NCBI RefSeq assembly: GCF_009184865.1
Contig: NZ_CP045096.1
Location: forward strand, 1,426,001-1,490,000
Origin: Streptomyces phaeolivaceus
Lineage (GTDB): Bacteria > Actinomycetota > Actinomycetes > Streptomycetales > Streptomycetaceae
Direction of reading: 5' to 3'
DNA: 64,000 nt
Position numbers and translations under genes: made by a program. The stretch's first letter is position 1. Each line of letters begins with the position of its first letter. Below are positions 1-64,000 of this stretch, piece after piece. Under the pieces are notes generated by a model. That model saw only the letters and a list, made by a program, of their open reading frames with translations, was not told the DNA's origin and made no database searches.

Positions 1-199
1 GACCGGCGATCACGAAGGAGAGGGTGACGGCGGGCCCGGCCTTGGGGACGGCCTCGCCGAGGACGACGACGATGCCGGTGCCGAGGGTGGCGCCGATGCT
101 GATCATCGTCAGCTGCCACAGCCCGAGGGACCGCCACAGCGACCCTCCCTCGCCCTGGCCACCCTCCGCGACCAGGCGTTCCACGGGCTTACGGCGCAT
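1..199 (-). CDS. APC-family amino acid permease, N-terminal fragment
   Basis: Only the first 66 codons lie in the window; the rest runs off the left edge. The translation opens MRRKPVERLVAEGG, then has a hydrophobic stretch containing LTMISIGATLGTGI and GEAVPKAGPAV. This glycine-rich first helix is typical of APC-superfamily (cationic) amino acid transporters of the inner membrane. The ATG at 199 is the only reasonable start: in frame upstream there is only CTG. A GGAGG lies 15 nt upstream, in the loop of a hairpin whose base abuts the start codon. The substrate cannot be told from this fragment. Confidence 0.8.
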   Translation of the reverse strand, partial: MRRKPVERLVAEGGQGEGGSLWRSLGLWQLTMISIGATLGTGIVVVLGEAVPKAGPAVTLSFVIAG

Positions 200-236
200 C
201 AGCCGGCCCCGACGCCTCCGGACGGCGGGGCCGGCT
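199..236 (-). promoter_or_regulatory. Hairpin carrying the permease Shine-Dalgarno in its loop
   Basis: AGCCGGCCCCG (201-211) and CGGGGCCGGCT (226-236) are perfect 11-bp inverted arms with a 14-nt loop. Read on the minus strand, the loop contains GGAGG (219-215) and the ATG follows two bases after the stem. Folding would bring the distant SD near the start codon or block initiation. Regulation is inferred; the palindrome and motif placement are seen. Confidence 0.5.
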
Positions 237-414
237 GATTCTCATGCTGCGGGGGTGCGCCTTGGTCGAGCACGCGTGGCTCCTTCATCGCTGCCGGTCA
301 GGGCGGGACGAGGCCCACAGCACCGAACAACCCGGGGGCCACCGTGCAGGAGGTCCCCGCCACGCCACGTACAGCGCCTGTCCCCATGAGCCAGAGCTTC
401 ACGAGCGTAATGCG

Positions 415-445
415 GCAACCTTGCGCGCCGACGCAAGATCGTTGC
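415..445. promoter_or_regulatory. Nested inverted repeat upstream of the permease, possible operator
   Basis: CTTGCG (420-425) and CGCAAG (432-437) are perfect inverted arms with a 6-nt spacer. They are flanked by GCAAC (415-419) and GTTGC (441-445), which are also inverted. The site lies about 220 bp upstream of the permease start. TTGCG/CGCAA arms would suit a dimeric regulator such as an Lrp/AsnC protein, but the regulator is not identified. Confidence 0.3.
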
Positions 446-532
446 GTTGCTCCCGGGTGCGCGAAGCTTCGTCGCGCGACCCGTTCAGACCATTGCGCGC
501 ACTGTGGGGAAGGGGGAGACGGCAGCATGGCC

Positions 533-605
533 AGGGGCGCGGGGCTGCATCCGATATGCGGCTCCGCCGCGTGGGCGCGACCAACCACGACGAACCCGCA
601 CCCGC
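533..605. repeat. Diverged copy of the dispersed intergenic repeat, with internal insertion
   Basis: On the minus strand this reads TGGTCGCGC, about 30 nt of extra sequence, then CCCCGCGCCCCT. That is the two halves of the repeat core seen at 2587, 30043, 52825 and 62126, separated by an insert. The insert carries the hairpin GCGGC-TCC-GCCGC (558-570). Assignment to the family is by eye. Confidence 0.45.
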
Positions 606-638
606 CAACCGACAGCTCCCCCGAGCTCTCAAGCGCCC

Positions 639-2572
<1,934 letters not shown>

Positions 2573-2586
2573 ACCGCCCCGCAAGG

Positions 2587-2605
2587 GGCGCGAGGAACTG
2601 CGCGA
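2587..2605 (-). repeat. Dispersed intergenic repeat, copy 1
   Basis: Minus-strand reading is TCGCGCAGTTCCTCGCGCC, one base different from the core at 30043, 52825 and 62126. It is preceded by a GGTGGGGG block and followed by a small GGGGC/GCCCC hairpin. It sits between the regulator stop (2646) and the barstar start. Confidence 0.85.
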
Positions 2606-2645
2606 TCAACCCCCACCTACCCGCACCCGCCCACCCAGCAGAGCG

Positions 2646-3665
2646 TCACGCCCCATCAGGATCCGCCCGATTCATGGCCGGCCGAGGCGTCTGCCCGGCC
2701 ATCAGCAGATAGTCCGCCGCGGACGTGTCCGTGACGAGGCTGGTCACCAGCCCCGACCGCAGCACGGCGTCGATCGCGGCGGCCTTCCGCTGCCCGCCCG
2801 CGATCGCGACGACCTCGGGGATACGGCGGAGCTGATCGGCCTTGACCGTGATGCACCGCTCGCCGAGGTCCCGCCCGACCCGGCGGCCGTCGGCGTCGAA
2901 GAGGTGCGCGGACATCTCGGCGGCGACCCCGAGCGAGGCGTAGTGGCCGCGCTCCTCGTCGCTGAGCATGTCGTGCACCGTGGAGATCCCGGCCTCCCAG
3001 GAGCCGATGGAGACACAGGCGACCGTGACCTTGTCGAAGTACTCGAAGGCCCGCGCGATCCCGGTCTGGTTGCGCAGCGCGGCGGCGGTGGCCGCGTCCG
3101 GCAGCAGCATCGGCGCGTAGATGGGGTGGGCGTCGCCGCCCGACACCTGCGCGGCCCGCCGTACCGCCTCGACCGAGCCGCGCTCGGCGGTCCCGGCGTC
3201 GTACACGCCCGTCAGCTGCACCACCGTGCAGGGCGGCAGCCGGTCGAGGGCCGCCGCCATGTGGATGGTGGAGCGGCCCCAGGCGAGGCCGAGGATGTCG
3301 CCCTCGGTGACCAGTTCGCCGAGCAGGTCCGCGGCGACCTCACCGAGGTTCTCCGGGTCGGGCGACTCCTCGGCGTCGGCCGGGGACTCGACGACCACGG
3401 CGTGCCGGAGCCCGTACCGGGCGCGCAGCGCGTCGGAGCGCTCGGCGTCCAGTTCCGCGGGGACGCGGATCTCGATACGTACGAGATCCCGTTCGAGAGC
3501 GGTCTCCAGGACCCGGGCCACCTTGAAGCGGCTCACGCCGAACTCCTCGGCGATCTGGATCTTGGACTTGCCCTCTAGGTAGAAACGGCGGGCCATGGCC
3601 GCCGCCTGAACCAGCTCAGCGGGTCCCATCCGCATGGCTGACCGGCCCGCCGACATACCCGACAC
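2646..3665 (-). CDS. SorC/DeoR-type sugar-binding transcriptional regulator
   Basis: 339 aa from GTG 3665. An N-terminal HTH (FYLEGKSKIQIAEEFGVSR, about 28-46) is followed by a SorC-type sugar-phosphate-binding effector domain including GDILGLAWGRS. I prefer GTG 3665 because GTGAGGAG sits six bases upstream. The longer frame from GTG 3689 (347 aa) has no ribosome binding site, and ATG 3671 has its SD at zero spacing. Such regulators bind phosphorylated sugars. Proximity to rpe, same strand, suggests control linked to pentose phosphate metabolism, but this is inference. An inverted repeat at 3742-3760 may be its operator. Confidence 0.85.
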   Translation of the reverse strand: MSGMSAGRSAMRMGPAELVQAAAMARRFYLEGKSKIQIAEEFGVSRFKVARVLETALERDLVRIEIRVPAELDAERSDALRARYGLRHAVVVESPADAEESPDPENLGEVAADLLGELVTEGDILGLAWGRSTIHMAAALDRLPPCTVVQLTGVYDAGTAERGSVEAVRRAAQVSGGDAHPIYAPMLLPDAATAAALRNQTGIARAFEYFDKVTVACVSIGSWEAGISTVHDMLSDEERGHYASLGVAAEMSAHLFDADGRRVGRDLGERCITVKADQLRRIPEVVAIAGGQRKAAAIDAVLRSGLVTSLVTDTSAADYLLMAGQTPRPAMNRADPDGA

Positions 3666-3741
3666 GGTCATCTCCTCACTGCTCTTCACACATGGATACG
3701 CCGTTCATCCTTGCAGATCCGACGTTTTCGATCAGCCCGAA

Positions 3742-3760
3742 GGAACGTCGTTCACGTTCC
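3742..3760. promoter_or_regulatory. Inverted repeat upstream of the SorC-type gene, candidate operator
   Basis: GGAACGT-CGTTC-ACGTTCC has perfect 7-bp arms and a 5-bp centre, and contains the overlapping palindrome GAACG-T-CGTTC (3743-3753). It lies about 77 bp upstream of the regulator start, in the 172-bp gap after rpe. Autoregulation is the simplest reading; binding is not shown. Confidence 0.45.
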
Positions 3761-3837
3761 CTTGTCCCTCTGGACGCACGACGTGCCCCGCCCGCCTCGG
3801 CGTTCGCACAGCCGTACGTCTCTGTCATCCCTGTCCG

Positions 3838-4524
3838 TCAGTGGCCGCAGGCCCAGCCGGCGGTTGCCGTCACGGCGTCCGCCTGGGCCCGCAGCGCGCG
3901 CACCGCCGCGGCCGGGTCGTCCGCGCCGTAGACCGCGGATCCGGCGACGAAGACATCGGCGCCCGCCTCCGCGCAGCGCTCGATGGTGGAGGCGGCGACG
4001 CCTCCGTCGACCTGGAGCCACAGGTCGAGGCCGTGCTTGCTGATCAACTCGCGGGTGCGGCGGATCTTGGGGAGCATGATGTCGAGAAAGGCCTGGCCCC
4101 CGAAGCCCGGTTCGACGGTCATGATCAGCACCATGTCGAGTTCGGGCAGCAGGTCCTCGAACGGCTCGATCGGCGTCGCGGGCCTCAGCGCCATGGAGGC
4201 CCTGGCACCCTTGGCCCGGATCTCACGGGCGAGCCGTACCGGTGCGGCGGCGGCCTCGACATGGAAGGTGACGGAACCGGCACCCGCTTCCACGTACTGG
4301 GGCGCCCACCGATCGGGGGCCTCGATCATCAGATGGCAGTCCAGCGGCGTCTCCGTCGCGCGGGCCAGGGACTCCACGACCGGCACACCGAGCGTGAGGT
4401 TCGGGACGAAATGGTTGTCCATCACGTCTACATGGAGCCAGTCTGCCCCTTCGACCGCCTTCGCCTCGTCGGCGAGACGGGCGAAGTCGGCGGAGAGGAT
4501 GCTTGGGTTGATCTGCGCGGCCAT
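3838..4524 (-). CDS. rpe: Ribulose-phosphate 3-epimerase
   Basis: 228 aa, full length. Interconverts ribulose 5-phosphate and xylulose 5-phosphate in the cytosolic pentose phosphate pathway. Seen: NPSILSADF at the N-terminus, metal-site segments HVDVMD (31-36) and DCHLM (62-66), EPGFGGQ in the phosphate loop and VDGGV near the C-terminus. Start ATG 4524 gives [11 protein letters not shown], the usual family opening. It is followed on the same strand by the SorC-type regulator and is divergent from the MMPL gene, with 95 bp between their starts. Confidence 0.96.
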
Positions 4525-4619
4525 GGGCCAAGCCTGCCATGCCCGCCGGGGGTTGCGGGCATCGGTCTCGGGTGGGGACGGTGGTATCTCGGCCGCGGGG
4601 CACGGTTCTGGAGGTCGGT

Positions 4620-6767
4620 ATGACAGGCAACCGGGGCATCGGGCACCTCGTCTGCGGGCGGCGGGCCAAGTGGGTCGTGCTGGGACTGTGGCTGGTGGTG
4701 CTGTTCGTGGTCGCGCCGTTCGCCACGAAACTCACCGACGCGCAGGACAACGACGCGGCCTCGTGGCTGCCGGGCTCGGCCGAGTCGACCCAGGTCCTGG
4801 AGATCTCCGAGGACTTCCGGCCCGAACAGATCCCGGCGGTCGTCGTCTACGCCCGGGAGAGCGGTCTGACCGCCGAGGACCGGGCCACGATCGAGGCGGA
4901 CGTCCGGGAGCTCAAGCAGCTCACCGCCCACGGGATCATCGGCGACCAGACCCGCGGCCCGGTCTACGACCGTGCGGTGGACCCGAGGGCCGCCCAGGTC
5001 CTGGTGCCGATCACGATGGACGAGAAGGGCTGGGAACGCATCGCGCCCGCGGTCGACTCCATCCGGGACGACGTGGGCGAGGGCGACGGGATGTCCGTGC
5101 ACATCACGGGCCCTGGCGGTACGTCCGCCGACTTCTCCGAAGCCTTCGAGGGCATCGACTCCACCCTGCTGCTGTCGGCGATGGCCGTGGTCATCGTGAT
5201 GCTCCTGCTGACCTATCGCAGTCCCACCCTCATCGTGGTCCCCCTGCTCGCGGTCATCGCCGCCCTGTTCACGGCCCAGGCGCTGATCTATCTGCTGGCC
5301 GAACACACCGGCTTGACCGTGAACGGCCAGAGCGCGGGCATCCTCACCGTCCTCGTCTTCGGCGCGGGCACCGACTACGCCCTGCTGCTGGTGGCCCGCT
5401 ACCGCGAGGAGCTGCGCCGTCACGAGGACCGCCACGAGGCGATGGCCCTCGCCCTGCACCGGGCGGGCCCGGCCGTGCTGGCGTCCGGCGCGACGGTCGT
5501 GCTGAGCATGCTGGTGCTGCTGGCCGCCGAGATGAACTCGACGAGCGGGCTCGGCCCGGTGGCGGCCATCGGCGTCGCGGTCGCGCTGCTGGCGATGATG
5601 ACGCTGTTCCCCGCCCTGCTGGTGATCTTCGGCCGCTGGGTCTTCTGGCCGGTGATCCCGCACCTCGGCAGCGCCGACCCGACCGAGAGCGGTGTGTGGG
5701 CGCGGATGGGCCGCCGTTTCTCCCATCGGCCCCGCACGGTCTGGGTCGCCACGGCCGCCGCCCTCGCCCTGTGCTCGCTGGGCCTGATCCAGCTCCGCGC
5801 GGAGGGCATCAGCAACGCGGACGCCTTCACCGGCAAACCGGACTCGATCGTCGGCCAGGAGATCTCCGCACGCTACTTCCCGGCGGGCAGCGGCGACCCC
5901 CTCGTGATCATCAGCAACCAGGGACAGGCCCGGGAGGTCGGCCGTGTCGTCGCCGACACGGAAGGTGTCGTCGCGGACTCGCTCGGCCTGCCGCCCGGCA
6001 CGAAACCCGCCCACGACGGCCAGGTCCTCTTCGAGGCCACCCTGTCCGACCCCGCCGACAGCGAGGCCGCGAAGCAGACCGTGGAACGGGTCCGCGACGC
6101 CGTCCACGAAGTGCCGGACGCCGACGCCCAGGTGGGCGGCGGTACGGCGGCCCTGCTGGACATGGACAGAGCGACCACGCACGACAACATCCTGATCATC
6201 CCGCTGGTGCTGCTCGTGGTCCTGCTGATCCTCTGCGCCCTGCTGCGCGCCCTGATCGCACCGCTCCTGCTGATCGGCACGGTCATCCTGTCCTTCGCCG
6301 CCGCGCTGGGCATCAGCGCGCTCGCGTTCAGACACATCTTCGACTACGCGGGCGAGTCGACGGACTTCCCGCTGTTCGTCTTCGTGTTCCTGGTGGCCCT
6401 GGGCATCGACTACAACATCTTCCTGACCACCCGTATCCGCGAGGAGACCGCCCAACAGGGCACCCGCAAGGCCGTGGTGACGGGCCTCGCGACGACGGGC
6501 GCGGTGATCACCTCGGCCGGTCTGGTCCTCGCCGGCACCTTCGCCGCCCTCGGCACACTCCCCATGGTCGCCTTCGCCGAGATCGGCTTCGCGGTCGCCC
6601 TGGGTGTCCTCCTGGACACCTTCATCGTGCGATCCGTGCTGGTCACCTCCCTGTTCCTGGACATCGGCCCGAAGGTGTGGTGGCCCCACCGGCTGGCCCA
6701 CGAGGACGGCGGCACCCAGCCGCCACCGCCCCCGAAGGAACCGGCCGCTACGCGACCCGGCGGATGA
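4620..6767 (+). CDS. MMPL-family (RND superfamily) membrane transporter
   Basis: 715 aa. The layout is the MmpL one: an N-terminal membrane helix, an extracytoplasmic loop, a helix block, a second loop and a second helix block. Two proton-relay Asp-Tyr pairs are visible, [10 protein letters not shown] in the first block and GIDYNIFL in the second, as known for MmpL3. Family members export lipids or small molecules using the proton gradient; the substrate here is unknown. GGAGG at 4610-4614 sits five bases before ATG 4620. The proline-rich tail ends 20 bp inside the convergent rsmB gene. Being alone on the plus strand, it is probably monocistronic. Confidence 0.9.
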
Positions 6768-8175
6768 GCGCCAGATACATCGCGTCCGTCCCGTGCAGAT
6801 GCGGCCACAGCTGTACGTCGGGCCCCTCACCCAGCGCCGGGACACCCTCCAGCAGGGGCCGCGCGTCGATCAGTTCGGCCGCGTCGCCGTACTGCTTGAG
6901 CACGTCGTCGACGACCGCGCGGGTCTCGGCGAGGTGCGGCGAACAGGTCGCGTAGCCGACGACCCCGCCGACCCGTACCGACTCCAGCGCGGTCCGCAGC
7001 AGCCCGCGCTGGAGCGGGGCGAACCCGTCCAGGTCCTCGGGCCGCCGCCGCCAGCGGGCCTCGGGCCGCCGCCGCAGCGCCCCCAGCCCCGTACAGGGCA
7101 CGTCCATCAGGACCCGGTCGAAGGACCCCGGCCGCCACGGCGGACGGGTGCCGTCGGCGGCGATCACCTGGTACGGCCCGGGATTGCCGTGCAGCGCCTT
7201 GGCGACCAGACCCGCCCGGTGCGGCTGCTTCTCGGAGGCGAGCAGTACGGCACCGCGCTCGGCGGCGAGCGCGGCGAGCAGCGCGGCCTTGCCGCCTGGC
7301 CCGGCGCACCCGTCGAGCCACGCCTTGTCGGACCCCTCCAACGGGGCGTGGGCGAGAGCGAGCGCCACGAGCTGACTTCCCTCGTCCTGCACCCCCGCGC
7401 GGCCTTCCCGTACGGCGTCCACGGCGCCCGGCTCACCGCCTTCGGAGAGCCGCACGGCGTACGGCGACCAGCGCCCCGCCACCGCGGCCTCCTCCCGGAG
7501 GAGTTCCCCGGTGGTGGACCGGCCGGGCCGGGCGACCAGGGTGACCTCGGGCCGCTCGTTGTCGGCTTCCAACAGATCCTCGATCCCGGCGCGTCCGCCG
7601 CCCAGGGAGTCCCAGAGCGCGGAGACGACCCAGCGGGGATGCGAGTGCACGACGGCGAGATGGTCCTCGGGATCGTCGTCGTAGGGCGGCGCGACCCGCT
7701 CCAGCCAGCCGTCGAGGTCATGCTGCGCGATCTTGCGCAGCACGGCGTTCACGAACTTGGCGCGCCCGTCCCCGAGCACCACCCGCGCGAGATCGACGGA
7801 GGCCGACACGGCGGCATGGGTGGGAATCCGCGTCCCCAGCAGCTGATGCGCACCGAGGCTCAGGACATCGAGCACCGGCGGGTCGACCTCGCGCAGCGGC
7901 CGGTCCACACACTCCGCGATCACCGCGTCGTAGGTGCCCTGCCGCCGCAGCGTCCCGTACACCAGCTCGGTCGCCAGCGCCGCGTCCCGCCCGTCGAACT
8001 TGTCGGGCCCCTCCTTCTCCCGCGCCCTGCGCAGCAGCGGCGGCAGAACGAGGTTCGCGTACGCGTCCCGTTCGTCGACGGCCCTGAGCGCCTCGAAGGC
8101 GAGCATGCGGACGGGGTCCTTCTGGGGACGGCGATACGGCTTGCCCGGCTTACGCGGACGGGACTGCTCACTCAC
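6748..8175 (-). CDS. rsmB: 16S rRNA m5C967-type methyltransferase (RsmB/Sun family)
   Basis: 475 aa. An N-terminal NusB-like RNA-binding domain (about 20-160) precedes a SAM-dependent methyltransferase domain. The SAM motif DGCAGPGGK, the motif IV cysteine in DVPCTGLG (C361) and the nucleophile in YATCSPH (C411) are all present. It methylates a cytosine of 16S rRNA before subunit assembly. GTG 8175 has GGAG about ten bases upstream. It lies 134 nt after fmt on the same strand, a common rsmB-fmt pairing. Its 3' end overlaps the convergent MMPL gene by 20 bp, so transcription of one crosses the other. Confidence 0.93.
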   Translation of the reverse strand: MSEQSRPRKPGKPYRRPQKDPVRMLAFEALRAVDERDAYANLVLPPLLRRAREKEGPDKFDGRDAALATELVYGTLRRQGTYDAVIAECVDRPLREVDPPVLDVLSLGAHQLLGTRIPTHAAVSASVDLARVVLGDGRAKFVNAVLRKIAQHDLDGWLERVAPPYDDDPEDHLAVVHSHPRWVVSALWDSLGGGRAGIEDLLEADNERPEVTLVARPGRSTTGELLREEAAVAGRWSPYAVRLSEGGEPGAVDAVREGRAGVQDEGSQLVALALAHAPLEGSDKAWLDGCAGPGGKAALLAALAAERGAVLLASEKQPHRAGLVAKALHGNPGPYQVIAADGTRPPWRPGSFDRVLMDVPCTGLGALRRRPEARWRRRPEDLDGFAPLQRGLLRTALESVRVGGVVGYATCSPHLAETRAVVDDVLKQYGDAAELIDARPLLEGVPALGEGPDVQLWPHLHGTDAMYLALIRRVA

Positions 8176-8309
8176 GAAAAAGGTGCTCCGGATACGGGAC
8201 GAGATACCACGCCCAGAGTACGCCGCGGGTGCGGACAGCCGGGCGTCGGCCGCAGGGGCCTGAGGACATGGTGGTGGGGGTGGGGCGGGGGCGTCTCCCG
8301 TCCCCCCGA

Positions 8310-9242
8310 TCAGTCGCCGACGGACTCCCCCGACTCGATCCGCACCCCGCGCGCCCAGTCGGCGGCCCGCATCGGCTTCTTGCCCTGCGCCTGCACCCAG
8401 AGCAGTTCCACGGCGTACGACCCGGTGCCGACGTGGATGTGGTTCTTGCCGACCTCCAGCGCCCCCGGGGCGAGTTCGGTCCGCTCGGGCACGGGTGTGA
8501 CCTGGATGAGCTTCAGCCGTTCACCGCGGAACGTCGTCCAGGCGCCCGGCGCGGGCGTGCAGCCGCGCACCACCCGGTCGACGCGCAGCGCGGGGGCGGC
8601 CCAGTCGATCCTCGCGTCGTCCACGGTGATCTTCGGCGCGAGGGTGATCCCGTCGCCGGGCTGGGGCACGGCCTTCAGGGTTCCGTCCTCGATCCCGTCC
8701 ATCGTGGCGGCGAGCAGCCCGGAACCCGCGAAGGCGAGCCGGGTGAGCAGGTCGCCGCTGGTGTCGGTCGGCCGGATCACCTCGGTGACCGTCCCGTACA
8801 ACGGCCCGGAGTCGAGCCCTTCCTCGATCAGGAAGGTGGACGCCCCGGTGATCTCGTCCCCCGCCATGATCGAGTGCTGCACGGGGGCCGCGCCCCGCCA
8901 GGCGGGCAGCAGCGAGAAGTGCAGATTGACCCACCCGTGCGCGGGCACGTCGAGGGCGACACGCGGCAGGAGGGCGCCGTAGGCGACGACCGGGCAGCAG
9001 TCGGGCGCGATCTCCCGGAGCCGCGCGAGGAAGTCCTCGTCCCGGGGCCGGTGCGGCTTCAGCACCTCGATGCCCGACTCCTCGGCCCGCTGCGCCACCG
9101 GGCTGGCTACCAGCCGCCGCCCCCGCCCCGCCGGAGCGTCCGGCCGCGTCACGACCGCGGCCACCTCATGCCTCCCCGACGCGATCAACGCGTCCAGCGC
9201 GGGAACAGCGACCTCTGGGGTACCAGCGAAGACAAGCTTCAT
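8310..9242 (-). CDS. fmt: Methionyl-tRNA formyltransferase
   Basis: 310 aa. Transfers a formyl group from 10-formyl-THF to initiator Met-tRNA. Seen: [17 protein letters not shown], the hydrolase-fold active region [15 protein letters not shown], and the catalytic Asp context EEGLDSGP. The C-terminal OB-like domain follows at about 205-310. ATG 9242 begins the canonical MKLVFAGTP, which fixes the start although only a distant GAGAGG is seen. First gene of a probable fmt-rsmB operon. Confidence 0.96.
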
Positions 9243-10173
<931 letters not shown>

Positions 10174-10184
10174 CCGACTCCCCC

Positions 10185-10215
10185 ACTGCCTCCCGGCACC
10201 CGACCGGGAGGCAGT
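10185..10215. terminator. Bidirectional hairpin between the HTH gene and priA
   Basis: ACTGCCTCCCGG and CCGGGAGGCAGT are perfect 12-bp arms with a 7-nt loop, between convergent stop codons (10173 and 10257). No U-run, as usual in Streptomyces. Confidence 0.8.
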
Positions 10216-10256
10216 CGCACACCGACCCGGACCCGCGGCCATGGCGCGAAGCCCTC

Positions 10257-12443
10257 TCAGCCGATGTCCAGCGGATCCACCCGGATCCGCACCCGCGCCC
10301 CCTCGCTCACCCCTCGCGCCATCCGCGCCGCCTGCGCGCTCTTCAGCGCCCCGGCCAGCGAGGCCCCGCTCCCCGGCGGCACCCGGATCAACGCCCGCTC
10401 CCACGGCTCCCCCGCCGCCGGTGCCCCCACGCGCCGCGCCCGCCCCGCACCCGTGTCCGAGGCGGCCCCGGTGACCGGCGGCGCGTCCATCGGCACGGGC
10501 CCCAACACCTCCGCGTCCGGCGGCAGTTCGACCGCCTCCAGAAAATCGAGCACGGCCTGGGCGGGCCCGGACACGGCCGCCATCCTCGACACCGGCGGAA
10601 AACCCAGCTCGGCCCGCTCCGCGAGTTCCCGCACCGCGTGCCCCACCGGATCCCAGCGCACAAGTGCCTGCACGGGCCGCAGAGTCGGCTCGGCGACCAC
10701 GACGACCGTGCCGCCGTCCCCCTGGTTCCGGACGAGCGCGGCGGCCCCGATCCACCGGCGCAGCGCGTCCTCCCCGGCCCGCAGATCGGGCCGTCCGAGC
10801 ATGGCCCAGCCGTCGAGCAGCAGGGCAGCCGCGTACCCGCCCTCGGCGACCGGCTCGGCCCCGGGCGTGCTCACGACCAGCGCGGGTGTCCCCGGCACGG
10901 TGTCCAGCACCTGTTCCCGCCCGGACGTCCGCACGGGCACGGCGGGAAAGGCCCGCCCCAGTTCCTCGGCGGTCCGCCGTGCCCCCACGATCTGCGCCCG
11001 CAGCCGATACCCCCCGCACTCGGGGCAGTGCCAGCCGCCCTCCTCCCGCCCGCACCACCCGCACAACAGGGCCCCGGCGCCGTCCCGCGCCTCCAGCGGC
11101 CCCGCGCAGTGCCGGCACCGCGCGGGCTCGCGGCAGCGCGCGCACGCCATCCGCGGCACATAGCCGCGCCGAGGCACCTGCACGAGCACGGGCCCGTCCC
11201 GCAGTCCCTCCCGGGCCACCTGCCAGGCGAGGCTGGGCAGCCGCGCCGCCCTGGCCGCCTCGTCCCGCGCCAGATCCCCGTCCCCCACCGTCCGTACGAG
11301 GGGCGCGGCGGCCCGCACCTGCTCCCGCCCGGCCACGACGGGCACGGCCCAGCCGCTCTCCACGAGCTGGGCGGCCTCGACCGTACAGCTCCAACTGCCC
11401 AGCAGAAACGCGCACTTGTCGCGCGAGGCCCGCAGCTCCAACACCTCCCGCACATGCGGGAAGGGCGCGTTGTCGTCACTGTGACTGGCGTCGCCGTCGT
11501 CCCAGACGACGACCAGCCCCAGGTCCCGGACCGGCGCGAACATGGCCGCCCGGGTCCCGACCACCGCTCGTACGGCCCCGCGCCGGACGGCCAGCCATTC
11601 CCGGTACCGCTTCTCCTGTCCGGCGTCGGCGGTCAGCAGCGCGTGGCGTCCCTCCCCGAGCAGCGCACCGAGCGCCTCGTCGACCCGAGCGGCGGGCCGC
11701 CCGGCCGGTACGACAACGAGCGCCCCCCGCCCGGAGGCCAGCGTCGCCTGCACGGCCCGCGCGATCTCCTCGGCCCACTCCGGCCCCGGCAACGCGGTCC
11801 ACACGGCCCGGGGCGCGCCCCCACCGGCCAGCGCCCGCAGGAATCCCGCACCGCGCCCGTACCGCAGCCACGTCCCGGGCTCGGGCGCGGCCGGGGGCGG
11901 CGCCGGCTCGCCCAGCTCCACGGCCTCCGCCCGAGCGTGCCGGGGCGGAACGGCCAGCTGCAGCACATCCGCGAGGCTCCCCGCGTACCGGTCGGCCACC
12001 GCCCGCGCCAGCCCCAGCAGCTCCGGACCCAGCACCGGCTCCGGTGAGACGACCTGGGCGAGCGCGGCCAAGGGCCCGGAGTAGTCCGATTCGGCGACCC
12101 GTTCGACGAGGAACCCGTCGATCAGCGAGCCGCCCTCCCGCCGCCCCTGCCTGACATTCCGCCCCCCGGCGCCGAACCGCACCCGCACCCGCACACCGGG
12201 CTGCGCGACGGCGTCCAGCTCCTCCGGCACGGCATAGTCGAAGTATCGGTCGAGATGCAGCACGCCCTTGTCGACCAGCACCCGGGCGACCGGCAGCTCC
12301 TTCGCCAGCGCCGCGCCCCGCCAGGTCCGCGGCTTGGCACGCGGCACCTTGGCCTTGCGCACCGCCTCCCGAACGAGCGCGAGCTGCTCCGGCCCCGCGT
12401 CCCCCGCCGCGCCGCCGCCCCGCTGCCCATCCTCGCCGCTCAC
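10257..12443 (-). CDS. priA: Primosomal protein N' (PriA), helicase motifs degenerate
   Basis: 728 aa. An N-terminal 3'-DNA-binding domain (about 40-150), a helicase-like core, and a zinc-binding insert with cysteine clusters CARCREPARCRHC and CGWCGREEGGWHCPEC identify PriA. The ATPase motifs are missing: where GxxGxGKT is expected the sequence reads ALPGPEWAEE, and the DEAH position reads WDDGDASH. Actinobacterial PriA proteins are known to have lost the helicase signature, so this probably loads the restart primosome without unwinding. GTG 12443 has GGAAG nine bases upstream. Lies downstream of metK, separated by a strong terminator. Confidence 0.9.
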   Translation of the reverse strand: MSGEDGQRGGGAAGDAGPEQLALVREAVRKAKVPRAKPRTWRGAALAKELPVARVLVDKGVLHLDRYFDYAVPEELDAVAQPGVRVRVRFGAGGRNVRQGRREGGSLIDGFLVERVAESDYSGPLAALAQVVSPEPVLGPELLGLARAVADRYAGSLADVLQLAVPPRHARAEAVELGEPAPPPAAPEPGTWLRYGRGAGFLRALAGGGAPRAVWTALPGPEWAEEIARAVQATLASGRGALVVVPAGRPAARVDEALGALLGEGRHALLTADAGQEKRYREWLAVRRGAVRAVVGTRAAMFAPVRDLGLVVVWDDGDASHSDDNAPFPHVREVLELRASRDKCAFLLGSWSCTVEAAQLVESGWAVPVVAGREQVRAAAPLVRTVGDGDLARDEAARAARLPSLAWQVAREGLRDGPVLVQVPRRGYVPRMACARCREPARCRHCAGPLEARDGAGALLCGWCGREEGGWHCPECGGYRLRAQIVGARRTAEELGRAFPAVPVRTSGREQVLDTVPGTPALVVSTPGAEPVAEGGYAAALLLDGWAMLGRPDLRAGEDALRRWIGAAALVRNQGDGGTVVVVAEPTLRPVQALVRWDPVGHAVRELAERAELGFPPVSRMAAVSGPAQAVLDFLEAVELPPDAEVLGPVPMDAPPVTGAASDTGAGRARRVGAPAAGEPWERALIRVPPGSGASLAGALKSAQAARMARGVSEGARVRIRVDPLDIG

Positions 12444-12509
12444 ACCGCCATTCTTCCAAAGACCACTGACAACCGGCGCCGCCCGAGAGCACGGGCACCG
12501 CTCGGGGAA

Positions 12510-12551
12510 CGCCGAGGCCCGGCGCCCCGAGAGGGACGCCGGGCCTCGGCG
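12510..12551 (-). terminator. metK terminator
   Basis: CGCCGAGGCCCGGCG and its perfect complement form 15-bp arms around a 12-nt loop, about 30 nt beyond the metK stop. No U-run. It separates metK from priA. Confidence 0.85.
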
Positions 12552-12580
12552 GAATGCGGAACACCGAAGAGTCGGAGGCC

Positions 12581-13804
12581 TTACAGCCCCGCGGCCTTGC
12601 GCAGCGCCTCGACCCGGTCCGTGCGCTCCCAGGTGAACTCGGGAAGCTCACGGCCGAAGTGGCCGTACGCGGCGGTCTGGCCGTAGATCGGGCGGAGCAG
12701 GTCGAGGTCGCGGATGATGGCGGCCGGACGGAGGTCGAAGACCTCGTCGATGGCCTTCTCGATCCGGTCGGTGTCGACCTTGGCGGTGCCGAAGGTCTCG
12801 ACGAAGAGACCGACGGGCTCGGCCTTGCCGATGGCGTACGCCACCTGGACCTCGCAGCGCGAGGCGAGACCGGCCGCGACGACGTTCTTGGCGACCCAGC
12901 GCATCGCGTACGCCGCCGAACGGTCGACCTTGGACGGGTCCTTGCCCGAGAAGGCGCCGCCACCGTGGCGGGCCATGCCGCCGTAGGTGTCGATGATGAT
13001 CTTGCGGCCGGTGAGGCCGGCGTCGCCCATCGGGCCGCCGATCTCGAAGCGGCCGGTCGGGTTGACCAGCAGGCGGTAGCCCTCGGTGTCGAGCTTGATG
13101 CCGTCGTCCAGGAGGGCCTTCAGCTCCGGCTCCACGACGAACTCGCGGATGTCGGGGGCGAGGAGGGACTCCAGGTCGATGTCGCTCGCGTGCTGCGAGG
13201 AGACCACGACCGTGTCCAGGCGGACCGCCTTGTCACCGTCGTACTCGATGGTGACCTGGGTCTTGCCGTCGGGACGGAGGTAGGGGATGGTGCCGTTCTT
13301 GCGGACCTCGGACAGGCGCTTCGACAGGCGGTGGGCCAGGAAGATCGGCAGCGGCATCAGCGTCGGCGTCTCGTCCGACGCGTAACCGAACATCAGACCC
13401 TGGTCGCCCGCACCCTGCTTGTCGAGCTCGTCACCCTTTTCCCTCTGGGAGGACCCCTCGACCCGGGACTCGTAGGCCGTGTCCACACCCTGCGCGATGT
13501 CCGGGGACTGCGCGCCGATCGACACCGACACACCGCAGGAGGCGCCGTCGAAGCCCTTCTTCGACGAGTCGTAGCCGATGTCCAGGATGGTGTCGCGCAC
13601 CAGCTGGGCGATCGGCGCGTACGCCTTGGTCGTGACCTCTCCGGCCACATGCACCAGGCCGGTCGTGATGAGTGTCTCCACTGCGACACGGGACGTGGGG
13701 TCCTCGCGCAGGAGCGCATCGAGAATGGCATCGCTGATCTGGTCAGCGATCTTGTCAGGGTGACCCTCGGTCACGGACTCCGAGGTGAACAGACGACGGG
13801 ACAC
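12581..13804 (-). CDS. metK: S-adenosylmethionine synthetase
   Basis: 407 aa, normal length. Makes SAM from methionine and ATP. Diagnostic motifs are present: [16 protein letters not shown] at the N-terminus, [12 protein letters not shown], and the phosphate loop [19 protein letters not shown] 13804 has GGGAG five to six bases upstream. The 240-bp region to coaBC holds a -10-like TAAACT (minus strand, 13891-13886) and an inverted repeat GGGCTCC/GGAGCCC (13898-13939), but I see no recognised SAM riboswitch core. In Streptomyces SAM level affects antibiotic production, which is family knowledge. Confidence 0.97.
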
Positions 13805-14044
13805 AACGCTCCCTGGGGTTGCAGCGGCTGCTGGCTGATCATTGGCGGACGTGCTCGGGGGCTGCGCCCGGCGTCGTCCGAGAACAGTTTATCGGTCGGG
13901 CTCCGCCACCGGGTCACCTGTCTCGCCACTCGGGAGCCCTGTGACCTGCGGCACGTGCATTCTGCCCAATGGCCGTCGCTGTCCGCCAGGGTCGCCACGC
14001 CCCAATGTGCGAGGTTCCAACAAGACGTGACGCGAATGGCACTG

Positions 14045-15247
14045 TCAGCCGAGCCGGCTCGCGACCAGGTCCCACACCGTTTCCGCCAGGGCTTCCTTCG
14101 GGCCGTACGGCACGGGGGTCTCGCTTCCGTCGGCGCCCAGCACCACGGCCTCGTTCTCCTCGGAGCCGAAGGTCTTGCGCTCCCCCACCTCGTTCACCAC
14201 CAGCAGATCGCATCCCTTGCGGGCCAGTTTGGCGCGGCCGTTGGCGAGGACGTCGTCGGTCTCGGCGGCGAAACCGACGACCACCTGGCCGGGCCGGGGA
14301 CGGTCCGCCGAGATCTCCGCGAGGATGTCCGGATTACGCACCAGGACGATCGGCTCGGGTTCCTGACCGTCCTTTTTCTTGATCTTGCCGGATGCGTACG
14401 TCCGGGGCCGGAAGTCCGCCACCGCCGCCGCCATCACCACGACGTCCGCGTCCGGCGCCGCCTTGAGCACCGCCTCGCGCAGCTGGACGGCCGTGCCGAT
14501 CCGGACGATGTCCACGCCCGCGGGGTCGGGCAGTCCGGTGCCGGCCTCGATCAGCGTGACCCGGGCGCCCCGCGCGGCGGCCGTACGGGCGAGGGCGTAG
14601 CCCTGTTTGCCGGAGGAACGGTTGCCGAGGAAGCGGACCGGGTCGAGGGGCTCGCGGGTGCCGCCGGCGGTGACCACGACATGCCGGCCGGCGAGGTCCG
14701 GCTCGGTGACGCCCCGGGCCAGCACCCGGCGGCAGATCTCGAAGATCTCCACGGGGTCCGGCAGCCTGCCCTTGCCGGTGTCGACGCCGGTGAGCCGGCC
14801 CACGGCGGGGTCGATGACGAGGGCGCCCCGGCGGCGGAGCGTCGCCACGTTCTCCTGGGTGGCCGGGTGTTCCCACATCTCGGTGTGCATCGCGGGGGCG
14901 AAGACGACCGGACAGCGGGCGGTGAGGAGGGTGTTGGTGAGGAGGTCGTCGGCGAGGCCGTGCGCGGCCTTGGCCAGCATGTCGGCGGTGGCCGGGGCGA
15001 CGACCACCAGGTCGGCCTCCTGTCCGATGCGGACGTGCGGCACCTCGTGGACGCTGTCCCACACCTCGGTGGAGACCGGGTGGCCGGAGAGGGCGGACCA
15101 GGTGGCGGCGCCCACGAAGTGCAGCGCGGAGTCGGTGGGCACCACCCGGACGTCATGCCCGGACTCGGTCAGCCGGCGCAGCAGCTCGCACGCCTTGTAG
15201 GCGGCGATCCCGCCGCTGACCCCCAGAACGACCTTGGGCTTGCCCAC
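14045..15247 (-). CDS. coaBC: Bifunctional phosphopantothenoylcysteine decarboxylase / phosphopantothenate-cysteine ligase
   Basis: 400 aa. Two consecutive steps of coenzyme A synthesis. CoaC part (1 to about 185): flavoprotein fold with GVSGGIAAYKA and PAMHTEMW; the usual PxMN has His in place of Asn, a variant I recall from mycobacteria. CoaB part: VTAGGTREPLDPVRFLGN, NRSSGKQG and the lysine-rich loop ASGKIKKKDG. GTG 15247 has GGGAGG four bases upstream and gives GKPKVVLGVSGG; longer starts lack a ribosome binding site. Follows rpoZ, with a strong hairpin between them. Confidence 0.95.
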   Translation of the reverse strand: MGKPKVVLGVSGGIAAYKACELLRRLTESGHDVRVVPTDSALHFVGAATWSALSGHPVSTEVWDSVHEVPHVRIGQEADLVVVAPATADMLAKAAHGLADDLLTNTLLTARCPVVFAPAMHTEMWEHPATQENVATLRRRGALVIDPAVGRLTGVDTGKGRLPDPVEIFEICRRVLARGVTEPDLAGRHVVVTAGGTREPLDPVRFLGNRSSGKQGYALARTAAARGARVTLIEAGTGLPDPAGVDIVRIGTAVQLREAVLKAAPDADVVVMAAAVADFRPRTYASGKIKKKDGQEPEPIVLVRNPDILAEISADRPRPGQVVVGFAAETDDVLANGRAKLARKGCDLLVVNEVGERKTFGSEENEAVVLGADGSETPVPYGPKEALAETVWDLVASRLG

Positions 15248-15306
15248 TGTGCCTCCCCGCACTCGGAATACGTCCGGCTCCGTACAACGTCCGACTCCAT
15301 GACACA

Positions 15307-15341
15307 CCACAGGCCCGGCAGGAGCACTGCCGGGCCTGTGG
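15307..15341 (-). terminator. rpoZ terminator
   Basis: CCACAGGCCCGGCAG and CTGCCGGGCCTGTGG, perfect 15-bp arms with a 5-nt loop GAGCA, 30 nt past the rpoZ stop and 60 nt before the coaBC start. The five-base A-run lies on the plus-strand 3' side, so on the minus strand there is no U-run after the stem. Confidence 0.85.
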
Positions 15342-15370
15342 AAAAACCCACTGCGATCTGCAGATAAGAC

Positions 15371-15640
15371 TTACGCGGGGCCCTCGACGGCCTCGGACGT
15401 CAGCAGACCCGCGTTGATCTCGCGCAGGGCGATCGAGAGCGGCTTCTCGTGGACGTGCGTGTCGACGAGGGGACCGACGTACTCAAGCAGGCCCTCGCCG
15501 AGCTGCGAGTAGTACGCGTTGATCTGGCGGGCACGCTTGGCCGCGTAGATCACGAGGCTGTACTTCGAGTCGGTTGCCTCGAGGAGCTCGTCGATCGGCG
15601 GGTTGATGATGCCCTCGGGCGCGGAGATGGAAGAGGACAC
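15371..15640 (-). CDS. rpoZ: RNA polymerase omega subunit
   Basis: 89 aa. Omega helps assemble RNA polymerase by holding the beta-prime C-terminus, and in many bacteria forms part of a ppGpp site. Seen: [20 protein letters not shown] and [11 protein letters not shown], the conserved omega core. GTG 15640 has GGAAGG six bases upstream. It is followed by coaBC and preceded by gmk, the common bacterial order gmk-rpoZ-coaBC. Confidence 0.96.
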
Positions 15641-15704
15641 GCTCTACCTTCCGATGGATGGAAAAGGATCGGTCGTGATCACAGAAAACGGACAGAGCCC
15701 GTGA

Positions 15705-16262
15705 TCACACAACATCCATCAAGGCTAGCAGCTCGCGGGCCACGTCCTCGACGGAGGTGTTGACCAAGGTCACGTCGAACTCCGGCTCGGCCGCCAGCTC
15801 GATCTTGGCCGCCTCAAGACGGCGTTCGATCACCTCGGGCGGTTCGGTGCCCCGCCCGGTGAGCCTGCGCACCAGCTCCTCCCAGGAGGGCGGAGCCAGG
15901 AACACCAGCTGGGCGTCCGGCATGGTCTCGCGGACCTGCCGGGCACCCTGGAGATCGATCTCCAGCAGGACCGGCTCGCCCCGCTCCAGGCGTTCGAGCA
16001 CGGCGGCCCGGGGAGTGCCGTAGCGGTTGCCGGCGAACTCGGCCCACTCCAGCAGCTCACCGTTGGCGATCAGCTTGTCCATCTCCTCGTCGGTGACGAA
16101 GAAGTAGTGGACTCCGTGCCGCTCACCAGGGCGCGGCTTGCGGGTCGTCGCCGACACCGAGAGCCAGACCTCGGGGTGTGCCTTGCGCATATGGGCGACG
16201 ACCGTGCTCTTGCCGACCCCGGAGGGGCCGGAGAGCACGGTCAGCCGCGGACGTTCACTCAT
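15705..16262 (-). CDS. gmk: Guanylate kinase
   Basis: 185 aa. Phosphorylates GMP to GDP. P-loop GPSGVGKST (about 11-19), GMP-binding segment [11 protein letters not shown] and the lid arginines RRLTGRGTE are visible. Start ATG 16262 is used; the frame stays open upstream, but only a weak GGAA is seen ten bases before the ATG and no better start. Same strand as sIHF and rpoZ. Two GTGATCAC palindromes (15675-15682, 15701-15708) flank its stop codon. Confidence 0.95.
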
Positions 16263-16322
16263 GCAGCGATTATTCCAGCAATCCCGGAGTGCCCGGGACT
16301 CCCTTCCCGTCGGGTGACGGGA

Positions 16323-16646
16323 TCAGGAACCGGTGCTGCCGAACTCACGCTCCAGGGAAGCGATCTGGTTGGAACCGAGGCCGCGTACACGACGGCTCTC
16401 GGAGATGCCGAGTCGCTCCATGATCTGCTTGGCGCGGACCTTGCCCACGCCGGGCAGCGACTCGAGCAGCGCGGAGACCTTCATCTTGCCGATGACGTCG
16501 TTCTCCTGGCCCTGCTTGATGACCTCGTGCAGGGAGGCGCCGGAGTGCTTGAGTCGATTCTTGACCTCGGCCCGCTCCCGGCGAGCCGCGGCGGCCTTTT
16601 CGAGCGCGGCTGCGCGCTGTTCAGGGGTAAGGGGCGGAAGAGCCAC
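16323..16646 (-). CDS. sihF: Streptomyces integration host factor sIHF
   Basis: 107 aa from GTG 16646 (VALPPLTPEQRAAAL), exactly the length I recall for S. coelicolor sIHF (SCO1480). A basic N-terminal helix region is followed by a helix-two-turn-helix around LLESLPGVGKVRAKQIMERL and a C-terminal GLGSNQIASL. It is a nucleoid-associated protein that binds and bends DNA and affects development and antibiotic production. GAGGTGA lies eight bases upstream. A longer in-frame start at 16709 is not supported. The gene has a leader of about 100 nt behind a candidate promoter at 16756-16784. Confidence 0.95.
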   Translation of the reverse strand: MALPPLTPEQRAAALEKAAAARRERAEVKNRLKHSGASLHEVIKQGQENDVIGKMKVSALLESLPGVGKVRAKQIMERLGISESRRVRGLGSNQIASLEREFGSTGS

Positions 16647-16755
16647 GCCTACGTCACCTCGGATGTCGAACTGTCGGATACGGACCGGTGAGGAACCTAG
16701 TCGCCCCACACCTGGGGAGCCACGAGCAACACGCTTGCCCGTTCACCCTGCTCGG

Positions 16756-16784
16756 AGACTAGCGGCCAAGTCCGCCAGAGTCAG
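16756..16784 (-). promoter_or_regulatory. Candidate sIHF promoter
   Basis: Minus strand CTGACT (16784-16779), 17-nt spacer, TAGTCT (16761-16756). Good match to a vegetative sigma promoter (TTGACN-N17/18-TANNNT). Predicted start about 100 nt before the sIHF GTG. Confidence 0.55.
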
Positions 16785-16834
16785 CGAGAACAGCGGAAAA
16801 GTCCTGGTCAGCCTCCATGGAGTCGGACATAAGA

Positions 16835-16856
16835 CTTAAATCGCCCCGGATTTGAG
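16835..16856 (-). terminator. Terminator of the pyr operon after pyrF
   Basis: CTTAAATC and GATTTGAG pair over 8 bp with one G-U, loop GCCCCG, followed on the minus strand by TCTTATG. It lies 57 nt past the pyrF stop and is unusually AT-rich for this genome. Confidence 0.55.
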
Positions 16857-16912
16857 AATGTATTCAGACTCAAGGCGGCCGGGAACCGCCCCTCGCCCAC
16901 TCATCGGAGGTC

Positions 16913-17752
16913 TCAGGAGGCCGTGGTCGCGCCGCGGATCTCGTCCGCGAAACGATCCGAGGCGTCACGGAGCGCGACGACGTCGGGACCGTGACGAAGG
17001 ACACCTCGGCTGACGTTCGGCACCACATTGCGGACAGCCGCCCCGAAGACCGCCGGAAGATCGGCCGGCCTGGCCCCCTGGGCGCCGATCCCGGGCGCGA
17101 GGAGAGGTCCGTTGATGTCCAGGTCGTACGACGACAGGTCACCCAGCGTGGCGCCGACGACCGCCCCGAAGGACCCCAGGGGCTCCTCCCCCGCGTTCTC
17201 GGCGGCCAGGTGCGCCAGCATGGTCGCGCCGACGTTCCGCCCGTCGCCGCGCACCGCGTGCTGCACCTCGCCGCCCTCCGGGTTGGAGGTGAGCGCCAGC
17301 ACGAAGAGCCCGGCGCCGTTCTCGCGGGCCAGGTCCACGGCGGGCTTCAGGGAGCCGTAGCCCAGATAGGGCGAGACCGTCAGCGCGTCCGAGAACAGGG
17401 GCGCGTCCCGGTGCAGAAAGGTCTCGGCGTACGCGGCCATGGTGGAGCCGATGTCGCCGCGCTTGGCGTCCATGACGACCAGGGCGCCCGCCGCACGCGC
17501 CTCCTGGACGGACTTCTCCAGTACGGCGATGCCGCGCGACCCGAAGCGCTCGAAGAACGCGCTCTGCGGCTTGAGGACGGCCACCCGGTCCGCCAGCGCC
17601 TCCACGACCGTGCGGCTGAACCGCTCCAGGCCGGCGATGTCGTCGACCAGGCCCCAGTCGGCGAGCAGGGAGGCGTGCGGGTCGATGCCGACACAGAGCG
17701 GCCCGCGCTCGTCCATGGCACGGCGCAGCCGCGCGCCGAAGGGCTCGGTCAT
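16913..17752 (-). CDS. pyrF: Orotidine 5'-phosphate decarboxylase
   Basis: 279 aa, the longer form typical of actinobacteria. Converts OMP to UMP, the last step of UMP synthesis. Seen: CVGIDPHASLLADWGL near the N-terminus and the catalytic Lys-Asp motif VVMDAKRGDIGSTM (about 93-106). ATG 17752 overlaps the pyrD stop by 4 nt (ATGA), so translation is coupled. Last gene of the pyr operon, probably ended by the hairpin at 16835-16856. Confidence 0.96.
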   Translation of the reverse strand: MTEPFGARLRRAMDERGPLCVGIDPHASLLADWGLVDDIAGLERFSRTVVEALADRVAVLKPQSAFFERFGSRGIAVLEKSVQEARAAGALVVMDAKRGDIGSTMAAYAETFLHRDAPLFSDALTVSPYLGYGSLKPAVDLARENGAGLFVLALTSNPEGGEVQHAVRGDGRNVGATMLAHLAAENAGEEPLGSFGAVVGATLGDLSSYDLDINGPLLAPGIGAQGARPADLPAVFGAAVRNVVPNVSRGVLRHGPDVVALRDASDRFADEIRGATTAS

Positions 17753-18855
17753 CCGGTCTTCCTCACGTCGGCGCCGACCGCGTCGGCGAGGGTGGCGTAC
17801 GGGCTCGTGCGCAGACGGGCGGCGAGGCCCTTGTGGACGGCGCGGGACCAGAAGGGGCCCTCGTAGACGAAGGCGCTGTAGCCCTGGACCAGGGTGGCGC
17901 CCGCCAGGATGCGCTGCCAGGCGTCCTCGGCGTTCTCGACGCCGCCGACGCCCACCAGGGTGATCCGGTCGCCCACGCGCGCGTAGAGGCGGCGCAGGAC
18001 CGCGAGGGAGCGCGCCTTGACGGGCGCGCCGGAGAGCCCGCCCGTCTCCTTCACCAGGGTGGGTTCGGATGTCAGACCGAGGCCCTCGCGCGCGATGGTG
18101 GTGTTCGTGGCGATGATCCCGTCCAGGCCGAGTTCCACGGCGAGGTCGGCGACGGCGTCGATGTCCTCGTCGGCGAGGTCCGGCGCGATCTTCACCAGCA
18201 GCGGCACCCGGCGGGTGCGGACCGTGCGGTCGGCGGCCTCGCGGACGGCGGTGAGCAGGGGCCGCAGCGCCTCCGTGGCCTGGAGGTTGCGCAGACCGGG
18301 TGTGTTGGGCGAGGAGACGTTGACGACCAGGTAGTCGGCGTGCGGCGCGAGGCGCTCGGTGGACTTCACGTAGTCCGCGGCGGCCTCGTCCTCCGGGACG
18401 ATCTTGGTCTTGCCGATGTTGACGCCCACGACGGTCTTGAACACCGGCGTGCGGGAGGCCAGGCGGGCGGCGACGGCGAGCGAGCCCTCGTTGTTGAAGC
18501 CCATGCGGTTGATCAGGGCGCGGTCGGCGACCAGCCGGAACAGCCGCTGCTTGGGGTTGCCGGGCTGGGCCTCGCCCGTCACCGTGCCGATCTCGACGTG
18601 GTCGAAGCCGAGCATCGACATGCCGTCGATCGCGACGGCGTTCTTGTCGAAGCCGGCGGCCAGCCCGAACGGGCCGTGCATGCGCAGCCCGAACGCCTCG
18701 GTGCGCAGCTCCTCGTGGCGGGGTGCGAGCGCGGCGGCGACGAAGGTGCGCAGCACGGGGATGCGGACGGCGAGGCGGATCCAGCGGAAGGCCAGGTAGT
18801 GGGCCTCCTCCGGGTCCATCCGTTTGAAAACCAGACGGAAGAAAAACTTGTACAT
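17749..18855 (-). CDS. pyrD: Dihydroorotate dehydrogenase, class 2 (quinone-linked)
   Basis: 368 aa. Oxidises dihydroorotate to orotate with a membrane quinone as acceptor. The N-terminal extension ([21 protein letters not shown]) is the membrane-associating helix of class 2. FMN-site segments [10 protein letters not shown] and RMGFNN and the catalytic-serine region [12 protein letters not shown] are clear. ATG 18855 starts 77 nt after the carB stop, a gap that holds a strong hairpin, so pyrD-pyrF may be transcribed less than the upstream genes or from an extra promoter. Overlaps pyrF by 4 nt. Confidence 0.96.
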
Positions 18856-18894
18856 GGGTCAGTGTCCTCTTGGAGCCTCGGGGAGCCTCACGCA

Positions 18895-18924
18895 GAGGGG
18901 GACACCGTTTCCGGTGTCCCCCTC
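18895..18924 (-). terminator. Hairpin between carB and pyrD (internal terminator)
   Basis: GAGGGGGACACCG and CGGTGTCCCCCTC, perfect 13-bp arms with a TTTC loop, starting 8 nt after the carB stop. It is as strong as the end-of-operon hairpins here, yet lies inside the pyr gene cluster. Confidence 0.75.
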
Positions 18925-18931
18925 GGGGCTG

Positions 18932-22232
<3,301 letters not shown>

Positions 22233-22240
<8 letters not shown>

Positions 22241-23375
22241 GCTGGCCCTCCATCAGGGATACGAAGCGGTCGAACAGGTAGGCGGCGTCGTGCGGGCCCG
22301 CTGCCGCTTCGGGGTGGTACTGGACGCTGAAGGCCGGCCGGTCGAGGAGCTGGAGCCCTTCCACCACGTTGTCGTTGAGGCAGACGTGGGAGACCTCGGC
22401 GCGGCCGTAGGGGGTCTCGGAGACCTGGTCGAGCGGAGCGTCGACGGCGAAGCCGTGGTTGTGCGCGGTGACCTCGACCTTGCCGGTCGTACGGTCCTGC
22501 ACCGGCTGGTTGATGCCCCGGTGGCCGTACTTCAGCTTGTAGGTGCCGAAGCCGAGCGCGCGGCCCAGGATCTGGTTGCCGAAGCAGATGCCGAAGAGTG
22601 GGGTGCCGCGCTCCAGGACCGCCCGCATCACGGAGACCGGGTGGTCGGCGGTGGCCGGGTCGCCGGGGCCGTTGGAGAAGAAGACTCCGTCGGGGTTCAC
22701 GGCGTAGACGTCCTCGGCCGTCGCCGTGGCGGGCAGGACGTGCACCTCGATGCCGCGCTCGGCCATGCGGTGCGGGGTCATGCCCTTGATGCCGAGGTCG
22801 ACGGCGGCGACGGTGAACCTCTTGGTGCCGATCGCCGGGACGACGTACGTCTCCTTGGTGGCGACCTCCGCGGAGAGGTTCGCGCCCTTCATCTCGGGGG
22901 CCTCGCGGACCTCGGTGAGCATGATGCCCTCGTCGGGCAGCGCGTTGCCGGAGAAGATGCCGACGCGCATGGCGCCGCGCTCGCGGAGGTGGCGGGTGAG
23001 GGCCCGGGTGTCGATGCCGCTGATGCCGACGACGCCCTGGGCGCGCAGTTCGTCGTCCAGGGAGCGCCGGGAGCGCCAGTTGGAGGGCACGCGCGCGGGG
23101 TCGCGGACGACGTATCCGGAGACCCAGATCTTCTTGGACTCGGGGTCCTCGTCGTTGACGCCGGTGTTGCCGACGTGCGGGGCGGTCATGACGACGACCT
23201 GGCGGTGGTACGACGGGTCGGTGAGGGTCTCCTGGTAGCCGGTCATCCCGGTGGAGAACACGGCCTCGCCGAAGGTCACCCCCACGGCCCCGTAGCCACG
23301 GCCGCGGAAGGTCCGGCCGTCCTCCAGGACGAGTACGGCGGGAACCCTGGCGGCTCCCCGGGTGGAGGTCGTCAT
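22233..23375 (-). CDS. carA: Carbamoyl phosphate synthetase small (glutaminase) subunit
   Basis: 380 aa. Hydrolyses glutamine and feeds ammonia to CarB. The class I amidotransferase domain occupies the C-terminal half: FSNGPGDP, nucleophile cysteine in GICFGNQ, and the His/Glu pair in [15 protein letters not shown] 23375 ([20 protein letters not shown]) overlaps the upstream PH-like gene by 4 nt and carB by 8 nt, so the trio is translationally coupled. Confidence 0.97.
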
Positions 23376-23938
23376 CGTGCGCCTTCCGTTTCCGTCTTGT
23401 TGATCATCTGGTTCAGGGTCTCGACCCACTCGTTGTGCTCGGCCGCGCGGTCGGACCGGAATCCGGAGTCGAGCAGCTTGCCGCCGTGCTCCCAGGTGAC
23501 GATCAGCAGCCCGCCCTCGGTGAGGACCTTGCCGGCGATGCCCTTGTCGAGCCGGGCCTCGCGCAGGGCGGCGACCGGGACGAAGAAGTCCGTCGCGCCG
23601 GGGCGTACGACGTCCAGGCCCGCGTCCGTCAGGGTCAGCTCGACCCGGCTGCGGGTGCCCAGGCCGTGCGCCACGATGCGGTCGAGCCAGTGCCCGGCGG
23701 TGGTGGAGCCGTGGTACCGGCCGCTCATGTCCAGTCTGGCTTCGCCGGGCTCGTCCGGCGCGGTGGGCAGCTCCGGGAGGTCGCCCTGGAGCGTGCCGCG
23801 CCACTTCCAGCCCTCGCGCATCAGCCAGTAGACGAGCGCGACGAAGAGGGCGAGTCCGACGACCCAGCCGATACGCGCGGCCCAGTCGGTGACCTCGGCC
23901 GATTCCTTCTCGGCCGCCAGCAGAATTACAGGTGTCAC
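23372..23938 (-). CDS. PH-like membrane protein embedded in the pyr operon
   Basis: 188 aa from GTG 23938. A short N-terminal segment is followed by one membrane helix ([16 protein letters not shown], about 24-39), then a cytoplasmic domain of alternating strands ([27 protein letters not shown]) resembling a bacterial PH-like fold. GTG overlaps the pyrC stop as GTGA, and the TGA overlaps carA as ATGA, so it is locked between pyrC and carA. The position is conserved in S. coelicolor (SCO1485, from memory). No enzymatic motif is seen. It might tether or sense the pyrimidine enzymes at the membrane; that is speculation. Confidence 0.8.
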
Positions 23939-25221
23939 GTGAGCTTCCCGTCGACGAGCGTGGCCTTGCCCCGCAGCCACGTGTGCGTGACACGGCCCGG
24001 CAGCTCGCGGCCCTCGTAGGGGGTGTTGCGGCTGCGCGAGGCGAAGCCCGCGGGATCCACCGACCCACGGTATGCCGTGTCGACGAGCGTGAGGTTGGCG
24101 GGCTCACCTGCCGAGACGGGACGTCCATGACCGGACGCCCGCCCGATCTTCGCGGGCTTGACGGACATGCGGTCCGCGACACCCGCCCAGTCGAGCAGAC
24201 CGGTGGCGACCATCGTCTCCTGGACCACCGACAGCGCGGTCTCCAGGCCGACCATGCCCATGGCCGCCGCGCCCCACTCGCAGTCCTTGTCCTCGTGCGG
24301 GTGCGGGGCGTGGTCGGTGGCGACGATGTCGATGGTGCCGTCGGCGAGCGCCTCGCGCAGGGCCAGTACGTCGCGCTCGGTGCGCAGCGGCGGGTTGACC
24401 TTGTAGACCGGGTTGTAGGAGCGCACCAGCTCGTCGGTGAGGAGGAGGTGGTGCGGGGTGACCTCGGCGGTGACGTCGATGCCGCGCGACTTGGCCCAGC
24501 GGACGATCTCGACGGACCCGGCGGTCGAGAGGTGGCAGATGTGGACGCGGGAGCCGACGTGCTCGGCGAGCAGGACATCGCGGGCGATGATCGATTCCTC
24601 GGCCACCGCCGGCCAGCCGCCGAGGCCCAGTTCGGCGGAGACGACGCCCTCGTTCATCTGGGCGCCCTCGGTCAGCCGGGGCTCCTGCGCGTGCTGGGCG
24701 ACGACCCCGCCGAAGGCCTTCACGTACTCCAGGGCCCGGCGCATCATCACCGCGTCGTCGACGCACTTGCCGTCGTCGGAGAAGACGGTGACGCCCGCCG
24801 CCGACTCGTGCATGGCGCCCAGTTCGGCGAGCTTCTTGCCCTCCAGGCCGACGGTGACGGCGCCGATGGGCTGGACGTCGCAGTAGCCGTGCTCCTGGCC
24901 GAGCCGGTAGACCTGCTCGACCACTCCGGCGGTGTCGGCGACGGGGAAGGTGTTGGCCATGGCGAAGACGGCCGTGAAGCCGCCGGAGGCCGCCGCACGC
25001 GTGCCGGTGAGCACGGTCTCGGAGTCCTCGCGGCCGGGCTCACGCAGATGGGTGTGCAGGTCGACCAGGCCCGGCAGCAGCACCTTGCCGTCGGCCTCGA
25101 CGACCACCGTGCCCTCGTCCGACAGACCGGTGCCCACCTCGGCGATGATCTCGCCGTCGATCAGGACGTCCTGCGGCTCGCCGCCCAGCACCTTCGCACC
25201 GCGGATCAGGATCTTGCTCAT
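23935..25221 (-). CDS. pyrC: Dihydroorotase
   Basis: 428 aa. Cyclises carbamoyl aspartate to dihydroorotate; amidohydrolase TIM barrel with a zinc centre. Seen: metal-binding [10 protein letters not shown] (about 58-67), [10 protein letters not shown], and [10 protein letters not shown] (about 305-314). This is the longer class I form typical of Gram-positives. ATG 25221 has GAGGAG ten bases upstream. It begins 4 nt after the pyrB stop and overlaps the PH-like gene by 4 nt. Confidence 0.96.
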
Positions 25222-25225
25222 GGAC

Positions 25226-26206
25226 TTACTTCTCCTCGGTGGTGCGGGTGTGGGTGACGGCGGGCTCGTTGCCGCCCAGCAGCAGGTACAGCACGGCCAT
25301 CCGGATGGAGACACCGTTGGCGACCTGCTCGACGACGGTGCAGCGGTCGGAGTCGGCGACCTCGGCGGTGATCTCCATGCCCCGGACCATCGGGCCGGGG
25401 TGCATCACGATGGCGTGCTCGGGCATCCGCGCCATCCGAAGCCCGTCGAGGCCGTACCGCCGTGAGTACTCGCGCTCGGTCGGGAAGAACGCGGCGTTCA
25501 TCCGCTCCCGCTGCACCCGCAGCATCATCACCGCGTCGGACTTGGCGAGCGTGCTGTCGAGGTCGTACGACACCTCGCAGGGCCAGGTATGGACGCCGAC
25601 CGGCACCAGGGTGGGCGGGGCGACGAGGGTGACCTGGGCGCCGAGGGTGTGCAGCAGGTCGACGTTGGAGCGGGCGACCCGGCTGTGCAGGACGTCGCCG
25701 ACGATCGTGATGCGCCTGCCGGACAGGTCCTGACCCAGTCCGGCGTCCCGGCCGACGAGGCGGCGGCGCATGGTGAAGGCGTCCAGCAGGGCCTGGGTGG
25801 GGTGCTGGTGGGTGCCGTCGCCCGCGTTGATCACGGCGGCGTCGATCCAGCCGGAGGTCGCCAGCCGGTACGGGGCCCCCGAGGCGCCGTGCCGGATGAC
25901 GACGGCGTCGACGCCCATGGCCTCCAGCGTCTGGGCGGTGTCCTTCAGGGACTCGCCCTTGGAGACGCTCGACCCCTTGGCGGTGAAGTTGATGACGTCC
26001 GCCGAGAGGCGCTTCTCGGCGGCCTCGAAGGAGATCCGGGTGCGGGTGGAGTCCTCGAAGAACAGGTTGACGATCGTGCGGCCGCGCAGGGTCGGCAGTT
26101 TCTTGATCGGCCGGTCCGCGACCCGGGCCATCTCCTCGGCGGTGTCGAGGATCAGGACGGCGTCGTCACGGGTGAGGTCGGCGGCCGAGATGAGATGACG
26201 CTGCAT
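25226..26206 (-). CDS. pyrB: Aspartate carbamoyltransferase catalytic chain
   Basis: 326 aa. Condenses carbamoyl phosphate with aspartate, the committed step. Carbamoyl-phosphate loop FFEDSTRTR (about 49-57), [10 protein letters not shown] and HPGPMVRG are present. No regulatory chain (pyrI) is in the window, as expected where PyrR does the regulating. ATG 26206; pyrR stops 90 nt upstream, a gap with the palindrome GCACGCGCGCGTGC at the pyrR stop. Confidence 0.96.
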
Positions 26207-26295
26207 CTTTCAGGCTCCGTAAGGCAGTTCGGGAGATTACGGGCAGTCAGGGGCATCGCGGAGGAACGTACGGCGCGGGGCCGCACGCGCGCGTG

Positions 26296-26901
26296 CTACT
26301 GCTGGGCGGTCCGCTTCGCACCGAGCAGGACGGTGTCCCGACCGTCTTCCTCGGCGAGCTGGACCTTGACCGTCTCCCGCAGCGACGTGGGGAGGTTCTT
26401 GCCGACGTAGTCGGCGCGGATGGGCAGTTCGCGGTGGCCCCGGTCGACGAGGACCGCGAGCTGCACGGCGCGCGGGCGGCCGATGTCGTTCAGCGCGTCG
26501 AGCGCAGCGCGGATCGTCCGGCCGGAGAAGAGCACGTCGTCGACGAGGACGACGAGGCGGCCGTCGATGCCGTCACCGGGGATCTCGGTGCGGGCCAGCG
26601 CACGCGGCGGGTGCATGCGCAGGTCGTCGCGGTACATGGTGATGTCGAGCGAGCCGACCGGGATCTTGCGGTCGGTGATCTCCGCGAGCTTGGCGGCGAG
26701 CCGCTGGGCGAGGAAGACGCCCCGGGTCGGGATGCCGAGGAGCACCACGTCGTCGGCGCCCTTGGCGCGTTCGACGATCTCGTGGGCGATACGGGTCAGC
26801 ACGCGCGCGATGTCGGGGCCCTCGAGAACGGGCCTGGCATCGGACGGCGGCGGATCCTGGGGCAGGTCGTGCTGCGGGTTCTGCGGGTCTTGCGTGTCCA
26901 T
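26296..26901 (-). CDS. pyrR: PyrR pyrimidine-operon RNA-binding regulator / uracil phosphoribosyltransferase-like
   Basis: 201 aa. PRTase-fold protein with PRPP loop [15 protein letters not shown] (about 117-131). PyrR binds pyr mRNA in response to UMP or UTP and lowers expression. First gene of the pyr cluster. ATG 26901 is preceded by AAGGAGG (26918-26912), and just before that lies a hairpin with the PyrR-binding pattern (26921-26936). The first ~20 residues are a proline/glutamine-rich extension. Divergent from bldD, with 219 bp between their starts. Confidence 0.96.
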
Positions 26902-26911
26902 ACGAAACGGA

Positions 26912-26936
26912 CCTCCTTCTCCGCCTCACGGGACGG
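26912..26936 (-). promoter_or_regulatory. PyrR RNA-binding hairpin overlapping the pyrR ribosome binding site region
   Basis: The minus-strand RNA reads CCGUCCCGUGAGGCGG (26936-26921). It folds as CCG-U-CC / GG-CGG with loop CGUGA and one bulged U, matching the known PyrR binding loop UCCnGnGAGG. The SD AAGGAGG follows three bases later. Established: mycobacterial PyrR represses by occluding this SD. The sequence points to the same translational mechanism here. Confidence 0.75.
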
Positions 26937-26966
26937 ACCTTAAAGGACGTCGGATTTGCGCCGTCA

Positions 26967-26972
26967 ACGTTA
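26967..26972 (-). promoter_or_regulatory. Candidate -10 of the pyr operon promoter
   Basis: Minus strand TAACGT fits TANNNT and would start a leader of about 58 nt that just contains the PyrR hairpin. No convincing -35 hexamer is seen 17-18 nt upstream. Confidence 0.35.
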
Positions 26973-27055
26973 GCAGGCCCCGACATCGCCCCTGATCACC
27001 CCCCTGGCCCAACGGAATGCGGTTACCACGGAAGAGTCGGTCCGGACCATTCGGC

Positions 27056-27100
27056 TTGACGGGGCAGAGTCACGCTGCGTAACCTCACAGTGAGTCACCA
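27056..27100 (+). promoter_or_regulatory. bldD promoter with overlapping BldD operator
   Basis: TTGACG (27056-27061), 18-nt spacer, TAACCT (27080-27085). The palindrome CTCACAGTGAG (27084-27094) overlaps a second one, GTGAGTCAC (27090-27098), covering the -10 and predicted start. BldD is known to repress its own gene and to bind GTGA/TCAC-type palindromes, so this is the likely autoregulatory site. Confidence 0.75.
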
Positions 27101-27120
27101 GCCTTCGTCCGGGGAGCTAT

Positions 27121-27621
27121 ATGTCCAGCGAATACGCCAAACAGCTCGGGGCCAAGCTCCGGGCCATCCGCACCCAGCAGGGCCTTTCCCTCCACGGTGT
27201 CGAGGAGAAGTCCCAGGGACGCTGGAAGGCGGTCGTGGTCGGTTCGTACGAGCGCGGCGACCGCGCCGTCACCGTGCAGCGCCTCGCGGAGCTGGCGGAC
27301 TTCTACGGGGTTCCCGTGCAGGAGCTGCTTCCCGGGACGACCCCCGGTGGCGCCGCGGAGCCGCCGCCGAAGCTCGTCCTGGACCTGGAGCGTCTGGCGC
27401 ACGTGCCGGCCGAGAAGGCGGGCCCGCTGCAGCGCTACGCGGCGACGATCCAGTCCCAGCGCGGCGACTACAACGGCAAGGTGCTCTCGATCCGCCAGGA
27501 CGACCTGCGCACACTCGCCGTCATCTACGACCAGTCGCCCTCGGTCCTCACCGAGCAGCTGATCAGCTGGGGCGTCCTGGACGCGGACGCGCGTCGCGCG
27601 GTCTCCCACGACGACAGCTGA
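27121..27621 (+). CDS. bldD: Developmental master regulator BldD
   Basis: 166 aa. An N-terminal Xre-type HTH (about 5-68; LGAKLRAIRTQQGLSLHGVE) binds DNA and a C-terminal domain binds c-di-GMP. The c-di-GMP signature RxD-X8-RxxD is present as R114-G-D116 and R125-Q-D-D128, the S. coelicolor numbering. BldD with tetrameric c-di-GMP represses sporulation genes during vegetative growth. ATG 27121 has GGGGAG five bases upstream. Its promoter carries a likely BldD operator, and a perfect hairpin with U-run ends the gene. Monocistronic; divergent from pyrR. Confidence 0.98.
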   Translation: MSSEYAKQLGAKLRAIRTQQGLSLHGVEEKSQGRWKAVVVGSYERGDRAVTVQRLAELADFYGVPVQELLPGTTPGGAAEPPPKLVLDLERLAHVPAEKAGPLQRYAATIQSQRGDYNGKVLSIRQDDLRTLAVIYDQSPSVLTEQLISWGVLDADARRAVSHDDS

Positions 27622-27651
27622 CACTCCGGGCAGCACCCAGCAGAAACGTAC

Positions 27652-27699
27652 CGCCGGGGTGGCCCGAACCATTCGGTTCGGGCCACCCCGGCGATTTTT
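27652..27699 (+). terminator. bldD intrinsic terminator
   Basis: CGCCGGGGTGGCCCGAACC and its perfect complement, 19-bp arms, loop ATTC, followed by ATTTTTG. One of the few hairpins here with a true U-run. Starts 31 nt after the bldD stop. Confidence 0.95.
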
Positions 27700-27753
27700 G
27701 CTCTTGAGGGGGCTCCCCCTGTCGGGCCTACGCGTCGGGTCTCCGCGTCATCC

Positions 27754-28188
27754 CTACGCGTCATCCCTGCGCAGCGAAGGCTTCAGGTCCTTCAGGCGCC
27801 CCAGCAGACCGTTCACGAACGACGGCGAGTCGTCCGTGGAGAACTCCTTCGCCAGCTGCACCATCTCGTCCAGCACCACCGCGTCCGGAGTCGCGTCGAC
27901 CCAGATCAGCTCGTACGCCCCGAGGCGCAGGATGTTGCGGTCCACGACCGGCATCCGGTCGAGCGTCCAGCCCACCGAGTACTGCGCGATCAGCTCGTCG
28001 ATCCGCTTCGTGTACTGCGCATAGCCCTCGACGAGCTCCATCGTGTACTCGCTGACCGGCGGCTGCCGGTTGTCGTTGTGGGCATGCCGGATCCAGTCCG
28101 CGAGGACGGTCAGGACGTCGACCCCGCGCTGGTCGCCCTCGAAGAGGATCTGGAAGGCGCGCTTACGGGCCGTGTTACGGGCAGCCAC
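27754..28188 (-). CDS. nusB: Transcription antitermination factor NusB
   Basis: 144 aa. All-helical RNA-binding protein that with NusE (S10) binds boxA RNA during rRNA transcription. Seen: ARNTARKRAFQILFEGD at the N-terminus and VDRNILRLGAYELIW in the core. GTG 28188 starts two bases after the efp stop, so the two are co-transcribed. The last codons contain a direct repeat, GGATGACGCG twice with the TAG stop between the copies. Confidence 0.95.
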   Translation of the reverse strand: MAARNTARKRAFQILFEGDQRGVDVLTVLADWIRHAHNDNRQPPVSEYTMELVEGYAQYTKRIDELIAQYSVGWTLDRMPVVDRNILRLGAYELIWVDATPDAVVLDEMVQLAKEFSTDDSPSFVNGLLGRLKDLKPSLRRDDA

Positions 28189-28190
28189 GG

Positions 28191-28757
28191 TTAGCTGTTC
28201 ACCCGGCCGAGGTAGTCGCTGGTACGGGTGTCGACCTTGATCTTCTCGCCGGTGGTGATGAAGAGCGGCACCTGGATCTGGTGACCGGTCTCCAGGGTGG
28301 CGGGCTTGGTGCCACCGGTGGAGCGGTCGCCCTGGACGCCCGGCTCGGTCTCCTGGATCACGAGCTCGACGGCGGCCGGCAGCTCCACGAAGAGCACCTC
28401 GCCCTCGTGCTGCGCGACGGTGGCGGTGAAGCCCTCGATCAGGAAGTTGGCGGCGTCGCCGACGGCCTTGCGGTCGACCATCAGCTGGTCGTAGGTCTCC
28501 ATGTCCATGAAGACGAAGTACTCGCCGTCCATGTAGGAGAACTGCATGTCGCGCTTGTCGACAGTGGCCGTCTCGACCTTGACGCCGGCGTTGAACGTCT
28601 TGTCGACGACCTTGCCGGAGAGCACGTTCTTGAGCTTGGTGCGCACGAAGGCCGGGCCCTTGCCGGGCTTGACGTGCTGGAACTCGACGACGGACCAGAG
28701 CTGGCCCCCGTCGAGCTTGAGCACCAGGCCGTTCTTGAGGTCGTTCGTGGAAGCCAC
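28191..28757 (-). CDS. efp: Elongation factor P
   Basis: 188 aa, three beta-barrel domains. EF-P rescues ribosomes stalled at polyproline. The loop tip is PGKGP (residues 31-35, lysine 33). This is the actinobacterial type thought to work without lysine modification, and no modification gene (epmA, epmB or a rhamnosylation gene) is nearby. GTG 28757 with AGGAGA 11 bases upstream. Upstream is the M24 peptidase gene, a common bacterial neighbour; downstream is nusB. Confidence 0.97.
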
Positions 28758-28816
28758 GGTTGCGGAATCTCCTGGACTGACGTGGACGACCCCGGGCCAC
28801 GCGCCCAGCCGATGAG

Positions 28817-29923
28817 CTAGAGCGCGAGCAGCTCCTTGGTCGTGATGGTGAGTAGCTCGGGTCCGCCGTCCGCCTCGGGGCGTACGACGAGCGTGTCATC
28901 GATCCGGACGCCGCCCCGGCCCGGGAGGTGGACCCCCGGTTCGACGGTGACCGGCACGCAAGCGTCCAGTTTACCCATGGCCGCGGGGGCCAACTGCGGG
29001 TCCTCGTCGATTTCGAGTCCGACCCCGTGCCCCATCAGTACCGGGAGGCCCTCTCCGTACCCCGAGGAGTCCAGGACCTGGCGGGCCGCACGGTCCACGG
29101 CGCGGTAGGCCGCACCGGGCGCCAGCGCCTCCCGTCCGGCCCGCTGGGCTGCGAAGACCAGGTCGTACAGCTCGATCTGCCAGTCGGCGGGCGAGGTCCC
29201 GATCACGAACGTACGGCCGATCTCACAGCGATAGCCGCGGTAGGTCGCGCCGAGGCAGACGGACAGGAAGTCGCCCTCCTCCACACGGCGGTCGGTGGGG
29301 ATGTGACCGGGGCGACCGGAGTTCGGGCCGGCGGCGACGGAGGTGGTGAAGGCGGGGCCGTCGGCGCCGTGGTCGACGAGGCGGCGCTCCAGTTCCAGGG
29401 CGAGGTGCCGCTCGGTGCGGCCGACGAGGATCGATTCGAGGAGTTCACCCAGTGCCTGGTCGGCGATCTCCGCGCCGATCCGCAGACAGGAGATCTCCTC
29501 CTCGTCCTTGATCACTCGCAGCTGCTCGACCGCGCCGCCGAGGTCGGCCAGCCGCAGCCGGGGCGCGACCGAGCGGATCGCCCGGTGCCGGCCGACCGTG
29601 AGGTGGTGTTCCTCCACGGCGAGCGACTCGGCCCCCAGGGCCGTGGCGAGGTCGGCGGCGGCGACCGCCGGGTCACCGCCGGGACTCGGCAGCACATGGA
29701 CGCGTACGGCCTCGTCGGGGCGGCCCTCGCCGATCTCACCGCTGGGCGGGGCACCGCAGACGAGGATGTCCTCGCCCCGGCCCAGCAGCAGGACGGCACC
29801 CTTGGGCGCCGCGCCCGCCAGGTAGCGGACGTTGGCGGGGCGGGTCACGAGTGCGGTGGCGCTGCCGCTGGAGTGGCAGCGATCCCTCAGCCGGGCTCGG
29901 CGTGCCGCGTAGACCTCAGACAT
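28817..29923 (-). CDS. M24-family (Xaa-Pro peptidase-like) protein with altered metal ligands
   Basis: 368 aa. A creatinase-type N-domain (1 to about 140) precedes a pita-bread domain. Aligned by eye to prolidases, the first metal-ligand Asp of V(I)DLG is Cys here ([13 protein letters not shown]). The second, normally SD, is [14 protein letters not shown] keeps the ligand His but lacks the second His. VEPG is kept, and RIED has become RIDD. So catalysis on Xaa-Pro substrates may be changed or lost. ATG 29923 opens [15 protein letters not shown]. Upstream of efp, where aminopeptidase P genes often sit. Confidence 0.85.
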
Positions 29924-30042
29924 GTGCCGAGCGTATGAGCTCCGCTGGTGGGGCGCCGGTCGAGCGGGGCCGAGTGGGGGCTCTGGGCGGTTACAGGGGT
30001 GCGGCCAGGGGTTGTGTGCCGTCCGCGAGCCGGTGGGGCTTC

Positions 30043-30061
30043 TCGCGCAGTTCCCCGCGCC
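30043..30061 (+). repeat. Dispersed intergenic repeat, copy 2
   Basis: Exact core TCGCGCAGTTCCCCGCGCC, preceded by CCGGTGGGG (30030-30038). Its 3' half is one arm of the hairpin at 30054-30076, so the repeat supplies the terminator for the P-loop gene. Confidence 0.9.
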
Positions 30062-30076
30062 TCTTCGGGGCGCGGG
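30054..30076 (-). terminator. Terminator of the P-loop gene, built from the repeat
   Basis: CCCGCGCC and GGCGCGGG, perfect 8-bp arms with a 7-nt loop, 17 nt past the stop at 30093. Confidence 0.7.
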
Positions 30077-30092
30077 CTTCAGTGCGGGGTGG

Positions 30093-31061
30093 TCACCACT
30101 TCGGGGGGCTGGCGATCGACCTTGCCAGGACCTCGTCCAGGACCCTCGCCGTGGCCGGGACATCCAGCTGGGAGTTGTCGATGATCGGCAGTCCCGAGCC
30201 GTACCAGCCCGCCATCCGGCCGTGGATGCGGGCCACCTCTTCGTCGGTGAGACGGCGATTGCCCGAGCGCTCGGCGTTGCGTTCGAGGACAATCTCCAGG
30301 CCCGGCAGAAGGACGACGGGCAGCAGGCCGGGCCCGACGTGCCGCTTCCAGCCACCGAGGCCGACGACCGGGCGGTCGGGGAACACGGCGTCGTCGAGGA
30401 TGCAGGAGATGCCGTTGGCCAGGAAGTTCCGGGCGGAGAAGCCGCAGGTGCGGCGGGCGAGACGATACTGCGCCTCGGAGTTGTCGTTCCAGCCGGACTG
30501 CGGGTCCGCGAAGCCGGAACGCACCCACTCGCGTACGTCGTCCAGGCTGATGTGCGCGGTGGGCACCCGGCGGTGGTCCGCCCAGTACTTGGCGACGCTG
30601 GTCTTGCCCGCTCCGGCGGGCCCGATGAGCAGGACCGCGAGCGTGGTGGTCGTGACGTCCGGCGCGCCCGTGGCGGGCGGCGGCATGGTGACCGGGCCGC
30701 CCGGCGGCAGTTGCACGTGTCCGGTGGTGTCGCGCGGGATCCCGGGCTGCTGCGGGGCCGAGGTGTGCGGATGACCGGGGCTGCCGGCGAAGCCGGGCGC
30801 GGGCGGCGGCGCCGGGACGGGTGGGCCGGCCGGTGAGGGCGGGGCCATGGGCGCGGGCGGGGGCGGCGGCACGGGGCCGGGGTGCGTGCCCGGGGGCGGC
30901 GGGTGGCCGGCGCCCGGGTTCCCCGGAGGGTTCGGGCCGGGCGCTCCCGGGTGCGGAGGGGCCGGGTGTCCCTGCTGGTTCACGGGCGGCGACCAAGGGG
31001 CCGCCGGGTCCTGCCCCGGCCGATGGGGCGGCGGCAGCGGAGCTCCCACTGCGTGCTGCAT
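30093..31061 (-). CDS. P-loop ATP-binding protein with long proline-rich N-terminus
   Basis: 322 aa. The first ~130 residues are proline, glycine and alanine rich and probably disordered. A kinase-like domain follows with Walker A GPAGAGKTS (about 146-154), then SLDDVREWVRSG. The later segment VLERNAERSGNRRLTDEEVARIH resembles small nucleoside- or RNA-kinase-like AAA proteins. Substrate unknown. ATG 31061. It lies between aroB and the M24 peptidase on the same strand, a position also found in S. coelicolor (SCO1493, from memory). Confidence 0.8.
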   Translation of the reverse strand: MQHAVGAPLPPPHRPGQDPAAPWSPPVNQQGHPAPPHPGAPGPNPPGNPGAGHPPPPGTHPGPVPPPPPAPMAPPSPAGPPVPAPPPAPGFAGSPGHPHTSAPQQPGIPRDTTGHVQLPPGGPVTMPPPATGAPDVTTTTLAVLLIGPAGAGKTSVAKYWADHRRVPTAHISLDDVREWVRSGFADPQSGWNDNSEAQYRLARRTCGFSARNFLANGISCILDDAVFPDRPVVGLGGWKRHVGPGLLPVVLLPGLEIVLERNAERSGNRRLTDEEVARIHGRMAGWYGSGLPIIDNSQLDVPATARVLDEVLARSIASPPKW

Positions 31062-31142
31062 CCGGTGCCACTCCGTCTCGTACAGTCACATCGACACTGG
31101 CGGGCGGGGCCTTTCGACCCCGCCCTTACCGAACGGTACCGT

Positions 31143-31172
31143 CCCCGGCCACCGTTTGGTGAACGGCCGGGG
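31143..31172 (-). terminator. Weak hairpin after aroB
   Basis: CCCCGGCC and GGCCGGGG, 8-bp arms with a 14-nt loop, about 67 nt past the aroB stop. Possible terminator. Confidence 0.4.
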
Positions 31173-31238
31173 GCAGCCCGAAGTGCCCAAGTGGCCATGG
31201 ACACAAGGCGAATCAGGCAAGTGGTGCCCGAGCGGGCG

Positions 31239-33748
<2,510 letters not shown>

Positions 33749-34219
33749 CTTCCTCGGGCGTACGGCCGTCGGTGGCGACGACGGCCGTGGCGACCTCCTC
33801 GTACAGGTTCCGCCGGGCCTCCATCAACTCCCGCCATTGTTTACGGGGGTTGACGGCCAGCAGGGGGCGGGCGGCGTTGAGGCCGGTGCGCTTGACGGCC
33901 TCCTCGACGTCCATCGAGAGGTAGACGACCTGGTGCCCGGCGAGCAGGGAGCGCGTGTCGGCGTCGAGGATGGCGCCGCCGCCGAGGGCGAGGACGCCGT
34001 CGTGGGCGGCGAGTGCCGTGTGCACGGCCTGCTTCTCGATGGCGCGGAAGGCGGGCTCGCCCTCGTCGACGAAGATCTCGGCGATCGCGCGGCCCTGCTC
34101 GGCCACGATGTCGTCGTCGGTGTCGCGGTAGGAGACACCGAGCCGCTCGGCGAGGAGCTGTCCGACGGTTGACTTGCCGACGCCCATGGGGCCGACGAGG
34201 ACGACCAGAGGCACCGGGC

Positions 34220-35404
34220 TCACCGGATCGCGAGGTGGTCGAGGTAGGAGCGGACGTTGCGGGCGGTCTCGACGACGTTGTCGCCGCCGAACTTCTCCGC
34301 CACCGCGTCGGCCAGCACGAGGGCGACCATGGCCTCGGCCACGATCCCGGCCGCCGGCACGGCGGAGACGTCGGAGCGCTGGTGGTGGGCCTGCGTGGCC
34401 TCGCCCGTGGTCACGTCCACGGTCTGCAGGGCGCGCGGCACGGTCGCGATCGGCTTCATGGCCGCCCGCACCCGCAGCAGCTCGCCCGTGGTCAGACCGC
34501 CCTCGGTACCACCGGAACGGCCGGACACCCGCCGGATGCCCTCGGGGGTGTTCACGATCTCGTCGTGGGCCTTGGAGCCCGGGACGCGCGCGAGTTCGAA
34601 GCCGTCACCGATCTCGACGCCCTTGATCGCCTGGATGCCCATCAGGGCCCCGGCGAGCCGGGCGTCCAGCTTGCGGTCCCAGTGCACGTGCGAGCCGAGG
34701 CCCACGGGCACGCCGTACGCCAGGATCTCGACGACACCGCCGAGCGTGTCACCGTCCTTGTGCGCCTGGTCGATCTCCGCGACCATCGCCTTCGACGCGT
34801 CGGCGTCCAGGCAGCGCACCGGGTCCGCGTCCAGCTTCTCCACATCGGCCGGCGTCGGGTACACACCCTGCGGGGCCTTGGCCGCCGCCAGCTCGACGAC
34901 GTGGCTGACGATCTCGATCCCGGCCGTCTCCTTCAGGTACGACCGGGCCACGGCACCCAGGGCGACCCGGGCGGCGGTCTCCCGGGCGGAAGCCCGCTCC
35001 AGGACCGGCCGGGCCTCGTCGAAGCCGTACTTCTGCATCCCGGCGAGGTCGGCGTGACCGGGCCGGGGGCGGGTCAGCGGCGCGTTGCGGGCCAGCCCGG
35101 CGAGGATCTCCGGATCCACCGGATCCGCCGCCATCACCTGCTCCCACTTCGGCCACTCGGTGTTCCCCACCATGATCGCCACTGGCGAACCCATGGTCAG
35201 ACCGTGCCGCACGCCACCCAGGAACGTGACCTCGTCACGCTCGAACTTCATCCGCGCACCGCGTCCGTACCCCAGGCGCCGCCGGGCCAGGTGGTCCCCC
35301 ACCATCTCCGTCGTGATCGGCACGCCGGCGGGAAGACCCTCCAACGTCGCGACAAGTGCGGGACCGTGGGACTCCCCCGCGGTCAACCAACGCAACCTGC
35401 TCAA
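34220..35404 (-). CDS. aroC: Chorismate synthase
   Basis: 394 aa. Converts EPSP to chorismate using reduced FMN. Seen: AGESHGPAL (9-17), [24 protein letters not shown] and a late [11 protein letters not shown]. The start is TTG 35404, supported by GGAGGAG five bases upstream and by [14 protein letters not shown] matching the family. Overlaps aroK by 4 nt. A 221-bp gap separates it from aroE and contains a tiny possible upstream reading frame at 35444-35506. Confidence 0.96.
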
Positions 35405-35443
35405 CGGTGCTCCTCCATGCTCGCGCCCTGTACTGCGTGCTGC

Positions 35444-35506
35444 CTACGGGTACGCGCGTCCTCGCGTACGGCGACGGCTACCGGGTGCGCGGCCCCGGCC
35501 CGCCAT
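35444..35506 (-). CDS. Possible 20-codon arginine-rich upstream reading frame before aroC
   Basis: ATG 35506 is preceded by GGAGGATCGGAG, a strong ribosome binding site, and the frame closes at TAG 35444-35446. The peptide has eight Arg in 20 residues and ends AYP. An inverted repeat GTACGCG/CGCGTAC (35450-35469) covers its 3' half. Could be a leader affecting aroC, or chance. Confidence 0.3.
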   Translation of the reverse strand: MAGRGRAPGSRRRTRGRAYP

Positions 35507-35625
35507 CTCCGATCCTCCCACGTCCGGGGCGGGACCCGGTCACGGGTCCATCAGACGGACGGCCGCGCGCGGGGCACCGCGCCGGTACACGCCACGCCCC
35601 GTCCCGAGCCGCGCGTCCCGGACGG

Positions 35626-36465
35626 TCAGCCCCGCTGGGCCAGCGCCCGCTCCCCCGCCGTACGCATCGCCGCCACCGGCGCCGCCTTGCACCCGGTCAT
35701 CTGCTCGACCTGGAGCACCGCCTGGTGGACGAGCAGATCGAGCCCGCTGACCACGGCACCCCCGTACGCGGACCACCGCGCGGCCAGCTCCGTCGGCCAG
35801 GGGTGGTACAGCACGTCGAACAGCGTCGTCGGCCGCTCCGGCACCGCCCCGGACAGCGCGTCCGTCGCCCCGGCCGGTGTCGTGGCGATCACCAGCGGAG
35901 CGCTCAGCGCTCGCCCGGCCTCCGCCCAGTCCGCCGTACGCACCTCGATGTCCAGCCGCTCGCCCCACTGCCGCATCTCGGCGGCGCGGGCCTCGCTCCG
36001 TACGTACGCCACGACCTCGCCGGTGCAGATCCGGGCGAGCGCGGCCAGCGCGGAGGAGGCGGTGGCTCCGGCGCCGAGGACGGCCGCCGACTCCACCTGC
36101 TCGATGCCCCGCTCCCGCAGGGCGGCGACCATCCCGGGGATGTCGGTGTTGTCGCCGACCCGCCGCCCGTCCTCCGTGAACACCAGCGTGTTCACGGCCT
36201 CGACGGAGGTCGCCGTCTCACTGATCTCGTCCAGCAGCGGAATGACCGCCCGCTTCAACGGCATCGTCAGCGACAGCCCCGCCCACTCCGGCCCGAGCCC
36301 CTCGACGAACCCGGACAGCGCCTCCTCGTCGACCTCGAAACGGTCGTACGACCAGTCGGTGAGCCCGAGTTCGGCGTACGCGGCGCGGTGCAGCACCGGG
36401 GAGAGCGAGTGGGCGATCGGCGAACCGAGCACGGCGGCGCGGCGGTTGGTGACGGTGCGGCTCAT
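35626..36465 (-). CDS. aroE: Shikimate dehydrogenase
   Basis: 279 aa. NADPH-dependent reduction of 3-dehydroshikimate. Shikimate-binding GSPIAHSLSPVLH (14-26), catalytic Lys in SLTMPLK (about 66-72), Asp in GDNTDIPGM, and dinucleotide loop GAGATASS are present. ATG 36465 follows the mltG TAG directly, so the two are coupled. The mltG-aroE-aroC-aroK-aroB series shows the usual actinobacterial order. Confidence 0.96.
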   Translation of the reverse strand: MSRTVTNRRAAVLGSPIAHSLSPVLHRAAYAELGLTDWSYDRFEVDEEALSGFVEGLGPEWAGLSLTMPLKRAVIPLLDEISETATSVEAVNTLVFTEDGRRVGDNTDIPGMVAALRERGIEQVESAAVLGAGATASSALAALARICTGEVVAYVRSEARAAEMRQWGERLDIEVRTADWAEAGRALSAPLVIATTPAGATDALSGAVPERPTTLFDVLYHPWPTELAARWSAYGGAVVSGLDLLVHQAVLQVEQMTGCKAAPVAAMRTAGERALAQRG

Positions 36466-38238
36466 CTATCCGTTCTGCGCTTCCTGGTACTTCTTACGGT
36501 TCTCGTTGTGCTCTTCGTTGGTCACGGCGAACAAGGTCTCGTCCTCGTTGATCGAAACGAAGTAGTACCAGGGGCCCTTGGCTGGCTTGAGTGCCGCCTT
36601 GATGGCCACCTCGCCGGGATTGCCGATCGGCCCGGGAGGCAGACCCTTGATCTTGTACGTGTTGTACGGGTCGTCGATCTGTCGCAGCGAGTTCACCGAA
36701 CCCGTGGCCAGCTTGGATTCACCGCGCAGGTAATTCACCGTGGAGTCGAAGTCGAGGAGGCCGTAGGTCTCGGTGTTGTTCTTGTCGAGCCGGTTGTAGA
36801 CGACCCGAGCAACCTTCAGGAAGTCCTTCTTGTACTTCCCCTCGGCCTGCACGAGGCTCGCCACCGTGAGCACCTGGAGGGGATTCTCCAGATTCAGACT
36901 CTTGGCCTTGCCCTCCAGGTCGAATTCCTCGTACTTCGCCTTGGAGAGGTCAACCATTTCCTTGAGGACGGCCTCAGGCTTCATCCCCTTGGCGACCGGA
37001 TACGTGGACGGGTAGAGGAATCCTTCCAGCGGATCCTTGATGTCGTCGTTGTCGTTCGCCCAGTCGGGGAGGCCAAGAGTCTTCCACTTGTTCTCGGCGA
37101 CCTCTTCAGTCGTACCCTTGTCGAGGTCCAACTCCTTGTCGACCAAAGCATAGACATCACGGTTCCGCAGACCTTCCCTGACCGTGAAGTTACTCTGGCT
37201 CTTCGGGTCGAGCATCAAAGAGATAGCACTTTCAGCGGACATCTCCTTCTTGAGGAGATAAACGCCCGCCTGAATATTAGGTCGGTCGGGGTTCTGCGCC
37301 AGCGCCGCAGTGAAGGCATCCACACTCTTCACGACCCCCGCCGCCTTCAGCTTCTGCCCGATCACCGAGCCGAATTCACCCTTGCCGACCGTCACCGTCA
37401 CAGTCTCGCTCGTCCCGTCACCCGAGTAATCAGGAGCCTCGCCGAAGCGGTTCTGGAAGAACTGGTAGCCGAAATAGCTCACGCCGGCGAATCCGCCACC
37501 GAAGACCATGACGACCACCAGGCACGCGCAACCACTGCGGCGTTTCTTGCCGCCTTTGCCCGGCTTCTTGGACTTTCCGCCGCGGCCCTTGCGGTCACCG
37601 CGGCCGGTACGTTCCTCGGCCTCGTCGTCATCGTCGTCGGCGCCGCCCGCGAAGAAGGCGTGTTCGCCCTGGTCCGGTCCGGGGTCCCAGTCGGTGCGCT
37701 CGGCGGTCGGCTGCTTCTCGGCCTCGGGCTCCGGGGCGGGCGTGGCCGCCGGCGTGGTGTCCGCGCGTCGGCGCGAGGGCGGCTCCGGCGGCGGATACGC
37801 GTCGGGGGTGCCGTAGAAGTCCTGCTGGCCGGCGCCGTAGGCCATCGCCTGCTGCTGACCGTAGGGGTCCGCCGGGTCGGGGACGTAGGCGCCCTGCGCG
37901 TGCTGCTGTGTTCCGTTGTTCCAGCCGCCGTTGACCTGGTCGTACTGCTGCTGGTGCTGGTTGTGGCCGGGGTACTGCTGCCCGGGGTCGCCGTACTCCT
38001 GCTGGTACTGCTGCTGGGCGTAGGCGTCGTGATGACCCTGATGGCCCTGATGACCGTTGTTCCAGCCGCCGTTGCCGTTGTCGTACTGCTGCTGCTCCGG
38101 GTACTGCTGCTGCGGCTGGCCGCCGTAAGGGGACTGCTGGCCCGCCTGGGCCTGCTGTCCGTCCCATCCGCCGTCCCCGTACAACGGGTCGTCCGGATGC
38201 CACGGTTCGGAGCCTGGGCCCCGGCCATACTCAGTCAT
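36466..38238 (-). CDS. mltG: Endolytic murein transglycosylase MltG with Gln/Asn-rich cytoplasmic domain
   Basis: 590 aa, much longer than E. coli MltG (~340). The first ~150 residues are rich in Q, G, Y, N and H, with repeated NGGWNNG, and look prion-like. A charged, lysine-rich stretch and one membrane helix (CLVVVMVFGGGFAGVSYFGY, about 240-260) follow. The extracytoplasmic YceG domain carries the predicted catalytic Glu in LVQAEGKYK (E466). MltG cuts nascent glycan strands and sets peptidoglycan chain length. ATG 38238. Lies between ruvX and aroE. Confidence 0.93.
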   Translation of the reverse strand: MTEYGRGPGSEPWHPDDPLYGDGGWDGQQAQAGQQSPYGGQPQQQYPEQQQYDNGNGGWNNGHQGHQGHHDAYAQQQYQQEYGDPGQQYPGHNQHQQQYDQVNGGWNNGTQQHAQGAYVPDPADPYGQQQAMAYGAGQQDFYGTPDAYPPPEPPSRRRADTTPAATPAPEPEAEKQPTAERTDWDPGPDQGEHAFFAGGADDDDDEAEERTGRGDRKGRGGKSKKPGKGGKKRRSGCACLVVVMVFGGGFAGVSYFGYQFFQNRFGEAPDYSGDGTSETVTVTVGKGEFGSVIGQKLKAAGVVKSVDAFTAALAQNPDRPNIQAGVYLLKKEMSAESAISLMLDPKSQSNFTVREGLRNRDVYALVDKELDLDKGTTEEVAENKWKTLGLPDWANDNDDIKDPLEGFLYPSTYPVAKGMKPEAVLKEMVDLSKAKYEEFDLEGKAKSLNLENPLQVLTVASLVQAEGKYKKDFLKVARVVYNRLDKNNTETYGLLDFDSTVNYLRGESKLATGSVNSLRQIDDPYNTYKIKGLPPGPIGNPGEVAIKAALKPAKGPWYYFVSINEDETLFAVTNEEHNENRKKYQEAQNG

Positions 38239-38312
38239 CGCTCCCCTAGAGCCGCGAGGCGGCGGTCACGCGGGGCCTGTGGCTCGGCTTTCGTCCCCGC
38301 CTCTTTTTGTGC

Positions 38313-38333
38313 GGTGGCTGTTCGAAGGCCACC
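38313..38333 (-). terminator. Weak hairpin after ruvX
   Basis: GGTGGC and GCCACC, 6-bp arms with a 9-nt loop, 30 nt past the ruvX stop, followed on the minus strand by GCACAAAAAG rather than U. May reduce read-through into mltG. Confidence 0.35.
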
Positions 38334-38362
38334 ACATCGCGCGGAACGTTACCGTATCGCGA

Positions 38363-38869
38363 TCAGATGACCACTTCGACGCCCTCGCCCGGAGCTTTAC
38401 CTGACACCCGTTCGGATTCCAGCGCCTGTTGCAGGATGATCACGGCTGCCGCCTGGTCAATGACCGACCTGCCCTTTTTGGATTTCACACCTGAGGCACG
38501 CAGTCCTTGACTCGCCGTCACTGTGGTCATCCTCTCGTCGAGAAGTCTGACCGGAACGGGCGCGATCATTCGCGCCAACTCCTGGGCGAACCCCCGTACC
38601 TTGGCTGCCGCCGGGCCTTCACCTCCCTTGAGGGAGCGCGGGAGTCCGATGATTACCTCGATAGGTACGTACTCGTCGATCAATTGTCTCAATCGACGCT
38701 GAGCTGCGGGGACATCGCGTCCCGGGACGGTCTCGACCGGGGTGGCGAGGATCCCGTCGGGGTCGCAGGAGGCGACCCCGATCCGGGCGTCCCCGACGTC
38801 GATCGCGAGCCGACGGCCCCGGCGCATGACCGGGCCGTCGGCTTCGCCACTGTGATCGTTCGTGCTCAC
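38363..38869 (-). CDS. ruvX: Putative pre-16S rRNA nuclease / Holliday junction resolvase-like protein YqgF (RuvX)
   Basis: 168 aa. RNase H-fold protein with [12 protein letters not shown] (about 22-33), [11 protein letters not shown] and DERMTT at the usual spots. YqgF matures the 16S rRNA 5' end in E. coli; the resolvase name is older. The N-terminus has a ~18-residue charged extension. GTG 38869 overlaps the alaS stop by 4 nt (GTGA), a conserved alaS-ruvX-mltG arrangement. Confidence 0.94.
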
Positions 38870-41538
38870 TTGGCCGTCTCGGCGACCAGGCGTTCGACCG
38901 CGTCCATGGCCTCGCCGATGGCGGCCGGGTTCTGGCCGCCGCCCTGGGCGACGTCCGGCTTGCCGCCACCGCCGCCACCGAGGGTCTTGGCGGCCGTACG
39001 GACCAGGTCACCGGCCTTCAGACCGCGCTCACGGGCGGCCTCGTTGGTGGCGATGACCGTCAGCGGCTTGCCGTTCGCCGTGGTGAACAGGGCGACGACG
39101 ACGGCCCGGCCGCCCTGGATACGGCCCCGCACGTCGAGGACCAGCTTGCGGAGGTCGTCGGGGGTCGTGCCGTCCGGGACCTGACCGGTCACCAGGGCGA
39201 CTCCGCGTACGTCCTTGGCGGACTCGGCGAGACCGGCGGCGGCCTGCAGCACCTTCTCGGCGCGGAACTTCTCGATCTCCTTCTCGGCGTCCTTCAACTT
39301 GCCGAGCATGGCGGAGACCTTCTCCGGAAGCTCCTCCGGCCGGCCCTTGATCAGCTCCTGGAGCTGGGCGACGACCGTGTGCTCACGGGCGAGGAAGTTG
39401 TAGGCGTCGACACCGACCAGGGCCTCGATACGGCGCACCCCGGAGCCGATGGACGACTCGCCGAGCAGCTTGACCAGGCCGAGCTGCGAGGTGTTGTGGA
39501 CGTGCGTACCGCCGCACAGCTCCTTGGAGAAGTCGCCGATGGTGACCACGCGGACGCGCTCGCCGTACTTCTCGCCGAACTCGGCGATGGCACCCTGCTT
39601 CTTGGCCTCGTCGAGGCTCAGGATCTCGGCGTGCACGTCCAGGTCGCGGGCGAGCACCTCGTTGATCTTCTGCTCGACGTCGGTCATCACGGCCGTGGGA
39701 ACGGCGGACGGGGAGCCGAAGTCGAAGCGGAAGCGGCCGGGCTGGTTCTCCGAACCGGCCTGGGCGGCGGTCGGGCCGAGGGCATCGCGCAGGGCCTGGT
39801 GGGTGAGGTGCGTGGCCGAGTGGGCGCGGGCGATGGCCGTACGGCGACGGCCGTCGATCGCGGCATGGGCCTTGGCGCCGATGGTCACCTCGCCGACCTG
39901 GACGACGCCCTTGTGGACGTACACGCCCGGGACCGGCTTCTGGCAGTCGCGGATCTCGATGACGGCACCGGAGTCGACCTTGATCCGGCCGGTGTCACCG
40001 ATCTGACCGCCGCCCTCGGCGTAGAACGGGGTGCGGTCGAGGACGATCTCGACCTCGTCGCCCTCGGTGGCGGCGGGCGAGGGCGTGCCGTTGACGAGAA
40101 TGCCGACGATGGTGGTCTCGCCCTCGGTGTCCGAGTAGCCGATGAACTCGGTCTCGCCGGCCCTGTCGGCGATCTCGCGGTAGGAACCGACGCCGGCGTG
40201 GCCGGTCTTCTTGGCCTGGGCGTCGGCCTTGGCGCGCTCCCGCTGCTCCTTCATCAGACGGCGGAAGCCGTTCTCGTCCACGGAGAGGCCCTGTTCGGCG
40301 GCCATCTCCAGGGTGAGGTCGATGGGGAAGCCCCAGGTGTCGTGGAGCAGGAAGGCCTTGTCGCCGGCGAGGACCTTGCCACCGGAGGCCTTGGTCTCCG
40401 TCACGGCGGTGTCGAGGATGTTGGTGCCGGCCTTGAGCGTCTTGAGGAAGGCGTTCTCCTCGGCGAGGGCGACCTTCTCGATGCGCTCGCGGTCCGTGAC
40501 CAGCTCCGGGTACTGCTGGCCCATCATGGCGATGACGGTGTCGATGAGGTCCTTGACGACCGGGCCGGTGGCGCCGAGCAGCCGCATGTTGCGGATGGCG
40601 CGGCGCATGATGCGGCGCAGGACGTAGCCACGGCCCTCGTTGCCGGGGGTGACGCCGTCGCCGATGAGCATGACCGACGTCCGCATGTGGTCGGTGACCA
40701 CGCGCAGGGAGACGTCCGAGTCGTGGGCGTCGCCGTAGGCCACACCGGTCAGCTCGGTGGCCTTGTCGATGACGGCCATGGAGGTGTCGATCTCGTACAT
40801 GTTCTGCACACCCTGCAGAATCATGGCGAGGCGCTCCATGCCGAGGCCGGTGTCGATGTTCTTGCTGGGCAGTTCGCCGAGGATCTCGAAGTTGTCCTTG
40901 CCGATGCCCTGGCCCCGCTCGTACTGCATGAAGACCAGGTTCCAGATCTCCACGTACCGCTCGTCGTTGACGGCGGGGCCGCCCTCGACGCCGAACTCGG
41001 GGCCGCGGTCGTAGTTGATCTCGGAACAGGGGCCGCAGGGGCCGGGGACGCCCATGGACCAGTAGTTGTCCTTCATGCCGAGGCGCTGGATGCGCTCCTT
41101 CGGCACACCGACGATCTCGTGCCAGATGCGCTCGGCCTCGTCGTCGTCCTTGTAGACGGTGATCCAGAGCTTCTCCGGCTCCAGGCCGTAACCACCCTTG
41201 TCCTGGGGGCTGGTGAGCAGCTCCCAGGCGTACTTGATGGCGCCTTCCTTGAAGTAGTCGCCGAAGGAGAAGTTGCCGCACATCTGGAAGAACGTGCCGT
41301 GGCGGGTGGTCTTGCCGACCTCTTCGATGTCGGGCGTGCGCACACACTTCTGCACGCTCGTGGCACGGGCGTACGGCGGCTTGACCTCGCCCAGGAAGTA
41401 GGGCTTGAAGGGCACCATGCCGGCGGGGACCAGGAGCAGAGTCGGGTCGTCCGCGATGAGCGACGCCGAAGGGACAACGGTGTGACCGCGCTCCTCGAAG
41501 AAGCTCAACCAGCGGCGACGAATCTCAGCCGACTCCAT
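38866..41538 (-). CDS. alaS: Alanyl-tRNA synthetase
   Basis: 890 aa, full length. Class II catalytic core at the N-terminus ([34 protein letters not shown]). The editing domain holds the zinc/active-site motifs [13 protein letters not shown] and CGGTHV, and the C-terminal C-Ala domain includes a glycine-rich patch [20 protein letters not shown] 41538 overlaps the preceding stop by one base (TGATG). Overlaps ruvX by 4 nt. Confidence 0.97.
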
Positions 41539-41912
41539 CAGTGGTCCTCATTCCGGTTGTACGGGTACGACGAGCTGTCGACGTACCTCGGATTCCTGCT
41601 GTACTTCGGGGTGTTGGTGTTCTCGATGGCGACGACGCGCCGGGGGGCCGGAAGCTCCGGGTAGGTGTCGGGGTCGGCCTCGATGCCGAGTGCCTCGCCG
41701 AGTTCGGCCTCCCGCTGCGCCATGTTGTCGCGGACGTCGAGCGCGAAGCCGACCGCCCGGTCCTTGAGCCTGTGGCCCGCCTCGACCGCCTTGTTCGCCG
41801 CCTGGGTGGCGAGGTGCTCGGGGGTGAGCTGCTTCAGCTTGCGGTTGACCTTGGTGGTGGCCCACACTCCGGCGGCGACCCCTGTGGTGAACCAGAACGT
41901 TCGGCGGAACAT
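41538..41912 (-). CDS. Small membrane-associated protein, DUF6167-like
   Basis: 124 aa from ATG 41912 ([22 protein letters not shown]). The N-terminal hydrophobic helix (about 5-20) suggests membrane insertion. The middle is helical and charged and the tail is rich in Asn, Tyr and Ser. Conserved in Streptomyces before alaS, function unknown. Starts 7 nt after the DUF948-like gene and overlaps alaS by one base, so it is co-translated with both. Confidence 0.75.
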
Positions 41913-41919
41913 CGCTCGG

Positions 41920-42369
41920 TCAGCCCTTCTTTCCACGGGTGTCGCGCCGGCTCCGGCGACTGCCCGCAACGGTGCGTCCCACGATCACGGTACGACGCCC
42001 GTCCTCGGCGGACTCGCCCTCCCGGCGGCCACCGCCCATGGCCCGGCGTACGCCGTAGCCGAAGGCCGCGACCTTGACGAGGGGGCCGCCGAAGGTGGAC
42101 GCGACGGTCGTGGAGAGCGCCGAGGCGTTCGACGTGACCTCCTGGACGTCGGACGCGATCGCGTCGACCCGTTCGATCTGGGTCTGCGCGGAGCGGACGG
42201 CGGTGGACGCGTCGGCGAGGAGGGGGACGGCCTGGTCGGTCACGTCCGCGACGAGCTTGGTGGTCGCCTTGAGCGTCTGGGCCAGCCTCGCCAGCGCGAC
42301 GGCGAGGAAGGAGACCAGGATCGCCCAGAAGACGGCCACGAGGATCCCGGCCACTTCTCCACCGGACAC
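41920..42369 (-). CDS. DUF948-family membrane protein
   Basis: 149 aa from GTG 42369. An N-terminal membrane helix (GILVAVFWAILVSFLAVAL, about 8-26) is followed by an amphipathic coiled-coil-like stretch (about 30-95; LKATTKLVADVTDQAVPLL). The C-terminus is basic, ending RRSRRDTRGKKG. This topology is that of DUF948 proteins, of unknown function; they resemble membrane-anchored methyl-acceptor-like helices. Start of the small operon leading into alaS. Confidence 0.8.
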   Translation of the reverse strand: MSGGEVAGILVAVFWAILVSFLAVALARLAQTLKATTKLVADVTDQAVPLLADASTAVRSAQTQIERVDAIASDVQEVTSNASALSTTVASTFGGPLVKVAAFGYGVRRAMGGGRREGESAEDGRRTVIVGRTVAGSRRSRRDTRGKKG

Positions 42370-42461
42370 CTGGCACCCGCTCTCGTAAACACCTGTTGAT
42401 GGCTCTGCTGAGCCTATCGCGCCGGACGCGCCGGTCCGTACCGCATTTCGCTCATGCGAAA

Positions 42462-42504
42462 GCCCGCCGCCCCGCCCGCCCGGAAAGGCGAGGGGACGAC
42501 GGGC
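42462..42504 (-). terminator. Terminator after rpsD
   Basis: GCCCGCCGCCCC and the opposing GGGGACGACGGGC pair with a few wobbles around a GGAAA-containing loop, 13 nt past the rpsD stop. Confidence 0.6.
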
Positions 42505-42516
42505 AGCGCTCGCTGA

Positions 42517-43131
42517 TCAGCGGGCGTAGTACTCGACGACGAGCTGCTCGTCGCAGATGACCGGGACTTCCTTGCGGTTGGGCTCGCGGTCCAGGCGGAA
42601 CGCCAGGGCCTTGAGGTTCACCTGAAGGTAGCGCGGGGTCTCACCGTCGGCGGCGAAGCCACCCTCGCGGGCGACCTCGAACAGCGGCTTCTGACGGCTG
42701 CGCTCACGGACCATGACGACGTCGTCCGGCTTGACGCGGAAGGACGGCTTGTCGACCTTGTGGCCGTTGACCTCGATGTGGCCGTGGACGACCATCTGGC
42801 GGGCCTGGTAGATCGTGCGGGCGATGCCCGAACGCAGGACCAGCGCGTCGAGACGACGCTCCAGCTCGATGATCAGGGCCTCACCGGTCTTGCCCTGGAC
42901 CTTGGAGGCACGCTCGTAGGCGCGGACGAGCTGGCGCTCGGACACGTCGTACTGCGCGCGCAGACGCTGCTTCTCGAGCAGACGGACCTTGTAGTCCGAG
43001 TTCTGCTTGCGGCCACGGCCGTGCTCACCCGGCGGGTAGGGACGGGCCTCGAAGTACTTGACGGCCTTCGGGGTCAGCGCGATGCCGAGGGCACGCGACT
43101 TCTTGACCTTGGGGCGGGACTGGTTCGCCAC
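42517..43131 (-). CDS. rpsD: 30S ribosomal protein S4
   Basis: 204 aa. Primary 16S rRNA-binding protein with the S4 RNA-binding domain (about 93-155; [20 protein letters not shown]). The N-terminus lacks the four-cysteine zinc motif, so this is the zinc-independent C-minus form. GTG 43131 has GGAAAAGAA upstream. Alone in an operon away from the ribosomal clusters, behind a long 5' region with a conserved-looking stem. Confidence 0.97.
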
Positions 43132-43431
43132 TTCTTTTCCTTTTCCTCTTCGGCTGCCTCAGGGTTACGGGAGGTCGCATCCGCAGCCGGGGAATCCCGT
43201 CAGGTCCACGAGGGACATGTCGGGTAGCCGCTCCCCTGGTCTGGGCACATACGTGCAGCACACGAACGGCCCACCGACCGATTCCGGGACTCCGGGTGGT
43301 GGTGGGCTGCCCGCGACACCTACGACGGTGCGCGACGCTCCTGGATCAGAAGATCCGGCTGCATGTCCCGCCTGAGGCGCCGACCGGAGCCGGACACGGG
43401 ACGCAGCACTGGGGAGGATTCTACAGGGGCT
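43132..43431 (-). other. 300-bp region upstream of rpsD, probable long leader
   Basis: CGGCTGC (43151-43157) and GCAGCCG (43183-43189) form a perfect 7-bp stem directly upstream of the purine-rich ribosome binding site. A -10-like TAGAAT lies at 43423-43418, just past the rarA stop, without a clear -35. If used, the leader is about 280 nt, suitable for S4 autoregulation, which is known in other bacteria. No gene seen. Confidence 0.45.
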
Positions 43432-44787
43432 TCAGGACTGCTTTCGACCGAGGTTCTTCCTGGTCCACTCCACCGCGTCGGCGTACCGGGCCTCGGCTCC
43501 GTGTCGGGTGGGTGTGTAGTACTCCCGGCCGTCGATCGCGTCCGGCGCGTACTGCTGGGCGGCGATCCCCTCCGGCAGGTCGTGCGGATAGACATAGCCC
43601 TGGGCGTGGCCGAGCTTGGCCGCGCCCTTGTAGTGCCCGTCACGGAGGTGTGCCGGGACCGGACCGGCCAGGCCCTTGCGTACGTCCTCCATGGCGGCGC
43701 CGATCGCCGTGGTCGCCGCGTTGGACTTGGGGGCCAGGGCGAGGGCGATCGTGGCGTGGCTGAGGGTGAGCGCGGCCTCGGGAAAGCCGATCATGGCGAC
43801 GGCCTGGGCGGCGGCGACGGTTATCGGCAGCGCGTTCGGGTCGGCGAGGCCGATGTCCTCGCTGGCGGAGATCATCAGTCGCCGGGCGATGAAGCGGGGG
43901 TCCTCGCCGGCCTCGATCATCCGGGCCAGATAGTGCAGGGCCGCGTCCACGTCGGAGCCCCTGATGGACTTGATGAGGGCGCTGGCCACGTCGTAGTGCT
44001 GGTCGCCGTCGCGGTCGTACTTCACGGCCGCCCGGTCGACGGTCTCCTCCAGGGTCTGGAGGCCGATCTCCGCCTCGCCCTTGTCGAGGGCGGCTCCGGC
44101 GGCGGCCTCCAGGGCGGTGAGGGCCCGGCGGGCGTCACCGCCCGCGATCCTCAGCAGATGTGCCTCGGTGTCCTCGGGGAGGGTGACGGCGCTCTTCAGG
44201 CCGCGCTCGTCGGTCAGCGCGCGCCTGAGAAGGCCGCGCAGATCGTCGTCGGTGAGGGGTTCGAGGGTGAGGAGGAGGGAGCGGGACAGGAGGGGGGAGA
44301 TCACCGAGAAGTACGGGTTCTCCGTGGTGGCCGCGATCAGGGTGACCCAGCGGTTCTCGACGGCCGGGAGCAGGGAGTCCTGCTGGGCCTTGCTGAAGCG
44401 GTGGATCTCGTCGAGGAAGAGGACGGTCTCCTTGCCGTAGCCGCCGGTGGCGCGGCGGGCGCCCTCGATGACGGCGCGGACCTCCTTGACTCCGGCGGTG
44501 ATCGCGGACAGCTCCACGAAGCGCTTGTTGGTGGCCTTGGAGACGACGTACGCCAGGGTGGTCTTGCCGGTGCCGGGCGGGCCCCAGAGGATCACCGAGG
44601 AGGGGCCGGCCGGGCCGCCGCCGGACTCGCCGACCAGTCTGCGCAGGGGTGAGCCGGGCTTGAGCAGGTGCTGCTGGCCCACGACCTCGTCGAGGGTGCG
44701 CGGACGCATCCGTACGGCCAGGGGGCTGGCGGCCGGGTCCTTCTCCTGGCGGTCTTCCGCGGCGGCGGTGAACAGATCGGGCTCCAC
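43432..44787 (-). CDS. rarA: Replication-associated recombination protein RarA (MgsA)
   Basis: 451 aa. AAA+ clamp-loader-like ATPase acting at stalled forks. Walker [10 protein letters not shown] (about 69-77), Walker B FLDEIHRF and sensor 1 AATTENP are present, with the C-terminal tetramerisation region ([14 protein letters not shown] onward). GTG 44787. Upstream is the VKOR-like gene with a 62-nt gap; downstream is the rpsD leader. No obvious terminator after it. Confidence 0.95.
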
Positions 44788-44849
44788 ACCGAAAACCCTA
44801 TGTCACCGCACTGACAATCCGGTCGGGGCCGGCAGCGGCCCCCGGACGG

Positions 44850-45488
44850 TCAGCTGGTCCAGAAGTCCCACCAGCGGGTCAGGATCAGCATGCCGATGAC
44901 GCCGATGTGCATCACGGGCAGGACCCAGGCGAACTCGCCGAAGAAGTTCTTCAGCCAGCCGGGCGCGGGCAGGAAGCCGTTGCGGATGTTGGAGGAGGTG
45001 ACGTACCAGAACATCAGGATGGTGGCGACCCAGGCGAGGCAGCACCACAGGCAGAGCGAGTTGATGTTGTACAGCGACTGGTACTGCAGCCACGTCACGA
45101 AGCCGACGCCGAAGAGGGTGCCCGCGTTGAAGGTCAGCCAGTACCAGCGCGGGTAGGTCGCCCGTGCGAGCAGGCCGGCGCCGACGCAGATGACGATGCC
45201 GTACGCGACGAGGCCGAGCATCGGGTTGGGGAACCCGAAGACGGAGGCCTGGTCGCTCTTCATGATGTTGCCGCAGGAGACGACGGGGTTGAGGCTGCAG
45301 CCGGGCGTGAAGCCCGGGTCCTCCAGCAGCTTGAACTTGTCGATCGTGATGACCCAGGACGCGAGAAGTCCGGCCGCACCGGTGATCAGCAGCAGGATCG
45401 CGAAGGCGCGGCTGCCGCCGACCGTGCGTGGGGCCGCGGTGTCCTGCCGCTCGGCGGTGGAGACGTCCTTGACTGTCGTCTTGCTCAT
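44850..45488 (-). CDS. Vitamin K epoxide reductase (VKOR) family thiol oxidoreductase
   Basis: 212 aa, about five membrane helices. Bacterial VKOR replaces DsbB: it reoxidises a DsbA-like protein and passes electrons to quinone. The loop cysteines CSLNPVVSC (about 65-73) and the membrane active site CLWC are present. No fused thioredoxin domain is seen and no DsbA-like gene is in the window. ATG 45488 (MSKTTVKDVSTAER); further in-frame starts upstream lack a ribosome binding site. Between hisS and rarA. Confidence 0.92.
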   Translation of the reverse strand: MSKTTVKDVSTAERQDTAAPRTVGGSRAFAILLLITGAAGLLASWVITIDKFKLLEDPGFTPGCSLNPVVSCGNIMKSDQASVFGFPNPMLGLVAYGIVICVGAGLLARATYPRWYWLTFNAGTLFGVGFVTWLQYQSLYNINSLCLWCCLAWVATILMFWYVTSSNIRNGFLPAPGWLKNFFGEFAWVLPVMHIGVIGMLILTRWWDFWTS

Positions 45489-45575
45489 CACGTCGATTCC
45501 ATGGCGTCGAAGGGGCCGCTGGGGCACGGCCATTGTGCCGTACACCCTCGCGTATCCGTCGTTCACTACGCATAA

Positions 45576-45603
45576 GTCCCGCGCCCTCGAAGGGGCGCGG
45601 GAC
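45576..45603 (-). terminator. hisS terminator
   Basis: GTCCCGCGCCC and GGGCGCGGGAC, perfect 11-bp arms, loop TCGAAG, 8 nt past the hisS stop. Confidence 0.8.
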
Positions 45604-45610
45604 CCAGGGC

Positions 45611-46873
45611 TCAGCTCAGGCGGACTTCCAGTTCGGCCACGATCTCGTTCACTCCGATCGCGACCTGCTCGCCGGACTCCATGTCCTTCAACTGGACGAC
45701 GCCGTCGGCGATGTCACGCTCCCCGAGGACGAGGGCGTAGCGCGCGCCGGAGCGGTTGGCCGCCTTCATCGCGGCCTTCAGCCCCTTCCCGCCGAACGCG
45801 AAGTCCGCCGCGATGCCCACCTTGCGCAACTCGGTGACCTTGGCGAACAACAGCCGACGGGCCCCTTCGCCGAGCGGGACGGCGAACACGCTGGTGGCGG
45901 CGGGGAGTTCGAGTTCGACGCCCTCCGCCTCCAGGGCCAGGACCGTACGGTCGACGCCGAGGGCCCAGCCGACGGACGGCAGCGCGGGGCCGCCGATCAT
46001 CTCGGAGAGGCCGTCGTAGCGTCCGCCGCCGCCCACCGCGGACTGCGAGCCGAGGCCGTCGTGGACGAACTCGAAGGTCGTGCGGGTGTAGTAGTCCAGG
46101 CCGCGCACCAGCTTGAGGTCGTCCTCGAAGGCGACGCCCGCGGCCGTGATCAGCTCGCGCACCTCCACGTGGTACGCCTTGCAGGCGTCGCAGAGGTAGT
46201 CGCGCAGCAGCGGGGCGTCGGTCAGCTGCTTCTGGACGTCCGCGCGCTTGTCGTCGAGGACGCGCAGCGGGTTGATCTCCGCGCGGGCGAGCGTGTCCTC
46301 GTCCAGGTCGAGACCGCGCAGAAAGTCCTGGAGGGCGGCCCGGTAGACGGGGCGGCACTCCTTGTCGCCGAGGCTGTTGAGGAGGATGCGGAAGTTCCTG
46401 AGGCCCAGCGAGCGGTACGCCTGGTCCGCGAGGATGATCAACTCGGCGTCCAGCGCCGGGTCCTCGGCACCGATCGCCTCGGCGCCCACCTGGGAGAAGT
46501 GGCGGTAGCGGCCCTTCTGGGGGCGCTCGTAGCGGTAGTACGAGCCGGAGTACCAGAGCTTGACCGGGAGGTTGCCCGCCTTGTGCAGGTTGGCCTCCAG
46601 CGCGGCGCGCAGGACGGAGGCGGTGCCCTCGGGGCGCAGGGCGAGCCGGTCGCCGCCCTTGGTCTCGAAGGCGTACATCTCCTTGGTCACGATGTCGGTG
46701 GACTCACCGACACCGCGTGCGAACAGCTCGACGTTCTCGAAGCCGGGCGTCTCGACATAGCCGTAGCCGGAGTCGCGCAGCGGGGTGGCGATGGCCTCGC
46801 GGACGGCCAGGTACTTGGCGCTGTCCGGGGGCAGCAGGTCGTACGTGCCCTTGGGGGCCTGAAAGGTGCTCAC
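45611..46873 (-). CDS. hisS: Histidyl-tRNA synthetase
   Basis: 420 aa, class II synthetase. Motif 2 region [15 protein letters not shown], the histidine-binding GLDYYTRT, and motif 3 region GWALGVDRT are clear, followed by an anticodon-binding domain from about 325. GTG 46873 gives [16 protein letters not shown], the family start. It begins 13 nt after the MBL hydrolase stop, so the two are one operon. Confidence 0.96.
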
Positions 46874-46886
46874 GGAAGGTCTCTCG

Positions 46887-47603
46887 TCACATTCCTCGTC
46901 GGGGAGGGGTCGTCGGACCCTCTCCCTGGCCGCCGGCGGCCACCTGCCGCAGATACGGGTTGGTGGCGCGCTCCTGGCCGATGGTCGTCTGGGGGCCGTG
47001 GCCGGACAGCACCACGGTCGAGTCGTCGAGCGGCAGGCACACGCGGGCCAGCGAGTCGAGCATCGCGGCCATGTCACCGCCGGGCAGGTCGGTGCGTCCG
47101 ATGGAGCCGGCGAAGAGCAGATCCCCGGAGAAGAACACGGACGGGATCTCCGTGTTCTCGGGCATCCGGAAGGTCACCGACCCCTTGGTATGGCCCGGCG
47201 CGTGCGCGACGGACAGCTCCAGACCGGCCAGCTCCAGCCTCGCCCCGTCGGTCAGCTCCTTGACGTCTCCGGGCTCGCCCACGGTCAGCTCGCCCATGAG
47301 CGGCATGCCGATGGACCGGCCGAGCGCCTTCTCTGGGTCGCTCATCATGTACCGGTCCTCGGGGTGGATCCAGGCCGGTACGTCGTGCGCGCCGCACACC
47401 GGGACGACCGAGGCCACATGGTCGATGTGGCCGTGGGTGAGGACGACGGCGACGGGCTTGAGCCGATGCTTCTTCAGCGTCTCCTCGACACCCTGGGTGG
47501 CCTGGTGGCCCGGGTCGATGATCACGCACTCCTCACCGGCGGCGGGGGCGACCAGATAACAGTTGGTCCCCCAGGCCCCGGCGGGGAACCCGGCAATGAG
47601 CAC
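46887..47603 (-). CDS. Metallo-beta-lactamase fold hydrolase (glyoxalase II-like)
   Basis: 238 aa. Metal ligands are intact: THGHIDH (HxHxDH), APGHTKGS, the bridging Asp in [10 protein letters not shown], and the late LSGHGP. Glyoxalase II or persulfide dioxygenase-like activity is possible but the substrate is not fixed by sequence. GTG 47603. Operon with hisS, an arrangement common in actinobacteria. Divergent from the cyclophilin gene, with 170 bp between starts. Confidence 0.88.
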
Positions 47604-47773
47604 GATCGTCCTTCTTGTGTCGTACGAGGGTGGTGGGTTGCTGTGGATCAGAGCCTACCGGCGCTGCCGTTTCCTCAGCGAACCCATATACGGTACGGGT
47701 CACACGCAAACAGTCGACTCAACGGACGCGCGACGCACCCGTCGACGTACGAGACGCATGAGGAGAGAACCCC

Positions 47774-48610
47774 GTGGTCAGCCAGGATCAGCGGCGGCGT
47801 CAGCTCGCCCGGGAGAAGTTCTTGCGGCAGCAGCAGCGGCGCACGTCCGCACGGCGCAAGGCCCATGTCCGCAACGCCGTGATCGCCTCGGTGCTCGGTG
47901 TGATCCTGGTGGGCAGTGTGGCGCTGTACACGACCGACGTCCTCAAGGGCGACGACAAGAAGGACAACGTGAGCGCGGAGGCGAGCCCCAGCGCCTCGCC
48001 CAGCAAGGCGCCGGACCCCTGTGAGAAGGCCGCCGCGGGCAAGGTGAAGGAACTCACCTTCAAGAAGGAACCCGCGATCACCATCGACAAGACCGCGAAG
48101 TACACGATGGATCTGCAGACGACCTGCGGTTCCATCCCCATAACGATGGACGCGGCGAAGGCCCCGCACACGGTCAACTCGTTCGACTTCCTGGTGAACA
48201 AGGGCTACTTGGACCACACCAAGTGCCACCGGCTCACCACCCAGGGCATCTACGTCCTGCAGTGCGGTGACCCGCAGGGCACCGGCATGGGCGGTCCCGG
48301 CTACACGATCCCGGACGAGAACCTCAAGGACTCGCGTCTGAAGGGCGATGTGTACCCGGCGGGCACGGTCGCGATGGCGAACCAGTTCAACGCGCAGACG
48401 GGCGAGGGCAAGAACAGCGGCGGCAGCCAGTTCTTCCTGGTCTTCCAGGACAGCCCGCTGCCGGCCAACTACACACCGTTCGGCACGATCTCCGAGGCCG
48501 GGATGAAGGTCCTGACGAAGATCGCCAAGGCCGGTGAGAACACGGGCATGGGTGATGGGACGCCCAATGCGACCGTTGTGATCAACAAGGCGACGGTCAA
48601 GAAGTCCTGA
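47774..48610 (+). CDS. Membrane-anchored cyclophilin-type peptidyl-prolyl isomerase
   Basis: 278 aa. A basic N-terminus (RRRQLAREKFLRQQQRR) precedes one membrane helix (about 36-53; IASVLGVILVGSVALY), a Ser/Ala/Pro linker, then the cyclophilin domain (about 105-278) with NSFDFLVNKGYLD, GGSQFFLVFQD and the FGTI segment. The usual FHR arginine loop is KCHRL here. Probably helps fold secreted proteins outside the membrane. GTG 47774 has AGGAGAG upstream. Confidence 0.92.
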   Translation: MVSQDQRRRQLAREKFLRQQQRRTSARRKAHVRNAVIASVLGVILVGSVALYTTDVLKGDDKKDNVSAEASPSASPSKAPDPCEKAAAGKVKELTFKKEPAITIDKTAKYTMDLQTTCGSIPITMDAAKAPHTVNSFDFLVNKGYLDHTKCHRLTTQGIYVLQCGDPQGTGMGGPGYTIPDENLKDSRLKGDVYPAGTVAMANQFNAQTGEGKNSGGSQFFLVFQDSPLPANYTPFGTISEAGMKVLTKIAKAGENTGMGDGTPNATVVINKATVKKS

Positions 48611-48643
48611 CTGCCAACAGTGAAATTTCGGTCGCGCGGGATG

Positions 48644-48672
48644 CGGACAGGCAACCCGCCGGTCGCCTATGT
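48644..48672 (+). promoter_or_regulatory. Candidate promoter of the DUF349 gene
   Basis: CGGACA (48644-48649), 17-nt spacer, TATGTT (48667-48672). Moderate match to a vegetative sigma promoter, about 75 bp before the start codon. Confidence 0.45.
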
Positions 48673-48745
48673 TGGCCGTGACGAAACTGTGGACGATGCC
48701 CGGGGGTGCTGAGGCCCCTTGCAGGCATCATGTGGAGGAGGCGCT

Positions 48746-49975
48746 GTGAGCAGCGACCCGTGGGGCCGCGTCGACGAGACGGGGACCGTGTACGTGCGTA
48801 CGGCCGACGGCGAGCAGGTCGTCGGTTCCTGGCAGGCCGGCTCCCCTGAGGAAGCGCTGGCCTACTTCGAGCGCAAGTACGAGGGCTTGGTCGTCGAAAT
48901 CGGCCTCCTCGAGAAGCGGGTGAAGACCACCGACCTGTCGGCCAAGGACGCGCAGGTCGCGATCGACCACATTCGCGAGCAGGTGGACGCCCATCACGCG
49001 GTCGGTGACCTGGACGCGCTCAAGGTACGGCTGGACAAGCTCGTCGAGACGGTCGAGGCGCGCCGTGAGGAGCGCAAGCAGCAGCGGGCGAAGCAGTCGG
49101 ACGAGGCCCGGCACGCCAAGGAGGCCCTGGTCACCGAGGCGGAGGAGCTGGCCCAGTCCGACCAGTGGCGGTCGGCCGGTGAGCGGCTGCGGGCGCTGGT
49201 GGACACCTGGAAGGGTCTGCCGAGGCTGGACCGCAAGTCCGACGACGAGCTGTGGCACCGCTTCTCGCACGCCCGCTCGGCGTTCTCCAAGCGTCGCAAG
49301 GCCCACTTCGCGCAGCTCGACGCGCAGCGCGAGGACGCCCGCAAGACCAAGGAGAAGCTGGTCGCGGAGGCCGAGGCGCTGTCGAACTCGACGGACTGGG
49401 GTCCGACGGCCGCGCGCTATCGCGAGCTGATGGCCGACTGGAAGGCCGCAGGCCGCGCCCAGCGTGAGCACGAGGACGATCTGTGGAACCGCTTCCGCGG
49501 CGCCCAGGACGTGTTCTTCGCCGCCCGTAGCTCGGTGTTCGCCGAGCGGGACGCGGAGCAGACGGAGAACCTCAAGCTCAAGGAGGAGCTGGCCGGGGAG
49601 GCGGAGAAGATCCTGCCGGTCACGGATCTGAAGACGGCCCGTGCCGCCTTCCGCTCGGTCAACGAGCGGTGGGAGGCCATCGGCCATGTGCCGCGTGACG
49701 CCCGCCCGAAGGTCGAGGGCCGGATGCACGCGGTGGAGCGCGCGATCCAGGAGGCCGAGGAGGCCGAGTGGCGGCGCACCAACCCGGAGGCCCGCGCCCG
49801 TGCGGCCGGTCTCACGGGCCAGCTCCAGGCCGCCGTGGACAAGCTGACCACCCAGATCGAGGCGGCCCGCGCCCAGGGCAACAACGCCAAGGCCGACAAG
49901 CTCCAGCGCGAGCTGGACGGCCGCCAGGCCCTGCTGGACCAGGCACTGAAGGGTCTGCAGGAGTTCGGCGGCTGA
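48746..49975 (+). CDS. DUF349-repeat protein
   Basis: 409 aa, almost entirely alpha-helical. After an N-terminal segment (DPWGRVDETGTVYVRTADG) there are at least three repeats of a DUF349-type unit, recognisable from W..AGERLRALVDTWKGLPR, WGPTAARYRELMADWKAAGR and A.RSVNERWEAIGHVPR. Biochemical role unknown. GTG 48746 has GGAGGAG five bases upstream. It ends at a perfect hairpin facing relA. Confidence 0.85.
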   Translation: MSSDPWGRVDETGTVYVRTADGEQVVGSWQAGSPEEALAYFERKYEGLVVEIGLLEKRVKTTDLSAKDAQVAIDHIREQVDAHHAVGDLDALKVRLDKLVETVEARREERKQQRAKQSDEARHAKEALVTEAEELAQSDQWRSAGERLRALVDTWKGLPRLDRKSDDELWHRFSHARSAFSKRRKAHFAQLDAQREDARKTKEKLVAEAEALSNSTDWGPTAARYRELMADWKAAGRAQREHEDDLWNRFRGAQDVFFAARSSVFAERDAEQTENLKLKEELAGEAEKILPVTDLKTARAAFRSVNERWEAIGHVPRDARPKVEGRMHAVERAIQEAEEAEWRRTNPEARARAAGLTGQLQAAVDKLTTQIEAARAQGNNAKADKLQRELDGRQALLDQALKGLQEFGG

Positions 49976-49991
49976 CGCCGAGAGCACACAG

Positions 49992-50030
49992 GTGAGGGGC
50001 TCCCGTACGGTTCGTACGGGAGCCCCTCAC
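49992..50030. terminator. Bidirectional terminator, DUF349 gene / relA
   Basis: GTGAGGGGCTCCCGTACG and its perfect complement, 18-bp arms with a GTT loop, between the convergent stops at 49975 and 50044. Confidence 0.92.
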
Positions 50031-50043
50031 TCGTATGTCGTGG

Positions 50044-52605
<2,562 letters not shown>

Positions 52606-52824
52606 GAGGACTCCTCGTGCGCGATCCGGGTCCCCCGGTCAGGCTCCGGAGCACCCATGGTAGCGATCCCGCGCCCCGGGATCGCCTTCAGGCCACTGTG
52701 AGGGCGGTCTACCTGTGCAACGCGAGGGGCGCGTGGCGGATTCCGGGGGCCGTGGCGGGGGTGCGGCAGGGGTGTGCGTCGGGGGTGTGCGGTGGTTGGT
52801 TCGGTGCGGGTCGGGTGGGGGTGC

Positions 52825-52843
52825 TCGCGCAGTTCCCCGCGCC
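52825..52843 (+). repeat. Dispersed intergenic repeat, copy 3
   Basis: Exact core TCGCGCAGTTCCCCGCGCC preceded by CGGGTGGGGGTGC and followed by CCTCCGGGGCGCG, which folds back on the core. Confidence 0.9.
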
Positions 52844-52864
52844 CCTCCGGGGCGCGCCCTCCGG

Positions 52865-52920
52865 GGCGCGCGATACGGGGCGCGCGATACAGGGCGCGCG
52901 ATACAGGGCGCGCGATACGG
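52865..52920 (+). repeat. Tandem repeat, four copies of a 14-bp unit
   Basis: Unit GGCGCGCGATAC(G/A)G with exact 14-bp spacing; the four GATAC words start at 52872, 52886, 52900 and 52914. Each unit contains the self-complementary GCGCGC. Just upstream of the apt terminator. Confidence 0.9.
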
Positions 52921-52932
52921 GGGCGTGCAACG

Positions 52933-52970
52933 CGGCGGGCGCCCCGGGGAGGATCCCGGGGCGCCCGCCG
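52933..52970 (-). terminator. apt terminator
   Basis: CGGCGGGCGCCCCGGG and its perfect complement, 16-bp arms with a 6-nt loop, 18 nt past the apt stop. Confidence 0.9.
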
Positions 52971-52988
52971 TGTGTGGTGTGGCGTGGG

Positions 52989-53528
52989 TCAGACCGTGAT
53001 CAGGGCCTCCAGCGGGGCCCCGGCCAGTGCGGATTCCAGGCGCCGGCGGCCCGGCAGGAAGGACAGTTCCATCAGGACCGCGACACCGGCGACCTCGGCG
53101 CCCGCGCGGCGGATCAGCTGGAGGGAGGCCTCGGCGGTGCCGCCGGTGGCGAGGACGTCGTCGATGACCATGACACGGTCGCCCGCGGCCAGGTCCTCGG
53201 CGTGCACCTCGATCTCGGCGGAGCCGTACTCCAGGTCGTAGGTCTGGCTGAGCGTGGCTCCGGGGAGCTTGCCCGCCTTGCGTACGGGGATGAAGCCGAC
53301 GCCCGCGCGGACGGCGGCCGGGGCGCCCAGGATGAAGCCCCGGGCCTCCAGGCCGACGATCTTCGTGGCGCCGTGCCGCACGGTCAGCTCCGCCAGCGCG
53401 TCCGTCAGCGCGGTGAACGCCGCCGGGTCGGCCAGCAGCGGGGTGATGTCCTTGAACAGCACGCCCGGCTCGGGGTAGTCCGCGACATCGCGGATACGGC
53501 TGAGCAGCAGCTCCTTGACGTCCGTCAT
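52989..53528 (-). CDS. apt: Adenine phosphoribosyltransferase
   Basis: 179 aa. Salvages adenine with PRPP to AMP. PRPP loop VMVIDDVLATGGTAEA (about 119-134) and GLEARGFILGAP are present. ATG 53528 overlaps the secF stop by 4 nt. The order secD-secF-apt-relA is widely conserved in actinobacteria and other Gram-positives. A perfect hairpin ends the gene. Confidence 0.96.
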   Translation of the reverse strand: MTDVKELLLSRIRDVADYPEPGVLFKDITPLLADPAAFTALTDALAELTVRHGATKIVGLEARGFILGAPAAVRAGVGFIPVRKAGKLPGATLSQTYDLEYGSAEIEVHAEDLAAGDRVMVIDDVLATGGTAEASLQLIRRAGAEVAGVAVLMELSFLPGRRRLESALAGAPLEALITV

Positions 53529-54622
53529 CGCCGCTTACCGCCCCGGCCGCGGCTGCGGCTCCCGGACTGGGCGCGCGGGCCGACCACCGCGGGGGTGGCG
53601 TCCGCCGGCTCGTCGTCGTACGACCCGTCGGCCGCAGGCTCCTCGTCGTCCGGCTCGGCCTGCGCCCGCTTGGCGAGGACGCGCTTCTTGAGGGCCTTCA
53701 GCTGCGGCTCGCGCTCCTTGAGGTCGGCGACGAGCGGCGTGGCGATGAAGATCGACGAGTACGCGCCGGCCGCGAGGCCGACGAACAGCGACAGCGAGAT
53801 GTCGTTGAGCATGCCGGCTCCGAGGACACCGCCACCGATGAACAGCAGGCCCGCCACCGGCAGCAGCGCGACCACCGTGGTGTTGATCGACCGCACCAGG
53901 GTGCTGTTGATCGAACGGTTGGCGATCTCTGCGTACGTCCAGCGGTTCTGCTTGGTGATGTCCTTCGTCTGCTCCTTGAGGCTGTCGAAGACGACGACCG
54001 TGTCGTAGAGCGAGTAGCCGAGGATCGTGAGCAGACCGATCACCGTGCCCGGTGTGACCTCGAAGCCGACGAGGGCGTAGATGCCGATCGTGATGGTGAT
54101 GTCGTGGATCAGGGCGACGAAGGCGGCGATGGCCATGCGCAACTCGAACGCGATCGCCAGATAGATCACCACGAGCACCAGGAAGATCGCGAGGCCCTGC
54201 CAGGCCTTGTTGGCGACCTGCTCACCCCAACTGGGGCCGACCAGATCGGCGTTGATCGTGTCCGCGTCGACCTTGAGGTCCTTGGCGAGCTGCTGCTGGA
54301 TCTGGTCGGACTTGGCCGTGTCCACACCGGAGATCTGGATGCGCAGGGTGTCGTTGCCGAGTTCCTGGACGATCGCGTCGTGGCCGGAGGCCTTCTCCGC
54401 GTAGGTCTCGGCCTGGCTGACCGAGACGCTCGTCTTCTCCGTGGTGAAGACCGCGCCGCCCTGGAACTCGATACCCATGCTGAGGCCGCGGACGGCCAGG
54501 CCGACGATGGCCGTGATGGTGATGAGGATCGAGACGCCGTACCAGATCTTGCGATTGCCGACGAAGTCGTAACCGACCTCGCCGCGGTGGAGTCGGGCTC
54601 CGAGGTCACCGAGTTTCGACAT
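53525..54622 (-). CDS. secF: Protein translocase subunit SecF
   Basis: 365 aa, six membrane helices with a large external loop after the first. With SecD it uses the proton gradient to aid export through SecYEG. Seen: GIEFQGGAVFTTE after helix 1 and the conserved core GYSLYDTVVVFDSLKE. The cytoplasmic C-terminus ends in a basic tail (SGSRSRGRGGKRR). ATG 54622 follows the secD stop by one base; the stop overlaps apt. Confidence 0.96.
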   Translation of the reverse strand: MSKLGDLGARLHRGEVGYDFVGNRKIWYGVSILITITAIVGLAVRGLSMGIEFQGGAVFTTEKTSVSVSQAETYAEKASGHDAIVQELGNDTLRIQISGVDTAKSDQIQQQLAKDLKVDADTINADLVGPSWGEQVANKAWQGLAIFLVLVVIYLAIAFELRMAIAAFVALIHDITITIGIYALVGFEVTPGTVIGLLTILGYSLYDTVVVFDSLKEQTKDITKQNRWTYAEIANRSINSTLVRSINTTVVALLPVAGLLFIGGGVLGAGMLNDISLSLFVGLAAGAYSSIFIATPLVADLKEREPQLKALKKRVLAKRAQAEPDDEEPAADGSYDDEPADATPAVVGPRAQSGSRSRGRGGKRR

Positions 54623-54623
54623 C

Positions 54624-56411
54624 TCAGGCCTCCTTCGGGTCGGCGGGGACGGAACGGCGGGTGCGGCGCAGCGGCGGCCGGGCGCCCAGTCGCTTCGGGT
54701 CGAGACCGGACCAGCTGTGGCCGTTGCCGAAGAACTTCGTGCGGGCCAGCAGCGTGAGCAGCGGCTTCGTGAAGAAGAAGACCACGACGACGTCGAGCAG
54801 GGTGGTCAGACCCAGCGTGAACGCGAAGCCCTGGACCTTGCCGACGGTGACGATGAAGAGCACCGCGGCGGAGAGGAACGACACGAAGTCGGAGACCAGG
54901 ATCGTGCGCCGGGCGCGCGGCCAGGCCCGCTCGACGGCCGGGCGCAGCGAACGCCCTTCGCGGATCTCGTCCCGTACGCGTTCGAAGTACACGATGAACG
55001 AGTCCGCCGTGATACCGATCGCGACGATCGCGCCGCAGACCGCCGGGAGGTTCAGCGCGAAGCCGATGGCCGGGCCGAGCAGGGCCATGAGCACATAGGT
55101 CAGGGCCGCGGAGACCAGCAGCGAGGCGATGGCGATCACCGACAGGCCGCGGTAGTAGACGATCAGGTAGATCATGACCAGTGCCAGACCGATCGCGCCG
55201 GCGATCAGACCGGCGTGCAGCTGGTCGTCACCGAGCGCGGGGCTGACGGTGTTGACGCTGGACTCCTTGAACGTCAGCGGGAGCGCGCCGTACGACAGCA
55301 TGTTGGCGAGGTTCTGGGCCTCCTCCTGCGTGAAGCTGCCGGAGATCTCGGCCTTGCCGCCGGTGACCGCCGCCTGCACGTAGGGGTGGGAGACGACCTC
55401 GTCGTCGAGGACGATCGCGAACTCGTTCTGCGGGGAGGTCTGGGTCGCCAGCTGGCCGGTGATGTCGGCGAACTTCTTCTCACCCTTGGAGTCGAAGTCC
55501 ATGACGACCTGCCAGCCGGTGCCGCTCTGCGTGTCGAGCAGCGCCTGGGCCTTCTCGACCTCGGTGCCGTCGACACCGACCGGGCCGAGCACGAACTTGC
55601 TCCAGCTGCCGTTGTCCTCGCCACAGGCCACGACCACGTCGCTGGTCTTGCCCTTGCCGGCCTCGGCGCGCTGCTTCGGGTCGTTGCAGTCGAGGGCGGC
55701 GAACTTGGCCTGGAGCGCCTGGGTCTCCGCGTCGACGCTGGGGCTCGCCGACGGCGAGGTGCTGTCGGAGGCCTTGGCGGACGCCGAGCCGCTGCCGGAG
55801 GGCGTGGGGTCGGCCTTCAGCGCGTCGGTGAGCGCACGGCCCTGGGACGTGGCGGAGGACGACGGGCTGGCGGAGTCACCTGACTCGGGCGAGGTCGCCT
55901 CGTCCTTGTCCTCGGACTTTCCGTCGGAGCTCGACGGGCTCGGCGAGCCGCTGCCACTGGCGCTGGTGCTCGGCGAGGCGCTCGGCGTCTGGGTCGCGCC
56001 GGTACCGACCTGGCTCTGCAGGACCGGACGGAAGTACAGCTTCGCGGTGGTGCCGACCTGATCCCTGGCCTCTTCGGAATCCGTGCCCTTGGGAATGTTG
56101 ACAATGATGTTCTCATTGCCCTGGGTCTGGACCTCCGCCTCGGACACGCCCAGACCGTTGACACGGCGGTTCATGATCTCGACCGCGGTGTCCATGTTGG
56201 TCTTGTTGATCGCGTTGGGCTGGCCGGGCTCGTTGATCGCCGTCAACGTGATGCTCGTACCACCGGCGAGGTCGATGCCGAGACGCGGTGTGGTGTGTCC
56301 GGAGGCGAACATTCCCCCGGTGAGCGCCACAAGGGCGATCAGGATGAGGGCCAGCGCGCGCCCAGGCTTGCTCTGGGCGCTCGCGCTCCGGCCCTTCTTC
56401 GGTGCTGCCAC
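54624..56411 (-). CDS. secD: Protein translocase subunit SecD with Ser-rich insertion
   Basis: 595 aa. Six helices; the large extracytoplasmic P1 domain follows helix 1 (LGIDLAGGTSITL). Residues about 138-228 are an inserted low-complexity run rich in Ser, Pro, Ala, Asp and Glu within P1. The membrane core is normal (GITADSFIVYFERVRDE, AGAIGLALVMIYL). Family function: proton-driven pulling of exported proteins. GTG 56411. First of the secD-secF-apt chain; yajC ends 133 nt upstream. Confidence 0.96.
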   Translation of the reverse strand: MAAPKKGRSASAQSKPGRALALILIALVALTGGMFASGHTTPRLGIDLAGGTSITLTAINEPGQPNAINKTNMDTAVEIMNRRVNGLGVSEAEVQTQGNENIIVNIPKGTDSEEARDQVGTTAKLYFRPVLQSQVGTGATQTPSASPSTSASGSGSPSPSSSDGKSEDKDEATSPESGDSASPSSSATSQGRALTDALKADPTPSGSGSASAKASDSTSPSASPSVDAETQALQAKFAALDCNDPKQRAEAGKGKTSDVVVACGEDNGSWSKFVLGPVGVDGTEVEKAQALLDTQSGTGWQVVMDFDSKGEKKFADITGQLATQTSPQNEFAIVLDDEVVSHPYVQAAVTGGKAEISGSFTQEEAQNLANMLSYGALPLTFKESSVNTVSPALGDDQLHAGLIAGAIGLALVMIYLIVYYRGLSVIAIASLLVSAALTYVLMALLGPAIGFALNLPAVCGAIVAIGITADSFIVYFERVRDEIREGRSLRPAVERAWPRARRTILVSDFVSFLSAAVLFIVTVGKVQGFAFTLGLTTLLDVVVVFFFTKPLLTLLARTKFFGNGHSWSGLDPKRLGARPPLRRTRRSVPADPKEA

Positions 56412-56544
56412 CTTCTCGTACTCCCTCTCGGGCCGCCGTGCGCGGGGTCAGCGCGGGGACGGCCATGACTGGTGTCGGGAATCCGGGCGAGAACGGCACG
56501 TGCCCGGGGCGCGGTCGGTTCTCGCTCGCACTCCCGGGACGTGA

Positions 56545-57054
56545 CTACTTCGCGTCGGACTCGCCGTCGGTCTTCTTCGGCTCGGCTTCGACGGACTTGG
56601 CGTCGTCGGCCTTCGCCTCGGCGGGCTCGTCGGCCGCGTCGTCGGACGCGTCCTTCTTGCCGAGGTCGATGGGCTTGTCGTCGGAAGCGGCGGAAGCGTC
56701 GTCGGAGGGCTCGTCGGTCTCGGTGAGGGAGGAGGCGTCGTCCGGGATGCCGTCGGACTTCAGGTCGTGCTCGATGCCGTGGACGATGCGGTTGTACTCC
56801 TCGTCGCTGAGGACGGCACCGATGGAGTTCTTGGCGAACAGCAGCTCGACGCCCGGCCCGGCGTCGAGGAGGACCGTGTCCTCGCTGACCTCCTTGACGG
56901 TCGCGTACATGCCCCCGATCGTGCGGACGCCGGAACCGGGCTGCATCTGGTTCCGCATGTCGACGGCCTGCTGCTGCTTCTTCTTGGCCGATCGGGTCAT
57001 CAGGATCATGGCCCCGATGAGCACGATGAACGGGAGGAGGGTCACGAGACTCAC
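56545..57054 (-). CDS. yajC: Preprotein translocase subunit YajC
   Basis: 169 aa, longer than E. coli YajC (110). One N-terminal membrane helix (LLPFIVLIGAMILMT), then the conserved MQPGSGVRTIGGMYATVKEV. The tail after about 100 is very acidic, rich in Asp, Ala and Ser. Accessory of the SecDF complex. GTG 57054. Candidate promoter at 57142-57171. First gene of the sec block. Confidence 0.95.
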   Translation of the reverse strand: MSLVTLLPFIVLIGAMILMTRSAKKKQQQAVDMRNQMQPGSGVRTIGGMYATVKEVSEDTVLLDAGPGVELLFAKNSIGAVLSDEEYNRIVHGIEHDLKSDGIPDDASSLTETDEPSDDASAASDDKPIDLGKKDASDDAADEPAEAKADDAKSVEAEPKKTDGESDAK

Positions 57055-57141
57055 GGGTCGGAACTTCCTTCACACGACCGCGATGGCGAGCGGCCTGATG
57101 GTTGGGGGTATGTGTGCTGCCGACAAGGGCGGCATCGGCGG

Positions 57142-57171
57142 AGTCTAAGCGAGTCCACCGTGATGGAACAA
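57142..57171 (-). promoter_or_regulatory. Candidate yajC-secDF promoter
   Basis: Minus strand TTGTTC (57171-57166), 18-nt spacer, TAGACT (57147-57142). Lies in the gap after ruvB, about 90 bp before the yajC start. Confidence 0.55.
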
Positions 57172-57228
57172 CGCACAGCATGTCACCGGGGTTCCATGCC
57201 GGGCGAGTACCGCGCCGTCACGAGACGG

Positions 57229-58299
57229 TCACGCCCCGAACAGGTCCTGTTGTCCGTTTCCGCCGGTCGTAGCGCGTGGCGGGGTGAGTCCGAGGTGGGT
57301 CCAGGCGGCGGGTGTCGCGACCCGGCCGCGGGGGGTCCGGGCGAGCAGTCCCTCGCGGACGAGGAAGGGTTCGGCGACCTCTTCGACGGTCTCGCGCTCC
57401 TCCCCCACGGCGACCGCGAGCGTGGACAGACCGACCGGTCCGCCGCCGAAGAGCTTGAGCAGGGCTTCGAGGACGCCACGGTCGAGGCGGTCGAGGCCGC
57501 GGGCGTCCACCTCGTAGACCGCGAGGGCGGCCCCGGCGATGTCGCGGGTGATGAAGCCGTCGGCCTTGACCTGCGCGTAGTCCCGTACGCGGCGCAGCAG
57601 TCGGTTGGCGATACGGGGCGTGCCGCGGGAACGGCCGGCGATCTCGGCGGCGCCGTCCGTGTCGATCTCGACGTCGAGGAGGTTCGCCGAGCGGTGGATG
57701 ACGCGCTCCAGCTCGGCGGGTTCGTAGAACTCCATGTGCGCGGTGAAGCCGAAGCGGTCGCGCAACGGCGGCGGCAGCAGTCCCGCGCGCGTGGTGGCGC
57801 CGACCAGGGTGAAGGGCGGCAGTTCCAGGGGGATCGCGGCGGCGCCGGGGCCCTTGCCGACGATCACGTCGACGCGGAAGTCCTCCATCGCCATGTACAG
57901 CATCTCCTCGGCGGGCCGGGACATGCGGTGGATCTCGTCGAGGAAGAGGACCTCGCCCTCCTGGAGGGAGGAGAGGATCGCGGCGAGGTCGCCGGCGTGC
58001 TGGATGGCGGGGCCGGAAGTGATGCGGATGGGGGCGCCCATCTCGGCCGCGATGATCATCGAGAGGGTGGTCTTGCCGAGGCCCGGGGCGCCGGAGAGCA
58101 GGACGTGGTCGGCGGTGGCCCCGCGCGCGCGTGCCGCCCGCAGCACCAGGTCGAGCTGTTCGCGGACCTTCTCCTGACCGATGAACTCGCCCAGGTCCTT
58201 GGGGCGCAGGGCGGCCTCGACGGCCTGGTCCTCACGGTCGGCGACGGAGCCCACCAGCCGGTCGGGGGCGGTGTCGTCGGTCGTGTCGTCCCAGTTCAT
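57229..58299 (-). CDS. ruvB: Holliday junction DNA helicase RuvB
   Basis: 356 aa. AAA+ motor that drives branch migration with RuvA. Walker [10 protein letters not shown] (about 69-77), Walker B FLDEIHRM, sensor GATTRAG and the C-terminal winged helix ([22 protein letters not shown]) are all present. ATG 58299. Third in ruvC-ruvA-ruvB; 95 nt after ruvA. Confidence 0.97.
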
Positions 58300-58394
58300 T
58301 GCGTGTGCCTCGGGGTCGCGGTCGGAGGGGCGGGGTGGAGTGGAGTGGCGTGGCGTGGGGCTGCGGGGAGAGCTTCGGTACGGGGGTGCGGCGG

Positions 58395-59000
58395 TCAGCG
58401 GGTTCTGTTGAGGGTCTGGAGGGCGGCCTTCAGCAACTGGCCCACCTGGGGGGCGCCTTGGGCGGCCTCCGCCTGGGGGGCCACGGCCGACACGGCCTCG
58501 TCGGCCTCGCGGGTGGCGTACCCGAGGCCGATCAGGGCGGCGTGCAGCTGGTCGCGCCAGCCCTGGGTGACCGGGGCGCCGATCGCGGGGGCGCCGACCG
58601 GCTCGCCGAGGCGATCCTTCAGCTCCAACAGCAGCTTCTGGGCGCCCTTCTTGCCGATGCCGGGGACGGCGATGAGCGCTTTCTCGTCACCGGTGGCGAC
58701 CGCTCGGCGCAGGGCGTCGGGGCTGTGCACCCCGAGCATCGCCTGGGCCAGGCGCGGGCCGACGCCGCTGGCGGTCTGGAGCAGTTCGAAGACCTGGCGC
58801 TCGTCGTCGTCCGCGAAGCCGTAGAGGGTGAGCGAGTCCTCGCGGACGACGAGGGAGGTGGCGAGCCTGGCCGGCTGTCCCTTGCGCAGCCCGGAGAGGG
58901 TGGTGGGCGTGCACTGGACCGCGATGCCGATCCCGCCCACCTCGACCACGGCGGAGTCCGGGGCGAGGGCGGCGACCGGGCCGCTGACGAAGGCGATCAT
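58395..59000 (-). CDS. ruvA: Holliday junction DNA-binding protein RuvA
   Basis: 201 aa. N-terminal OB fold ([25 protein letters not shown] opening region), two HhH motifs ([29 protein letters not shown]) and a C-terminal RuvB-binding domain. Tetramers hold the four-way junction. ATG 59000 overlaps the ruvC stop by 4 nt. Confidence 0.96.
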
Positions 59001-59536
59001 GCCGTACGGCCTTTCGATGCTTTGGCTGTGTGCAGGGCGACGGCCTGCTGGAGGCGGTTCTGCGCGGGGGCCCGCCAGATGTGGCAGATGGCGAGGGCGA
59101 GGGCGTCGGCGGCATCCGCCGGTTTCGGGGGTGCGTCGAGCCGGAGGAGCCGGGTGACCATGGCGCCGACCTGGGCCTTGTCGGCACGGCCGCTGCCGGT
59201 GACGGCGGCCTTCACCTCGCTGGGGGTGTGCAGGGCGACGGGGATGCCGCGCCGGGCGGCGCACAGCATGGCGACGGCGCCGGCCTGGGCGGTACCCATC
59301 ACCGTCCGTACGTTGTGCTGGCTGAACACCCGCTCCACGGCGACGAATTCGGGGCGGTGCTCGTCGAGCCACTGCTCGACGCCCTGCTCGATCGCGACAA
59401 GGCGGAGCCCCAACTCCGCGTCGGCGGGCGTCCGGACGACCCCGACGCCGACCATGGTGAGCTGCCGTCCGGCGACGCCCTCGACGACACCCACGCCACA
59501 CCGCGTGAGTCCGGGGTCCACCCCGAGTACGCGCAC
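58997..59536 (-). CDS. ruvC: Crossover junction endodeoxyribonuclease RuvC
   Basis: 179 aa from GTG 59536 ([14 protein letters not shown]). Resolves Holliday junctions. RNase H-fold acidic residues D7 and E68 (VAVERVF) are in place and the last pair lies in [14 protein letters not shown] 59536 is chosen over GTGs at 59539 and 59551 because GGGAGGGGGC sits just upstream at good spacing. First gene of the ruvCAB operon, 118 nt after yebC, separated by a perfect hairpin. Confidence 0.95.
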
Positions 59537-59595
59537 CACGCCCCCTCCCACTCGATCGCCTGTCCGTGCAGGCTATCTGTTGCCACCGACAACGG

Positions 59596-59630
59596 CGGCG
59601 GGCCGGTGGGTGTGTCCCACCGGCCCGCCG
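59596..59630 (-). terminator. yebC terminator
   Basis: CGGCGGGCCGGTGGG and its perfect complement, 15-bp arms with a TGTGT loop, 23 nt past the yebC stop. Confidence 0.9.
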
Positions 59631-59653
59631 GATCCGCTCGGTTCGCGGCAGCG

Positions 59654-60406
59654 CTACGCGTCGACCTTGGCCATCACGTCGTCGCTGACGTCGAAGTTGG
59701 CGAAGACGTTCTGCACGTCGTCGCTGTCCTCCAGCGCGTCGATCAGCTTGAAGATCTTCCGGGCGCCGTCCTCGTCCAGCTCGACCTGCATGGTCGGGAC
59801 GAAGTTGGCCTCGGCGGAGTCGTAGTCGAGCCCGGCCTCCTGGAGGGAGGTACGGACCGCGACCAGGTCGGTGGCCTCGCTGAGCACCTCGAAGGACTCG
59901 CCCAGGTCGTTGACCTCCTCGGCGCCCGCGTCGAGCACGACCTCCAGGACGTCGTCCTCGGACAGCTCGCCCTTGGGGACGATCACGACGCCCTTGCGGT
60001 GGAAGAGGTACGAGACGGAGCCCGGGTCGGCCATCGAGCCGCCGTTGCGGGTCATGGCGACACGGACGTCGGAGGCGGCGCGGTTGCGGTTGTCGGTGAG
60101 GCACTCGATGAGCACCGCGACGCCGTTCGGGCCGTAGCCCTCGTACATGATCGTCTCGTAGTCGGCGCCACCGGCCTCAAGACCACCGCCGCGCTTGACC
60201 GCGGAGTCGATGTTCTTGTTCGGGACCGACTGCTTCTTCGCCTTCTGGATGGCGTCGAAGAGAGTCGGGTTGCCCTCGATGTCGACGCCGCCCATCCGGG
60301 CCGCGACCTCGATGTTCTTGATGAGCTTCGCGAAGAGCTTGCCGCGCTTGGCGTCGATCACGGCCTTCTTGTGCTTCGTCGTAGCCCATTTAGAGTGGCC
60401 GGACAT
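59654..60406 (-). CDS. yebC: YebC/PmpR-family protein
   Basis: 250 aa, three-domain acidic protein. Seen: [22 protein letters not shown] start and [19 protein letters not shown]. Long called a transcriptional regulator; recent work on relatives points to a role on the ribosome at polyproline stalls. ATG 60406. Between pdxT and ruvC, a conserved actinobacterial order. Confidence 0.95.
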
Positions 60407-60454
60407 CTGCCTGTCTCCTTCGCGTTACCCAACTCCGTACGAACCCCAGAGATC

Positions 60455-61063
60455 CTACAAGGACTCCGCCGCCCGGTTCGCGCGCACCATATCGACGAAC
60501 AGCGCGTGCAGCCGGTGGTCGCCGGTCAGCTCCGGGTGGAACGACGTGGCGAGGGCGTTGCCCTGGCGTACGGCGACGATGTGGCCGTCGTGCTCGGCCA
60601 GCACCTCGGTCTCCGCGCCCACGGACTCGACCCAGGGGGCGCGGATGAAGACGCCCTCCACGGGGTCGCCCTCGACGCCCTTGACGGCGACGGCCGCCTC
60701 GAAGGACTCGTTCTGGCGGCCGAACGCGTTGCGGCGCACGATCATGTCGATGCCGCCGATGGTCTCCTGCCCCGAGCGCGGGTCGAGGATCTTGTCGGCG
60801 AGCATGATCAGGCCGGCGCAGGTGCCGTAGACGGGCAGACCGGCGCGCACGCGCGCGCGGAGGGGCTCCATCACGCCGAAGAGGACGGCCAGTTTGGAGA
60901 TGGTGGTGGACTCGCCGCCGGGGAGGACGAGGCCGTCCACCTCGGCGAGTTCCTCGGGGCGCCGCACCGGCCTGGCCACGGCGTCGGCCGCGGCCAGGGC
61001 GACGAGGTGCTCCCGTACGTCGCCCTGGAGGGCCAGGACGCCTATGACGGGGGTGTCGCTCAT
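60455..61063 (-). CDS. pdxT: Pyridoxal 5'-phosphate synthase glutaminase subunit
   Basis: 202 aa. Class I glutaminase that supplies ammonia to Pdx[13 protein letters not shown] at the N-terminus, nucleophile in [18 protein letters not shown], and the His/Glu pair in SFHPELTGD are present. ATG 61063 begins 6 nt after the pdxS stop, so the two subunits are co-expressed. Confidence 0.97.
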
Positions 61064-61069
61064 GGGTGC

Positions 61070-61987
61070 TTACCAGCCCCGGTTCGCGTAGCGCTCGGCC
61101 TCGGGGAGGGTGTCGCAGTTGATGCCGACCATGGCCTCGCCCAGGTTGCGGGAGGCGTCCGCGATGATCTTCGGGTCGTCGTAGAAGGTGGTGGCCTTCA
61201 CGATGGCGGCGGCGCGCTTGGCGGGGTCGCCGGACTTGAAGATGCCGGAGCCGACGAAGACGCCCTCGGCACCGAGCTGGCGCATCAGCGCGGCGTCGGC
61301 CGGGGTGGCCACACCGCCGGCGGAGAACAGCACCACCGGGAGCTTGCCCAGCTCGGCGACCTCCTTGACGATCTCGTACGGGGCGCGCAGCTCCTTGGCG
61401 GCGGCGTACAGCTCGTTGTTGTCGAAGCCGCGCAGCTTGGCGATCTCGTTCTTGATCTGGCGCAGGTGGCGGACGGCCTCGACGACGTTGCCGGTACCGG
61501 CCTCGCCCTTGGAACGGATCATGGCCGCGCCCTCGGCGATACGGCGCAGGGCCTCGCCGAGGTTGGTGGCACCGCAGACGAAGGGGGTGGTGAAGGCCCA
61601 CTTGTCGGAGTGGTTGACCTCGTCGGCCGGGGTGAGGACCTCGGACTCGTCGATGTAGTCGACGCCGAGGGACTGCAGGACCTGGGCCTCGACGAAGTGG
61701 CCGATGCGGGACTTGGCCATGACCGGGATGGAGACGGCCTCGATGATGCCCTCGATCATGTCCGGGTCGGACATCCGGGCCACGCCGCCGTCCTTGCGGA
61801 TGTCCGCGGGGACGCGCTCCAGGGCCATGACGGCGACCGCGCCCGCGTCCTCGGCGATCTTGGCCTGCTCGGCGTTGACGACGTCCATGATCACACCGCC
61901 CTTGAGCTGCTCGGCCATGCCGCGCTTCACGCGCGCGGTGCCGGTCTCGGGGGTCTGGGCGGTGGGGTTGGAGAGCGTGCTGGACAC
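61070..61987 (-). CDS. pdxS: Pyridoxal 5'-phosphate synthase lyase subunit
   Basis: 305 aa. TIM-barrel enzyme making PLP from ribose 5-phosphate, glyceraldehyde 3-phosphate and ammonia. Seen: [18 protein letters not shown], the phosphate-binding [14 protein letters not shown] and [16 protein letters not shown] 61987 has GAGGT eight bases upstream. First of pdxS-pdxT. Upstream lie a spaced direct repeat (62047-62064) and the 129-bp inverted-repeat element. Confidence 0.97.
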
Positions 61988-62046
61988 GGGTTTTACCTCG
62001 CTCGGGAAGGGGGTTTCTGCAATCACCGAGGAAACGCGAGGGGTGC

Positions 62047-62064
62047 GGGCCACTGCAAGGGCCA
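62047..62064 (-). promoter_or_regulatory. Spaced direct repeat before pdxS, candidate regulator site
   Basis: TGGCCC twice with 6 nt between (minus strand), 12-bp periodic, about 60-77 bp upstream of pdxS. MocR-type PdxR regulators often bind direct repeats near pdxST; no pdxR gene is in the window, so this is tentative. Confidence 0.3.
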
Positions 62065-62111
62065 ATGGGGAGGCGGTGGATCGTTTTTGTGGGGTGATGG
62101 TCATCTGCGGC

Positions 62112-62240
62112 CCGGTGGGGGCTGGTCGCGCAGTTCCCCGCGCCCCTGAAAAAGCAGGGGCTGCGCCCCGTGCTTTTTCGGCCCGAAAGGGCCGTAGGCC
62201 CTCAAGAGGCGCGGGGACCTGCGCGACCAGGCCCCACCGG
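62112..62240. repeat. 129-bp long inverted repeat built from two dispersed-repeat copies
   Basis: Left arm 62112-62144 and right arm 62208-62240 are 33 nt each, matching at 31 positions; each contains the repeat core (62126-62144 and, inverted with one change, 62208-62226). The 63-nt centre adds smaller stems: CCCCTG/CAGGGG, AAAAAGCA/TGCTTTTT, GGCCC-GAAA-GGGCC and AGGGCC-GTA-GGCCCT. The RNA would be highly structured. Could act as terminator of the 62291 gene. Confidence 0.85.
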
Positions 62241-62290
62241 ACCCGCGGTCGCAAACGAACCCGCGCCCCCGAGCCACTAGGTGCCCCAAG

Positions 62291-62836
62291 TCACGATGTG
62301 GCCCGGTCGGCCACCGCCGTCGGTGGCTCGTCGTCCATCTCGAAGGCCATCGGAAACGGCGCGTGCCCGGCGAGCCGGAACCAGCGGACCTTGCGGTGAC
62401 GCCGCAACGCCCGCGCCGCCCGCACCGCGTCGTTGTGGAAGCGCCGAGCCATCGGCACGCGCCGAACGGCCTGCGCCAGCTCGTTCGCGGCGTCCTCCCC
62501 GCCCGGCGCCTCACGCACCACCTCCACCTGCTGCGCGTCCGCGAACACGGCCCGGAGTGCCTGGCTCAGCTCGCTCTCGGCGACCTCGCGCTGCTCCTCC
62601 TCGGCCTGCCGCGCCGCGTGCGCCGCCTCGTAGAGGACGATCGAGGCGGCGGGGTCCAGCACCCCGGAGGTGGCCAGTTCCTGGGCGACCGACGCCCGGC
62701 GCAGCAGCTGCGCGTCGAGCGCGGCGCGGGCGGCGTCGATGCGCGCGTGCAGCCGGTCCAGACGTCCCGCGGTCCAGCTCAGGTAGAGACCGATCGCGAA
62801 GAGGACGACCGCGATCCAGATCAGTGTCGAAGTCAC
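62291..62836 (-). CDS. LemA-like membrane protein
   Basis: 181 aa from GTG 62836. One N-terminal membrane helix (LIWIAVVLFAIGLYLSW, about 5-21), then a helical domain: RLDRLHARIDAARAALDAQLLRR and ARRFHNDAVRAARALRRHRK correspond in position to the LemA core (a Q.QRR helix and the RRxYNxAVxxYN helix), followed by LAGHAPFPMAFEMDDEP like the LemA end. Function unknown. Conserved between pimA and pdxS in Streptomyces, from memory. Ends about 50 nt before the long inverted repeat. Confidence 0.65.
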   Translation of the reverse strand: MTSTLIWIAVVLFAIGLYLSWTAGRLDRLHARIDAARAALDAQLLRRASVAQELATSGVLDPAASIVLYEAAHAARQAEEEQREVAESELSQALRAVFADAQQVEVVREAPGGEDAANELAQAVRRVPMARRFHNDAVRAARALRRHRKVRWFRLAGHAPFPMAFEMDDEPPTAVADRATS

Positions 62837-62891
62837 GGGCGGCAAGGCTACTACCGGCCCCCGCGCGCCCCCGGCCGACCCGGCTGCCCCC

Positions 62892-64000
62892 TCAGTCCCG
62901 GGCGAACCCCAGCCGCGCCCGCAATCCGGCCCGTTCGTCCGCCGCCACGGAGGCCGCGCCCTCCGTGACCGTCTCGTAGACACCGAGGATGTCGGCGCCG
63001 ACGGTCGACCAGTCGAAGCGGCGGACATGCGCGCTGCCGCGTTCGCGCAGCTCGGCGCGGCGGGCCGGGTCGCCGAGCAGACGTACGGCGGCCGTCGCGA
63101 GGGCGTCCGCGTCCTCGTTGGCGAACAGCTCGCCCGCGCCGCCCTGGTCGAGGACCTGGGCGAAGGCGTCGAGGTCGGAGGCGAGGACGGGCGCCCCGGC
63201 GGACATCGCCTCGACCAGGATGATGCCGAAGCTCTCGCCGCCGGTGTTGGGGGCAACGTAGACGTCGACGCTGCGCAGGAAGCGGGCCTTGTCCTCGTCG
63301 CTGACCATGCCGAGGAACTCGACGCGGGAGCGCAGTTCCTTGGGCAGTGTCTCGACGGCCTCCTCCTCGTCCCCGCGTCCGGCGACCAGCAGCCGGGTGC
63401 GGGGGCGCTCGGCGAAGATCCTCGGCAGGGCCTTCATCAGCACCGGCAGCCCCTTGCGGGGCTCGTCGATACGGCCGACGAAGCCGAGAGTGTCGCCCTG
63501 CCAGTCGGGGTTGGGCTTGGCACGGGCGAAGAAGTCGACGTCGACGCCGTTCGGGATGACGACCGCGTCGCCGCCCAGGTGTTCGACGAGGGTGCGGCGG
63601 GCGTACTCGCTCACCGCGATCCGCGCGCTGATCTTCTCCAGGGCGGGCTGGAGGATCGGGTAGGCCGCGATCATCGCCCGGGAGCGCGGGTTGGAGGTGT
63701 GGAAGGTGGCGACGATCGGTCCCTGCGCGGCCCAGCAGGCCAGCAGGCCGAGCGACGGGGAGGCCGGCTCATGGATGTGGATCACGTCGAAGGTGCCGTC
63801 GTGCAGCCAGCGCCGTACCCGGGCGGCCGACAGGAAGCCGAAGTTCAGCCGGGCCACCGAGCCGTTGTAGGGCACGGGGACCGCGCGGCCCGCGGAGACG
63901 ACGTACGGGGGCAGGGGGGTGTCGTCGTCGGCGGGGGCGAGCACCGACACCTCGTGGCCGAGGCGGATGAGGTGGTCGGCCAGGTCGCGGATGTGGAACT
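62892..64000 (-). CDS. pimA: Phosphatidylinositol mannosyltransferase PimA-like, 5' end outside the window
   Basis: At least 369 codons; the reading frame stays open to the right edge (ending ...FHIRDLADHLIRLGHEVSVLAP at the N-terminal side), so only about the first 15-20 residues are missing. GT-B fold, GT4 family. Seen: HIHEPASPSLG, the nucleotide-sugar site GRIDEPRKGL, and the E-x7-E motif region ESFGIILVEAM. PimA adds the first mannose to phosphatidylinositol on the inner face of the membrane. Downstream is the LemA-like gene. Confidence 0.9.
   Translation of the reverse strand, partial: FHIRDLADHLIRLGHEVSVLAPADDDTPLPPYVVSAGRAVPVPYNGSVARLNFGFLSAARVRRWLHDGTFDVIHIHEPASPSLGLLACWAAQGPIVATFHTSNPRSRAMIAAYPILQPALEKISARIAVSEYARRTLVEHLGGDAVVIPNGVDVDFFARAKPNPDWQGDTLGFVGRIDEPRKGLPVLMKALPRIFAERPRTRLLVAGRGDEEEAVETLPKELRSRVEFLGMVSDEDKARFLRSVDVYVAPNTGGESFGIILVEAMSAGAPVLASDLDAFAQVLDQGGAGELFANEDADALATAAVRLLGDPARRAELRERGSAHVRRFDWSTVGADILGVYETVTEGAASVAADERAGLRARLGFARD

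What the first reader, a model, noticed from the sequence alone, without database searches (positions are those of the whole stretch)
2587..62240. Family of dispersed intergenic repeats with core TCGCGCAGTTCCCCGCGCC
Clear copies at 2587 (inverted, one change), 30043, 52825, 62126 and 62208 (inverted, one change), plus a split copy at 533-605. Most are preceded by GGTGGGG(G) and followed by CC(C/T)T and a GC hairpin. All lie in gaps between minus-strand genes, usually after a stop codon; at 30054 the repeat is itself the terminator arm. The conserved single-stranded part (GCGCAGTTCC) is more than a terminator needs, suggesting a protein or RNA recognition site or a mobile REP-like unit.
Basis: partly seen in the sequence, partly recalled or inferred. 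Interest (0 to 1): 0.72.

Follow-up and report, generated by a model that had tools for sequence, protein, structure and literature searches.

The report
Streptomyces REP-like gene-end repeat family
Short, hairpin-prone DNA repeats are scattered by the hundred just after the ends of genes in many Streptomyces genomes; they resemble the REP repeats of other bacteria, but the usual linked mobilising enzyme was not found beside them.

Summary
The window holds five copies (0.27 expected) and its 10.2-Mb Streptomyces-type genome 493, against 0 for the reversed pattern. The loop is AGTT (type A) or a ~29-nt hairpin (type B, 81 sites). The "split copy" at 533-605 is type B. In an even 20% sample 105 of 112 copies are intergenic; elements are enriched in convergent gaps and depleted in divergent ones. 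Close pairs here are convergent (30 of 31); chosen loci of other genomes show divergent or tandem units. Copy number across 295 Streptomyces runs 0-876, and orthologous gaps are filled or empty between species. Of 11 complete copies of an IS4-family IS, 9 lie within 10 bp of a core and the others at 35 and 55 bp, a REP-like trait; relatives of the IS sit elsewhere. The linked-RAYT prediction fails in what was examined. Best reading: a REP/BIME-like family of Streptomycetaceae, probably mobile through an unidentified helper. Mobility and helper are inferred.

The parts
533..622 (-). Type B element (arm + CGCGC + ~29-nt loop + CCCCGCGCCCCT); loop motif at 558-577; follows the stop of the gene at 639-2090(-), an IMP dehydrogenase-domain protein. 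Outer limits approximate, by eye
2584..2645 (-). Type A single element: arm 2606-2645 abutting the stop of gene 2646-3689(-), core 2587-2605 (1 change), CCT end
30000..30085 (+). Type A single element: arm, core 30043-30061, tail forming a GC stem with the core; tail faces the stop of the gene at 30093(-). Outer limits approximate
52782..52847 (+). Type A single element (core 52825-52843) between a phosphoribosyltransferase gene (apt by position; 52989-53528, minus) and the RelA/SpoT gene (50044-52605, minus). Outer limits approximate
62085..62290 (.). Convergent type A pair: cores 62126-62144(+) and 62208-62226(-), 63-nt spacer, outer arms; right arm carries a GGCACCTAGTGGCTCGGGGG module next to the stop of gene 62291-62836(-); PdxS-family gene (SOR_SNZ) at 61070-61987(-). 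Left limit approximate
62157..62169 (.). Terminator-like hairpin in the pair spacer, T-rich tail on both strands

Best explanation
A REP/BIME-like family of short extragenic repeats of Streptomycetaceae. The unit is a half-element of about 45-65 nt (arm YGCGG-N8-10-GGYTNNT, then CGCGC, loop AGTT or a ~29-nt hairpin, then CCCCGCGCCCCT), which combines into composite units that differ between genomes. Shown: the anatomy, the placement near gene ends, the patchy high copy number, presence/absence at orthologous gaps. Inferred: units multiply as non-autonomous DNA through a helper acting in trans that reads the arm and stem; insertions inside genes and in promoter gaps are lost and those behind stop codons survive. 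After insertion the GC hairpins may end or protect transcripts (inferred). The helper does not look like a RAYT/TnpA_REP linked to the repeats in the genomes examined.
For: 493 copies vs 0 control; 105 of 112 sampled copies intergenic, p=1.5e-69; 70 classified elements: 26 convergent, 37 tandem, 7 divergent vs 16/61/23% of gaps, p=3e-6. Convergent pairs 30 of 31 close neighbours; random placement gives 5.8 neighbours. Arm motif YGCGG in 91 of 112 type A, 16 of 20 type B and 8 of 10 copies (five chosen loci) of another genus vs 7.8% of intergenic controls. Copy number 0-876 across 295 genomes; 344 in the one other genus of the family sampled, 0-3 in 15 genomes of other families of the order. 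Types A and B rise together (0.70 given genome size). 24 of 35 element clusters, in about six gene gaps, have an orthologous site without the element in another species. An IS4-family IS lands in or beside the repeat (9 of 11 within 10 bp of a core, 1 in a pair spacer at 35 bp, 1 at 55 bp).
Against: No transposition event or target duplication of the repeat itself was seen; flanks at empty sites are mostly 75-90% identical, so exact ends are unresolved and deletion is not excluded. No helper found. Singles are as conserved as pairs (0.957 vs 0.954), unlike REPINs. The half-element folds little better than shuffles (median z -0.73). The relatives of the IS do not sit in the repeat (0 of 29 loci have a core), so the IS seems to read a short tail motif that the repeat offers.
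Confidence: 0.55

Rival explanations
1. Classical REP/REPIN system mobilised by a RAYT (Y1 transposase) that is now lost from many genomes, too diverged to detect, or unlinked.
For: GTGG near the foot, inverted doublets and IS targeting resemble REPs; Y1-positive genomes have more copies before size correction (median 30 vs 2, p=1e-4); the own genome has two Y1 transposases; a 3-mismatch copy lies about 150 bp past the stop of one of them (L031).
Against: Association vanishes given genome size (partial r 0.09, p 0.12); 0 cores at <=1 mismatch in 31 Y1 loci, only 1.33 expected; 876-copy G059 and 716-copy G109 have no Y1_Tnp match.
Confidence: 0.15
2. Transcription terminators or mRNA 3'-end stabilisers spread by recombination and kept by selection; pairs serve convergent genes.
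For: Enriched in convergent gaps, next to stop codons; the window pair's spacer is scored as a terminator on both strands.
Against: No orientation bias among singles in tandem gaps (11 vs 11); only 5 of 30 pairs carry an A-run/GC-stem/T-run hairpin in a strict scan; conserved loop and arm exceed a terminator's needs; 130 of 295 genomes have 0-2 copies. The Term-seq passages read for three Streptomyces mention U-rich or GC stem-loop end motifs and not this repeat, but copy numbers in those species were not counted.
Confidence: 0.2
3. Binding sites of a nucleoid, replication or segregation protein.
For: Conserved core and arm shared across two genera.
Against: Near-absence in many genomes of the same genus; no significant replication-strand bias of singles (33 of 54 in one sense).
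Confidence: 0.08

Closest known systems
REP sequences / BIMEs / REPINs with RAYT (TnpA_REP)
   Same: Hundreds of short extragenic, hairpin-prone repeats, patchy by species, gene-end placement, inverted pairs with spacers, mosaic composites, landing sites of insertion sequences (PMC1525189, abstract and passages: ISRm22, IS4 family, 10/10 in its table)
   Different: No linked RAYT found; singles as conserved as doublets (PMC3116915, passages, reports doublets more conserved); composite architecture differs between genomes; two alternative loops on one arm and stem
MITEs of a DDE insertion sequence
   Same: Non-autonomous, repeated, inverted-repeat pairs
   Different: By eye the pairs do not share the terminal repeats of the IS4-family IS found in them; no target duplication of the repeat seen
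Intrinsic bidirectional terminators
   Same: GC hairpins after stop codons; a T-tailed hairpin in the window pair
   Different: Conserved arm and loop, no orientation bias of singles in tandem gaps, absent from most gene ends sampled
DNA uptake sequences (recalled, no call)
   Same: Short repeats in high copy, often inverted pairs at gene ends
   Different: 105 of 112 intergenic, long conserved arm, patchy within one genus

Membership tests
REP/BIME | High copy number, extragenic | tested here: met
   493 copies at <=1 mismatch; 105 of 112 sampled copies intergenic
REP/BIME | Imperfect palindrome forming a hairpin | tested here: inconclusive
   arm-core stem in 92 of 111 MFE folds but median z -0.73 vs shuffles
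REP/BIME | 5' GT[AG]G tetranucleotide at the hairpin foot | tested here: inconclusive
   GTGG is in all five window copies but the arm is G-rich and no control was run
REP/BIME | Landing site of insertion sequences | tested here: met
   own genome: 9 of 11 complete IS4-family copies within 10 bp of a core, 1 at 35 bp in a spacer, 1 at 55 bp; not seen in 29 loci of relatives of the IS
REPIN | Inverted doublet as the unit | tested here: inconclusive
   own genome 30 of 31 close neighbours convergent, G128 8 of 12; other genomes divergent or tandem at chosen loci
REPIN | Doublets more conserved than singlets | tested here: not met
   0.954 vs 0.957
REPIN/REPtron | Linked RAYT (Y1) transposase | tested here: not met
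   0 cores in 31 fetched Y1 loci (1.33 expected); 7 of 19 genomes with >=250 copies have no Y1_Tnp match
Intrinsic terminator | GC stem followed by T-run | tested here: inconclusive
   present in the window pair, strict form in 5 of 30 pairs
Rfam RNA families | Match at gathering score | tested here: not met
   only Streptomyces-metK in the window, not at the repeats

The most novel reading that the evidence does not exclude
A REP-like system that runs without a RAYT: one half-element shared across Streptomycetaceae, with two interchangeable loops, mobilised by an undescribed enzyme that reads the arm and stem, and reassembled into a different composite unit in each lineage.
Probability: 0.35. 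Interest if true: 0.75.

Novelty: new variant of a known kind. Interest (0 to 1): 0.6.

Why it matters
Nearly 500 type A copies sit in this genome and up to 876 in others of a heavily used antibiotic-producing genus, and the ten paper searches made here found no description of the family. It would be a natural test of how REP-like DNA spreads without a linked RAYT, offers recombination points and IS landing sites, and may confound terminator and sRNA prediction in Streptomyces.

Tried and rejected
Strand-run idea: the place list showed only + copies from 1.9 to 3.08 Mb. Re-reading the fetched tiles found exact minus copies there (2243346, 2341040, 2354998), so the run is a listing artefact and was dropped. 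For the same reason orientations in the place lists are not used as counts.

Replication-strand bias: singles 16/14 left arm, 7/17 right arm; not significant. G-quadruplex in the arm: no more than shuffles (33 vs 36 of 112). Heterotypic pairing of the CTTCT and CTGGT bulges: 14 mixed vs 6 same among the 20 pairs with only these two; suggestive only. Autonomous copy between 1582222 and 1583332: the gene there is a SpoIIE-domain phosphatase, not a transposase. Core-under-selection test: in one close orthologue (S. europaeiscabiei, apt-rel gap) core and arm both diverge. Plasmids (11 of 72,556 records), phages (0) and viral contigs (0 exact) gave no evident carrier. Homologous-protein, structure and fold searches were not used.

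An error mended: the lower border of the 'pdxS gap' is an out-of-frame ORF (60390-61601, no Pfam match), so the lengths there include about 390 bp of the true gene 61070-61987 (SOR_SNZ); the cores counted lie in the first 310 bp of that stretch.
Full report
OBSERVATION. The core TCGCGCAGTTCCCCGCGCC occurs five times in the window at the stated places (0.27 expected, maximum 3 in 100 shuffles). The window lies in a Streptomyces-type genome of 10,175,440 bases (contig C2, 10.116 Mb, dnaA-domain gene near 5.154 Mb; kinship to named Streptomyces). The genome holds 237 + 256 = 493 copies of the 18-mer at up to one mismatch and none of the reversed pattern.

UNBIASED SAMPLE. I took 100 tiles of 20 kb, one per 100 kb, plus the window (2.064 Mb). 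They hold 112 copies at up to 2 mismatches (69 exact, 37 with one, 6 with two). With a home-made codon-usage gene caller (1,779 genes, 82% coding), 105 of 112 copies are intergenic where 17.8% of bases are (p=1.5e-69). Seven lie in called genes; some may be false gene calls. Of 82 elements (30 pairs, 52 singles), 7 in called genes and 5 at tile edges were left out; the other 70 lie 26 in convergent, 37 in tandem and 7 in divergent gaps, against 169, 644 and 242 gaps of at least 60 bases (p=3e-6). Singles show no orientation preference in tandem gaps (11 vs 11). Where the tail faces a gene's 3' end (27 of 43 singles) the median distance is 23 nt, with 18 within 35 nt; facing a 5' end (16) it is 191.5. 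In four singles (1357785, 4751389, 8249732, 8342118) the stop codon lies between the arms of a hairpin that the element forms with the last codons, e.g. GCCCCG-TAA-GGGGC (by eye).

ANATOMY. Position-wise conservation is strong from about -17 to +24 and weaker to about -45. The arm motif YGCGG is present in 91 of 112 type A copies, 16 of 20 type B copies and 8 of 10 copies of another genus (G418, five chosen loci), against 7.8% of 5,908 intergenic controls; the foot GGYTNNY is in 86 of 112, 18 of 20 and 8 of 10. The base before GCGG is a pyrimidine in 91 of 96 copies against 46% in controls, as expected if it pairs with G of CCGCG, but descent explains it too. Type B has the same arm, TCGCGC, then about 29 nt with a GCGGCGGAGCCGC hairpin, then CCCCGCGCCCCT; 81 sites at up to 2 mismatches in the genome, reversed control 5. 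Of 30 tile matches at up to 3 mismatches, 20 are intergenic. An outer module GGGCGCCTnnTGGCTCGGGGG stands upstream of 14 of 112 cores at up to 3 mismatches, mostly starting 49-52 nt before the core.

COMPOSITES. In the tiles 31 neighbouring copies lie within 400 bp: 30 convergent, 1 tandem, 0 divergent (random placement mean 5.8, maximum 15 in 300). Spacers are mosaics of small hairpins. In 20 loci chosen from place lists of five other genomes, G332 shows divergent pairs (4 of its 6 loci) with heads inward and tails beside what read by eye as stop codons, G418 convergent pairs with a GCAACTG/CAGTTGC spacer (5 of 5), and G405, G378 and G410 direct tandem units of about 68-131 bp. Most were picked because they had neighbours, so they show that the architectures exist, not their frequency. 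In 400 kb of G128, 27 copies gave 8 convergent and 4 direct neighbours within 250 bp.

DISTRIBUTION. Of 295 genomes of the genus, 234 have a match; counts run 0-876, median 6, 47 with at least 100 and 130 with 0-2. In the order, one other genus of the same family has 344; 15 genomes of other families have 0-3. Copy number rises with genome size (rho 0.42). Types A and B correlate (rho 0.76; 0.70 given genome size), with exceptions such as G156 (559 A, 0 B) and G085 (1 A, 22 B). Plasmids: 11 of 72,556 records match, all Streptomyces; phages 0; viral contigs 0 exact.

PRESENCE AND ABSENCE. Eighty named Streptomyces loci around secD, plus the window, give the apt-rel gap in 47 sequences, 3 with a core (S. 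europaeiscabiei has one too, but its gap could not be measured), and the stretch upstream of the SOR_SNZ (pdxS) gene in 72, 10 with a core (see the mended error under Tried and rejected). Of 35 element clusters, 24, in about six gene gaps, have an orthologous site without a core in another species; the four window clusters could not be tested in that run because of orientation. Species are too far apart to fix ends or duplications. Upstream of pdxS the spacer of Streptomyces sp. MNU76 (L135) is inverted relative to the window (94% identical inverted, 65% direct), with left arms that align; other own-genome spacers reach 0.94-0.95 in the better orientation, so replacement by another copy is not excluded.

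INSERTION SEQUENCE. An IS4-family IS (PF13006 + PF01609) has 11 complete copies in the genome. Nine have a core within 10 bp of one end, with the insertion in the tail (CCTGAAAAGC, CCCTAAAAGA, CCTTAAGGGC and the like); one (L290) lies inside a pair spacer 35 bp from a core; one (L291) lies 55 bp from a core, past the arm, in CCCCTTAGGC; 9 of 11 show an exact 10-bp duplication. Two further, interrupted copies also abut a core. PMC1525189 (abstract and passages) describes ISs that insert into REPs, including ISRm22 of the IS4 family, 10/10 in its table. Against a family-wide link: in 29 loci of relatives of this IS (49-84% identical) none has a core at up to 2 mismatches; several sit in a CCTTTAGGG-like motif instead.

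HELPER. Y1_Tnp (PF01797) occurs in 99 of 295 genomes. Of the 19 genomes with at least 250 copies 12 have it and 7 do not, including G059 (876) and G109 (716); the raw association (p=1e-4) disappears given genome size (r=0.09, p=0.12). No core at <=1 mismatch lies in the 31 Y1 loci fetched, of about 3.3 kb each (1.33 expected, so weak); a 3-mismatch copy lies about 150 bp past the stop of the own IS200-like gene.

LITERATURE. Ten searches of the held library: the 17-mer is in no paper; two 11-mers occur in 11 papers, of which the 10 listed look unrelated by title; word searches on Streptomyces with REP, REPIN, RAYT, MITE, intergenic repeats, stem-loops and Term-seq showed no description of this family in the listings. 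PMC6006769 and PMC2817692 have no mention of Streptomyces in the main text. PMC3116915 gives the REPIN criteria (passages). PMC2267715 surveys stem-loop families; in the passages read its high-GC Gram-positives are Corynebacterium and Mycobacterium; PMC1590033 names Streptomyces only in a reference. PMC4681348 (S. coelicolor transcript map) notes short transcripts at palindromes without naming this repeat in the passages read. Passages of Term-seq papers on S. clavuligerus, S. avermitilis and S. lividans mention U-rich or GC stem-loop end motifs, not this repeat. Subscription literature was not searched.

VERDICT. A REP/BIME-like family of Streptomycetaceae; it is not filed as REPIN because two of that family's features were tested and not met. 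Mobility is the best inference from patchy copy number and empty sites; the mechanism is open.

Noticed in passing
own genome C2, loci L289-L299: IS4-family insertion sequence (TIR CAAGGCCGTGAAGTTA, 10-bp duplications): 9 of 11 complete copies within 10 bp of a repeat core, the other two at 35 and 55 bp; relatives of it use a CCTTTAGGG-like target elsewhere.
   Followed up: yes
window about 52860-52925: Short tandem array of GGGGCGCGCGATAC-like units just downstream of the 52825 copy (by eye).
   Followed up: no
window 13809-13926 (-): Rfam Streptomyces-metK RNA (RF03063), 119.9 bits.
   Followed up: no
L177 near 4063-4180: Other GC-rich intergenic stretches beside the tandem copies (CCGTCCGGCGTTTGAGGACGAGG and GGGGGCGGAGCCCCC) that look like further repeat families; not counted.
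   Followed up: no
L135 4190-4287 vs window 62126-62226: Spacer of the pair inverted between two species at the same gene gap.
   Followed up: partly
own genome 6976971 (L031): Single IS200-like tnpA with a diverged repeat copy (3 mismatches) about 150 bp past its stop.
   Followed up: partly
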